From the NCBI GenBank assembly GCA_964017235.1, contig OZ024929.1, positions 29,695,464-29,759,463 of the forward strand: 64,000 bases of DNA, given 5' to 3'. The position numbers were made by a program, and so were the translations under genes. The stretch's first letter is position 1. The number at the start of each line of letters is the position of its first letter. Below the pieces are notes generated by a model. It was not told the DNA's origin. It saw only the letters and a list, made by a program, of their open reading frames with translations, and ran no database searches. The stretch is from Sabellastarte sp. h YS-2021. Lineage: Eukaryota > Annelida > Polychaeta > Sabellida > Sabellidae. Positions 1 through 64,000 of this stretch are shown one piece after another.

Positions 1-545
1 ATATTCTGTTGCCGGTTAAATTGTACAGGTATGTATGAGCACATTATGGAACATCCACGTAAATAAGGAAATAAAAAACGGCCATTGCTCATTGAATTTT
101 TTGTCTTTATGGTTAGATAAATTGTAAAAGTGCTGGTTTTATAACAAGACTAGTATATCCTAATTTATTTCTTAAAAACTCGAGTTTAAATTACGTAAAT
201 CGATGTCATCCCAAATATCGCCCACCGAGTTACGACTCGAGTTTCGGTCAACTCGTTACAGCACTAATTATCGCCCACGTATTCAAACGCTTGTGTAAAA
301 TATGCTACATTTCAGCATTTCCGTCACATAATATCAATTAAAGTTGTTATTTTCGCTTGAAAACATACAATTTACTCCATATTCTATAATATATGGTCAA
401 ATAGAAGACGTTTTTCTTCAAAAGTTTTGTTTACGGAACCGACTATTTGTTTACAGAAGCCTTCTAATGGTAGGTACTAAATCTCGCGGTTACTTGAATT
501 CGGGCCGGTTATCAGAGGGCGAGTACTCGATGCCATTTTTCAGCA
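1..545. other. No gene seen; AT-rich intergenic DNA
   Basis: I see no coding exon, RNA gene or clear repeat here. The open frame that starts near 344 runs into the terminal inverted repeat of the MITE at 591-1081, so it is not credible as a gene. Confidence 0.5.
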
Positions 546-1726
546 CCCGTCACAGCCCTACCTTTGACCTTGCTGTAGTGACCTTGACCTTAGACCGAGT
601 TTCTGTCCCATCGCCAATTGCTTTTGATATACTGATGGACACAATGGCGAGGGACAGAGCTCACATGTACTTGTTTTCTGTGTAAATTTTGAACGGCATA
701 TTTGTACACATATTACAAGAAGTATAAAGTGTTATTTGGTTTCTTTAAGGTCTGTATATGTGCCGTTCACCTATATTTTATGCCAATCAAACTGGCATGT
801 ATATATTTCAACCAATTTTCAAAATGTAAACAAACCTTCAACATAACATAGTTATCTACAAAATAAATTCCTGGCTTCCAAAAGCAGTTTAATTTAATGG
901 CATATGAATTGTAAACTGGATACAGCTATAATAGACATTACAAGGAGTTTTGAAAGTGAATACAATAGTTCCCCAAAGTTTGAGATTTACACAGAAAACA
1001 AGTACATGTGAGCTTTGTCCCTCGCCATTGTGTCCATCAGTATATCAATAGCAATTGGCGACGGGACAGAAACTCGGTCTACCTTGACCTAAAAATCTTT
1101 TTCGGGCTATATCTTGGAAACTGTAAGGTGTAGGAAGTTTATATTTGGTAGGGGCATTGGTTGGTTGTTGTAGGTGTGAATCATTATGGTGTGACCTTGA
1201 TTTGAACTTTGACCTTGCTGTAGTGACCTTGACCTATAAAATCTTGCCCGGGCTATGTAGAAGGTTGACACTTGGTAGGAATATTGGTTAGGGGGTGCAG
1301 GTGTGCGTGCTTTAACTTTGGCTCTATCAAAGTGTGTTCACCTGCAAGATTTGAGACATGTTTCTCTTATGACAAAGATATATAGATTGCTGCAACTGAT
1401 TAGTTTATCTACTTTTGTATAATTGTGCTATTTCCATGGACAGCTATATTCCAATTAATAAAATTTACAGCTTTGTAATTTTTAGTTTACTGATTAATGC
1501 TGTCATCTTGCCATTGAAATATCTTGATTTAATACTTTATCTTTACATACATTTTCTTTCTTTTAAATGTTATTTTTTCTACTTGAACATTATATGTAGC
1601 TTTATATAACTGACACTGCTCTGAAAGTATCCAGATCTTTGTACTGTTTCACTACTTCTATATTTCATGGTGTTGAACACTTTTTTTGCCAGGCTGTGGG
1701 GTACGGGCATCTCTGATGCTATTTTT
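546..1726 (+). mobile_element. HLE-1 Helentron-like element, 5'-truncated, split by a MITE
   Basis: Pieces of the 146-bp HLE-1 repeat (TGACCTTTGACCTTG, GTGACCTTGACCT, AACTGTAAGGTGTAGGAAG) lie at 546-590 and 1082-1330. The HLE-1 tail follows from about 1440. The 3' subterminal repeat GGCTGTGGGGTA is at 1692-1703, a small hairpin GCATC-TCT-GATGC at 1707-1719, and a T-run follows. The 5' end with the ACAGCCCTTAAGGGCTGT palindrome is missing. The tail is nearly the same as at 23160-23230, 29650-29709 and 46440-46498, which defines the family. No protein-coding capacity is visible. Confidence 0.65.
591..1081. mobile_element. MULE-like MITE with TIRs of about 95 bp
   Basis: The first 95 or so bases (591-686) are repeated in inverse at 985-1081 with about three mismatches; the end reads TAGACCGAGTTTCTGTCCC. 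It interrupts the HLE-1 repeat and is flanked by CCTTGACCT at 582-590 and 1082-1090. That is a 9-bp target-site duplication, typical of Mutator-like elements. Because the target is itself repetitive the exact duplication could be 9 or 10 bp. The interior of about 300 bp has no recognisable coding sequence, so it would be moved in trans. Confidence 0.75.
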
Positions 1727-2060
1727 ACAACCTTAATATGTGTGATGAATAGCTGCTTATTGGAGGTGTCATCATCAAGAGTTGTTTATAACGTCTAAGT
1801 GAAAAAAGTAATGTTACTGTGTTTCACTCTTTACCCAGGTAATACTCCAATCTCTGTATAGCAAAACCTGATATCTTAATCATATTCTCAGATGAAATTT
1901 GGGGGATATATACTGGATTCACATCTGTTGTCCCGCCATGAAATTTCTTGGCATACGCAAAAACTTATAAAGTGATCAACCTTTTCTTTTACAATTTGGT
2001 AAGCATACTCAAAGGAAAATCCCCATTTTGATATGTCCTTAAACTACAGTAGTAGAGATC
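1727..2060. other. No feature recognised
   Basis: AT-rich sequence between the HLE-1 3' end and a short tandem repeat. No splice-bounded open frame, hairpin or repeat stands out. Confidence 0.4.
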
Positions 2061-2326
2061 TTATGGCCAACTTAGAGTCAGAAGTGAGCCTTTGGCCATT
2101 GAAGCCCAAAATCAAGATTTTATATTGAGGTCAAAAGTTAAAACTCTGTTTAAGGTGAATAAAGAACCCACCTTAAGGGCAGAAGTGGACCTTTGGCCAT
2201 TAAACCCCAAAAATCAAGATTTTATATTGAGGTCAAAAGTCAAAACTCTGTTTATTTGAATAAAGAACCCACCTTAAGGCCAGAAGTGGAACTTTGACCA
2301 TTAAAGCCCAAAAATCAAGATTTTAT
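2061..2326 (+). repeat. 101-bp tandem repeat, third unit interrupted
   Basis: About two and a half units of roughly 101 bp. The phrase ATCAAGATTTTATATTGAGG recurs at 2111 and 2213 and begins again at 2314. The third unit stops at 2326 and resumes at 13841 on the far side of element A. The intact units therefore serve as an internal record of the empty insertion site. Confidence 0.8.
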
Positions 2327-3115
2327 CAGTGTTTCCTGAGCCTCGTTTTTCTGGAGGTCAACTGACCCCCGCTTTTGAAAACCGGGGGTCAATGCAAATT
2401 TTTGAGGGTCAGTTGGGCTGGACCCCTTCTAGTTAAACTGCAGGGTAGAAAAATAATAGAGAAACAATGCTGAAATACCTCGAAAAGCTGGTGTCCGCAT
2501 TACAGTTATGAAATGTGGGGAACCATGTATCCCATGGGGTACTTAAACTGGGGTTCAAGTAATATTCTGCCACATTTTCCTCAATAAATAATGTTTAGAT
2601 GTTTAGATATGCCCAGTTACAAAAAAACAATAAATTTGTTGTATTTATGACGTTGACAAAAAAAATACAGTACATTGTACATGGCTGTATATTCATAAAG
2701 ATATCTGATCAGTTCACCTGTGTACATCAGGGTAAAGAAAATAGTCAAAAAATAAACTTGACTAAAATTTTTTTATTTACCCTACAAATATAATATTTAT
2801 ACTGGTTGAAAGACAAATTATTGTAGTTTATTTTGCTTTTTATTTGACAAAAATCCATTGAGTGGTTCCAGAGTTATAGTGTTTTTGCGAATATTTTCGA
2901 ATTTCACAGCTAGTATTTTCCAGGGAGGTTTCCGGCAGGGTTGAGATGAAAAACCCGCCCGGGTATTACCCGCCCAGGAAAACCCGGGAAATCCAGGTGT
3001 AGCGCCAGATTTTACACCCCACATAAAATGCATGGGGTGTAATATATGGCAAGTTCACTTGCCATATTTTACACCCCCTGCCATATTCTACACCCCCTGC
3101 TATATTTTACACCCC

Positions 3116-4264
3116 TTTGTTGGTTTTCTTTACAGTAGCTATATTATGAAATAAGTGAAGTTCAACAGCTATAAACATCCATAAATTAAGCAGTAAAACT
3201 CAAAGACAGTAATTCATATGCTTACAAATTGTTAAATGTCTAAGAATAACAAACTGAATGAAATAAAATATATTTAGTGTTAATACAGTGGGACAAAATC
3301 CTTTCTATATATTTTCCTTTGAAGTGAGAGGCCAACCCATTGTTGTTGATTTGTATTCACTACGCTAGTCCCTAATTGAAAATATCCCTATTTTGTCAAG
3401 TCACCAGAGCTCTGTGAATGGAATCTTGCTACTAGACCTGCAACTATGTGCAAGGCTTTAAGCTTCTGTGGCTTCTCACCTGGGGGTTCTTGTTTATGAA
3501 CTGTTAGTGTTTTCATTTATTGACTTTAAAAAGACTTACAGTAACAGGTGATACATAGGTTATTGTTCTATGATAAGTTAGTGATTAGTTAATTGAATAA
3601 TCTATGCATTGTTTTGTTTGGTTGGATTTACATCACATAATGAACAAAATGGGTCCATTGACCAACTTAGCTCTGGTCTCTCATCTAGAAACCATGAACA
3701 AGCAAAAATGGCATATGTACATAAATTAAATGAATATGATTGATATCCATGAATATTGAAATATATCTTATGATATCTGAACACATTGGATGTTATTTCA
3801 TATCACAGAATTTTATTAACAATGGTATTTTACATTTTTCTATGTAATAATAATAATGTAATAATAAAGTTCTTCAAGAATGATTTTTACTCTGAATGTA
3901 ATATAAACCATACAAACATATGTAAATGAAAGAAATTTATGTTACATTATCAGGGAGGAGAAGTATCTCCCAAAAATACCTTAGAAAGAGTTTTTTCAAC
4001 AATGCCAATTAATCCTGTTAGCTTAGCTAGTCACTTAACCATAAGTGAAACAAATCAAGTTGAAAAGAATGCTAAAGGGGTGTGGCATGATAACATGACC
4101 CAAAAGTGTTTACTGGAGGTGAAATTTTAAAGTCTTTGGGAGATTAAACCTAAGTGTTTATTTAGATACTACTATGATCCTAGTATCTACTTCCAATAAT
4201 GAAAAGATAACTTTTTGTCGTTTTGTATATTTTAACTTGAAGAATATAAAGGTGTGTCTGGAAA
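3116..4264. other. Left interior of element C, no gene seen
   Basis: AT-rich DNA with no recognisable domain. A short open frame at 3939-4130 overlaps the inner 26-bp inverted repeat of C and looks accidental. Confidence 0.4.
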
Positions 4265-5149
4265 CTCTTCAGATGTGACACATCATGAAATTCTCATTTT
4301 TAATAATTTTAAAACTTAATTACCAAGCATGTTTTGTGTTTTGCAAATACTATACTGAGCACCCTAACATATATGAATGAAGTTAACAATGTATGGGAAC
4401 TTGGTTAAACTTTTTGACAGCTTTCTATTTTTGCATATTTAGCACCTATTGAAAAAACACATTTCGTTTCTTGTAAAAAGAAAAGTACTGTATCCAAAAA
4501 GTTGAAACTTTTTGCAGGTGTTAACCTAAAGGTGGTCTGCCTCTAAAAGAACCAATGCTAGGATGATTGTACAGGTTTCACATATATAGGTCTCCAAAGC
4601 AAACTCTTCAGATGTGACACATGCTCTTCAGATGTGACTTATAGCTCTTCAGATGTGACTTTTTAAAAATTTTAGTGTTTATTTTCTTGTTAAAGTTTAG
4701 AAATGTTTATATTGCACCAAGAAAGGAATAAATAATTATAACTGGCAACATGTGGATCATTTTTAGATGAAATAAAAGTGGCTCTTCAGATGTGACATAC
4801 TTCCTTCCTGTCTAGTCAGTGTGATGTCACATCATCTTTTCCATGTGGTATGTGTACTGTGCAGATGTGTTTTTTGGGAAGCTTTCAGAAATTGAAGAAT
4901 TTGCTGATTGTTTGCGGATTTGAACTTTAATTTCATATTTTCTACATATAGTGATTGTTACTTCTCAACATGGTATCACCGGGACAGAAGAGAGGGACAT
5001 GAGATCATATAATGCCAACCTTTAATAGTAACAACCCACTGTGTATGTTATCGTGTCAAGGGTAAGGGCAACAACTATTGTGTTTTAGAAAAGAAGACTT
5101 CTCGCAGTAATATCCTAACCACTGATCAGTGAGCATAACTGGCCACGTC

Positions 5150-5950
5150 ATCTTACAAACTGAAGAAAGAAAAACAAGATGGCAAGTCTGACATGTCTGC
5201 TGCTGCTGATACTAGTTTGACCCTAATAGATTCAACTGTAGTCGCAGTTTTAGGGTCTGTTAATGACAAGAAGAAGCAGAAATCACCTAAGAAGACATTG
5301 GCTAAAGACAAGGATAAGGCCAAAAAGCATTCAAGGCCTTCTAAGTCTTCCAAGCTGTGAACTGACAATAAATTAGAAGCTCTAGATCAGAAATGGTCGG
5401 AACATTTATCAAGGCTGGAGGCAATGCTGTTGGCCTGAAGCTTTCTACTGTAACTGAACTTCCAGACTGTGAAAGTGACACCAACAAGGGCTCCACCAGC
5501 TGGTGCAGTGAAGGCAGCTAACCCTATTATTACACCAACTCAGCTTTTTGACAGACCTCAGCCTGTTGATGTGCACCGACCTCAGCCTGTTGACTGACCC
5601 CAGTCCACAGACCAGGTCCCTGCTATGCAGCGACAGGTGTCCAGTACACTGGTTACAGAGGCAGCCAGGCAGCTTACCTAGATGGACATTGATTCGAATG
5701 TCAACCCCATTGACTGACCTCATACTGTTTGCCCAGCAGAGGAAATCTAGCTGTCTGACCTAGATCAAGGTCCGACTTCAGCCGACACTGACCAAGCTCT
5801 TTCAGAGGAGCAAACCTATAGAGAGACAATGAGAGAGGCATTAGACTCCTTCATGGGTTGGAAGCATATCCCCAAACTGGATACAGCCACTAATCAGAGG
5901 CTGATGACCTCCCTTTTGCAGGACCAAAACTGCAACCAGTTGGAAAGATT
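5150..5950 (+). pseudogene. DIRS gag-like region, disrupted
   Basis: Read in shifting frames, the region gives a lysine-rich stretch (KKKQKSPKKTLAKDKDKAKK, from about 5268), then proline/threonine-rich sequence, then YRETMREALDSFMGWKHIPK near 5820. This order resembles the first open frame of DIRS elements of marine invertebrates. Stops occur after 5358 and around 5600. A deletion and the SINE insertion at 5962 separate it from the pol region. The assignment rests on resemblance and on the downstream pol. Confidence 0.5.
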
Positions 5951-5961
5951 TCAGTCAACAT

Positions 5962-6158
5962 GCTGGGGGCTCAGTGGTGTAGCGGTTAGAGTGCTCACCA
6001 TTAACCTCTGAGGTCATCGGTTTGAATCTCAGCCCAGGTACTTCATGTTGGAAAGTTGGTAGTTACTTACCAATCCCCGGTGGTTTACAGAGCATAATCT
6101 TGACCAACTAGCATGACCCTGGCTGTTGAACATATGTAAAATAAAAAATAAACCTAAA
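5962..6158 (+). mobile_element. tRNA-derived SINE with 12-bp target-site duplication
   Basis: The head resembles a tRNA: an A-box-like GTGTAGCGGTTAGAG and a B-box-like GGTTTGAATCTC about 35 bases later, as in RNA polymerase III promoters. The body ends in an A-rich tail (AAAATAAAAAATAAACC). Both sides carry TTCAGTCAACAT exactly (5950-5961 and 6159-6170), showing LINE-type retroposition into the DIRS gag region. The mid part GTTGGAAAGTTGGTAG is shared with the second SINE at 30478, so the two belong to related families. The polymerase III role is inferred from the boxes. Confidence 0.85.
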
Positions 6159-6170
6159 TTCAGTCAACAT

Positions 6171-7050
6171 ACCGACAGATGACTGGTTATGTAAGAAGTT
6201 GGATAAACTCAACCTCACTAGTTGAAGGCTACCCTTCTAGGAGTTTGGAGGCCACTGGTTTGCAATGTAACCAGTACACCGGGACTGCCAAATCTCAGGA
6301 TTGACAAGACAAGGATTCCAGTTCAATTTCCTAATGGTATTATAAATCTGCCAGACTGAACATTTTCACATCCAGGGTCAGTCCCACCAATTCACAACAC
6401 CCATGGAATTTACAGTAGTGATGAAAGTCAAATTGATGGTTTTACACAGGGTATAAGAATCTACCAGTACTTAGATGACTGGTTGGTCAGAGCCAGATCC
6501 CTCCAAACCTGTCTCCAGCATACACATACTCTAGTAGCTCTGTGTCACGAGCTAGGTTGGTAAACAGGAAAAACCAGAACTGGACCCCAAACCACTTACA
6601 CAGGTGTTCAACCTCATACGTTACTAGTTCAACCTCAAGGAGGGGAAGGCCAGACCCTGTCCCCCACCCTACAGCGCTGGCAAACCTTGAACGCAAAGAT
6701 TCAGGAACTGCTGTCCGAACCAACCTGTCAGGTCAAGCAGCTGATGTCCCTGATAAGGGCTACTGAAAGCTACAGAAAAACAGGTCCACCTGTGGTGGCT
6801 ACATATAAGACCTATACAGTGGCACCTGAAAAGGAATTGGAAGGTTCCAGAATCGCTAGAAAAGGTGATCCCTATCCCCAGGTCACTCCCTCCTCAGCTA
6901 AAGTGATGACCATACAAAGAAAATGTCTACCACAACACTCAGGTGTGCTCTGCCAATCTTTACAGATGTATCAAAAGAAGGGTGGGGCACTAACTTAGGA
7001 GAGCACACTATAAGGGGAACCTGCTCCCTCCCAGAAAGCAGGTAGCACTG
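6171..7050 (+). pseudogene. DIRS reverse transcriptase and RNase H remnant
   Basis: Near 6461 the sequence encodes QYLDDWLVRARS, the YxDD catalytic motif of a reverse transcriptase. Further on, QELLSEPTC and QLMSLI (6700-6750) match the connection region of DIRS polymerases. Around 6955, FTDVSKEGWGTNLGEH shows the first RNase H aspartate. The frame shifts several times. Much of the RNase H domain appears missing, because the text jumps within about 20 codons from the first RNase H motif to the DLDPYAF region that lies well downstream in intact elements. Confidence 0.75.
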
Positions 7051-7055
7051 GTCTG

Positions 7056-7700
7056 CTGTGGAAGGATCTGGACCCGTATGCCTTCCTAGCAGTAGCCATC
7101 TTGGGCAAAGTACTGGAGAAGTTTCAGGACTATCTGCAACAGAATTATTCTGATTGCTCCAGGGTGGCCCACCATGCCCTGGTTTTGGGACCTAGTGACT
7201 ATGTCGGGTCAAATTCCACTGTACCTGCCCAATCTGCTAAGCCAGCCATTTAGTCCCATCCCTCACAGGATTCTACCAAACATAAATCTCAATGTCTGGC
7301 TCCTGGAGCCTCACTGATCAATGAGCGAGGTTTCTCTGAGGCAGTGGCAGCACGAATTGAAGCTCCTTAGAGAGGTCTCAACCAAATCAGTCTATGAGGC
7401 TAAGTGAACCATTTTTATAAAGTGGTGCCACTGTAATTAGGTGGACTTCAGGGCAAAGGTTGCTGACTTCCTGTTGAATCTATTCCAGCACAGGAAGTTG
7501 CGGCCAAGTACCGTTGATGGCTACAGGTCAGCCATTGCAGACAAACTGGGAAATTCACCCATCTATAGTAGCAAAGATGAGAATCTCACTTGTCTCTTGG
7601 TTAGTTTCCACAGAGACAGACTTAAGGGTCGGAGAGGCATCCCCTCCTGGAACATCTCTTTTGTATTGCATATAAGTTATTACCTTACCCAATGAACAGG
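7056..7700 (+). pseudogene. DIRS tyrosine recombinase region, truncated
   Basis: WKDLDPYAF begins at 7056. From 7441 one frame gives VADFLLNLFQHRKLRPSTVD, then GYRSAIADKL and FHRDRLKGRRGIPSW, the N-terminal core-binding part of the tyrosine recombinase of DIRS elements. The catalytic part with the R-H-R-Y residues should follow but is absent: the frame ends at 7693 and terminal-repeat DNA starts soon after. The copy could not integrate by itself. Confidence 0.7.
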
Positions 7701-8652
7701 TAAGGCCCTCCCAACTGACCCCGCTATCAGCTTACCAGGGGTCTTAATTGGTTTAGACATCGAAAAAGATGGTATGATGTCACTGTTTAGACAGGAAGGC
7801 AGTGTTCTAGCCACATAGTGAATGGACAGTACTAGACTGGTCCTGTTGGTGGAAACACAGAATGACTTTTTCTGTTGTTTGGTGGGCCAGTCTTGCCAAC
7901 TGCATTAGCAATTGTCCATTGGTTAGAGCTCTTCAGATGTGACATGTTAAATAAGGTCAACATTTCAGAGTTATTTTTATTCTAATATGTGACAATATAT
8001 TGGAAGTTGCAGACCTTTGTATAAAGGGTTTGCACAAGGTAAAGAATGGGGAAGACTTTGAGACAAAACTATTTAATGTCACATCTGAAGAGCAATATGT
8101 CACATCTGAAGAGCATTTGGTCACATCTGAAGAGTTTCATTGGTGTCAAACTATTCCAGAAGCGATCTTCCAAGAGCCTTTTTTCTGAACTGGATTGCAA
8201 CTAAGTACATTTGACATTCATGGTAAATCATAATAATGATCATTGATTTCATCTATCCATGTCACTGGAAGTAAAATTTACATTTTGTGAAGAAAGTGTA
8301 AATTTTTAAACGTAGGCATCCTCATTTGTATATTAGGGACTTTTTCCAATAAACTTTCATGTCTGTACACAGTTTTATTTTCCCTAAAACAAAATAATAT
8401 AAAATAAAGCTGAAATATTGCTTTTAAAACTATCAATCATGACAATACGTCTTCATAGGTTAAACTAAACCTCTTCAGATGTGACATTTTCTGTTTCGGA
8501 CAGAAACTTTTGCCTGTCATTCTGTTGAAGAAAGCCATTAAAGGTTTATATTTTCAGGCATTATAATGCACATGTTGTTCCTTCTAAACAGCATCTTTGT
8601 TTGGTTCTGCAGCTCCTGTTTTTTTTTAAAGGTGGCCTCTTCAGATGTGACA

Positions 8653-9489
8653 GGGCGTTTCGGACAACAGAATTTAATATTTTAATTCAAATATACTCAG
8701 AGATGCATTGGGAAAATGACTTTAAATCTTGACCACATTTAACCAAAGACTTTAGGCTATCATTTGACTAAAAATGTCAGAAAAAGACAAAAAAATGTTA
8801 TTGTAGTGGGTGCTCAAACAAAGTCACCCAATTTTCAAACCTAAATTTCCATATCCACCAGCACATACTCAAGACCTTGTAGTTTAAAAAGTATTGAAGG
8901 TAGGTTCGAGCTTTATATACCAAATCAAACGTGAGAGAATACGCTTTCATAAAAAAATCTTTTTTTAGCATTTATTAAGGGATTTGTATGCAATATACAC
9001 ATTTTAAAACTTTGCTTTTTTCAGAGTTAACAAATTTTTGTGAAAAAATGGTGAATTTTGGTCACATATTCCCTTCTCATAAAAAAACGGCTAATCCAGT
9101 TGACCTGAAGTTGTCTCTCCACAACTGCCCATCATTAAGATATATTTTAATGTGAACCATTTCATTTTATATGCTTTGGTTGGCAAGCTTGACTCAAGTT
9201 TTTGAGGGTAGGAACAAATGGGTCATGTTATCATGCCACACCCCTAAAACAAAAGGCAAATCTAAGACTAATCCATTTACCAAGTTACATACATAGCCAA
9301 ACAAATCAACTTAAAGAGTCTTGAAACAATAGACATGTCATAATCTAATTCAGTTTCTGTCACACCCCAGAAGTAACACAAATCAAGTTCTAAGCAGTGG
9401 TTAGACATATACAATTACAAATTCAATTGCAATCTAACCAATAAAAGGTTTGCTTTTAATTCCCAATTGATTTGCTCTGAATGGCCCAG
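8653..9489. other. Right interior of element C, no gene seen
   Basis: AT-rich DNA with runs of A and T. Apart from the inner inverted repeat of C near 9210-9235 I recognise nothing. Confidence 0.4.
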
Positions 9490-10667
9490 TAGGGGGTGTA
9501 ACTTTTGATGGGGGTGTAAAATATGGCAGCAATATTTTACACCCCCTAAATCCCCCATTGTTAGGGGTGTAAAATATGATTGCCATATAATGCACCCCCT
9601 AAAAGATCAAAGAGAGGGTGTAAAATATGGCAGGGGTGTAAAATATGGCGTTACACCGGGCTGGGCAATACTCCAAAAGTGGGCAATACCGGGCAATGCT
9701 ATTTTTAAACCCAAATCTGGGGAAAAACCAATGCTGAAGTTTACTTAAGCTTCATAATACTCTAAACATGTGCAAAGTTTTATTATAAGTATATAACATA
9801 TAAATGGCAGTACATGAATACAATATTTAAATGGAATGAAAGATATCAGCACTGAATGAGTACATAAATGAAATTTTACATAACAACTTAGGCATTGGGG
9901 TCATTTGAGGATTAGAATAGCTCTACTTATTTCTATGCACTCACTGCCAGTGAAGCCATACTGTTAATGCAGTGCCTCAGAACCTTATTACTGACACGCC
10001 AGAGTTAAGCTGTCAAGCCAGAGTTTATACTACCTGATGATAGCCCTAGAATAGTGGGGTAAATAATTTAATTGCAATCATGAAAGGACAAGTATAAACC
10101 CCTCTTTTTTGTATTATATTTGAAAGTGACACCAGTAGCAAATATGTTTGATTGTTTATATAATGCTAATGCACAGTTTTAATTCGGTGCACAGAAAAAA
10201 AGTCTGGTGGAAAAAATGACAGTGGAAAGAAAGCCTGGTGAAAAAAATGACAGTGGAAAAAAAGCCTGGTGTGTTTTGAAAAACATGGAAAAAAAGCCTG
10301 GTGTTTTTTTTTCTAAACATATTCACAATTAATGATGAAGTAGAACTGAACCATTAATTTATTATCTATGTATTATTTAAAACCTTCCATTACTGTCAAA
10401 TGGATTGAGAAGTCTTTCAAGTACCTACTGTGGACTTCAGCACAAGATAAATTAGACTAAAACCACTGGCTGGATATAGTTGCAATTAGTAATTTATACA
10501 TCCCACAATAAGGTGTTCCACTGTTAGCCTGGGAAACAAACTTTAATTGCTAATACAGAAGACCCTTTATAGTAAGGTAATAACAGAACACCAGAGCACA
10601 CTTAAAATGAACTATTGTATCTACTGAGGATTGGCTCTTGAACATGGCAATACTTACTTGCAATTAG

Positions 10668-12268
10668 CAGGGTTGGGGGTCAAGTACATTGAAATGTACT
10701 TAAGTACAAGTACAAGTACTTTGTTAATTTCAAGTACAAGTACAAATACAAGTCCTTTTTTCCTCAAAGTACTTAAGTACAAGTACTTTTCAAAGTACTT
10801 AAGTACAAGTACTTATCACCCGTGAATGACAAATTAAAAAAAAACACACCACCAGGTTCATTCAAACATATATACAAAATTTACAATTATACACTAATTG
10901 GTTGTTATCCACTTATTACTATCTTTATAACATTAAAAGGCCCACTGTTATTATTGTTTATTCTATTTTAGTGATTACCAATATTTCACAAAACAACAGA
11001 TACAACATATAAAAAAATGAATCCGGGAGAAAAGCCCTACGGAGAAAAGCCCTACACTTTTTGACACGTGGAGAAAAGCCCTACACCATTTTGGCAAACC
11101 GTGGAGAAAAGCCCTACACTAATTTCTCAGACCGTGGAGAAAAGCCCTACAACCCTAAAAATTCAGTAGCATAGAAAAAAGGTAACACAGCTATTGAAAA
11201 GCCCTACACAAATTCCTGAGACCGTGGAGAAAAGCCCTACAGCCCTACAATTCTTTTGAATACAATGTTATCACCCAAAAGTGCTATTCAATAAAAGTGA
11301 CAAGTAAACAATGAACTAATCCTCACCTTCAAATGTTTTGACAGAAATTGAAGTGACTTTTGTGCTTCCTGCTATAATCTGAGTACATTGTTTACACTTT
11401 GCTGTGACACTGCCTTCAGTATTAGCTGGAATCTCAAAATGCTTTAAAACAGCAGCCATTGTGCTAACACAATGTGATTACCATAAAAGTGAGTGGTTTG
11501 TCAATCCCCCTGTCCTAGTGTTTATAGTGGTCAGACAAGATCATGGCCAGTGAAAGAAATAATCTTTTTTCTGTAATCATCAGTCTTACCTACTCCAACA
11601 ATCTTCTGATCTGTATTCATGCGTTGAAAAAAAGTCATTCCCGAGCAATTACATCACAGAGACTGTGTTAATCTGGTCCTTGTGATTTTCTTGGACCAAT
11701 TGAAAGCTCTTAAATGCCCAGGTGCAATTTACAAAGCATACTCATACCAGGGTAGATATTATTAACTGAGATCAGGCAAGTTCAAAGTAGACAGTTATAA
11801 GAGGATTAAAGAAGGGGAGTAATATGGAATCTTTGAACAATTGTCCCTCTTTTTAAGATGTGATTGGCTTATTGAATTGAAACTTAAATAATTTGATTCA
11901 TTATTATTATCAATTATACTAAACTTTTTAAAGAAACACTATTATCAAATTGAATCAGATATATCAGTGAAACTTTTATGAAAATGTAATCTAAATGAAT
12001 GTTTATCAATAAAGATATAGAAAAAGCTCAATTCAGTTGTAATGATTATATAATACACAAACTTTTGAAAAATTAGTAAAAATTTACTTAAACTAAAAGT
12101 ACTTAGAAAAGACTTAAATGTACTTGTAAGTACATCAGATTTAAAATGTACTTAAGTACAATTCAAGTACATGGAATTTGAAAATGTACTTAAGTACATT
12201 TTAGTACTTTGAAAAATGTACTTAAGTACAAATGTACTTAAGTACAAAGTACTTTGACCCCAACCCTG
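10668..12268. mobile_element. Element D: non-autonomous hAT element with AAGTAC-rich arms
   Basis: Ends CAGGGTTGGGGGTCAAGTAC and GTACTTTGACCCCAACCCTG are inverted copies. Both flanks are GCAATTAG (10660-10667 and 12269-12276), a perfect 8-bp target duplication. Both arms consist of repeated AAGTAC/GTACTT words (10690-10815 and 12100-12250). The interior holds the GGAGAAAAGCCCTAC minisatellite but no transposase. CAGGGTTGGGG is a common hAT end in animals. Confidence 0.9.
11026..11240 (+). repeat. GGAGAAAAGCCCTAC minisatellite
   Basis: Six exact copies of the 15-mer start at 11026, 11041, 11070, 11103, 11136 and 11226, with a shortened one near 11193. Spacing varies from 15 to about 60 bp. 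The spacers also share ACCGTG. In one frame the 15-mer reads GEKPY, the zinc-finger linker, but finger residues are absent between copies. I regard it as non-coding. Confidence 0.8.
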
Positions 12269-13840
12269 GCAATTAGTGACATATACATCCAGCATTTTCC
12301 TGGGAATCCAAACATAATTGCATTGTTTAGAAAAAGTTTCAGTTCCTTAAGTGACATACTGACATTATTTTAAAACAATCTCTAAAAAGCAAATGAATTT
12401 TACATACTTTTGTATTCTATTTTGATCAAAATAAATTGTACAAGAAAAATAAATTCTAAGTAACTATAAACATTTTAAAATCAAATGGTTGCAATGGGTA
12501 ATCGGTTGAAATAGTCTGTTAGTTTTGCTTCATCATTAATCTTGATATGTATCAAACCTGAAAAAAAGACACCAGGCTTTTTTCCATCTTTTCCAAAACA
12601 GACCAGGCTTTCTTTCCACCAGGCTTTTTTTCCACTTCTTTCCACTGCCATTTTTTCCACCAGGCTTTTTTTCCCGGATTCTTTTTAGTCTGTCCACTGA
12701 ATTAAGTGAAACCAATTCATACTTTGCAGGGTTTATAAAAATAGTCAAAGAGATTACCCAGTATTACCCAGTATTGCCCAGCAATGGCCATTATTACCCA
12801 GTTAGGACAAAATTTATATGTGACAGTATTATAACTTCTTTAAGTATTACCCAGTCAGAAGTTTTTAAGATGTGACAATATTATCAGATAATTTAATAAC
12901 ACTAGTGCTTTCTATAGAGTAGTTAATAAACCCATTAAGTCCAGTGCTATTGCCTAGTAATGGTCATTATTACCCAGTTAGGAGAATTTTTTTTCTGACA
13001 GTATTATAATCTTTTAAAATATTGCCCAGTAAGAACAAGTTTTTAATCTGTGACAATATTATCACTTCTAATAGTCACAGACCATTTAATAGCACTAGTG
13101 CTCTTTATAAAGTAGTTAAAAATCTGTCTTTTTTAGTAATAAACCTATTAAGTCCAGTATTACCCGGTATTGCCCAGGAAAACCCGGGAAAACCCGGGTT
13201 TTCCCACTGGGCTGGGCAATACTCATAAAACCCGGGTTTTTCTCAACCCTGGTTTCCGGGGTTAAAAATTCAAGAGTTTCCGAGATTTAGTAGAACGTGT
13301 CTCCCAATGCACAAGGTATTTGTCATCATTCGGAGATGTTGTTTCCAATTGTTTCCTTGCAGAGATCACGTTTTCCTTCGATGTGTGACGTTTCAAATAA
13401 GATTTGCTAGGGTACATTCTAACACTGGCCGTTTAAGATGGATTTCATAGGCGTAGCTCTCGCCTTACAAGAAATTTTAAAATATACAGCTTACTTTCAG
13501 TGCTGTTTTATTGCATGTATATCTACGCTTTCAGTAAAAATTGTGTGTCCTTTGGATTTTGTAACTGAATAACCCGAATGCACATGCGTGACCTCGCGAA
13601 CTCTTCACCTCTCGACCTTTTTATATCACGCATGCGCAGTGACAAGTAAACAGCAAGAAATCGGCCATTTTTGTTTTGAAATTGGAATAAATAAAGAATT
13701 ACTTTATATATTGATGAAATATCGATATTTCTTTCTACAAATACTTCTGCGTCAGTCTGACCCCCTGGTAAATGATATGTGCGTAAATCGCTTGATTTCG
13801 GCGTAAATTTACGCACGTTTGTGCATAAATGGAAACACTG

Positions 13841-13890
13841 TTTATATTGAGGTCAAAACCCAAAACTCTGTTTAGATGAATAAAGAACCC
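13841..13890 (+). repeat. Remainder of the interrupted 101-bp repeat unit
   Basis: TTTATATTGAGGTCAAAACC and the following AACTCTGTTTAGATGAATAAAG continue the unit broken at 2326, placing the right boundary of element A at 13840. Confidence 0.8.
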
Positions 13891-14913
13891 CTCCTCTGCA
13901 TTTTTCATAGACTTTACCCAGTAACCCGGAAATGGTAAGTCCGACCAGCCTCGAACTGCACTAGATATTACTTTTATATGTGATATTTATCAGAAAATTT
14001 GAGGTTTGCAGTTTAAAATTTCATGTCATCTTAAGGTCCGTAAATACACCCACAGAGAAACAACTTTTGGAGGTTTTACCAATTTTAAACCGTCTCAAAC
14101 TAGGAGACATCTGACTGATATCTCATCTGAGAATTTAAAATATGTTTCTATATGATCATGCCAGTAATCAAGGCTTTAACATTGCATTTAACCTATGTAT
14201 GAGGCCCATAAACATTACACTTTGGTGGTAAATTTATTGTTTACATTTTAATTGTACCACCATATATGAATATACATTGCCTTATTTTAGACAAAGTATT
14301 CAATAGGTGAGTCATACTTAGACAGCATAGTGCAACCCCTATCGGTAAAACTTTGGTAGAATTCCATTTAAGTTAAAGTATGTATTTTTGTGATTCCTTG
14401 CAGTTTCACTTAACAAGGTTAAAGTCTATTAAACTGTATGTATGTTTCTACTTTGTACAAGCATTTCAGGTATATGCACTGAGGCATCATAGTTTCTTGG
14501 TATGTAAATAGCCTGTTAATTATCAACAGATCAGAAATAGTTAACCAGGATTTCCAGCTTACTTGTTAAATTTTTGATATAAACGTTCTGTGCAACTGTT
14601 ACACATACTTCTGCTGAAAGGAGAACTCTCCTTCTCTCAGTTCTACTTGAAAAAAAAGCTCAGCTTTATATCCTATATTTGTGATATATAGATTATGTAT
14701 AACTTGTAAATTATTTTCACAAGTAAATTGAAGTAACTCAAATTTAAAGTAAACAATTTGTTAAGGTCGCCAAAGTAGTATAGTAAGTACTGTATCCAGT
14801 GTTGTTTGCAAAGTCATTTGAATCATTCATTCAAATATACTTGGTCAAAAAAGAGAAACACAAGAGCACCCATGTCTTCACTTTGAATGGATGACATAGA
14901 GAACAAGGCCACT
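13891..14913. other. No feature recognised
   Basis: About 1 kb of AT-rich, apparently low-copy DNA. No exon with splice signals and no terminal inverted repeats were found. Confidence 0.45.
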
Positions 14914-16876
14914 GCCGCAGCATTTATCTCCCGCCTGGAATCAGTAATAATGGAGAACTAAATGAGATAAGGGCTTTATAGTAAGATAACCCCACTTGAC
15001 ATTGAAGAATGGGTCAAAGGTAAAAGTCAGCAGTCTCAGGCCTTTACTTCCTTTAAGTTGTTTTCACATTCGGAACCCCTATTAGCAATGATAAGGGAGA
15101 TATAAGGCCTTTTTAATAGGATAATCCCATTTAACATGTGATAAGACAGCCATTTTGGCTTCGAAACTAGGTCAAATTACTATCAGCTTAACTTTCCTGG
15201 CCATATATATTTTGCGCATATTTGATGAACCTAGCTGCAATATTTCACGTTTTAGAGCATCTTAATGAATTTTAAATAATTGGATATGGTTGCCATTTTG
15301 TTTTTCAAAATAAGGCCTAAATTTTTCTCAGACAAAACATTTGAAGGCCAAGAGTTTTAATGGTCTGAACCTGTAAGAGCAATATTAGGGGAGATAGAAG
15401 GCCTCTTAAAATGTAAATTTGATGAAGCTAGCTGGAATTTTCGACATTTAGAACAACTGTATGATTTTTAAACAATTGGCTATGGCGGCCATTTTGTTTT
15501 TCAAAATGAGGCCAAAATTTTGCATAAACATTCCTTGCAAATTTGATGAAGATGTCTTTATAAATGAATAAGATATTAAGGTTTATGCTGAAACCTGACA
15601 AACGGATGCACGGACGGATGCACAAACAGATGCACACACGCATGGAAGCTGTTTACAATTTTAGACCACAGCCTTTGCTTTTCATGGTCTGTCTTTACAA
15701 TCTGAAGCCACAGCACCAATAATATGGGAGAAATAAGGACAATTTAGTGTGACGACCTTGAAGCAGGGGTCAATGGTCAAATTCAACACATGGAAAAAAT
15801 TACCAGGCCATGACTTCGTACAAGTTGTTTTCACATTCCGAACCTCTAGGAGCAATATTTGGGGAGATATAAGGCCTTTTTAATAGGATAATCCCGTTTG
15901 ACATTAAACATGCGATATGGCGGCCATTTTGTTTTTGAACTAGGTCAAATTTATTATCAGGCTAGCTTTTCTAGCCATATAGCTTTTGTGCAAATTTGAT
16001 GAAGCTAGCTGGAATATTTCAAGATTTAGAGCACCTTTACGATTTTCAAACAATTAGCTATGGCGGCCATTTTGTTTTTCAAAATGAGGCTAAAATTTTT
16101 CAGAGACAGGTTTTCATAGCCATAAACATTCCCTGCAAATTTGGTGAAGATATGCAATATTTGGGGAGATATAAGGCCTTTTTAATAGAATAACCCTGTT
16201 TGCCATTAAACATGCGATATGGCGGCCATTTTGTTTTTTGAACTAGGTCAAATTTATTATCAGGCTAGCTTTTCTAGCCATATAGCTTTTGTGCAAATTT
16301 GATGAAGCTAGCTGGAATATTTCAAGATTTAGAGCGCCTTTACAATTTTCAAACAACTAGCTATGGCGGCCATTTTGTTTTTCAAAATGAGGCTAAAATT
16401 TTTCAGAGACAGGTTTTCATAGCCATAAACATTCCCTGCAAATTTGGTGAAGATATGCAATATTTGGGGAGATATAAGGCCTTTTTAATAGGATAACCCT
16501 GTTTGACATTAAACATGTGATATGGCGGCCATTTTGTTTTTTGAACTAGGTCAAATTTATTATCAGGCTAGCTTTTCTAGCCATATAGCTTTTGTGCGAA
16601 TTTGATGAAGCTAGGTGGAATATTTCAAGATTTAGAGCACCTTTAGGATTTTCAAACAATTAGCTATGGCGGCCATTTTGTTTTTCAAAATGAGGCTAAA
16701 ATTTTTCAGAGACAGGTTTTTATAGCCATAAACATTCCCTGCAAATTTGGTGAAGATGTGTTCATAAATGAATGAGATATTAAGGTTTATGCAAAAACGT
16801 GACGGACGGACAGACGGACGGACGGAAGGCGTTTTATAATCTCCCGACCACGGCCTTCGGCCGGCGGGAGGTAAAA
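14914..16876 (-). mobile_element. HLE-7 Helentron-like element, minus orientation
   Basis: Read on the minus strand it starts at 16876 with CCTCCCGCCGGCCGAAGGCC, a hairpin-forming 5' end, followed by a CCGTC simple repeat (16800-16830). It ends near 14914 with GGCGGGAGATAAATGCTGCG, a subterminal repeat complementary to the 5' end. The body carries the 303-bp tandem repeat. The same 5' end occurs at 17140 and 61738, the same 3' end at 54665. No protein is encoded. Confidence 0.65.
15850..16760. repeat. 303-bp tandem repeat, three units
   Basis: Units start at equal phase at 15996, 16299 and 16602, exactly 303 bp apart, and are highly similar. Each holds the TATGGCGGCCATTTTG motif twice. As 303 is divisible by three, short frames of 65 codons recur at 15996 and 16299; they are by-products of the repeat and not genes. 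Confidence 0.9.
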
Positions 16877-17127
16877 AGTATCTGAGTCATGATGTAGCAA
16901 TGACAAGTAGACAATATCAAAGAGAAGCCAGTCAAAATGTCCAGCTCGCTACACATGCACTGAAGTGGAAGTATGTAGACAACATACGGTGAACAGTAAC
17001 GAAGGAGAATGAATGGGATAATGAATAAAAATGAGGGCCGTACCCCAACCAGATTTTACTTAATAAAGTGTACATAAAAGAAGGAACCCCATGGAAGAGA
17101 ACACATACTTAAATTTTTATAACCCTT

Positions 17128-17430
17128 TTATCTCCCGCTAGCAGCCAAAGGCTGTGGTAAGGAGATTATGAAACTCCTTCCGTCTGTTGGTCACATTTTT
17201 ACGTAAACCTTAATATTTCTTTCATTTATAAAGATATCTTCTTCAATTTTGCAGGGAATGTTTATGGCTATGAAAACATGTCTATGCAAAATTTTGAAAA
17301 ACAAAATGGCTGCCATAGCCAATTGTTTGAAAATCATAAAGATGTTCTAAATCTTGAAATATGGCAGCTAGTAGCATCAAATTTGCACAATAAATATATA
17401 TTGCTATTTGCTAGTAAAGCTAGCCTAATA
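17128..17430 (+). mobile_element. HLE-7 5'-end fragment, plus orientation
   Basis: TTTTATCTCCCGCTAGCAGCC with the pairing partner GGCTGTGGTAAGGAGAT forms the HLE-7 5' hairpin. Then follow CCTTCCGTCTG and sequence matching the inverse of the 303-bp unit (AAATGGCTGCCATAGCCAAT). It breaks off in the first unit. Together with the copy at 14914-16876 it forms an inverted pair. Confidence 0.6.
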
Positions 17431-17940
17431 GTAATGAGCGGCCTATCAGGGGCGTTTGATTTTCGTCAATTTTTAAAAAAAATGAGTACTTTGTATTTCA
17501 AAACGGTCAGGATTTCGGCATTTTTTAGAATAACTTTTTCAGGTACTTCTTGATAATCTTTCACATATTGAAGTTTCAGCCCTGTATGTCCAATATTAAG
17601 GTCACCTCCAGTTAACTTGGTTTTTCACTTTTTTCAACCAAACTTGGCATATATATCAAGATTTACCAAAGAAATATCCAGACTTCATGGTGATGTTAAA
17701 CTGTAAATATTAATGGAGCTATGACCCCCCCAAAGTCATAAAATTGGAGCAAAACTACCTGATCCCTTTATTTTTCCGTTTTTAAAAATTTAACTTATCA
17801 AGATATTGAAGTCGATTGAAAGAAGACTCTTACTACCTTATGATTTAAATATTTATAATGTTAATGGTCATCTTAAACTTAAATTGTAGGATTTTCAACC
17901 CTAAGCCAAGTTAATGTTTAAATTTTTAAAATAAAACTTA
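17431..17940. other. Degenerate repeat DNA, no gene
   Basis: Phrases such as AAGGTCACCTCCAGTTAACTTGG resemble the 151-bp repeat at 18418-18790, so this is probably the diverged start of the same block, split by the MITE at 17941. Confidence 0.4.
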
Positions 17941-18405
17941 CCGTATTTATTGTAATAAACGCCCCCTCCCTATTAATCGCCCCCCACCCCCCCTCTTCTC
18001 TACCTTTGCAAAGTTCATATTTCGGGGTTTTACATCCCTCTCAACAGCCAACACCTTTGCGATTCCGGGATTCCGAAAAATGGTGCATTTTAGTACTTCC
18101 CAAGCAAATATCGCTTACGAGAAATAAAGAAAATAAAAACAAAACATGGCAGTTTTGGTCACAGACGCATTGAAATCTGCAAAAATAGGAGATAAAACTA
18201 CATAACTTCTTCAGATTTAAGGTTTGTTTTAAATATTTTAAGCTGTCTCGCCATTATACATGCCAGCAAGCGAGCTCAAGGCAGCAAGTGTCCATTATCG
18301 TCCATTGCCACTGGACTCGAGATATGATTTTATTTATCTGTAATTATAGTGGCCCCCCCTTTTGAAAAATGCATCGCCCCGGGGCGTTTATTGCAATAAA
18401 TACGG
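17941..18405. mobile_element. MITE with TA flanks and CCGTATTTATTG ends
   Basis: CCGTATTTATTGTAATAAAC at the left matches the inverse of GTTTATTGCAATAAATACGG at the right, continuing to GCCCC, giving about 25 bp of terminal inverted repeat. Both sides are flanked by TA (17939-17940, 18406-18407), as for Tc1/mariner-like elements; a longer palindromic flank CTTA/TAAG is also possible. It is 465 bp long and non-coding. Confidence 0.75.
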
Positions 18406-18417
18406 TAAGTTAGCACA

Positions 18418-18790
18418 TTTATAAAGATTGGCAGAAGGGACATTTTGATTTTATGGTCACCTTAAAGTCTCTATATGAATTAAGTTATGGCCACCTTACA
18501 GTGAAATAAGGAAATTTACAGCCTCCAGCTATCTTATTGTTCAACTGACCTCAGCTAAACTTTGTGCATTTATAAAGGATGACAAAAGGGACATTCTTAT
18601 TTTATGGCCATCTTAAAGTCCCAATATGAATGAAGTTATGTCCACCTTGCAGTGAAATTATGGAGTTTTCAATCTCCAGCTATCATCTTGTTCAGCTGAC
18701 CTCAGTCAAATTTTGCACATTTGTTAAAGATGACAATATGGATATTTTAGTTAGACCTTTCAAATTTGGTATGTGGGTATATATGGGCAA
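18418..18790. repeat. Degenerate 151-bp tandem repeat
   Basis: The phrase AGAAGGGACATT / AAAAGGGACATT recurs at 18434 and 18585, followed by TTATGGYCAYCTTAAAGTC. A third, weaker unit starts near 18720. Confidence 0.6.
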
Positions 18791-18805
18791 TGCCACGAAC
18801 GCTGT

Positions 18806-19110
18806 TGTTTTGTAATGCAGAAACGATTAGCAAAATTTGCTATCCGGGTAGTCACTGGCATTAACCGTCGACTAACCGACTAATTGTTTCTGACGTTTAG
18901 CATGTATGAGAAATACCGAAAACGTGTTTGTTCTGGATGTAAACAAACAAAATGGCGGATCTCGAGATGCGAAAAGCAAAGAATTCACCAGCATATAAAA
19001 TGCTTTAATTTGATACGTTTTAAGGTCTTAACTCGAGATACTCATATTTCAAATGATCGCGTAAAATCCGCTATGTGGTGATATACACAAGAAAACAATT
19101 ACCGAATTCA
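18806..19110. other. Fragment related to the MITE at 54931-55094
   Basis: TAATGCAGAAACGATTAGC and the following GGGTAGTCACTGGCATTAACC match the inverse of the right end of the MITE near 55040-55098. The other end was not found here. CTCGAG and AAAATGGCGGATCTC occur in the rest without a clear meaning. Confidence 0.5.
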
Positions 19111-19139
19111 TAATATTGTCAGATTTTAGCCATTTTTTT

Positions 19140-19236
19140 GTCAGTCAGCTGACATATGGCATCACTCTGCAGTATGGGTGTCCGCGTGAACGACTTGTGG
19201 GAAACTTAACAAGGCCCAGAGACATGCTGTTTTTTT
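19140..19236 (+). mobile_element. HLE-3 5' end, interrupted by HLE-1
   Basis: GTCAGTCAGCTGACATATGG, then TCACTCTGCAGTATGGG, TGTCCGCGTGAACGACTT and CAAGGCCCAGAGACATGCTG match the HLE-3 start at 31401. The match ends in a T-run where HLE-1 is inserted at 19237. Confidence 0.65.
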
Positions 19237-19633
19237 ACCCCACAGCCCTTAAGGGCTGTCAGGGTATTGTTTTCACCCATGGTGTCCGGATAGGCGGTTG
19301 GGTGGGCGGCGGGAAAAAGTTTGTCCGGGCTGTATCTCAGAAAGTGTAAGGTGTAGGAAGTTGATACTTTGTAGGGACATTGGTTAGGAGGTGTAGGTGT
19401 GCAACGTCATGGTCTGACCTTGATTTAACCTTTGACCTTGCTGTAGTGACCTTGAGTTTGAAAATCTTGTCCGGGCTATATCTCGGAAACCGTAAGGTGT
19501 AGGAAGTTGATACTTGGTAGGGATATTGGTTAGGGGGTGTAGGTGCGCAACGTCATGGTCTGACCTTGATTTGACCTTTGATCTTGCATATCTGATGCTA
19601 TTTGATGCGTCTACGAGGATATCTGATACTATT

Positions 19634-22459
19634 TGTATCCACTGGAAGCATCCGGTGGATACTTTGGTTTAGCGTCTGCTACGCCGCGGCGGCGGCGCGT
19701 AGAGAGATTTTCGGCGTTAACGCTCTAGGAGGAAAACAACAGCACCTAGGTTCACCAAATTTGCAGGGTATCTTCATTGGGGGGTAAGCTTCTCTGGGAA
19801 GGAAAATAGCCTCATTCTGAAAAACAAGATGGCCGCCACGGGCATTTCTTTGAAAATAATCTACATTTTTCTACTGGCTGTTCCTCATAGGTAGAAGGTT
19901 GAATCTCTTCATAGGTGATATGTATGACACATATACATGTCCTCTACAACCTTGCACACATTTGACCTTGAAGCTCCTAATTCAAGGTCATCCACGGAGT
20001 GCCGAAGTAACCCACATAGCGGACTTTAAAAGTGCCTATATCTCCCTTATTATTGGTCCTAGAGGTTTGCAATGTGAAGCCAACCTATAGGAAATCATGT
20101 GCTGCGAATCTTCTGATGTGGTCAGATTTGACCTTGGACCCCTCCTTCAAGGTCAAACGAGGATAGCAGAACTTAAAAGTGCTTATAACTCACTTATTAT
20201 CGATCCTAGAGGTTTGGGATGGTAAACCAACATATAGGAAATCATGGGTTGGGAATCTTCTGGCGTGGTTGGATTTGACCTTGGGCCCCTCTTTCAAGGT
20301 CAAACGAGGACAGCCAAGCTTAAACGTGCTTATAACTCGCTTATTATTGGTCCTAGAGGTTTGGGATGGTAAACGAGCATATAGGAAATCATGGGCTGGG
20401 AATCTTCTGGTGTGGTCGGATTTGACCTTGGGCCCCTCCTTCAAGGTCAAACGAGGATAGCCAAAGATAAAAGTGCCTATAACTCTCTTATTATTGGTCC
20501 TAGAGGTTTGGGATGGTAAACCAACATATAGAAAATCATGGGCTGGGAATCTTCTGGTGAGGTCGGATTTGACCTTGGGCCCCTCATTCAAGGTCAAACG
20601 AGGACAGCCAAACTTAAAAGTGCTTATAACTCGCTTATTATTGGTCCTAGAGGTTTGGGATGGTAAACCAGCATATAGGAAATCATGGGCTGGGAATCTT
20701 CTGGTGTGGTCGGATTTGACCTTGGGCCCCTCCTTCAAGGTCAAACGAGGATAGCCAAAGGTAAAAGTGCCTATAACTCGCTTTTTATTGGTCCTAGAGG
20801 TTTGGGATGGTAAACCAACATATAGGAAATCATGGGCTGGGAATCTTCTGGCGTGGTCGGATTTGACCTTGGGCCCCTCCTTCAAGGTCAAATGAGGACA
20901 GCTAAACTTAAAAGTGCTTATAACTCCCTTATTATTGGTCCTAGATGTTTGGGATGGTAAACCAACATATAGGAAATCATGCACTTTGAATCTTCTGGTG
21001 AGGTCGGATTTGACCTTGGGCCCCTCCTTCAAGGTCAAACGAGGATAGCCAAACATAAAAGTGCTTATAACTCGCTTATTATTGGTCCTAGATGTTTGGG
21101 ATGGTAAACCAACATATAGGAAATCATGCACTGGGAATCTTCTGGTGTGGTCGGATTTGACCTTGGGCCCCTCATTCAAGGTCAAACGAGGATAGCCAAA
21201 GATAAAAGTGCCTATAATTCTCTTATTATTGGTCCTAGAGGTTTGGGATGGTAAACCAACATATAGAAAATCATGGGCTGGATTTGACCTTGGGCCCCTC
21301 CTTCAAGGTCAAACGAGGATAGCCAAACATAAAAGTGCTTATAACTCGCTTATTATTGGTCCTAGATGTTTGGGATGGTAAACCAACATATAGAAAATCA
21401 TGGGCTGGGAATCTTCTGGTGAGGTTGGATTTGACCTTGGGCCCCTCATTCAAGGTCAAACGAGGATAGCCAAAGATAAAAGTGCCTATAACTCTCTTAT
21501 TATTGGTCCTAGAGGTTTGGGATGGTAAACCAACATATAGAAAATCATGGGCTGGGAATCTTCTGGTTAGGTCGGATTTGACCTTGGGCCCCTCCTTCAA
21601 GGTCAAATGAGGACAGCCAAACTTAAAAGTGCTTATAACTCGCTTATTATTGGTCCTAGAGGTTTGGGATGGTAAACCAGCATATAGGAAATCATGGGCT
21701 GGGAATCTTCTGGTGTGGTCGGATTTAACCTTGGGCCCCTCCTTCAAGGTCAAATGAGGACAGCTAAACTTAAAAGTGCTTATAACTCCCTTATTATTGG
21801 TCCTAGAGGTTTGGGATGGTAAACCAACATATAGGAAATCATGCATTTGAATCTTCTGGTGTGGTCGGATTTGACCTTGGGTCCCTCCTTCAAGGTCAAA
21901 CGAGGATAGCGAAACATAAAAGTGCTTATAACTCTCTTATTATTGGTCCTAGATGTTTGGGATGGTAAACCAACATATAGGAAATCATGCACTGGGAATC
22001 TTCTGGTGTGGTCGGATTTGACCTTGGGCCCCTCCTTCAAGGTCAAACGAGGATAGCCAAAGGTTAAAGTGCCTATACCTCGCTTATTATTGGTCCTAGA
22101 GGTTTGGGATGGTAAACCAACCTATAGGAAATCATGGGCTGGGATTCTTTTGGTGTGGTCGGATTTGACCTTGGGCCCCTCCTTCAATATCAAATGAGGA
22201 CAGCCAAACTTAAAAGTGCTTATAACTCGCTTATTATTGATCCTAGTGGTTTGGGATAGTAAACCAACATATAGGAAATCATGTTCTGGGAATCTTCTGG
22301 TGTGGTCGGATTTGACCTTGGGCCCCTCCTTGAAGGTCAAATGAGGACAGCTAAACTTAAAAGTGCTTATAACTGACTTATTATTGGTCCTAGAGGTTTT
22401 GGTGCATTGTCTTTACGGTGGATACAATTTGCATCGGTTCTCCGATGCGCTAGGTCTAG
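19634..22459 (+). mobile_element. HLE-2 Helentron-like element, complete
   Basis: The start holds an 8-bp-stem hairpin, GTATCCAC (19635-19642) with GTGGATAC (19655-19662). Then come a CG-rich piece (GCCGCGGCGGCGGCGCG), CCAAATTTGCAGGGTATC, CAAGATGGCCGCCACGGG and the 147-bp array. The end carries GTGGATACA (22418-22426), complementary to the start, a perfect hairpin GCATCGG-TTCT-CCGATGC (22431-22448), and CTAG followed by T (22456-22459). A hairpin just upstream of CTRR is the known 3' end of rolling-circle Helitrons. No Rep or helicase gene is present. Confidence 0.75.
20020..22400. repeat. 147-bp tandem array, about 16 units
   Basis: Units repeat every 147 bp (for example GGATTTGACC at 20418, 20565 and 20712). 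Each contains TTATTATTGGTCCTAGAGG, ATAGGAAATCATGGGCTGGG and a perfect 10-bp inverted repeat TTTGACCTTG / CAAGGTCAAA around an 11-base GC-rich spacer. As 147 is divisible by three, a minus-strand frame stays open for 331 codons (20190-21185) with a 49-residue period. Confidence 0.9.
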
Positions 22460-23510
22460 TTATCTCTCTTATATCCAGCGTTCGACAGTAATGCTGTCCC
22501 CCTGGTCCGTGGCCAGTAGAATTTTCTAAGGACTTGCATAGTTGAAAAGTTACCGGCCCCTTTTGCCAGTAGATTTCATTCAACACTTTCACCTGAGATA
22601 CTGAATAAAATAGTGTGCTTTTATTTCTCATAATTAATGACCACCACAAAATCTAAAGGACCAGTAGATATCGAGAGTTACTGGCCTTATGGTCCAGCGT
22701 GCATTTCTTGTTGTGTCGAACACTGCTTATATCTCTCTTATATCTTTTACTTGAATCTTGGTTGTTGCGCTTTTGGGTGTCTTTTGGTGTAGATTAAGCA
22801 CTGTTAAAGTCATATTAGAAGTCATTAACTGTTTTACTTTTGCAACTGCCCATTGTAACAGATGGTATTGCATGAAGTGAGCCACAGGTTTTGCCCCAAT
22901 TCCACATAAAAGCATGTATTGCTACATCTGTATGTATGGGTAATATTCAGAACATCAAAACCGTAATTCGATCATACAAATGATAATCAAAATGGGAGAA
23001 GTCTTAAAGATTCACAGTTTTTAGTTTACTGAATTGTCTTGTTTTAATTCTTATTCTTTACATGCAATTTCTTTCTCTTAGATGTTATTTTCTCTACTTA
23101 AACATTATTTGGACACTGACACTATTCTGAAAGTATCCCAATCTGTGTACTGTTTCACTACTTCTATATCTCATGGTGTTGAAAACTATTTTCCCAGGCT
23201 GTGGGGTACGGGCATCTCTGATGCTATTTTTATGTCGTCACTCTGCGGCGTGGGCGTAGTAAAATTTCAGACCTGTAGCTCATGGCATAGCTGAGTAATA
23301 GCTACTTTTAGGTTATCACTGTTGAGTAAATCACTTATAACTTGAAAACTGTTGCATTTAGAGTATTTTGTTTCAATATGTTATTCGCCCATTTTGGGTC
23401 AGCTATAACATAGTAAAATTACGGATCTGTAGCTCATTGCATAGCTGAGTAATAGCTACTTTGAGGTTATCACTGTTGTGTAAATCACTTATAACTTGAA
23501 AACTATTGTG

Positions 23511-24016
23511 TAGTGCTGGGACGATGTTCGCAAACTTCGGTATTATCGCTCGCTGACTCATTGCCAATCAATGATCGGTAAAATTTAAGTAAAACCGATA
23601 TTTGCTATATCCATTTCTTTGCAGCCTTTTGGTCACAATAAAATGCTAACCTTAATAATATTGTGTAAATATCTGAAATATCCTTCAGTTAAATTCACAA
23701 AACTAGCCGTGAATGCAATAAAAATAACGTAAATAGAAACACCTTGGGGTTTTCCAACTGTTGTCAAGGTAATCAAAATCAGCCAATCACAAGTGAGGAT
23801 ACATCAAGCATGGTCTGTTAGTGAGGGAGACGTCCGTGAATGGCTTTTAGATTATATTTTGGTCATATTTGTGTGTATTTTACTTGAAATAGTTTAATAT
23901 TTGATTTTATCTGTCTTTTTTACACTTCGACTCCATAATCGGAAATGTTCGAAGTTTGGTTACAAATGTCCGATACGAACATCGACAGGGAAAATCCAAG
24001 CGATCTCCCAGCACTA
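23511..24016. mobile_element. hAT-type MITE, TAGTGCTGGGA ends, 8-bp TSD
   Basis: TAGTGCTGGGA at the left is the inverse of TCCCAGCACTA at the right. Both flanks are CTATTGTG (23503-23510 and 24017-24024). GATGTTCG occurs inverted near both ends as well. The element is 506 bp and splits a 155-bp repeat unit. No coding sequence. Confidence 0.85.
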
Positions 24017-24374
24017 CTATTGTGTTTACAGAAATTTGTGTAAATATGTTATTCAGCTACTTTTGGGTCAGCTATAACATTGTGAAATTACAGACCTGTA
24101 GCTCGTGGCACAACTGAGCAATAGCTATTTTCAGGTACTGTATGTTGAGTAAATCAGTTGTAACTTGAAAAATATTGCATTTGGAGTATTTTGTTAAAAT
24201 ATGTTGTTCACCTACTTTTGGGTCAGCTATAACATAGTGAAATTACAGACCTATAGCTCATGGCATAGCTGAGCAATAGCTATTTTTAGGTTCTCACTAT
24301 TGAGTAACTCCGTTGTAACTTGAAAACTATTGCATTTACAGTATTTAATAATGCTTAAATATGTTGTTCACCTA

Positions 24375-25335
24375 CAGTGTTCGCTCTCATCAAAAATGAA
24401 TGCGAGACAGACTGTCTCCCTTCACTTGAAAAGGCGAGACAACTGTGAAAAAATGTGAGACATATTTTGCGTCAAGATATTTTGAAATATTTAGTTCCAA
24501 TTTGGGACTGCATAAAATCTTCTTTATTTAAATAATAAGAAATAGATGCTAAACTAAAAGTTCAAATAAATAAAATATTTAATTCTGTTTTTATTTGTCT
24601 TCTAAACCACATCTTAATGGCCTAATGGCTGGGTGCTACTGGGTTTTAAATTTTTTTTTTTATATTACTGTTATCTGGATTTCATCAAATAAATAAATAA
24701 ATTGCATTTCTTCTCTTTTCTTTGAAGAAATATATATTTTGTCTCTTCCGATAATAGATGAATTTCTTTGGTCAGTAGTTGTTTCGACTGTTTCGCCTGT
24801 GACACAATATGCAGAAGACGAGTTAAAAAAATAGACATAAAGCACGGAAATCTCGTGAGAATACCCGAAATCTCGCGTGAATTACTGTTAGCTGGATGTA
24901 TCAAATAAAATAAACTCACTTTCCCTGTCTTTCTCACCTATTTCTATGAGGAAATATGTACGTCGTCGCTTCCGATAATAGATGAATTTCTTTGGTCAGT
25001 AATTGTTTTGACTGTTTCGCCTGTGACACTATGAGCAGAAGACGAGTTTAAAAATCAACAAAAAGCACGGAAATCTTGCGAGAATACCCGAATTCTCAAG
25101 TGAATTACTGTTAGCTGGGTGTATAAAATAAAATAAACTGCTTTTCATGCTTTTCTCAAACATTTCTATGAGGAAATATGTACGTCGCTGCTTCCGATAA
25201 TAGACAAATTTCTTCCATCAGTTTTGAGTGTTTCGCCTGGTAGTGACAGCACAGACGCGTTGGTGAGTTGGTTTTGCGGCAACTCGCCCCAGAGTGTGTA
25301 CAAACTCGCGAAATCGCGCTCGATAGCGAACACTG
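24375..25335. mobile_element. MITE with CAGTGTTCGCT ends and a three-copy core
   Basis: CAGTGTTCGCT and its inverse AGCGAACACTG end the element. The repeat-unit target shows a duplication of CACCTA (24369-24374 and 25336-25341), 6 bp, or 7-8 bp if imperfect ends are allowed. The core is three tandem copies of about 220 bp starting ATTACTGTTA at 24664, 24881 and 25104, each with CTTCCGATAATAGA and TGTTTCGCCTG. It is 961 bp long and inserted in a 155-bp unit. The end type resembles element A. Confidence 0.75.
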
Positions 25336-25589
25336 CACCTACTTTTGGGTCAGCTATAATATAGGAAAAATTCAGACATGTAGCTCATTGCATAGCTGAG
25401 TAATAGCTACTTTGAGGTTATCACTGTTGAGTAAATCAGTTGTAACTTTTAGAGTATTTAGAGTATTTTGTTTAAATATGTTATTCACATAATTTTTGGT
25501 CTGTTATATCATAGTGAAATTGCAGACCTCTATGTCATGGCATAGCTGAGCAATAGCTACTTTCAGGTTCTCACTATTGAGTAAATCAT

Positions 25590-26650
25590 TGTATCCACTG
25601 GATAGCCGCAGTGTGTAGAGAGATTTCACCATTACCGCTCTAATGATAAAAATATTATAGCTAGCCTTCTCAAGTTTGCCGAATATATTAATAACCATAA
25701 AATGTTGCCTGGGAATATTTTTGGCCTCATTTTGAAAACAAGATGGCCGCCAGGGACGTTTATTCGACTTTAAACAAGGACTTTTGTTGGCCCTCTAGAG
25801 CAAAGGGTATTATAGGTAGAGATCTCAGATTCGCAGGATATGTTCCTCATTATAAAATCTTGACTGGGAATATTTTTGGCCTCATTTTGAAAAACAAGAA
25901 GATGGCCGCCACTGGTGTTTCTTTGTCAGTCATAAAAAGTGCTTATATCTCCCTTATTATTGGTCCTAGATGGTAAACCAACCTGTAGGAAATCATGGGC
26001 TGGGAATCTTTTGGTGTGGTCAGATTTGACCTTTGACCCTTCAAGGTCAAACGAGGATAGCCAAACTTAAAAGTGCTTATAACTCACTTATTATTGGTCC
26101 TAGAGGTTTGGGATGGTAAACAGACATATAGGAAATCATGGGCTGGGAATCTGTTGATGTGGTCCGATTTGACCTTGGACCCCTCCTTCAAGGTCAGTTG
26201 AGGATAGCCAAATTTAAAATTGCTTAAAACTCGCTTGTTATTGGTCCTACAGGTTTTGGATGGTAAACCAGCCTACAGGAAATCATGGGCTGGGAATCAT
26301 TTGGTGTGGTCGGATTTGACCTTGGACCCCTCCTTCAAAGTCAAACAAAGATAACAAAACTTAAAAGTGCCTATAACTCGCTTATTATTGGTTCTAGAGG
26401 TTTGGGATGGTAAACCATCCTATAGGAAATCATGGGCTGGGAATCTTTTGGTGTGGTCAGATTTGACCTTTGGACCCCTCCTTCAAGGTCAAATGAGGAC
26501 AGCCAAACTTAAAAGTGCTTATAACTCGCTTATTATTGGTCCTAGAGGTTTGGGATGGTAAACCAACCTATAGGAAATCATGGGCTGGGAATGTTTTTGT
26601 GTGGTTGGATTTGACCTTGGACCCCTTCTTCAAGGTCGTATGAGGATACT
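25590..26650 (+). mobile_element. HLE-2 5' part with 147-bp units, lacking its own 3' end
   Basis: TGTATCCACTGGATAGCC, GTGTAGAGAGATTTCACC, two copies of ACAAGATGGCCGCCA-like sequence (near 25739 and 25910) and about five 147-bp units follow one another. The expected GTGGATACA, hairpin and CTAG are missing; instead HLE-3 tail sequence follows at about 26640. The left junction GTAAATCAT/TGTATCC is the same as at 38039 and 42550. Confidence 0.6.
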
Positions 26651-26931
26651 GCATTTGCAGTATTTCTTTAAATATGTTTTAAGCTACTCTTTACACTTAA
26701 ACAGTTACCTTGTTACTTTCCTTCATAATACCATTTGCAGGGCACAACTTCTTTGTCCTTTTCTTCTGTCAGGTTCAGAATTTCTTTTGAAGATGCTGTT
26801 CAATTACCATTTACTGTACTTCTGTACAGCACTTTCCCTGATAATTATGCGTTCCTCTCATTATTACCTTCACAAATCAAAAAACACTTGGTCAGCTGAC
26901 ACAGTGCCCGTTCACGGGCACTCTCCCCTTG

Positions 26932-27071
26932 TTTAAAGATACCTTATCTATTGAGGATGAAAAATTGTTCAAGGCATGTAGATCTGTATGTTCGTCTGTT
27001 TGCTAGAGCCATTAGAAGTGACGTACCCCCCACCCTAAGTGTGAAAATTTCAACACTTCATCACAATTTTT
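26932..27071 (+). mobile_element. HLE-3 5'-region fragment between two insertions
   Basis: TTTAAAGATACCTTATCTAT, GAGGATGAAAAATTGTTC and GTGTGAAAATTTCAAC match 31515-31660. It is the continuation of an HLE-3 start after a T-run, cut by an HLE-3 3' end on the left and by HLE-1 at a T-run on the right. Confidence 0.6.
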
Positions 27072-28087
27072 ACCCCACAGCCCTTAAGGGCTGTCTGGGT
27101 ATTGTTTTCATCCATGGTGTCCGGATGGGCGGGCGGGCGGCGGGAAATAGTTTGTCTGGGCTGTATCTCAGAAACCGTAAGGTGTAGGAAGTTCATACTT
27201 GGCAGGGACATTGGTTGGGGGATGTAGGTGTGGAACGTCATGGTCTGACCTTGATTTGACCTTTGACCTTGCCGTAGTGACCTTGACCTATAAAACCTTG
27301 TCCAGCTATATCTCAGCAACTGTAAGGTGTAGGAAGTTGATACTTGGTAGGGACATTGGTTAGGGGATGTAGATGTGCAACGTCATAGTGTGACCTTGAT
27401 TTGACCTTTGACCTTTGCCGTAGTAACCTTGACCTATAAAATCTTGTCCGGGCTATGCCTTGGAAACTGTAAGGTGTAGAAAGCTGATATGTGGTGAGGA
27501 CATTGGTTGCGGGTAGTAGGTGTGCAGCGTCATGGTGTGACCTTGATTTGACCTTTCACCTTGCCGTAGTGAACTTGACCTATAAAACCTGGTCCGGGCT
27601 ATATCTTGGAAACCATAATATGTAGGAAGTTGATGCTTGGTAGGGACATTGGTTAGGCGGTGTAGGTGTGCTATGTCATAGTGTGACCTTGATTTGACCT
27701 TTGACCTTGCCGTAGTGACCTTGACCTATAAAATCTTGTCCAGGCTATATCTCAGAGACTGTAAGGTGTCAGAAGTTTATACTTGGTAGTTACATCGGTT
27801 GAGGGTTTTAGGTGCAACACTGATTGTCCTTTGACCTTGCTGTATTGACCTTTAAAATCTTGTTGCACCTTTGGGTCTGTCTGTTGATGCAGATTAATCA
27901 CTGTCAAAGTCATATTAGAATTCATTAAGAATTTCCTTTTGTAAGTTCCCATTGTAACAGATGGAATTTCATCAAGTGAGCCACAGGCTTTTCTCCAACA
28001 CCACACATAAGCATTCATTGAATGTATTGCCACTTCTGTGTGCATAAGTAATATTCAAAACATCCAAACCATAATTTGGCCATTTTT

Positions 28088-29709
28088 ACCCCACAGCCCT
28101 TAATGGCTGTTGGGGTATTGTTTTCACCCATGGTGTCCGAATGGTCGGGCGGGCGGGCGTCCGGGCGGGCGGTCGTGTGGGCGGGCGGCAGGAAATAGTT
28201 TGTCTGGGCTGTATCTCAGAAACCGTAAGGTGTAGGAAGTTGATACTTGGTAGGGACATTGGTTAGGGGGTGTAGCTGTGCAACGTCATGGTCTGACCAT
28301 GATTTGACCTTTGACCTTGCTGTAGTGACCTTGAGTTTGAAAATCTTGTCCGGGCTATATATCGGAAACTGTAAGGTGTAGGAAGTTGAGACTTGGTAGG
28401 GACATTGGTTAGGGGGTGTAGTTGTGCAACGTCATGGTCTGACCTTGATTTGACCTTTGACCTTGCCGTAGTGACCTTGACCTATAAAATCTTGTCCGGG
28501 CAATATCTCGGAAACCGTAAGGTGTAGGAAGTTGATACTTGGTAGGGATATTGGTTAGGGGGTGTAGGTGTGCAACATCATGGTCTGACCTTGATTTGAC
28601 CTTTGACCTTGCCGTAGTGACCTTGACCTATAAAATGTTGTCCGGGCTATATCTCAGAAACCGTAAGGTGTAGGAAGTTGATACGTGGTACGGATATTGG
28701 TTAGGGGGTGTAGGTGTGCAACGTCATGGTGTGACCTTGATTTGACCTGTGACCTTGCCGTAGTGGCCTTGACCTATAAAATCTTGTCCAGGCTATATCT
28801 CAGAAACTGTAAGGTGTAGGAAGTTGATACTTGGTAGGGATATTGCTTAGGGGGTGTAGGTGTGCAGCGTCATGGTCTGACCTTGATTTGACCTTTGACC
28901 TTGCCGTAGTGACCTTGACCTATAAAATGTTGTCTGGGCTATATCTCAGAAACCGTAAGGTGTAGGAAGTTGATACTTGGTAGGGATATTGATTAGGTGG
29001 TGTAGGTGTGCAACATCATGGTCTGACCTTGATTTGACCTTTAACCTTGCTGTAGTGACCTTGACCTATAAAATATTGTCCGGGCTTTATCTCGGAAACT
29101 GTTAGGTGCAGGAAGTTGATATTTGGTAGAGACATTGGCTAGGGGGTGTAGGTGTGCAGCATCATGGTGTGACCTTAATTTGACCTTTTACCTTGCCGTA
29201 GTGACCTTGACCTTTAAAATCTTGTTGCACATTTGGGTCTGTCTTTTGATGCAGATTAAGCAAAAGTCATATTAGAATTTATTAAGAATTTTACTTTCAT
29301 AACTTCCCATTGTAAGAGATAGAATTTCATCAAGTGAGCCACAGATTTTACTCCAACACCACACATAAGCATTCATTAAATGTATTACCACTTCTGTATG
29401 CATGGTAATATTCAAACCATCTAAACCATAATTCGGAAATGCAGATGTATATAAAGAGTGTTGAATTTTAGTTTACTGATTAATGCTGTCATCTTGTCAT
29501 TGAATTATCTTGTTTTAATACTTCATCTTTATACGCATTGTCTTTCTTTTAAACATTATTTCTCCATTTAAACATTGTTTGGACCTTTATATAACTGACA
29601 GTGCTCTGAAAGTATCCTGAAGTTTGTACTGGTACAGTACTTCTATATCTCATGGTGTTAAAAATATTTCCCAAGGCTGTGGGGTACGGGCATCTCTGAT
29701 GCTATTTTT
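28088..29709 (+). mobile_element. HLE-1 complete copy nested in HLE-1
   Basis: It starts ACCCCACAGCCCTTAATGGC after a T-run, has the G-rich run GGGCGGGCGGGCGTCCGGGC (28146 onward), seven to eight 146-bp units (28200-29220), the conserved tail (CATTTGGGTCTGTCTTTTGA) and ends GGCTGTGGGGTA, the GCATC-TCT-GATGC hairpin and a T-run near 29709. This is the most complete HLE-1 in the window and can serve as family reference. Confidence 0.7.
28200..29220. repeat. 146-bp tandem array
   Basis: Units of about 146 bp: TATCTCGGAAACCGTAAGGT, GAAGTTGATACTTGGTAGGG, GTGTAGGTGTGCAACGTCAT, then TGACCTTGATTTGACC, TTTGACCTTGCCGTAG and TGACCTTGACCTATAAAATC. TGACCTTTGACCT (28451-28463 and equivalents) is a perfect direct repeat of the nuclear-receptor half-site with one base between, on the minus strand. 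Confidence 0.85.
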
Positions 29710-29935
29710 GGGGTACTGATAAATGCTGTCATTTTATTATTGAATTGTCTTGTTTTAATACTTCATCTTTACATACATTTCTTTTCCTTAGATATTATTT
29801 TCTCTACGTAAGCATTATTTTGACTTTAATATCACTGACACTGCTCTGAAGGTATCTTGAACTTTGTACTGTTACACTACTTCTGTATCTCATGGTGTTG
29901 AAAAATATTTCCTCAGGGTGTGGGGTACGGGCATC

Positions 29936-30077
29936 TGTCGTGACAGAACTTCCAATTTGGCAGAATTTCCAATTTCTGTTGACAGAACTTCCAATTGAAA
30001 GTTCTGTCAACAGAGTTTCCAGTTGGAAGTTCTGTTGACAGAATTTTAAGTTCTGTTGACAGAATTTCAAATCCTGT
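29936..30077. repeat. Left arm of a 34-bp inverted foldback pair
   Basis: TGTCGTGACAGAACTTCC starts the arm. Its first 34 bases match the inverse of 39663-39696 at 33 positions. The arm is itself made of alternating forward and inverse copies of GACAGAACTTCCAA, so it can fold back on itself. It truncates the HLE-1 end on its left. Confidence 0.75.
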
Positions 30078-30294
30078 CAATATTTCTTGACAAAACTTCC
30101 AATCTAATTTCGGACCTGAGAGCAATATCCCCCCAAGGTTTGATATTCAATTCATAAGCACTGGTGTTTCATTTCCTAATTAATTTAGCTTCAATTACAC
30201 TATTTTATCATGTATTTTTCAGTAGTTTTTTACCTCCTTATCAAAGGTTTACCTATTTTCTAGTTAGTTATAGAGATTAACTACCTACTTTATT

Positions 30295-30316
30295 AAGCGT
30301 CCCTGAAAGGGCGCTT
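30295..30316 (+). mobile_element. HLE-5-type 5' hairpin
   Basis: AAGCGTCCC (30295-30303) pairs with GGGCGCTT (30309-30316) with one bulge, followed by CG-rich CTCACCGCCGCCGC and TATGGTCTCCC. The same kind of start occurs at 44860 and 47907. Its 3' end was not identified. Confidence 0.45.
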
Positions 30317-30477
30317 ATTTGTTTTCGCCTCAGTTTCCTCACCGCCGCCGCATTATGGTCTCCCTTGAATATCTCCCTTATTATTAGAAGGTTTCAAACC
30401 ATATTTGGCAGTTATATACCACAGGCGTGGGAAAATTTTTCTGCATGCTTAAATTTGATCTTTGACCTTTATGAAAG

Positions 30478-30610
30478 GGGCCACGGTGGCAGAGTGGTAA
30501 CACTCTCGCCTCCCACCTCTGAGGCGGGGGTTCTATTCCCGACATGGCCTCAAGTGGGAAAGCTGGTCGTTGCTTGCCGCTTGACACACCTGTTCATACT
30601 ATCAAAAACG
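30478..30610 (+). mobile_element. tRNA-derived SINE, second copy
   Basis: GGCCACG at 30479 pairs with CATGGCC at 30542-30548 at six of seven positions, like an acceptor stem. GGTGGCAGAGTGGTAACAC looks like an A box, and GGGTTCTATTCCC like a B box. CGCCTC and GAGGCG can pair as an anticodon stem but leave an 8-base loop, so a working tRNA is unlikely. The following GTGGGAAAGCTGGTCGTTGC resembles the core of the SINE at 5962. No target duplication was found. Confidence 0.6.
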
Positions 30611-30839
30611 CGAGCTGAGTAGATTTTGGGAGCAATCCCTTGAAAAATGTCTCATTTATAAGTGATTTTCTGACATCTTGTAATCTGAAAGCCTTAAATT
30701 TAGGCCAACCCCCCTATTATCTTCTTAAGTATTGCATTTAGAGCCATAAAATGTACTGGGAGGTAATAGGAAACCATATGTGGAGAGTCTAAATAGCTGG
30801 TCGTTTTTACCCCTCGACCCCCCCTTATGGGCCAAACTG

Positions 30840-31240
30840 GGGTCATAAATAGCTGCTTTGGAGTTTTTGCCTTATATCTCCTTTATCGTTGCTTTTATAG
30901 CTTCAGAATGTATTAAGAGGTATTGGGAAAGCATATGTGGAGAATCTAAATAGCCGGTTAGTTTTATCCCCCGATCCCCCCTTATGGGTCAAACTAGGGT
31001 CATAAAATAGTTGCTTTGTAGTTTTTGCCTTATATCTCCTTTATTGTTGCTTTTATACCTTCAGAATGTATTAAGAGGTATTGGGAGAGCATATCTGGAG
31101 AGTCTAAATAGCCGGTCAGTTTTACCCAACGATCCCCCCTTATGGGCCAAACTGGGGTCATAAATAGCTGCTTTGGAGTTTTTGCCATCTCCTTTATTGT
31201 TGCTTTTATAGCTTCAGAATGTATTAAGAGGTATTGGGAA
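30840..31240. repeat. 157-bp tandem repeat, about 2.5 units
   Basis: GGTCATAAA recurs at 30841, 30998 and 31156. Units share TTTTTGCCTTATATCTCC, TTTATAGCTTCAGAATGTAT and AAGAGGTATTGGG. They follow the HLE-5-type start and are probably its array. Confidence 0.8.
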
Positions 31241-31829
31241 AGCATACAACGCAGCTTTGTGCATTCTTAGCTTTACAGCATGCTTATTAAAACCACAAAG
31301 CATTTTAAACTCTCAGGGATGCTTCGTTTTTGTTAGCAAAAGCATTCTTCTAGTTTAACATTTAGTTTATTGATTTGTGACTTAGCTTTGTCATTTTTAT
31401 GTCAGCTGACTTGTCAGTCAGCTGGCATTATGTCGTCACTCTGCGGCGTGGGCGTACGCGTACGCGTCCGCGTGAACAACTTCTCCTCCAAAACTACAAG
31501 GCCTAGAGACGTGCTGTTTTTTTTAAAAGATACCTTATCTATCGAGGATGAAAAATTGTTCAAGGCATGCAAATCTGTCTGTTCGTCTGTTTGCTAGAGA
31601 CATTACAAGGGGGGTACCCCCACCAAAAGTGTGAAAATTTCAACTTTTTATCACAATTTTCTCAGTGACTATTGCAGGGATTTCTCTCATATCTTGCATA
31701 TATGTACTAGGCCAGAGGTAGATTCTCTTGTGTGAGTATGAGACCTGGATCTCTCTTACTTTTTTTTTAATAAATTTTTTTAATAATTTTTAATGCATTA
31801 ACATTCATGAAATCATGCACAAAATCATT

Positions 31830-34800
31830 TATAACTTGAAAACTGTTGCATCTAGAGCATTTTGTTAAAATATGTTATTCAGCTACTTTTTTCATAGCTA
31901 CAATATGGTGAGTAAGTTGGGTGCCTGTCTCAATAGCTAAGTGAGTAATAGCTACTTTTGGGCTTTTCAGTAACTTCCATCATGAGTAGAATCACTTGTA
32001 ACTTAAAAACTATTGCATTTAGAGAATTTTGTATAAATATGTTATTCAGCTACTTTTGGGTCAGCTATAACATAGTAAAATTTTAGACCTGTAGCTCATG
32101 GCATAGCTGAGTAATAGCTACTTTTACGTTATCACTGTTGAGTAAATTGCTTATAACTTCAAAACTATTGCATTTAGAGAATTTCGTATAAATATGTTAT
32201 TCAGCTACTTTTGGGTCAGCTATAACATAGTAAAATTTCAGACCTGTAGCTCATGGCATAGCTGAGTAATAGCTACTTTTAGGTTATCACTGTTGAGTAA
32301 ATCGCTTATAACTTGGAAACTATTGCATTTAGAGTATTTTGTTTCAATATGTTATTCACCTATTTTGGGATCAGCTATAACATAGTGAAGTTTCAGATCT
32401 GTGGCTCATTGCATAGCTGAGTAATAGCTACTTTGAAGTTCTCACTATTGAGTAAATCAGTTGTAATTGGAAAACTATTGCATTTAGAGAATTTAGTATA
32501 AATATGTTATTCAGCTACTTTTGGGTCAGCTATAACATAGTAAAATTTCAGACCTGTAGCTCATGGCATAGCTGAGTAATAGCTACTTTTAGGTCATCAC
32601 TATTGAGTAAATCAGTTGTAACTTGAAAACTATTGCATTTACAGTATTTTGCTTTAATATGTTGTTCACCTACTTTTGGGTCAGCTATAACATAGTGAAA
32701 TTTCAGACCTGTAGCTCATTGCATAGCTGAGTAATAACTACTTTGAGGTTCTCACTATTGAGTAAATCAGTTGTAATTGGAAAATTATTGCATTTAGAGA
32801 ATTTAGTATAAATATGTTATTCAGCTACTTTTGGGTCAACTATAACATAGTAAAATTTCAGACCTGTAGCTCATGGCATAGCTGAGTAATAGCTACTTTG
32901 AGGTCATCACTATTGAGTAAATCAGTTGTAACTTGAAAACTATTGCATTTACAGTATTTTGCTTAAATATGTTGTTCACCTACTTTTGGGTCAGCTATAA
33001 CATAGTAAAATTTCAGACCTGTAGCTCATGGCATAGCTGAGTAATAGCTACTTTTAGGTCATCACTATTGAGTAAATCAGTTGTAACTTGAAAACTATTG
33101 CATTTACAGTATTTTGCTTAAATATGTTGTTCACCTACTTTTGGGTCAGCTATAACATAGTAAAATTTCAGACCTGTAGCTCATGGCATAGCTGAGTAAT
33201 AGCTACTTTTAGGTCATCACTATTGAGTAAATCAGTTGTAACTTGAAAACTATTGCATTTACAGTATTTTGCTTAAATATGTTGTTCACCTACTTTTGGG
33301 TCAGCTATAACATAGTAAAATTTCAGACCTGTAGCTCATGGCATAGCTGAGTAATAGCTACTTTTAGGTTATCACTGTTGAGTAAATCGCTTATAACTTG
33401 GAAATTATTGCATTTAGAGTATTTTGTTTCAATATGTTATTCACCTATTTTGGGGTCAGCTATAACATAGTGAAGTTCCAGACCCGTGACTCATTGCAAA
33501 GCTGAGTAATAGCTACTTTTAGGTTATCACTGTTGAGTAAATCGCTTATAACTTGGAAACTATTGCATTTAGAGTATTTTGTTTCAATATGTTATTCACC
33601 TATTTTGGGATCAGCTATAACATAGTGAAGTTTCAGATCTGTGGCTCATTGCATAGCTGAGTAATAGCTACTTTGAAGTTCTCACTATTGAGTAAATCAG
33701 TTGTAATTGGAAAACTATTGCATTTAGAGAATTTCGTATAAATATGTTATTCAGCTACTTTTGGGTCAGCTATAACATAGTGAAATTACAGACCTGTAGC
33801 TCATGGCATAGCTGAGTAATAGCTACTTTTAGGTCATCACTATTGAGTAAATCAGTTGTAACTTGAAAACTATTGCATTTACAGTATTTTGCTTAAATAT
33901 GTTGTTCACCTACTTTTGGGTCAGCTATAACATAGTAAAATTTCAGACCTGTAGCTCATGGCATAGCTGAGTAATAGCTACTTTTAGGTCATCACTATTG
34001 AGTAAATCAGTTGTAACTTGAAAACTATTGCATTTACAGTATTTTGCTTTAATATGTTGTTCACCTACTTTTGGGTCAGCTATAACATAGTGAAATTTCA
34101 GACCTGTAGCTCATTGCATAGCTGAGTAATAACTACTTTGAGGTTCTCACTATTGAGTAAATCAGTTGTAATTGGAAAACTATTGCATTTAGAGAATTTA
34201 GTATAAATATGTTATTCAGCTACTTTTGGGTCAACTATAACATAGTAAAATTTCAGACCTGTAGCTCATGGCATAGCTGAGTAATAGCTACTTTTAGGTC
34301 ATCACTATTGAGTAAATCAGTTGTAACTTGAAAACTATTGCATTTACAGTATTTTGCTTAAATATGTTGTTCACCTACTTTTGGGTCAGCTATAACATAG
34401 TAAAATTTCAGACCTGAGCTCATGGCATAGCTGAGTAATAGCTACTTTTAGGTTATCACTGTTGAGTAAATCGCTTATAACTTGGAAATTATTGCATTTA
34501 GAGTATTTTGTTTCAATATGTTATTCACCTATTTTGGGGTCAGCTATAACATAGTGAAGTTCCAGACCCGTGACTCATTGCATAGCTGAGTAATAGCTAC
34601 TTTGAAGTTCTCAATGTTGAGTAAATCACTTGTAATTTGAAAACTATTGCATTTAGAGAATTTAGTATAAATATGTTATTCAGCTACTTTTGGGTCAGCT
34701 ATAACATAGTAAAATTTCAGACCTGTAGCTCATGGCATAGCTGAGTAATAGCTACTTTTAGGTTATCACTGTTGAGTAAATCGCTTATAACTTGGAAACT

Positions 34801-37800
34801 ATTGCATTTAGAGTATTTTGTTTCAATATGTTATTCACCTATTTTGGGATCAGCTATAACATAGTGAAGTTTCAGATCTGTGGCTCATTGCATAGCTGAG
34901 TAATAGCTACTTTGAAGTTCTCACTATTGAGTAAATCAGTTGTAATTGGAAAACTATTGCATTTAGAGAATTTAGTATAAATATGTTATTCAGCTACTTT
35001 TGGGTCAGCTATAACATAGTAAAATTTCAGACCTGTAGCTCATGGCATAGCTGAGTAATAGCTACTTTTAGGTCATCACTATTGAGTAAATCAGTTGTAA
35101 CTTGAAAACTATTGCATTTACAGTATTTTGCTTTAATATGTTGTTCACCTACTTTTGGGTCAGCTATAACATAGTGAAATTTCAGACCTGTAGCTCATTG
35201 CATAGCTGAGTAATAACTACTTTGAGGTTCTCACTATTGAGTAAATCAGTTGTAATTGGAAAATTATTGCATTTAGAGAATTTAGTATAAATATGTTATT
35301 CAGCTACTTTTGGGTCAACTATAACATAGTAAAATTTCAGACCTGTAGCTCATGGCATAGCTGAGTAATAGCTACTTTGAGGTCATCACTATTGAGTAAA
35401 TCAGTTGTAACTTGAAAACTATTGCATTTACAGTATTTTGCTTAAATATGTTGTTCACCTACTTTTGGGTCAGCTATAACATAGTAAAATTTCAGACCTG
35501 TAGCTCATGGCATAGCTGAGTAATAGCTACTTTTAGGTCATCACTATTGAGTAAATCAGTTGTAACTTGAAAACTATTGCATTTACAGTATTTTGCTTAA
35601 ATATGTTGTTCACCTACTTTTGGGTCAGCTATAACATAGTAAAATTTCAGACCTGTAGCTCATGGCATAGCTGAGTAATAGCTACTTTTAGGTCATCACT
35701 ATTGAGTAAATCAGTTGTAACTTGAAAACTATTGCATTTACAGTATTTTGCTTAAATATGTTGTTCACCTACTTTTGGGTCAGCTATAACATAGTAAAAT
35801 TTCAGACCTGTAGCTCATGGCATAGCTGAGTAATAGCTACTTTTAGGTTATCACTGTTGAGTAAATCGCTTATAACTTGGAAATTATTGCATTTAGAGTA
35901 TTTTGTTTCAATATGTTATTCACCTATTTTGGGGTCAGCTATAACATAGTGAAGTTCCAGACCCGTGACTCATTGCAAAGCTGAGTAATAGCTACTTTTA
36001 GGTTATCACTGTTGAGTAAATCGCTTATAACTTGGAAACTATTGCATTTAGAGTATTTTGTTTCAATATGTTATTCACCTATTTTGGGATCAGCTATAAC
36101 ATAGTGAAGTTTCAGATCTGTGGCTCATTGCATAGCTGAGTAATAGCTACTTTGAAGTTCTCACTATTGAGTAAATCAGTTGTAATTGGAAAACTATTGC
36201 ATTTAGAGAATTTCGTATAAATATGTTATTCAGCTACTTTTGGGTCAGCTATAACATAGTGAAATTACAGACCTGTAGCTCATGGCATAGCTGAGTAATA
36301 GCTACTTTTAGGTCATCACTATTGAGTAAATCAGTTGTAACTTGAAAACTATTGCATTTACAGTATTTTGCTTAAATATGTTGTTCACCTACTTTTGGGT
36401 CAGCTATAACATAGTAAAATTTCAGACCTGTAGCTCATGGCATAGCTGAGTAATAGCTACTTTTAGGTCATCACTATTGAGTAAATCAGTTGTAACTTGA
36501 AAACTATTGCATTTACAGTATTTTGCTTTAATATGTTGTTCACCTACTTTTGGGTCAGCTATAACATAGTGAAATTTCAGACCTGTAGCTCATTGCATAG
36601 CTGAGTAATAACTACTTTGAGGTTCTCACTATTGAGTAAATCAGTTGTAATTGGAAAACTATTGCATTTAGAGAATTTAGTATAAATATGTTATTCAGCT
36701 ACTTTTGGGTCAACTATAACATAGTAAAATTTCAGACCTGTAGCTCATGGCATAGCTGAGTAATAGCTACTTTTAGGTCATCACTATTGAGTAAATCAGT
36801 TGTAACTTGAAAACTATTGCATTTACAGTATTTTGCTTAAATATGTTGTTCACCTACTTTTGGGTCAGCTATAACATAGTAAAATTTCAGACCTGAGCTC
36901 ATGGCATAGCTGAGTAATAGCTACTTTTAGGTTATCACTGTTGAGTAAATCGCTTATAACTTGGAAATTATTGCATTTAGAGTATTTTGTTTCAATATGT
37001 TATTCACCTATTTTGGGGTCAGCTATAACATAGTGAAGTTCCAGACCCGTGACTCATTGCATAGCTGAGTAATAGCTACTTTGAAGTTCTCAATGTTGAG
37101 TAAATCACTTGTAATTTGAAAACTATTGCATTTAGAGAATTTAGTATAAATATGTTATTCAGCTACTTTTGGGTCAGCTATAACATAGTAAAATTTCAGA
37201 CCTGTAGCTCATGGCATAGCTGAGTAATAGCTACTTTTAGGTTATCACTGTTGAGTAAATCACTTATAACTTGAAAACTATTGCATTTAGAGTATTTTGT
37301 TTCAATATGTTATTCACCTATTTTGGGGTCAGCTATAACATAGTGAAGTTCCAGACCTGTGGCTCATTGCATAGCTGAGTAATAGCTACTTTGAAGTTCT
37401 CACTGTTGAGTAAATCAGTTGTAATTGGAAAACTATTGCTTTTACAGAAATTTGTGCAAATATGTTATTCAGCTACTTTTGGGTCAGCTATAACATAGTG
37501 AAATTACAGACCTGTAGCTCATGGCACAACTGAGCAATAGCTGTTCTCAGGCACTGACTGTTGAGTAAATCAGCTATAACTTGAAAAATATTGCATTTGG
37601 AGTATTTTGTTAAAATATATTGTTCACCTACTTTTGGGTTAGCTATAACATAGTGAAATTACAGACCTATAGCTCATGGCATAGCGGAGCAATAGCTATT
37701 TTCTGGTTCTCACTATTGAGTAAATCGGTTGTAACTTGAAAACTATTGCATTTACAGTATTTTGCTTAAATATGTTGTTCAGCTACTTTTAGGTCAGCTA

Positions 37801-38038
37801 TAACAGAGCAAAAATTCAGACATGTAGCTCATTGCATAGCTGAGTAATAGTTACTTTGAGGTTCTCACTCTTGAGTAAATCAGTTGTAACTTGAAAATTA
37901 TTACATTTAGAGTATTTTGTTAAATATGTTATTCACAGACGTTTTGGTCAGCTATAACATAGTGAAATTGCAGACCTCTATGTCATGGGATAGCTGAGCA
38001 ATAGCTTCTTTCAGGTTCTCACTGTTGAGTAAATCATT
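31830..38038. repeat. 155-bp tandem array, about 40 units
   Basis: Units repeat every 155 bp (GTAGCTCATGG at 33021, 33176 and 33331). The unit reads TATAACTTGAAAACTATTGC, ATTTAGAGTATTTTGT, TATGTTATTCACCTAC, TTTTGGGTCAGCTATAACAT, TCAGACCTGTAGCTCATGGC, ATAGCTGAGTAATAGCTAC and GAGTAAATCA. Several unit variants alternate in a fixed order (higher-order repeats). First and last units are the most diverged, as usual for arrays homogenised in the middle. Confidence 0.95.
32180..37260. repeat. 2,479-bp tandem segmental duplication in the 155-bp array
   Basis: Positions 32281, 33541 and 34441 reappear at 34760, 36020 and 36920, always offset by 2,479 bp. Rare variants are shared, such as GACCTGAGCTC (two bases lost) at 34412 and 36891 and CATTGCAAAGCTGAG at 33492 and 35971. 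The only differences I noticed lie at the outer ends. It is 16 units long and very recent, or an assembly duplication. Confidence 0.85.
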
Positions 38039-38995
38039 GTATCCAACCTGTAGGAAATCATGGGCTGGGAATCTGTTAATATGGTCCGATTTGACCTTGG
38101 AACCCTCCTTCAAGGTCAAATGAGGATAGCCAAACATAAAAGTGCTTATAACTCGCTTATTATTGGTCCCAGAGGTTGGAATGAAAACCAACCTATAGAA
38201 AATCATGAGCTGGGAATTTTTTGGTGTGGTCGGATTTCACCTTGGACCCCTCCTTCAAGGTCAAATGAGGATAGCCAAACTTAAAAGTGCTTATAACTCA
38301 CTTATTATTGGTCCTAGAGGTTTCGAATGGAAAACCAAGCTATAGAAAATCATGGGCTGGGAATCTTTTGGTGTGGTCGGATTTGACCTGGGACCCCTCC
38401 TTCAAGGGCAGTTGAGGATAGCCAAACTTACAATTGCTTAGAACTCGCTTATTATTGGTCCTACAAGTTTGGGATGGTAAACAAGCTACAGGAAATCATG
38501 GGCTGGGAATTTTTTTGTGTGGTCAGATTTGACCTTGGACCCCCTCCTTCCAGGTCAAACGAAGATAGCCAAACTTAAAGTGCTTATAACTCGCGTATTA
38601 TTGGTCTTGGAGGTTTGGGATGGTAAACCAACATATAGGAAATCATGGGCTGGGATTCTTTTGGTGTGGTCAGATTTGACCTGGGACCCCTCCTTCAAGG
38701 GCAGTTGAGGATAGTCAAACTTACAATTGCTTAGAACTCGCTTATTATTGGTCCTACAAGTTTGGGATGGTAAACAAGCTACAGGAAATCATGGGCTGGG
38801 AATTTTTTTGTGTGGTCGGATTTGACCTTGGACCCCCTCCTTCAAGGTCAAACAAGGATAGCCAAACTTAAAAAGTGCCTATAACTCACTTATTATTGGT
38901 CCTAGAGGTTTGGGATGGTAAACCATCCTAAATTCTTTGGCTGGGAATCTTTTGGTATGGTCAGATTTGACCTTTGGACCCCTTCTTCATGGTGG
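38039..38995 (+). repeat. 147-bp units joined to the 155-bp array
   Basis: The array ends GTAAATCAT and TGTATCCAACCTGTAGG follows, so the HLE-2 start is fused straight to a 147-bp unit. About six to seven diverged units follow, with TTTGACCTTGG and CAAGGTCAAA at many but not all sites. Confidence 0.75.
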
Positions 38996-39285
38996 AACGA
39001 GGATATTGCATTTATAGTATTTCTTTAAATATTTTTAACCTACTTTTTACCCTTAAACAATTACCTTGTTACTTTATTTGATAATACCATTTGCAGGGCA
39101 CAACTTTTTTGTCGTTTTCTTCTGTCAGCTTCGGAATATCTTTCGAACATGTGTTCAGTTACCATTTACTGTATTTCTGTACAGCCCTTTGCCTGATAAT
39201 TATGCTTTCCTCTCATTATCACCATCACAAATCAAAAACATTCAGTCAGCTGACACAGTGCCCGTTCACGGGCACTCTCCTCTTG

Positions 39286-39635
39286 TTATATTGTTATTTC
39301 ATAAACCACAAAGATTATTAACCTGCTCTGGTGTTCTCTGAAGTAGTAAAGCACAAAGGTGAATTATTTCTTAATATTTCACTACATGTGTGAATACAAA
39401 TTATAAATGTGATATTTCTGTTATTGTGGTCATTTCATGTATATCAGTTTAGAATTCCTATACACTACACTTATGTCCTACATGCTACATGTGCTAATAC
39501 AAGTTATAAATGCGATATTTCTCTGTTAATATAAAGTGTATTCTTAGTTATTTCATGTATATTACTTTAAAAGTCTTTATGTGTCCTGAATAAAGTTTAA
39601 ATATACATTCTTTTAACATTTTTAACATTACAACA
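39286..39635. other. No feature recognised
   Basis: AT-rich DNA between the HLE-3 end and the right foldback arm; a faint local repeat (ACAAATTATAAATGTGATATTTC, with a similar phrase 90 bp later) is all I see. Confidence 0.4.
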
Positions 39636-39696
39636 GGATTTGAAGTTCTGTCGACAGAATTTGAAATTCTGTCAAATTGGAAGTTCTGTCACGACA
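39636..39696. repeat. Right arm of the foldback pair
   Basis: Inverse copy of the left arm at 29936: the last 34 bases (39663-39696) match at 33 of 34 and the inner part (39636-39662) matches 30049-30077. The flanks (CGGGCATC at left, TATATATG at right) show no target duplication. Confidence 0.75.
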
Positions 39697-40661
39697 TATA
39701 TATGTTATTCAGCTACTTTTGGGTCAGGTATAACATAGTAAAATTTCAGACCTGTAGCTCATTGCATAGCTGAGTAATAGCTAGGGACGTCACGACTCCA
39801 AATATTTCATGTCGACTAATCGGTAAGTACTATTCGTGTCAACACCGAATAACCGTCGAATTAAAATAACATCCAAACGTCTTAAGGTTTATATTATAAA
39901 AAGCACTGAAAACAATAAATATGTGAAATAAAATGAAAATATATGTATATAACCTGTAAAAATGAATAAATTTACCATTTTCCTGCGACTTCTACTTCGT
40001 TTATTTCAGACAGGAAGTGAGCGATATAAGATGCAATGGTACTTCCGGTTTTACGTGAATGCATAAACAATGCAGAAAATGTGGCTGTTTTGGGATTTTA
40101 GCTTAATTTATGTGACAATATTGACATATTTCATAGATTCAGACCTTCTGCCATCTTTTACACTACATTGAGCGATTATTCCGACTTTAAAATATGAACC
40201 GGCAAATTTCACTATTCTAACCGTTGTCGATTATTCGGTTAGTCGTGACGCCCCTAGTAATAGCTACTTTGAGGTTAACACTGTTGAGTAAATCAGTTGT
40301 AACTTGAATACAGTATTTCTTTAAATATGTTATTCACCTACTTTTGGGTGAGCTATACCATAGTAAAACCCTTTAACTGATTGCATAGCTAAGCAAAATC
40401 TACTTTTAGATTCTCACTGTTGAGTAAATCAGTTGTAACTTCAAAAAATACTTCTGAATGTGATTTGCAGGGCACAACTTTTGTGTCCTTTTCTTTGTTT
40501 CAATTTTACTCTGAAACTCAAAACACAGAAAACTTACTTCTGACTGTGATTTGCAGTGCACAACTTTTGTGTCCTTTTCTTTTTTTCACATTAATTTTAT
40601 TCTGAAACTCAAAACACCCAGTCAGCTGGCAAAGAGCCTGTTCACTTGCACTGATTACTTG
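39697..40661 (+). mobile_element. HLE-3 3' part with 155-bp units
   Basis: Begins inside a 155-bp unit. After the hAT MITE come two more units and two copies of GATTTGCAGKGCACAACTTT (40451 and 40549), then GTCAGCTGGC (40621-40630), a decayed hairpin and CTTG (40658-40661). Confidence 0.55.
39782..40256. mobile_element. hAT-type MITE, TAGGGACGTCACGACT ends, 8-bp TSD
   Basis: TAGGGACGTCACGACT at the left and AGTCGTGACGCCCCTA at the right are inverted copies with one mismatch. GTAATAGC lies on both sides (39774-39781 and 40257-40264). It is 475 bp long and sits in a 155-bp unit. No coding sequence. Confidence 0.9.
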
Positions 40662-41018
40662 TTTCGTATACGTTGGCACCCCTTTACCATGGATAATTAG
40701 TGTCAATTACTTCTAATATATCACTCATGAAGATTAACAATATAATACTCATGCTACGCACTCGTATCATATTCTTATCTTTATTCGTGATATTTTTTCT
40801 ATATATGTCAGTCTGAAGTTTTCCTATTGTATATAGGGACACAAGTTTAAACACATGAGTTTTTAACTAAAGATTCCTCCCCTATTTCTGCATGGATTTT
40901 AATGCAACAAAAATGACAGAAGCTCTGTAAAAATACCTTTCAAATAACATATGGTTTTTAGGTTATACAGTTTCAAAAAATTAATGAGCATTGAGCAATA
41001 TGCACTTGTTGATTAATT
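40662..41018. other. No feature recognised
   Basis: AT-rich DNA between an HLE-3 end and the HLE-4 start. Confidence 0.4.
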
Positions 41019-41420
41019 GTATCCCCGACGCGAAGCGGGGATACTATGGATTCATCATCGTCGTCGTCCGCGTCCGCGTCCGCGCCCTCGTCCGCGTCCG
41101 CGTCCGCAGAGATTTCTTGTTAGCGACCTACAGTCCACATTTCTTTCCGGATTTCTTTCATATTTGGCAGGTGACTTGATATGGTAGAGGACTCGCCACC
41201 CTATCTTTTTGGTAGGCTTTATGTCTAAATTAGGCCTGTGGTAGACAAAAATGTCTAAAATGTGGAATATTGCTTGTTAGCGACCTACAGTCCACATTTC
41301 TTTCCAGATTTCTTTCATATTTGGCAGGTGGCTTGGTATGCTAGAGGACTCGCCACCCTATCTTTTTGGTAGGCTTTATGTCTAAATTAGGCCTGTGGTA
41401 GACAAAAATGTCTAAAATGC
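41019..41420 (+). mobile_element. HLE-4 5' end with a 157-bp duplication
   Basis: GTATCCCC (41019-41026) and GGGGATAC (41037-41044) form a perfect 8-bp stem. A CGTCCG simple repeat follows (41057-41107). Then a 157-bp segment starting CTTGTTAGCGACCTACAGTC occurs twice (41116 and 41273), with TTCATATTTGGCAGGTG and GGTAGGCTTTATGTCTAAAT. 155-bp units follow. No HLE-4 3' end was found. Confidence 0.55.
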
Positions 41421-41429
41421 ATTAAAAGT

Positions 41430-42549
41430 CATGAAATCATGCACTAAATCACTTATAACTTGAAAAGTGTTGCATTTAGAGCATTTTGTTAAAATATGTT
41501 ATTCAGATACTTTTTTCATAGCTACAACATGGTGAGTAACTTGGGTGTCTGTCTCAATAGCTAAGTGAGTAATAGCTACTTTTGGGCTTTTCAGTAACTT
41601 CCATCATGAGTAAAATCAATTGTAACTTGAAAACTATTGCATTTACAGAATTTTGTATAAATATGTTATTCAGCTACTTTTATGTCAGCTATAACATAGT
41701 AAAATTTCAGACCTGTAGCTCATGGCATAGCTGAGTAATAGCTACTTTTAGGTTATCACTGTTGAGTAAATTACTTATAACTTCAAAAGTATTACATTTA
41801 GAGTATTTTGTTTCAATATGTTATTGACCTATTTCGGAGTCAGCTATAACATATTGAAGTTCCAGACCTGTGGCTCATTGCATAGCTGAGTAATAGCTAC
41901 TTTGAAGTTCACACTGTTGAGTAAATCAGTTGTAATTGGAAAAGTATTGCATTTACAGAAATTTGTGTAAATATGTTATTCAGCTACTTTTGGGTCAGCT
42001 ATAACATAGTGAAATTACAGACCTGTAGCTCATGGCACAACTGAGCAATAGCTATTTTCAGGTACTGACTGTTGAGTAAATGACTTGTAACTTGAAAAAT
42101 AGTGCATTTGGAGTATTTTGTTAAAATATGTTGTTCGCCTACTTTTGGGTCAGCTATAACGTCGTGAAATTACAGACTTATAGCTCATGGCATAGCTGAG
42201 CAATAGCTATTTTCAGGTTGTCACTATTGAGTAAATCAGTTGTAACTTGAAAACTATTGCATTTACAGTATTTTGCTTAAATATGTTGTTCACCTAATTT
42301 TGGGTCAGCTATAACATAGAAAAAATTCAGACATGTAGCTCATTGCATAGCTGAGTAATAGCTACTTTGACGTTATCACTGTTGAGTAAATCAGTTATAA
42401 CGTGAAAACTATTACATTTACAGTATTTTGTTTAAATATGTTATTCACATAATTTTTGGTCAGCTATAACAGAGTGAAATTGCAGACCTCTATGTCATGG
42501 CATAGCTTACCAATATCTACTTTCAGGTTCTCACTGTTGAGTAAATCAT
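41430..42549. repeat. 155-bp tandem array, about 7 units
   Basis: Same unit as 31830-38038 but more diverged between copies. It ends at GTAAATCAT where an HLE-2 start is joined. Confidence 0.9.
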
Positions 42550-44040
42550 TGTATCCACTGGATAGCCGTAGTGTGTAGAGAGATTTCACCATTACCGCTC
42601 TAACAAAAAAAAAATTAGCCTTCTCAAGTTTGCAAAGTATATTACAGGGTGCACCACAGTACTCTATTGGTAGGCTTTATGTCTAAATTAGGCCTGTGGC
42701 TAAATTACTTACCTACTAAAAATGAGTAATTCTGCATTTTCTCTAAAAGTATTGCAGATAGCAAATTTTTCTTAAATAACTCATTCACCTACTTTTGGGA
42801 GAGCTTTCACATGCTGAAGTTCCAGACCTGTAGGTAATTACTCACCTACTCAAAATGAGTAAATGCGAATTATCTCTAAAAGTATTGCAGATAGCCAATT
42901 TTTGTCAAATAACTCCTTCACCTACTTTTGGGAGAGCTTTCACTTGGTGAAGTTTCAGACCCGTAGGTAATTACTCACCTACTCAAAATGAGTAAATGCA
43001 AATTATCTCTAAAAGTATTGCAGATAGCCAATTTTTGTCAAATAACTCCTTCACCTACTTTTGGGAGAGCTTTCACTTGGTGAAGTTTCAGACCTGTAGG
43101 TAATTACTCACCTACTCAAAATGAGTAAATGGAAATTATCTCTAAAAGTATTGCAGATAGCCAATTTTTGTCGAATAACTCCTTCACCTACTTTTGGGAG
43201 AGCTTTCACTTGGTGAAGTTTCAGACCCGTAGGTAATTACTCACCTACTGAAAATGAGTTAATGCAAATTATCTCTAAAAGTATTCCAGATAGCCAATTT
43301 TTGTCAAATAACTCCTTCACCTACTTTTGGGAGACCTTTCACTTGGTGAAGTTTCAGACCTGTAGCTAATTATTCACCTACCCAAAATGAGTAAATGCTA
43401 ATTATCTATAAAAGTATTGCAGATATCCAATTTTTTATCAAATAACTCATTCATCTACTTTTGGGAGAGCTTTCACATGGTGAAGTTCCAGACCCGTAGG
43501 TAATTACTCGCCTACTGAAAATGAGTAAATTCTAATTATCTCTAAAAGTATTGTAGATAGCCAATTTTTCTCAAATAACTCATTCGCCTACTTTTGAGAG
43601 AGCTTTCACTTGGTGAAGTTTCAGACCCGTAGCTAATTATTCACCTACTCAAAATGAGTAAATGCGAATTATCTCTACAAGTATTGCAGATAGCCAGTAT
43701 TTCACAAATAACTCATTAATATGAAAACAACTTAGAGGAAGTCATGGGCTGCAAATCTTTTCATGTGGTCAGATTTCACCTTGGGCCCCTCCTGCTTATT
43801 ATTGGTCCTAGAGGTTTGCAATGTGAAAACGACTTATAGGAAATCATGGACTGCGAATCTTTTGAAGTGGTCAGACTTCACCTTGGGCCCCTGCTACAGG
43901 GTCAAATAAAGGTAGCCAAACTTAAAAGTGCTTTCAGCTTGCTTATTAACGAAAAATGCTTTTTATCTTCTAAACTATGTTAGTTGGCCTTTGTCGGTGG
44001 ATACATCCAGCATCTGGCCACAGATGCGTCCTATTTCTAG
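42550..44040 (+). mobile_element. HLE-2 copy with 133-bp units
   Basis: The start is TGTATCCACTGGATAGCC and GTGTAGAGAGATTTCACC. The core is the 133-bp array and two decayed 147-bp units (43730-43950). The end has GTGGATACA (43997-44005), hairpin GCATCTG-GCCA-CAGATGC (44010-44027) and CTAG before T (44037-44040). Same ends as 19634-22459 but another core. Confidence 0.7.
42690..43725. repeat. 133-bp tandem array, about 8 units
   Basis: Units contain TATCTCTAAAAGTATTGCAG, ATAGCCAATTTTTGTC, CACCTACTTTTGGGAGAGC, TTTCACTTGGTGAAGTTTC and ACTCACCTACTCAAAATGAG. Copies are moderately diverged. Confidence 0.9.
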
Positions 44041-44855
44041 TTTGTAATGCTACTTATGCCTAGAGATTTCTCAGCCATGTCTGCATGGATTTTTATGAAA
44101 CAAAAATGAGCAGAAGTTCTTTATCAAACCTTTTAAATGATGTATTGGTTGTAGGTAATAGTGTGTCAAAAGTACGAACAAAAAATCAGCATTTGTTGAT
44201 GAATTTGTAACCCTCATCATGCAGGCATGTACAAAAAATATGTCTGTGTCTGTATGTCTCCCTATTTAGTATCAATACAGTGTGTGGTGGAAAATAAATA
44301 TGCTTTCTAATTTCTATAAGACTGGCTTTTCAGTGTTCTGAGTATTGAGTGATCTTGCAAATACAAAAAGAGGGGTTATTTATGACCTCAGAATGATGTT
44401 TTTTATGGTGCAGGATGTGGTTCTTGGGCGTAGTGGAAACACTGCCATTTCTCAATACTTGCTGCAAATTTATGCATCATGGATCTATAGCATTTTATCA
44501 CACATGGAAATACACCGACACATTTACATCGGCTACTAATACAGCTACCCTTTGCAGGAACAAAGGCATGGCCCCAGTGTAGCATTAAATATATCATTTT
44601 GTTGTGACAGCCTTTAATTAGTATAGCTTTTTCTGTATGCTTGAAACAGAGAAATGGCTAAACTCTGTTAGTTTGTGCAAAAATCATATCAAAGTCTGAT
44701 TTATATCTCCATACTATAGGTCTGTGCCTTATGTCAGATGCTTGAAAAGCTTTGCTATGTTGCAAATTCAGCGTGGTTAATTTTTAAACTTTTATAAGAC
44801 CGTATTCAAGCCAGAATTAGATGCTTTTGCACTTATCTAAGTACACTTTACCTTT
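44041..44855. other. No feature recognised
   Basis: About 800 bp of AT-rich DNA without visible exon or repeat ends. The open frames at 44345-44597 overlap on both strands and show no domain. Confidence 0.45.
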
Positions 44856-44859
44856 TATT

Positions 44860-44882
44860 AAGCTCCCTGCAAGGGATGCTTG
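44860..44882 (+). mobile_element. HLE-5-type 5' hairpin
   Basis: AAGCTCCCT pairs with AGGGATGCTT; GTTGGTATACAGG follows. It resembles the starts at 30295 and 47907. The HLE-1 copy begins 70 bp later. Confidence 0.4.
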
Positions 44883-44955
44883 TTGGTATACAGGAGAAAT
44901 TCACGTGGAAGTGGTTTCCTGTACACACATTTTCTATTACTTATAGCTTAGTAAT

Positions 44956-46498
44956 AAGGGCTGTCGGGGTATTGTTTTCACCCATGGTGTCCAGATGGGC
45001 GGGCGTCCGGGCGGGCGGGCGGCGGGAAATAGTTTGTCCGGGCTGTATCTCAGAAACCGTAAGGTGTAGGAAGTTGATATTTTGTAGGGACATTGGTTAG
45101 GGGGTGTAGGTGTGCAACGTCATGGTCTGACCTTGATTTGACCTTTGACCTTGCCGTAGTGACCTTGACCTATAAAATATTGTCCGGGCTATATCTCGGA
45201 AACCCTAAGGTGTAGGATTTTGATACTTGGTGGGGATATTGGTTAATGGGTGTAGGTGTGCAACGTCATGGTCTGACCTTGCTGTAGTGACCTTGACCTA
45301 TAAAATGTTGTCCGGGCTATATCTCGGAAACTGTAAGGTGTGGGAAGTTGATATTTGGTAGGGACATTGGCTAGGGGGTGTAGGTGTGCAACGTCATGGT
45401 GTGACCTTGAGTTGACCTTTGACCTTGCCGTAGTGACCTTGACCTATAAAATCTTGTCCGGGCTATATCTCAGAAACCGTAAGGTGTAGGAAGTTGATAT
45501 TTGGTAGGGACATTGGTTAGGGGGTGTAAGTGTGCAACGTCATGGTGTGGCCTTGATTTGACCTTTGACCTTGCCGTAGTGACCTTGACCTATAAAATAT
45601 TGTCCGGGCTATATCTCGGAAACCCTAAGGTGTAGGATTTTGATACTTGGTGGGGACATTGGTTAATGGGTGTAGGTGTGCAACGTCATGGTCTGACCTT
45701 GCTGTAGTGACCTTGACCTATAAAATGTTGTCCGGGCTATATCTCGGAAACTGTAAGGTGTGGGAAGTTGATATTTGGTAGGGACATTGGCTAGGGGGTG
45801 TAGGTGTGCAACGTCATGGTGTGACCTTGAGTTGACCTTTGACCTTGCCGTAGTGACCTTGACCTATAAAATCTTGTCCGGGCTATATCTCAGAAACCGT
45901 AAGGTGTAGGAAGTTGATATTTGGTAGGGACATTGGTTAGGGGGTGTAGGTGTGCAACGTCATGGTGTGGCCTTGATTTGACCTTTGACCTTGCCGTAGT
46001 GACCTTGACCTATAAAATCTTGTCCGGGCTATATCTCAGAAACCGTAAGATTTAGGAAGTTGATAATTGGTAGGGATATTGGTTAGGGCGTGTAGGTGTG
46101 CAACGTCATGGTCTGACCTTGATTTGACCTTTGACCTTTCCATAGTCACCACAATAAGCATTCATTAAATGTATTACCACTTCTGTATGCATGGTAATAT
46201 TCAAACCATCTAAACCATAATTCGGCCATGCAGATGTAGATAAAGAGTGTTGAATTTTAGTTTACTGATTAATGCTGTCATCTTGTTATTGAATTATCTT
46301 GTTTTAATACTTCATCTTTATATGCATTATCTTTCTTTTAAACATTATTTCTCCATTTAAACATTGTTTGGACCTTTATATAACTGACAGTGCTCTGAAA
46401 GTATCCTGAAGTTTGTACTGGTACAGTACTTCTATATCTCATGGTGTTGAAAATATTTCCCTAGGCTGTGGGGTACGGGCATCTCTGATGTTATTTTT
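44956..46498 (+). mobile_element. HLE-1 copy, 5' palindrome halved
   Basis: It begins AAGGGCTGTCGGGGTATTG, so the first half of the palindrome is missing. The G-rich GGGCGGGCGTCCGGGCGGGC follows (44998 onward), then 146-bp units to about 46140, the HLE-1 tail and the end GGCTGTGGGGTA, hairpin and T-run (46464-46498). Confidence 0.65.
45181..46020. repeat. 420-bp higher-order repeat of the 146-bp unit
   Basis: 45181 and 45601 begin an identical order of three units (128, 146 and 146 bp). Shared variants are AACCCTAAGGTGTAGGATTT and the short unit lacking TTGATTTGACCTTTGACC. Confidence 0.8.
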
Positions 46499-46858
46499 GA
46501 AAGTTTGGTTCAGACTTCAAACATCTGAAATTCGGACTTTGTAAAATGTTAAGAAATCCTAAAGATCAGACCACATCCCAACGAATCCTATTTTCGCCCA
46601 TCTGTCAAAACTACATTTTAATGAAAATATGGTGAAATTTATTCAAAATATCCATGGATTTTATATTTTTAGCATATTTTCAACAAAGTGACAAAGATTT
46701 TATGTTAGATTTCTGCATTTTTACTGATTTTGAAAACGTAGCTTCAATGATCGGACTAGATAAAAAAAATCATCAAAGTTCACTGGCTTGTACAGATATC
46801 AAACATTGAACCTGACAATCTAAGTGATCTCACAACACTGCTTGTTAATTATTAACTA
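46499..46858. other. No feature recognised
   Basis: AT-rich DNA after an HLE-1 end. No coding or repeat signal. Confidence 0.4.
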
Positions 46859-47480
46859 AATTTTTGGCCCACAGGCAACATGCAGAGTTTTCTGCCACTT
46901 TTTGCCAAAAAATAGTTTTCCCGCTATTTTTGGTGGCCATTTTGAAAAAAAAAAAAAACAAATAAAAAAACCCCCACATTTTTCTTGGAAATGGTGCGAA
47001 ACAGATTACAATGAATTTCTGACCCCGAGGGTACGTACAGAGTCGTCTGCCACTTTTTGCCAAAAATCATTTTCATCGCTATTTTAAGTGGCCATCTTGA
47101 ATTTCTTTGTAAAATGCAAAAATGCATTTATGTCAGAAATGATGCTAAATAGAGCAATTTCTATGACATTTTTTGCCCTCAGGATATACAATCATCTTAG
47201 ATGACTCATCTGTCAATTTTACTGAAAATTGTTTTCCCACTTTTTTTGGTGGCCATATTGAAGTTCTGCGTATAACCCCAAAATCCATTTATGTCAGAAA
47301 TGGTGCAAGATAGAAGAGCCATTTTGACAAAATTCTTCACCCGCAGGGCATACCCAGAGTCATCTGGCACTTTTTGCCAAAATTCCTTTTTCCGCCTTTT
47401 TGGCGTCATCTTGAATTTCTGCATAAAATGCAAAAAACGCATTCATCTTGGAAACAGTGCAATAAATACTGTGTTCATTG
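46859..47480. repeat. Diverged relatives of the 169-bp repeat
   Basis: CCACTTTTTGCCAAAAAT, TTTTGGTGGCCATTTTGAA and TTTATGTCAGAAATGGTGC recur about every 150 bp. The phrase order (hypothetical unit: cell-like TATCTC or GAAAYGGTGC, then ATAGAGCAATTT, then CGCAGGGTAT, then GGCCATCTTGAA) is that of the 169-bp arrays. Confidence 0.6.
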
Positions 47481-47715
47481 TCTTTTCTTGCTCTGTACCC
47501 CTTTGTCCTTACATCTTTCACATTTGAGATGGCCATCGAAAACTGCCATAAAATGGCCACAAGTGCCACGCTTCTGTCCTGGGGATGACATAATCTTCAC
47601 AGAACACAGTAGTAAATGTCTTTATAAAATGAACTTCAAATTCGCAAAATATCTACAGATTTCTTCACACTTTAGAGAGCTCTTCAAAAACACATCTGCA
47701 CACTTCATGCGCCAA

Positions 47716-47885
47716 ACGAAAATGATGTGATGATGTCAAACTGTCTAGACAGGAAAGAAGTACCATGCGCCACCTAGCAAATGCACACACCTTGACCGGT
47801 CCTGCTGGTGGAAATACAGGACAGCCTTTTCTGTTGTTTGGCGGGGCCGGTTGCGCCAACTGGTATAGCAATTGTCCATTATGTA
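47716..47885 (+). mobile_element. Isolated DIRS 3' terminal fragment
   Basis: It parallels 7767-7925 over its length: GATGATGTCAAACTG, TAGACAGGAAAGAAG, CCGGTCCTGCTGGTGGAAA, TTTTCTGTTGTTTGG and TAGCAATTGTCCATT. No polymerase or recombinase sequence precedes it. It may be a solo terminus left by recombination or a truncated copy. Confidence 0.7.
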
Positions 47886-47906
47886 AGGTATTAACTAAAT
47901 TTAATT

Positions 47907-47928
47907 AAGCGTCCCGCAAGGGACGTTT
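47907..47928 (+). mobile_element. HLE-5 5' hairpin
   Basis: AAGCGTCCC (47907-47915) pairs with GGGACGTTT (47920-47928) across a GCAA loop. CG-rich GGCTCCGCCGGCTCCGC follows, then CTTATAACTCTGTAACCG and TTTTCAAATTTGGCAGG. The 169-, 133- and 155-bp arrays lie downstream. The matching 3' end is uncertain; a CTAG at 59231-59234 after GGGCGTCC is a weak candidate. Confidence 0.5.
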
Positions 47929-48299
47929 GTTTGTGTATGGGAGAGCTTCAGGCTCCGCCGGCTCCGCATTTTGTTTTTCTTATAACTCTGTAACCGTTAG
48001 GCGGATTCTTTTCAAATTTGGCAGGTTTAGGCAGTAGCCTTGGGGAATTTTTTTGAATATGCTGCAGTGACATTTCAACCAATCATAGAGGTCACATGAC
48101 CAAAAATGTCTTTTTTCGATGGGGAAGCTTGTCCGGATGATAACTTGAAAGGAATTTTATCAATTCACCTGAAACTTGGCAAATACATTCATTCTATTAA
48201 AATCTGGAAATCATTAGATTTTGGCATTGATTGGTCAAGAAATGGCCGAGTAATTAATGATTAATTAATCATTACGAATTTTCCAAATAAGGAAAACAC
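47929..48299. other. HLE-5 subterminal DNA
   Basis: Contains the CG-rich stretch and one copy of the core phrase (TAACTCTGTAACCGTTAGGC, then CAAATTTGGCAGG), followed by AT-rich DNA leading to the array. No gene. Confidence 0.4.
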
Positions 48300-49060
48300 A
48301 AAAATGCTTATATCTCAAAAACCGTGCTAGATAGAGCGATTTCAATGAAATTTTTGACCCGCAGGGTATCTCTGCGGAGTAGTTTTCCCAATTTTCAAAC
48401 TATTTTTGTCTCGTCCAAAATGGCGGCCATTTTGAATTTTCGAAATTTTCGCAAAAATTGCAAAACACAAAAATGCTTATATCTCAAAAACCGTGCTAGA
48501 TAGAGCAATTTCGACAAAATTTTTGACCCGCAGGATATCTCTGCGGAGTACTTTTCCCAATTTTCAAAAAATTTTTGTCTCGCCATAAATGGCGGCCATT
48601 TTGAATTTTCGAATTTTTCGCAAAAATTGCAAAACATAAAAATGTTTATATCTCGAAAACCCTGCAAGATAGAGCGATTTCGACGAAATTTCTGACCCGT
48701 AAGTTATCTCTGCAGAGTAGCCATGCCAATTTTCAAACAAAAAATTTCTCGCAAAAAATGGCGGCCATTTTGAATTTTCGAATTTTTCGCAAAATTGCAA
48801 AACACAAAAATGCTTATATCTCGAAAACCGTGCTAGATAGAGCGATTTCGACGAAATTTTTGGCCCACAGGGTATCTCTGAAGAGTAGCCATGTCAATTT
48901 TCAAAAAAAATTTGTCTTGCCAAAAATGGCGGCCATTTTGAATTTTCGAATTTTTGCGCAAAACTTGCAAAACACAAAAATGCTAATATTTCGAAAACCG
49001 TGCTACATAGAGCGATTTCGACGAAATTTTTTATCTTCAGGGTATCTCTGCAGAGCAGCT
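48300..49060. repeat. 169-bp tandem array, about 4.5 units
   Basis: AAAATGCTTA recurs at 48301, 48470 and 48639. Units hold TATATCTCAAAAACCGTGC, TAGATAGAGCGATTTCGACG, AAATTTTTGACCCGCAGG and AATGGCGGCCATTTTGAAT. Confidence 0.9.
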
Positions 49061-49063
49061 ATC

Positions 49064-52000
49064 CCAAAGAGCTTTCACTTGGTGAAGTTTCAGACCCATA
49101 GCTAATTGCTCACCTACTCAAAAAGAGTAAATGCGAATTACCTCTAAAAGTATTGCAGATGGCCAATTTTTCTCAAATAACTCATTCACCTACTTTTGGA
49201 AGAGCTTTCACTTGGTGAAGTTTCAGACCCGTAGCTAATTACTCACCTACTCAAAATGAGTAAATGCTAATTATCTCAAAAACTATTGCAGATACCCAAT
49301 TTTTATCAAATAACTCATTCATGTACTTTTGGGAGAGCTTTCACATGGTGAAGTTTCAGACCCGTAGATGATTACTCACCTACTCAAAATGAGTAAATGC
49401 GAATTATCTCTTAAAAGTATTGCAGATAGCCAATTTTTCTCAAATAACTCATTCACCTACTTTTGGAAGAGCTTTCACATGGTGAAGTTTCAGACCCATA
49501 GTTAATTACTCACCTACTCAAAATGAGTAAATGCGAATTATCTCTAAAAGTATTGCAGATAGCCAATTTTTCTCAAATAACTCATTCACCTACTTTTGGG
49601 AGAGCTTTCACTCTGTGAAGTTTCAGACCCATAGCTAATTATTTACCTACTCAAAATGAGTAAATGCTAATTATCTCTAAAAGTATTGCATATAGCCAAT
49701 TTTTCTCAAATAACTCATTCACCTACTTTTGGGAGAGCTTTTACTCTGTGAAGTTTCAGACCCATAGCTAATTACTCACCTACTGAAAATGAGTAAATGT
49801 GAATTATCTCTAAAAGTATTGCAGATAGCCAATTTTTCTCAAATAACTCATTCACCTACTTTTGGGAGAGCTTTCACTTGGTGAAGTTTCAGACCCATAG
49901 CTAATTACTCACCTACTCAAAATGAGTAAATGCGAATTATCTCTAAAAGTATTGCATATAGCCAATTTTTCTCAAATAACTCATTCACCTACTTTTGGGA
50001 GAGCTTTTACTCTGTGAAGTTTCAGACCCATAGCTAATTACTCACCTACTCAAAATGAGTAAATGCGAATTATCTCTAAAAGTATTGCAGATAGCCAATT
50101 TTTCTCAAATAACTCATTCACCTACTTTTGGGAGAGCTTTCACTCGGTGAAGTTTCAGACCCATAGCTAATTACTCACCTACTCAAAATGAGTAAATGCG
50201 AATTATCTCTAAAAGTATTGCAGATAGCCAATTTTTCTCAAATAACTCATTCACCTACTTTTGGGAGAGCTTTCACTTGGTGAAGTTTCAGACCCATAGC
50301 TAATTACTCACCTACTGAAAATGAGTAAATGTGAATTATCTCCAAAAGTATTGCAGATAGCCAATTTTTCTCAAATAACTCATTCACCTACTTTTGGGAG
50401 AGCTTTCACTCGGTGAAGTTTCAGACCCATAGCTAATTACTCACCTACTCAAAATGAGTAAATGCGAATTATCTCTAAAAGTATTGCAGATAGCCAATTT
50501 TTCTCAAATTAATCATTCACCTACTTTTGGGAGAGCTTTCACTTGGTGAAGTTTCAGACCCATAGCTAATTACTCACCTACTCAAAATGAGTAAATGCGA
50601 ATTATCTCTAAAAGTATTGCAGATAGCCTATTTTTCTCAACTCATTCACCTTCTTTTGGGAGAGCTTTCACTTGGTGAAGTTTCAGACCCATAGCTAATT
50701 ACTCACCTACTCAAAATGAGTAAATGCGAATTATCTCTAAAAGTATTGCAGATAGCCAATTTTTCTCAAATTAATCATTCACCTACTTTTGGGAGAGCTT
50801 TCACTTGGTGAAGTTTCAGACCCATAGCTAATTACTCACCTACTCAAAATGAGTAAATGCGAATTATCTCTAAAAGTATTGCAGATAGCCAATTTTTCTC
50901 AAATAACTCATTCACCTACTTTTGGGAGAGCTTTCACTCTGTGAAGTTTCAGACCCATAGCTAATTACTTACCTACTCAAAATGAGTAAATGCGAATTAT
51001 CTCTAAAAGTATTGCAGATAGCCAATTTTTCTCAAATAACTCATTCACCTACTTTTGGGAGAGCTTTCACTTGGTGAAGTTTCAGACCCATAGATAATTA
51101 CCTACCTACTCAAAATGAGTAAATGCGAATTATCTCTAAAAGTATTGCAGATAGCCAATTTTTCTCAAATAACTCATTCACCTACTTTTGGGAGAGCTTT
51201 CACTTGGTGAAGTTTCAGACCCATAGCTAATTACTCACCTACTGAAAATGAGTAAATGTGAATTATCTCCAAAAGTATTGCAGATAGCCAATTTTTCTCA
51301 AATAACTCATTCACCTACTTTTGGGAGAGCTTTCACTCGGTGAAGTTTCAGACCCATAGCTAATTACTCACCTACTCAAAATGAGTAAATGCGAATTATC
51401 TCTAAAAGTATTGCAGATAGCCAATTTTTCTCAAATTAATCATTCACCTACTTTTGGGAGAGCTTTCACTTGGTGAAGTTTCAGACCCATAGCTAATTAC
51501 TCACCTACTCAAAATGAGTAAATGCGAATTATCTCTAAAAGTATTGCAGATAGCCTATTTTTCTCAACTCATTCACCTTCTTTTGGGAGAGCTTTCACTT
51601 GGTGAAGTTTCAGACCCATAGCTAATTACTCACCTACTCAAAATGAGTAAATGCGAATTATCTCTAAAAGTATTGCAGATAGCCAATTTTTCTCAAATTA
51701 ATCATTCACCTACTTTTGGGAGAGCTTTCACTTGGTGAAGTTTCAGACCCATAGCTAATTACTCACCTACTCAAAATGAGTAAATGCGAATTATCTCTAA
51801 AAGTATTGCAGATAGCCAATTTTTCTCAAATAACTCATTCACCTACTTTTGGGAGAGCTTTCACTCTGTGAAGTTTCAGACCCATAGCTAATTACTCACC
51901 TACTCAAAATGAGTAAATGCGAATTATCTCTAAAAGTATTGCAGATAGCCAATTTTTGTCAAATTAATCATTCACCTACTTTTGGGAGAGCTTTCACTTG

Positions 52001-53560
52001 GTGAAGTTTCAGACCCATAGCTAATTACTCACCTACTCAAAATGAGTAAATGCGAATTATCTCTAAAAGTATTGCAGATAGCCAATTTTTCTCAAATAAC
52101 TCATTCACCTACTTTTAAAAGAGCTTTCACTTCGTGAAGTTTCAGACCCGTAGCTAATTATTCACCTGCTGAAAATGAGTAAATGCTAATTATCTCTAAA
52201 AGTATTGCAGGTAGCCAATTTTTCTCAAATAACTCCTTCAGGTACTTTTGAAAGAGCTTTCACATGGTGAAGTTTCAGATCCGTAGCTAATTACTCACCT
52301 ACTCAAAATGAGTAAATGCTAATTATCTCTAAAATTATTGCAGATAGACAACTTTTCTCAAATAACTCGTTCATCTACTTTTGGAAGAGCTTTCACATGG
52401 TCAAGTTTCAGATCCGTAGCTAATTACTCACCTACTCAAAATGAGTAAATACGAATTATCTCTAAAAGTATTGCAGGTAGCCAATTTTCTCAGATAACTC
52501 AATCACCTACTTTTGGGAGAGCTTTCACATGGTGAAATTTCAGACCCATAGCTAATTACTCACCTACTCAAAATGAGTAAATGCTAATTATCTCTAAAAG
52601 TATTGCAGATAGCCAATTTTTCTCAAATAACTCATTCACCTACTATTGGGAGAGCTTTCACTTGGTGAAGTTTCAGACCCGTAGCTAATTGTTTACCTAC
52701 TCAAAATGAGTAAATGCTAATTATCTCTAAAAGTATTGCAGATAGCCAATTTTTCTCATATAACTCATTCACCTACTTTTGGGAGAGCTTTCACTTGGTG
52801 AAGTTTCAGACCTGTAGCTAATTACTCACCTACTCAAAATGAGTAAATGCTAATTATCTCTAAAAGGATTGCAGATAGCCATTTTCTGTCAAATAACTCA
52901 TTCACCTACTTTTAGGAGAGCTTTCACTTGGTGAAGTTTCAGACCCATAGCTAATTACTCACCTGCTCAAAATGAGTAAATGCTAATTATCTCTAAAAGT
53001 ATTGCAGATAGCCAATTTTTCTCAAATAACTCATTCACCTACTTTTGGGAGAGCTTTCACATGGTGAAGTTTCAGCCCCATAGCTAATTACTCACCTGCT
53101 CAAAATGAGTAAATGCTAATTATCTCTAAAAGTATTGCAGATATCCAATTTTTCTCAAATAACTCATTCATCTACTATTGGGAGAGCTTTCACTTGGTGA
53201 AGTTTCAGACCCGTAGCTAATTATTCACCTACTCAAAATGAGTAAATGCTAATTATCCCTAGAAGTATTGCGGATAGCCTTCACATGGTGAAGTTCCAGA
53301 CCTGTAGGTAATTACTCACCTACTCAAAATGAGTAAATGCTAATTATCTCTAAAAGTATTGCGGATAGCCAATTTTTCTCAAATAAGTCATTCACCTACT
53401 TTTGGGACAGCTTTCACTTGGTGAAGTTTCAGACCTGTAGCTAGTTACTCACCTACTCAAAATAAGTAAATGCCTATTATCACTAAAAGTATTGCAGATA
53501 GCCAGTATTTCTCAAATAACTCATTCACCTACATTTTGGAGAAGTTTCACATGCTTAAGT
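49064..53560. repeat. 133-bp tandem array, about 33 units
   Basis: Starts of GAGCTTT at 50134, 50267 and 50400 give the 133-bp period. The middle is almost uniform (CCCATAGCTAATTACTCACC, AAATGAGTAAATGCGAATTA) while edges diverge. A seven-unit block is repeated with an offset of 927 bp: the 4-bp-deleted unit with AGATAGCCTA at 50621 and 51548, and CTCCAAAAG at 50339 and 51266. The duplicated span is about 50270-51880. Confidence 0.95.
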
Positions 53561-53589
53561 TTTTTTATGAATTTTTAAAATAAATTTTA

Positions 53590-54237
53590 ATATATTAAAA
53601 TTAATTAAATCATGCACTAAATCAATTATAACTTGAAAAGTACTGCATTTAGAGCACTTTGTGCAAATATGTTATGCAGCTACTTTTGGGTCAGCTATAA
53701 CATAGTAAAATTTCAGACCTGTAGCTCATGGCATAGCTGAATAATAACTACTTTTAGGTTATCACTGTTGGGTAAATCACTTATAACTTGAAAACTTTTG
53801 CATTTACATTATTTAGTTTCAGTATGTTATTCACCTATTTTGAGGCAGCTATAACATAGTGAAATTCCAGACCTGTGGCTCATTGCATAGCGAAGTAATA
53901 GCTACTTTGAAGTTCTTACTCAACACTAAATCATTTATAACTTGAAAAGTATTACATTTAGAGCATTTTGTTAAAATATGTCATTCACCTACTTTTTCCA
54001 TAGCAACAACATGGTGAGTAACTTGGGTGTCTATCTGAATAGCTAAGTGAGTAATAGCTACTTTTGGGCTTTTCACTAACTTCCATCATGAGTAAAATCA
54101 CTTGTAACTTGAAAACTATTGCATTTAGAGAATTTTGTGCAAATATGTTATTCACCTACTTTTGGGTCAGCTATAACATACTAAAATTTCAGACCTCTAG
54201 CTCGTGCCATAGCTGAGTAATAGCTACTTTTGCCTTT
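53590..54237. repeat. 155-bp array, about 4 diverged units
   Basis: Same unit as 31830-38038, starting after AATCATGCACTAAATCAATT. It runs into an HLE-2 3' end. Confidence 0.85.
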
Positions 54238-54285
54238 GCCGGTGGATACATTTTGCATCTGGCCACAGATGCATCCTTGGTCTAG
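54238..54285 (+). mobile_element. HLE-2 3' end
   Basis: GTGGATACA (54242-54250), hairpin GCATCTG-GCCA-CAGATGC (54255-54272) and CTAG before T (54282-54285), the same as at 43997-44040. No HLE-2 start was found in the 11 kb upstream, so it may close a composite that begins with the HLE-5 end at 47907. Confidence 0.7.
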
Positions 54286-54600
54286 TCTCTAAAAGTATTA
54301 CAGGTGGGCAATTTCTTCTAAATAAGTCATTCACCTACTTTTGGGTGATCTACCACATAGTGAAGTTGCAGAACTGTAGCTCTTTAGATGGCAGAGTAAT
54401 AACCACTAAAATAAGTAAATGTCTTGTATCTCTAAAAGTAGTACAGATAGGCTATTTCTTCTAAAGACGTGCTTCCCTACTTTCAGTTGATCTGCATAAT
54501 GAAGTGGCAGAACTGTAGCTCTTTGGATGGCAAAGTAATAGCTACTAAAATGAGTAAATGCCTTTTGTCTTTAAAAGTATTGCAATCAAACATTAAACTT
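54286..54600. repeat. Two diverged array units after an HLE-2 end
   Basis: TCTAAAAGTATTACAGGTGG, CCTACTTTTGGGTGATCTAC and AGAACTGTAGCTCTTTAGAT recur once with changes. They resemble the 133- and 155-bp units. Confidence 0.6.
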
Positions 54601-54664
54601 GTCACTTCTACATGTGCCTCCATCTCGCAGGAAAATTTATATCTTTAGGACATCTAATTTATAC

Positions 54665-54697
54665 GGCGGGAGATAAATGCATGCGTCAGAATGCTTG
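54665..54697 (+). mobile_element. HLE-7 3' end
   Basis: GGCGGGAGATAAATGCATGC, a short hairpin GCATGCGTCAGAATGC and CTTG followed by a T-run. It matches the inverse of the sequence at about 14900-14930. Confidence 0.55.
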
Positions 54698-54930
54698 TTT
54701 TTTTATTTTTTGCAAAACACAAAAATGCTTATATCTTGAAAACCGTGCTGACTTTGGTTGCCACAACAGTATTAGGCTAGAAACGAAGCATTTTCTTAAT
54801 ACTTTAGCACTCACCTTTATAGCCTTTTCTGGACGCTTTGTTTTTGCTATGCAAAAACATTATCTTTTTTTTTTTGCGAGCGATCCTCTAGTTTGCAATT
54901 TGACGAAATATTTGACTGCCAGGGTATAAA

Positions 54931-55094
54931 GCTGAAACAGTTAACCATACTAACCAATTATTAGGTAACCAAAGCACTAGTCGACACCAGTATCTTGAAC
55001 TGGTTAACTGGTTTCCACCTTAAGTCATTATCTGATTGGTCTATGGTTAATGAAAGCGACTACCCGGCTAGAAAATATTGCTAATCGTTTCAGC
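54931..55094. mobile_element. Short MITE with GCTGAAAC ends
   Basis: GCTGAAACAGTTAAC (54931-54945) and GCTAATCGTTTCAGC (55080-55094) are inverted copies at 12 of 15 positions. Flanks AGGGTATA (54921) and GGGGTATA (55101) may be a target duplication if the right end extends to ATTACC. A relative of the right end occurs at 18811. Confidence 0.55.
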
Positions 55095-56060
55095 ATTACC
55101 GGGGTATATGCAGAGTCATCTGCCATTTTTTGCCAAAAATCGTTTTCCTGCCATTTTTGTCCGTCTTCTGGAAGTTTTAGTAAAACGCAATAACTCATTT
55201 ATCCCAGAAGAGTGATTTCAACAAAAGTTTTGATCTGCAGGATATACGCAGTCATCTGCCACATTTTGTCAGAAATTGTTTTCGTGTCATTTTTGGTGGC
55301 CATCTTGAATTTCTGTTTAAAGCTCATGCATTTATCTTTGAAACGGTGCGAAATAGAGCGATTTCCAAGAAGTTTTTGACTCGCAGGATATATGCAGCCA
55401 TCTGCTACTTTTTGACAGAAATCGCTTTTCCGCCATTTTTGATGGCTATCTTGAATTTCTGCCTAAAGCGCAAATCGCAGGGTATATACATGGTCATCTT
55501 CTACTTTTTGCTAGAAATCATTTTTCTGCCATATTTGGCAGCCACCTTGAAGTGTAAAATGCAAAAGCACATTTATCTTGGAAACGGTGCGACATAGAGC
55601 ATATAGACCCCCATATTTGTTTATGTTTCGGGACACTACTAAACCTCGCGAAAGAGTTGGAAGGTCTCCCTCAGGAAAGCATCTCATGCCCTGATATTTC
55701 AATATTGATTGATACAGAAGGAAAAAATATGGTTTGATATCAATATACATATTTTTATTTGATACCAACACAAGTTGTCGTGTGGCACTTTTTGCCAAGA
55801 ATCGTTTTCCCACCATTTTTGGTGGCCATGTTGAATTTTTTCATAAAATTGAAAAATGCATTTGTCTTAGAAAAGGTGCATGACAGAGCAATTTCGATGA
55901 AATTTTTTACCTTCAGGGTATGCACAGTCATGTGCCACTTTTTTCCAAAAATCATTTTTCCTGCATTTTTGGTGGCCATCTTGAATTTGTCTGTAAAACA
56001 TAAAACCCCATTTAAGTCGAGAACGATGCTAGATAAAGCAATTTTGATGATATTTTTGCC
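55095..56060. repeat. Diverged 169-bp-type units
   Basis: Repeats of GTCATCTGCCACTTTTTGCC, GGTGGCCATCTTGAATTTC and GAAACGGTGCGAAATAGAGC. They are interrupted at about 55595-55790 by unassigned DNA (CATATAGACCCCCATATTTG to TTTGATACCAACACAAG). The overlapping frames of 150 codons at 55755-56229 on both strands come from these units. Confidence 0.6.
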
Positions 56061-56304
56061 AGCTGAGGTAGTGGTTAAATTGTTTGGCTGTATCAATATC
56101 GATATTGAACGTAAAAATATTTCAATATTGGGAGAATTCGGGGGATTGATATTGTCTACCAAATTGTCCGAATCCGGGAAGCCAAAAATTTTTTGTTCTA
56201 GTCTATCCCCAACCACTCACAGGAAGTGAAATTTATCAAAACAAAACATTGCAATTTTCATCAAAAAGTTTACAGTTTTACTTAAAATGACGATATTGAA
56301 ATAC
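56061..56304. other. Unassigned DNA with ATATTGAA repeats
   Basis: TCAATATCGATATTGAA and similar words (ATTTCAATATTGG) recur here and at 55700-55750, suggesting an old, decayed inverted-repeat element. I cannot define ends. Confidence 0.35.
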
Positions 56305-56694
56305 TAGGGGTGTTGCGGTAGTACCGGTATCGTCGGTATGGTAAATAAATTATTGCAAACCGCCATAAAGTTCAGCTACCAGTGTTCCGCTTATACTTCA
56401 ATATAAAGTAACTTTACTAACCTTACATACAAAATAAATGTCATAATCCACTTTGATTTGCTTTTTACTCTACAATGACTGATAATTCATAGCTACCAGG
56501 TTACCCATGAAGTATTTCGTTGTTTAGCCAATCAGAATTGAAGACACATCTGTGTCATGTTAGAATTCCGGTTTTACAGTATGACAAACTATTAAGTTCT
56601 CATGTTTATTAAATAAGAGACGGTTAACTGGTAACCGGCCGAGAAGTACAAGACGTGAAACCGGAAAGAAAAAATCGCTACCGCAACACCCCAA
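56305..56694. mobile_element. hAT-type MITE, GGGGTGTTGCGGTAG ends
   Basis: TAGGGGTGTTGCGGTAG at the left and CTACCGCAACACCCCAA at the right are inverted copies over 15-16 bases. Flanks TGAAATAC (56297-56304) and TGACATAC (56695-56702) differ at one of 8 positions. It is 390 bp long and carries CCGGTA/TACCGG words near both ends. Confidence 0.75.
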
Positions 56695-57217
56695 TGACAT
56701 ACGTCTTTAGATCTTGATATCGGCAACCCAGTCCCAAAGCAATAAATATCAGCAATATCGATAAAAAATGTACCCACTACTCGCAGGGTATACGTAGTGT
56801 TATCTGGCACTTTTTACTGAAAAATGTTTGCCTGTCATTTTTGGTGGCCTTGAATTCCGTAAAATGCAAAGCACAGTCATCTGGCACTTTTTTTTTTTTT
56901 TTGAAAAAACAAAACAAAATAGTTTCCTGTCTTTTTTTTCTGGTATGTTGAATTTTTGTATAAATGGAAAAACAAACAGACCATTAGATACTCATTGAGA
57001 CGCACAGCAAAAATAATTTCTTCTTCTCTTCTGAAGCATTACTCTAGTTTAAATCTACACTTGACATACATGTACATTAATGTGGCCTTCACATTTTTCC
57101 GTTTGGGTGCGTAAGTAGAACAGCATTAAGAAACCTGGTGTCTTTGTATATTTTTCTCTAAATGTAGTGCAGCTTTGTAAATGTATAGTATATGTAGGGT
57201 CTTTGCGATTATTATCA
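56695..57217. other. Decayed 169-bp-type units, then unassigned DNA
   Basis: CGCAGGGTATACGTAGTG, ATCTGGCACTTTTTACTG and TTTTTGGTGGCCTTGAATTC at 56780-56890 are remnants of the repeat. The rest is AT-rich with a T-run at 56889. Confidence 0.4.
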
Positions 57218-58260
57218 CCGGGGGGTGGATATATTATTTTTGCTTTTTCCGGCGTCCGGCGTCACACATCGTTTCCGTTCATTTTAAGGAAAAGTATTAG
57301 AGCTATCTTCACCAAATTTGGTGTGCAGGATTATTGGGTCAGTGTCTTGCTTGGGATTGCTTTCAGCTGTTGTAGCTCTTTGGCTTACTGAGTAATACCT
57401 AAGTATAGCTATTTTCAGTACCTATTGGTTTCCGTGCATTTAAGGGAAAATGATTCAAGATATTTTACTAAAATTAGGAATACAAGATTATTATGTCTAT
57501 ATGTCACTTGGTATTGCATTTGGGACTGATAGCTCGTTAAGTTAGTGAGTAATAGCCATTTAGGTACTTTATTGTCTATTTTCAATACTACTTTTGAGTA
57601 ATTTGCTTATATCTCAGAAACCGTAACAGAAAGAGCGATTTTGAGCAAATTTTCGACCCAAAGGGTAATAGAAGATTATTCTGGTAAAAAGGAAAAATAA
57701 AAATTTTCGGAACTTTAGCTGTGAAGCTAACTGAGTTATAGCTAATTAGCTATTTTTAGTACCTCTTTGGTTTCCATGCATTTAAAGGAAAATCATTCAA
57801 GATATTCTAACCTAATTTGGTATGGAACATTATTGGGTTAATAGTTTGCTTAGTATTGCTTTTCTGAGTCATTGCTGTATAGCTAAGTGAGTAATAGCCA
57901 TTTAGCTACTTAATTAGCAGTTTTGAGTGAGTAGCTTTTTTATTTTAAGCATTTTAAAGGAAAAGTATTTCACCTATGTAGACAAAATATGGGATGGAGG
58001 ATTATTGGATCAGTAGCTTGCTTGGGGATTGCTTTTGGTGATAATACCTTTATAGCTAACTGAGTAATATCTATTGTGCTATATAGCTGTTATGCTATTT
58101 TGAGTTGACTTTTTTTCTTGACATTTTAATGAAACAATGTTTTCTATCTTCACAAAAATTTATTTGCTTTTGGTGAAGATAGGTCTATAGCTAACTGAGT
58201 AATAGCTACTTAGCTACTTTTGTGTACTTCTTTTGTTCCGGGCATTTTAAGGAAAAATAT
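57218..58260. repeat. Degenerate array with a tentative element start (HLE-8)
   Basis: ATCACCGGGGGGTGGATATA followed by CCGGCGTCCGGCGTC looks like another hairpin plus CG-rich start. Five units of roughly 190-210 bp follow with AGGAAAAGTATTAGAGC, ACCAAATTTGGTGTGCAGGA, TTATTGGGTCAGT, TGTAGCTCTTTGGC and CTGAGTAATA. The phrases parallel those of the 155-bp unit. Confidence 0.55.
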
Positions 58261-58286
58261 TTGACATATCTTTACCAAATTTAGTA

Positions 58287-59010
58287 TGAGCATTGTGAGA
58301 TAGAGCGATTTCGTCGAAATTTTTGACCCACAGTGTATCTGAGAAATGTACTCTTGGCAATTTTTAAAAAATTTTCCCCTCCCCAAAAATGGCGGCCATT
58401 TTGAATTTTCGAATTTTTGCCAAAAATGGCAAAACACAAATTTGCTTCTATCTCCTTAACCGTGCGAGACAGAGCAATTTCGTTGAAATTTTCGACCCAC
58501 AGGGTATCTGAGAAATGTACTCTTGGTAATTTTCAAAAAATTTTCCCCTCCCCAAAAATGGCGGCCATTTTGAATTTTCGAATTTTTGCCAAAAATGGCA
58601 AAACACAAATTTGCTTCTATCTCCTTAACCGTGCGAGATAGAGCGATTTCGTCGAAATTTTCGACCCACAGGGTATCTGAGAAATGTACTCTTGGCAATT
58701 TTCAAAAAATTTTCCCCTCCCCAAACATGGCGGCCATTTTGAATTTTCGAATTTTTGCCAAAAATGGCAAAACACAAATTTGCTTCTATCTCCTTAACCG
58801 TGTGAGATAGAGCGATTTCGTCAAAATTTTCGACCCACAGGGTATCTGAGCTATGTACTCTCGGCAATTTTCAAAAAAATTTCCTCTTCCCCAAAATGGC
58901 GGCCATTTTGAATTTTCGAATTTTTGCCGAAAAAAGGAAAAACAGAAATTTGCTTCTATCTCCTTAACCGTGCAAGATAGAGCGATTTCGTCAAAATTTT
59001 CGACCCAACC
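58287..59010. repeat. 169-bp tandem array, second locus, about 4 units
   Basis: GAGATAGAGCG recurs at 58297, 58466 and 58635, exactly 169 bp apart. Each unit has AAAATGGCGGCCATTTTGAA and CTATCTCCTTAACCGTGCG. Units are more alike within this locus than to the 48300 locus, so each array has been homogenised on its own. Confidence 0.9.
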
Positions 59011-59769
59011 AATGCAAAAAGGCATTAAGCTGAAATAATTTACATGTATACCAATAAATATTTAAGCATCATTGATATATTTTACAAATGAAACAGGGTC
59101 TTGTAAGACTACTATACAATTTTTACAAAAGGTTCATGGGGTGGACATTACACATGATAATGTGTGTTCTTCTATGCTATCCTGTTTCTATTCATATGTC
59201 GCAGCTACTATCAACAGGGCGTCCTATTTCTAGTATTAAACTTCCCAATTCCCATGAGCTATGCATTTGGGAACCCTTTGTAAAGCCATCTTAAACTTTA
59301 CCATTGACAAAGTCATCTTATTGATCCTACAGTCAATCTTAAACTTATCTTGACATTTGCAAAGCACTCTTTTCTATCATAAATTGATCCTTACAGTTCA
59401 TAAACCATTCGGATGGATAAAAAAACTATTTGAAAGTTTTTCTGAAGATTTCTTGAACCAAATACATTGTTATTTGGAAAGATATCAGGAAAAGTATTGG
59501 AACTTTACCTGAACATACTCATGGATCATGAATGGTTTATTTTTTCCAATTAGGGAGTCGGTTTACAATTGGATTGCCATAGTGGAGCAGTCCCATGAAA
59601 AATACAAGTTTTCAAAGAGAAAATCTTCCTGGGTAAATCTACATTTTATGATCTAAAACTGCATGGATTTATGATATAATTGTAAAATCTGAATTAGTAT
59701 TTTTGTCAAGGTTGTACGTTGAGCTAGTGTAGATCTTACTTTAAACCCTAACTTGTTATATTGATACAG
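59011..59769 (+). other. Probable 3' part of the intron before the GT8 exon
   Basis: No repeat array and no exon. The last bases, CCCTAACTTGTTATATTGATACAG, include a plausible branch (CTAAC) and a pyrimidine-poor acceptor with AG at 59768-59769. Upstream exons of the gene were not found in this window; the intron may span many of the repeats or the exons may lie beyond it. Confidence 0.5.
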
Positions 59770-60325
59770 GTACCTGCACCATGGCTTTGAGTACACTTAT
59801 GGAGACTATGGTTTGAATGGAGGTGTTCTGTTGATGGACCTCACCAAGATGGTGAACATTGGCTTTATAGATGAATACTTCAAGGCCTTTGACAGAAAAT
59901 ATAAGAAGAATTATAACCGGGATGACCAGGACATGTTGAACGTCTACTTCAGCCGCCACCCTGACAGAATGCTCAATCTGTCTTGTAGTTTCAATGTACG
60001 GCATTCCATGGATAGCTGTGGGACCTCGCCACACCGATGCTATGAGGCAGAACAGGAAGGGGTTAAGTTTCTACACGCCTGTGTAGAGGCTGTGTTTACA
60101 AATAGTGCATATACGCCAATTTACAGGTGTATGCAAGCCATCGATTTCATAGATATGCCCAAGTCCTTTGAGTGCCTGGGCTCTGGAGTGAGGGCGTTTC
60201 TTGAAAAGAGGCTGCCCAAGTGTCCAACACACAAAGGGTTCATGAATTCCTTTAAAACCAGTCTCCAGAATGCTGTGGATGTGTTCAACAGAAGGAACAA
60301 TAAGAATTTCATGGTGAACTTCTAG
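59770..60325 (+). CDS. GT8 glycosyltransferase, GXYLT-like, last coding exon
   Basis: The exon encodes 184 residues to a TAG stop, preceded by one base that completes a split codon (phase 2 intron). GT8-type signals are the strand-helix motif NGGVLLMDLTKM at residues 16-27 and DDQDMLN at 51-57, followed by HPDRMLNLSC and a late EQEGVKFLH at 95-102. The order and spacing are those of the C-terminal half of glucoside xylosyltransferases, Golgi type II membrane enzymes that add xylose to O-glucose on EGF repeats such as those of Notch. The N-terminal half with the membrane anchor and the DxD metal site must lie on upstream exons. The usual HG that follows the last hydrophobic strand reads HAC here, so activity or substrate may differ. 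GT8 membership is strong, exact substrate inferred. Confidence 0.85.
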
Positions 60326-60945
60326 AAGCAAATTTTGTGATAAGAATCTAGACAAATAGTAAAAGTGACCACACATCTACAAAATATATATGTTTGAAAG
60401 TAATGTCACAAACAGGTCACTGTAAATCAAAACATAATAGGCATCACTTGGAATAGTACAAAATCATATTTGGTGTTCATCTTCCTTAGACCTTAGATGT
60501 GGGAAAAATTTGTCATTTCTGAAAATGTGACCTTTTTTCAGTTTTTTCCTTTCCTGTATAAAGTGCTTTTGACGTTTTTTTTGAAGAAAGTATTGAAGGT
60601 TATCTAACCCAATTTGGTGTACATATATTGACTGTATAGAATTCTTGCCACTTTTTATATTTTGTTAATATTTTTTCTGATGAATTGGTCACCTGTAAAA
60701 TTTAGATGTGTTATTTGCCTTTCATTATTGAAGGAAGCCACACCATTATAAATGCTTGGAAAGGGATTAAGTCACTGAAAGACAATGATGAAATCCATTT
60801 AGGGGCCAACTGCTCTTTTCAGTATGTCTTTCTTTTGATCTTTGATTAAATAGCCAATATTCACATAAAGCAATGTATTGTATGTGCTAGAAAATGAATA
60901 AGCATAAATCCTTAAATGTAATAAAATAAAGAAAGCACTAACTGG
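60326..60945 (+). other. 3' untranslated region of the GT8 gene
   Basis: Low-copy AT-rich sequence directly after the stop, free of the repeats found elsewhere. It contains AATAAA signals at 60920 and 60924. The end near 60945 is an estimate, as later signals could be used. Confidence 0.5.
60920..60929 (+). promoter_or_regulatory. Overlapping AATAAA polyadenylation signals
   Basis: AATAAAATAAA gives two overlapping AATAAA hexamers about 595 bp after the stop codon. Confidence 0.5.
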
Positions 60946-61737
60946 AAATCTCTGGTACACTGATTATGTTAAGTTAGGTTAACAACAGATTTTTCAAGAA
61001 TGCATGCAGATTTGTTAAGGTGTAAAATCATTTGTTTTAAATGATAGCTACAATTTTAATTGATACAGTATGCTTTGTATAGTTAATATAGGTTAAAATT
61101 TTGAAAATCTGGTTGTCAAACTTTCTAGTTATTTCCATTAAGTACTCTCTTTTTTTTCTATTAATCATTATATAAAACGATGAAAACTTAATTGATCTTT
61201 AATCCTTTATAGGGATTTCATAGTTCTTTAGTAACTGTGGGTTTGAAAGTAATATTAGCTTAAATGAAATATCTGCAGAAAGCTCATAGTTAAAGTTGGT
61301 AAACTCAGACATTTAAAAGTCTGTTGCTATTTTGTCAACATATGGTGTATCAGTTTTACTGTAAAATGGAGTATGTGTTGTATGTTATAATTGTAGTCCC
61401 AACAAAGCAACATATGCCACTATTTAACACATTTGAAACTCCATCCAGTGAACTTGTGAAATAATTAAGGCCGTCACCAGGTGGTCAGTATTCGCCATGT
61501 GGGTGGATTCAGGGAGATCTTAGTGCTTTCTGAACCACTTCGATAGTTATTATATTATATTGTCGCCCACTAGGTCACATTTGGGTAGCTCAGCTCCCGG
61601 GGTGAATTTTTACCACTCGGCATAGTGCTAGAAAAGCACAGATCATTAAAACCAGTAAATACGTGAACTTACTGAAATTTTAGGAAATACGCATATATGC
61701 TGACCAAGCCAGTAAATACCTGTATTTTGTGTATTTT
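60946..61737. other. No feature recognised
   Basis: AT-rich, apparently low-copy DNA. No exon or terminal repeat found. Confidence 0.4.
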
Positions 61738-62600
61738 TATCTCCCGCCGGCCGATAGGCCCGGTATGGGAGATTATAAAATGCTAGAGCTGAAAGGGATA
61801 TTCGCATTATTCGTTCTCCGGTCTGTATTTTCCGGATTCGACTTTCATAAGCAAACAAATATTTGGTATGGATATGGAAATTAGGCTTGGTATATGTAAA
61901 TATTGCAAATAACACTCACTTTTTCTAATGTTTTACTAAATAATAGAGCAAAAAGTGAACTTACTTGTTTTTCTTCCTGTTGTTGACTGAAAACTTAAAT
62001 GTCCGAGATTTTACCTAAATTTTGGAATGCACTAAAACTATAAAACGAATTTCCGGAAAATATCGGAAAATACGTAACGAATATTCAACCACAATTTTGA
62101 TCTCCTCTTTCAGCTCTATAAAATGCCCTCTGTCTGTGCGTCCATTCATCACGTTTTAACAAAAGCCTTTCTATCTCTTTAAATATTATAGCTAGAGCTT
62201 CCAAATTTGCAGGATAAATTCATCATTGGAAAAACTTGTCTGGGAATCTTTTTCGGCTGATTCGGAAAAACAAGATGGCCGCCACGGGTGTTAACAAGAT
62301 GGCTGCCATGGTTTTTTTTCAGATGTTCTGCCATGGGTTTTTTTTCGTTGATTTAGATGGCTGCCATAAGTATGTAGTTGCACTTTTATATAGCCTAAAA
62401 ATAGCCTGCTTGGTATTGATTTTGGGCCTATTTTGAAAAACAACATGGCCGCCAGAGCCTTGCCAAATCTCTGCAAATAGCAGAATGTAAGGCCTAAAGG
62501 TCTGTCTAAAGAAATGTGTTGCAGGTATCCTCACCAGTTTCTCCTTGGCCTTTTCAATGTTTTATGACCTTATTGCTTATGTCTTTTCATTTGGTGCTGT
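61738..62600 (+). mobile_element. HLE-7 5' part, split by a hAT MITE
   Basis: TCTCCCGCCGGCCGATAGGC with CCGGTATGGGAGA forms the 5' hairpin, followed by TTATAAAATGC. After the MITE the text continues CCTCTGTCTGTGCGTCC, CTTTCTATCTCTTTAAATAT, GAGCTTCCAAATTTGCAGG and ACAAGATGGCCGCCACGGG. The last two phrases are shared with HLE-2, so the interior is mixed. Confidence 0.6.
61784..62118. mobile_element. hAT-type MITE, TAGAGCTGAAAG ends, 8-bp TSD
   Basis: TAGAGCTGAAAG at the left and CTTTCAGCTCTA at the right are perfect inverted copies. TAAAATGC flanks both sides (61776-61783 and 62119-62126). It is 335 bp long. CGAATATTC-type words and TTTCCGGA/TCCGGAAA occur in both halves. Confidence 0.9.
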
Positions 62601-64000
62601 TTTTTCAGACCTAGGTCCATAGCTAAGTGAGTAATAGCAATGGTGGCTACTTTCAGTAAAGTGCTCATAACTCCAAAACGACTGCATTTAGAGCATTTCT
62701 GTAAAATATGTTGTTCAGCTACTTTCTCCATGCCTACAAGATGGTACCAATTTTAGGGGTCTATCTTGATAGCTAAGTGAGTAATAGCTAATTTCTGTTT
62801 TTAACAATGACCAAAATGAGTAAGTTGCTTTTATCTTTGTAACTGTTACTTACAGTATTGGTCTCAAATATGTTGTTAAACAACTCCTTCATGTACTATA
62901 TCATGGTGAGATTTCCAAGATGTAGCACCATAGCTAGCTGAGTAATAGCTACACTAAGTTTAACATTTGACCATTCAGCAAGTCACTTATAACTCAAAAA
63001 CTATTGAATATAGAGGATTTTTGTCAAATATGTTGTTTATCTACTTTTTGATGTACTGTGTCGTGGTGAATTTTCAGAGCTGTAAGTCCATAGCTAACTG
63101 AGTAATAGCTACTTTGAAATTTCTTAATTTCAACATTGAATAAATCACTTAACTGTCTTATACCTCCAAAACTATTGAATTTAGGGAATTATTGTCAAAT
63201 ATGTTAATCAGTTACTTTTTAATGCTCTGTGTTGTGGAAAAGTTTCAGAGCTGTATTTCCATAGCTAACTGAGTAATGGCTACTTTGAATTTCAACAATG
63301 AGCAAATCACTTATAACTCCAAAACTATTAAATTTAGAGAATTATTGTCAAATATGTTAATCAGTTACTTTTTAATGCTCTGTGTTGTGGAAAAGTTTCA
63401 GAGCTGTATTTCCATAGCTAACTGAGTAATGGCTACTTTGAATTTCAACAATGAGTAAATCACTTATAACTCCAAAACTATTAAATTTAGAGAATTATTG
63501 TCAAATATGTTGTTCACTTACTATTTGATGTACTGTGTCATGGGAAATTTTCATGGCAGTATCTCCATAGCTACCTGAGTAATAGCTACTTTGAGGGTTT
63601 CCATTGAGTAAATCACCTTTAACAGCAAAACTGTTGAATTTAGAGGATTTTTGTCAAATATGTTCTTCACCTACTTTTTGATGTACTGTGAAATGGCAAA
63701 TTTTGAGAGCTGTAGGTCCATAGCTAACCGAGTAATAGCTTCTTTCATGGTTCTCCATTGAGTAAATCACTTATAACAGCAAAACTGTTGAATTGAAAGG
63801 ATTTTTCTCAGATATGTTGTTTAGCTACTTTTTATGTACTGTGTAATGGCAAATTTTGAGACCTGTAGGTCCATAGCTAACTGAGTAATAGCTACTTTGA
63901 TTTTTGTGGAAAATGAAAAAGTCTTAATATCTCGAAAACTGTAAGAGATAGAGCGATTTTGAGTGAATTTTTGACCCACAGGGTAGTACATGAGTATACT
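62600..64000. repeat. Diverged array related to the 155-bp unit, runs off the window
   Basis: About eight units of 140-165 bp: TATAACTCCAAAACTATT, AATTTAGAGAATTATTGTCA, AATATGTTGTTCACTTACT, CATAGCTAACTGAGTAATAG and GAGTAAATCAC. One pair is almost identical (63207-63340 and 63363-63500). The last unit changes to TATCTCGAAAACTGTAAGAG, GATAGAGCGATTTTGAG and ACCCACAGGGTAGT, the phrase of the 169-bp family. Confidence 0.8.

Follow-up and report, generated by a model that had tools for sequence, protein, structure and literature searches.

In the portions of the literature covered here, the closest described elements are the Cg_HINE elements of Crassostrea gigas, which carry a 5′ subTIR with IR, a microsatellite, a 3′ subTIR and a palindrome (Vojvoda Zeljko et al. 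2020, PMC7492417). Their central tandem repeats are mostly 140-180 bp long and of fixed orientation; some of the 11 elements have unlike ends or two consecutive arrays, two conserved segments are common to otherwise dissimilar monomer clusters (CL1/2/10/13 and CL4), and the elements of group 3 are described as diverging in every module (PMC7492417). DINE-1/HINE elements and Helentrons have been described with subTIRs, palindromes, a microsatellite, a preference for TT and OTU-bearing autonomous partners (Thomas, Vadnagara and Pritham 2014, PMC4067079); there, a stretch of DINE-1 conserved across 12 Drosophila genomes was termed the core and is said to be absent from mite HINEs. Repeats of ~160 bp also characterize the Pearl elements and the Cg170/HindIII and BIV160 bivalve satellites, several of them inside mobile elements (PMC7492417, PMC5139131). 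For the single-strand transposons IS200/IS605, the orientation follows the lagging-strand template of the target region, according to a review (PMC5371812).

We analyzed a window of 64,000 bp (C3:29695464-29759463 of a 1.79-Gb genome), the elements of which are Helentron-associated HINEs, that is, non-autonomous Helentron-type rolling-circle elements. Unit families that are otherwise unlike in sequence have in common a directional core of ~50 bp, TTATAWCTC..AAAC..TTCAAATTTGGCAGG, positioned at the start of repeat units ~150 bases long. All eight core phrases quoted in an earlier sequence-only reading of this DNA were found on the + strand, 0-16 bp off their quoted places, and none on the - strand. 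Arrays detected by TRF have unit lengths of 133 to 303 bp. The features are as follows (the E numbers are our own labels, not mapped onto the HLE labels of that reading).

19235..19320, + strand: 5′ end of E1, a ACCCCACAGCCCTTAAGGGCTGT hairpin (subTIR and inverted copy), leader and GC-rich repeat; 6,257 exact genome matches
Starts 27070 and 28086, + strand: further copies of the E1 5′ end with the same hairpin type
19321..19587, + strand: F146, a 146-bp array with core TATATCTCAGAAACCGT...GATACTTGGTAGGG
27152-29225 and 45034-46121, + strand: further F146 arrays (TRF)
29672..29710, + strand: 3′ end of E1, inverted subTIR GGCTGTGGGGT and palindrome GGGCATCTCTGATGCT; also at 1689, 23194 and 46461
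19635..19662, + strand: E4 5′ hairpin GTATCCAC..GTGGATAC, then a CCGCGGCGGCGGCGCG repeat and a core unit near 19715-19800
20026..22399, + strand: F147, a 147-bp array with core TTATAACTCGCTTATTATTGGTCCTAGAGG; E4-type 3′ end with palindrome at 22418
30295..30416, + strand: 30295 element, hairpin AAGCGTCCCTGAAAGGGCGCTT, CCGCCGCCG repeat, core at 30367-30416
31822..38041, + strand: F155, a 155-bp array with core TTGTAACTTGAAAACTATTGCATTTAGAG, then an F147 array at 38043-39005
41020..41107, + strand: 5′ end of E2, hairpin TATCCCCGACGCGAAGCGGGGATA and CGTCCG repeat; 2,190 exact genome matches
41112..43714, + strand: consecutive arrays F157 (41112-41419), F155 (41607-42553) and F133 (42703-43714)
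47907..47968, + strand: 5′ end of E3, hairpin AAGCGTCCCGCAAGGGACGTTT, leader and GGCTCCGCC repeat; 6,433 exact genome matches
47980..48190, + strand: two single core units starting at 47980 and 48138, 158 bp apart and unlike outside the core
48293..53562, + strand: 169-bp array (48293-49067) passing into 133-bp arrays (49068-53562), in phase (152 bp)
57214..57330, + strand: 5′ end of E5, an imperfect hairpin with a CCGGCGTCCGGCGTC repeat; core unit carrying CACCAAATTTGGTGTGCAGG at 57310
58297..59007, + strand: F169b, second subfamily of the 169-bp array (TRF)
62169-62219 (within 62169..64000), + strand: core unit of the E7 region, with TCCAAATTTGCAGG at 62200
63157-63904, + strand: 153-bp array, then a 169-type core at 63925, 154 bp on
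15105..16790, - strand: core units including a 303-bp array, outside the interval of the sequence-only reading

The layout claimed in that reading, leading from a 5′ hairpin through a CG-rich simple repeat to a core unit, was recovered at E1 (19235, 27070 and 28086), E2 (41020), E3 (47907), E4 (19635) and the 30295 element, but at E5 (57214) the hairpin is imperfect and at E7 (62117) inspection by eye revealed no 5′ hairpin. A 5′ subTIR with a nearby inverted copy forms the hairpin of E1, E2, E3, E4 and the 30295 element. Near the 3′ end, an inverted subTIR and a palindrome occur in E1 and E4 in the window and in E3 copies at four other loci (L011, L012, L020, L028), and none was found for E2 and E5 within the window. 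CG-rich microsatellites lie between the 5′ end and the central repeats at 28146, 41065, 47951 and other places, and E3 copies with an intact hairpin mostly start with TTAAGC after varied flanks. The ends, described in that reading as differing in sequence, are in part related: E3, the 30295 element, N2 (in L024) and a coding element in L116 all have an AAGCRTCCC hairpin arm. The unit pattern of three successive phrases likewise stood only in part: the core is common, but not every family has all three phrases (the TATMTC part is missing from E2, E4 and E5), and the spacing between classes varies by 6-8 bp. As a whole, the observation was partly confirmed, being borne out in the main with exceptions by family.

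Using leave-one-group-out profiles on 16 core segments with 500 dinucleotide shuffles each, we obtained p<=0.004 for 10 segments (F146, F153, F133, four of the 169-bp group, 48014, E5 and E7), so that the expected profile similarity above shuffled controls was found for these, while F158 was borderline (p=0.052), five segments were not significant (F147, F155, 48140, F157/E2 and E4) and the N2 core failed when N2 was left out of the profile. The core is real, yet some families do not pass. Upon cutting 23 units into core, middle and end and comparing 243 between-group pairs at a threshold of p<0.01, we counted 41 core pairs (9 on the reverse strand), 9 middle pairs (3) and 14 end pairs (7), and weak similarity therefore exists outside the core too. 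Because 12 of the 23 units had been chosen by eye or through the core, we give more weight to the 11 array families found by TRF only, a subset that avoids such choice and in which the unit phase was set by eye. Among its 46 between-group pairs, 8 were significant in the core, 1 in the middle and 3 in the end, with none on the reverse strand in any part.

When 15 array consensuses and a single further region were aligned locally, all against all, two clear superfamilies (169-bp with 150-bp units, and the 155/153/133/139-bp units) and several weaker links emerged. Most of the better same-strand alignments among 16 weaker ones inspected span TTATAWCTC...AAAC..T...TAGAG; others lie outside the core, for example at a palindrome ATGGCGGCCAT common to the 303-bp and 169-bp units. 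In 7/7 related pairs, which are non-independent and were compared as unweighted bin means without a significance test, the first 60 bp of the unit are better kept than the rest, by differences of 0.03-0.20.

Searches beyond the window revealed how specific the core is. A six-core profile gave 144 matches of >=7 bits in the window and 36 loci (232 kb), a count that takes in copies of the trained families, versus 1.7 in shuffled and 1 in reversed sequence; it also matched the untrained 303-bp, 157-bp and 169-bp families, L009:1853 and L044:944. In 36 unselected 3-kb loci (108 kb), seven profiles yielded 119 core matches of >=9 bits in 15 loci (reversed 0, shuffled 0.2), and the six-core profile alone yielded 16 (reversed 0, shuffled 0). 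As the 119 matches are mostly copies of the families that trained the profiles, they indicate specificity and abundance more than sharing. The genome count of AAATTTGGCAGG (10,089 versus 53 for the reversed word) was rejected as evidence of sharing, since 57 of 60 loci read carried the E3 leader or a close variant; genome-wide counts, such as the 56,430 matches of TATCTCGAAAAC versus 518 for the reversed word, thus tell of abundance and not of sharing. No sign of relatives appeared in the viral and prokaryote collections: a stricter phrase had 0 matches, and one sequence is common to five near-identical contigs (L048-L052). A full-text literature search with six phrase strings returned only unrelated papers.

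Neighboring cores of unlike units in the window lie 158, 170, 152, 161, 164, 167, 160 and 154 bp apart, with double spacings of 321 and 335 bp where the intervening unit is perhaps too decayed to score. The core following the unit at 48138, for example, lies 170 bp further at 48308, the first junctions of the consecutive arrays at 41112..43714 have core spacings of 157, 161, 167 and 155 bp, and the 303-bp array resembles a pair of ~150-bp core units with spacings of 143 and 160. An E4-like stretch at 42551 leaves the element boundaries in 41112..43714 unsettled. Spacings out of phase also occur: 42 (two profiles in one unit), 63, 118, 134, 239 (across an element boundary), 262 and 274 bp. Only 7 of the 16 neighbors less than 400 bp apart that were scored by different profiles in the window are separated by 140-180 bp. 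For neighbors unlike outside the core and 40-400 bp apart, the figure is 21/38 in the window, many of these being decayed edge units of a single array, and 97/148 over all loci, many of these being E3 copies; a uniform spread would give an estimated ~11%. Cores of different families hence show a tendency to lie in phase, at ~140-180 bp, which gives the interiors the look of copies that diverged from a single ancestral tandem repeat.

The genome also contains coding relatives. Helitron_like_N had 24 genome matches, and we read the 5′ flanks of five, two of which are near-identical copies of one family. At locus L116, a coding element begins at ~1741, with ORFs matching OTU, DUF6570 and Helitron_like_N and a 5′ end made of a hairpin AAGCATCCC..GGGTGCTT, a CCGTTGCCGTTG repeat and a leader. 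Of the three elements compared with this 5′ end, the 30295 element matched best (local score 88, best of 500 shuffles 36), followed by N2 (58, shuffle best 43) and E3 (39, shuffle best 36). The match ties the HINEs to a Helentron-type element, and the matching 5′ end, OTU and Helitron_like_N make the L116 element a candidate autonomous partner. The core profile found no core in it (p=1.0); two F146 units in L116 are part of an E1 copy whose end precedes the coding element. Neither was a core found in the 4.5-5.2 kb read of the four other Helitron_like_N flanks, in which the 5′ ends of the elements were not located.

Alongside the observed directional core, core-centered similarity, phase tendency and HINE ends, we infer common descent of the units, which is supported by the directional similarity centered on the core, the phase at junctions and the coding copy with its matching 5′ end and leader. 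To this extent the very old common element proposed from the sequence finds support, and the earlier interpretation as a whole is partly supported. We consider it somewhat probable that the HINE interiors derive from one ancestral core-bearing tandem repeat and that, as the ends were exchanged and the units diverged, the core was kept because it is read by a shared machinery. The ancestor would have been a tandem repeat of about 150-170 bp, each unit opening with the ~50-bp directional core. Its outer ends would have been swapped over time, and its units would have drifted apart until little beyond the core was recognizable, with a single unit occasionally multiplied anew into a homogeneous array; inside one element, phase would still tend to be kept between units of different families. 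Rolling-circle replicons use iterons beside the nick hairpin. By analogy, the core may have survived through being read as double-stranded DNA by a protein of the shared mobilizing machinery or by a host replication protein. The role of the core in transposition, the other proposal of the sequence-only reading, is unproven: the core shows somewhat stronger conservation than the remainder of the unit, but the L116 element is without a detectable one, which argues against a requirement for it in every copy.

The same coding element fits descent without function, where the core would be just the last recognizable part of an old repeat with no role in movement, as does the lack of any structure found in the core. 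Even decay, however, would not spare one directional stretch while the rest nears control levels, and related families keep their first 60 bp somewhat better, if by small differences in the seven pairs; we regard this explanation as rather doubtful. Unlikely to a similar degree is a lateral spread of the core, in which recombination or filler capture would pass arrays or units from one HINE family to another. Modular arrays do occur: F169 and then F133 follow E3, F157, F155 and F133 consecutively follow E2 (boundaries unsettled), so that F133 stands behind both the 169-bp array of E3 and the arrays of E2; F155 precedes F147 in L045, L047 and the window; and one E3 5′ end has an E4-type 3′ end as the next one (54242). 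Such exchange has also been proposed for oyster HINEs (PMC7492417, in the portions covered). If whole units were transferred, the remainder of each would nevertheless come with the core, but unlike units have little in common beyond it, and shuffling accounts for the sharing of arrays but not for that of the core only.

That the core is a structured RNA or a ribozyme is very improbable. Folding is slightly better than in shuffles for whole units (mean z -0.62) but not for the 23 cores (mean z 0.10, complements -0.05), alifold predicted no consensus pair across them and Rfam gave no match at gathering score in the window, so that the check for secondary structure suggested earlier came out negative. 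Chance likeness of AT-rich repeats is scarcely credible. The phrases are short and AT-rich, but matches are far fewer on the opposite strand, in reversed sequence and after dinucleotide shuffling, and the spaced phrase has 2 matches in the prokaryote collection (L030, L031) and one, which looks like chance, in the viral contigs (L029). If the core was indeed kept through the turnover of ends and units, this would suggest that Helentron movement requires something in cis beyond the terminal sequences, and the core gives one handle on families now classed as unrelated.

Among the first 100 of 6,433 places of E3, the 5′ palindrome stands one way round in 84 and inverted in 16, and a variant loop likewise shows two orientations (ACAA 7, TTGT 2). 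On a tree of 18 E3 copies, the inverted form needs 5 changes, 2 of them forced by well-supported branches. Hairpin turning thus occurs in one family, perhaps during replication; our literature search found no report of it. Inversion of the terminal hairpin as a general rule was rejected, as E2 showed 0 inversions in 100 listed places.

Close neighbors from families with different ends mostly had the same orientation on C1. All 24 matches of TATMTCNNAAAC in the window lie on one strand and copies of the core phrases along C1 come in one-strand runs, and we therefore listed three 5′ ends on C1 for an orientation test, taking the first 100 places of E3 (of 6,433), E2 (of 2,190) and E1 (of 6,257). 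The data cover one 31-Mb stretch of this one chromosome and a few loci; E3 places were merged with AAATTTGGCAGG places into 133 elements (40 of the 97 AAATTTGGCAGG places used unread), and 27 of the 100 listed E2 places lie inside the E3 span. Genome-wide, the strands are balanced. Cross-family pairs, with each element counted once per distance class, had the same orientation in 32/34 cases at 3-25 kb (p 3.5e-8), 28/40 at 25-50 kb and 39/56 at 50-100 kb, and their differing spacings argue against block duplication. E2 agreed with the nearest E3 within 100 kb in 21/23 cases (circular-shift p 0.004), E1 with E3 in 63/83 (p 0.0002) and E2 with E1 in 12/16. Agreement falls to about one half beyond 100-200 kb. 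E3 alone formed 48 runs versus 67.5 expected (p 0.0005; p 0.13 with only copies >50 kb apart).

As a control we used a tRNA-derived SINE, its nature judged by eye, with 12,919 exact genome matches. SINE pairs at 3-25 kb agreed in 8/15 cases (runs p 0.35), and SINEs agreed with the nearest HINE in 18/32, compared to 52/53 at 3-25 kb for HINEs of the same span; SINE-HINE agreement per distance bin ranges from 0.33 to 0.64. The pattern that served was the second, the first one tried having only 2 copies.

Judged against the window library of HINE units, 8 of 49 E3 copies with 5′ flank (up to 300 bases) are nested inside other HINE units, a lower bound, all 8 on the same strand. The remaining 41 E3 copies still agreed with listed HINE ends in 34/34 pairs at 5-25 kb, 28/33 at 25-50 kb and 34/50 at 50-100 kb, these pairs being not independent, and nesting therefore does not explain all of the agreement. 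In a fresh sample at C1 9.6-11.4 Mb, a region chosen because its 11 E3 copies are all on +, cores were present in 9/20 loci, 9/9 on +, and one of five E1 places listed at C1 9.60-11.48 Mb is on -. Further exceptions are the mixed locus L044, the window at 15.1-16.8 kb on -, two opposite units in L017 and an F147 array opposite to E3 in L015. For the gene strand, a zinc-finger pattern had 0 matches on C1, and the ORFs in L093-L112 gave too few genes.

The strength of the agreement, its extension across families and the SINE control favor a strand-selective insertion step, which the data suggest. Candidate causes of the strand choice are replication-fork polarity and transcription polarity. If selection in introns were responsible, it would have to act very strongly and yet ignore SINEs. 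Clusters seeded by earlier HINEs may contribute over short distances, and one-strand piRNA loci are a further possibility within the portions of the literature covered. Tentatively, and short of favoring it outright, we propose that the region sets the direction of insertion: families with unrelated ends and a shared core might form orientation domains of tens of kb to >1 Mb because a single-stranded intermediate joins one template strand only. That template strand could be set by the replication-fork direction, as in bacterial IS200/IS605, or by transcription. If true, old HINE insertions would record past fork or transcription polarity like a fossil map, and orientation domains, if general, would bear on the insertion sites and strands of rolling-circle transposons in animals.

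In the portions of the literature covered, including PMC5371812 and PMC4067079, we found no report of a regional orientation of such elements; nor, in the portions of PMC7492417, PMC4067079 and PMC11136912 covered, of a core shared across families called unrelated or of its phase. The unlike ends, two-array elements and shared segments described in PMC7492417 indicate that the layout is known and that the sharing of a core was partly foreshadowed: likened by description, the window elements have the layout of Cg_HINE, and their families share a core and a phase tendency across junctions. With DINE-1 and the Helentrons they have in common subTIRs, palindromes, a microsatellite and an OTU-bearing relative. 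The DINE-1 core is likened to ours by name only, and the portions of PMC4067079 covered describe no core common to families with different subTIRs and no regional orientation. The Pearl, Cg170/HindIII and BIV160 repeats, compared by description and not by sequence, have a similar length of ~160 bp. With IS200/IS605, the likeness is that orientation follows a property of the target region; those elements are bacterial and use a different enzyme, and here the pattern is seen in the strands of the elements alone.

Neighbouring HINEs (non-autonomous Helentron-type rolling-circle elements) of different families were found to share the same orientation over tens of kilobases, and locally over more than 1 Mb (chromosome C1, 0.7-31.2 Mb; window, 19-64 kb), whereas a control SINE on C1, judged by eye to be tRNA-derived, exhibited no such agreement. 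An ORF with a Glyco_transf_8 match (window 59765-60325, + strand, E 1.2e-5) and the HINEs around it lie on one strand (+). By eye, a tRNA-like SINE head interrupts a core-bearing element at window 30476-30585, where ARAGORN detected no tRNA, and long ORFs at loci L093-L096 and L105 resemble tyrosine-recombinase (DIRS-like) retroelements.

Within the tandem units, TGACCTTGA and TCAAGGTCA words, which resemble nuclear-receptor half-sites, were abundant in the 146-bp and 147-bp families (F146 and F147; window 19963-22400, 27246-29210 and 45128-46120), with 35 and 21 occurrences, respectively, on the + strand of the whole window. A palindrome resembling AAAATGGCGGCCATTTTG recurs in several unit families, ~105-115 bp past the start of the core, the directional stretch of ~50 bp with which units of several families begin:

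48293-49067, array of 169-bp units
58297-59007, array of 169-bp units
15852-16757, array of 303-bp units

At window 47907, we observed a 5' end of type E3, while the next recognised 3' end downstream, at 54242, is of type E4, a combination that possibly represents a chimera. The 22-bp terminal hairpin of E3 (window 47907-47928 and copies on C1) occurred in both orientations, at 84:16 among the first 100 matches listed, while the remainder of the element kept a fixed orientation; for the E2 hairpin, inversion was seen in none of the 100 copies listed. At locus L116, from base 1741 (C3:189219640 on), lies a Helentron-type element whose coding sequence matches OTU, DUF6570 and Helitron_like_N; it is a candidate autonomous partner of the HINEs, and its hairpin arm closely resembles that of E3.
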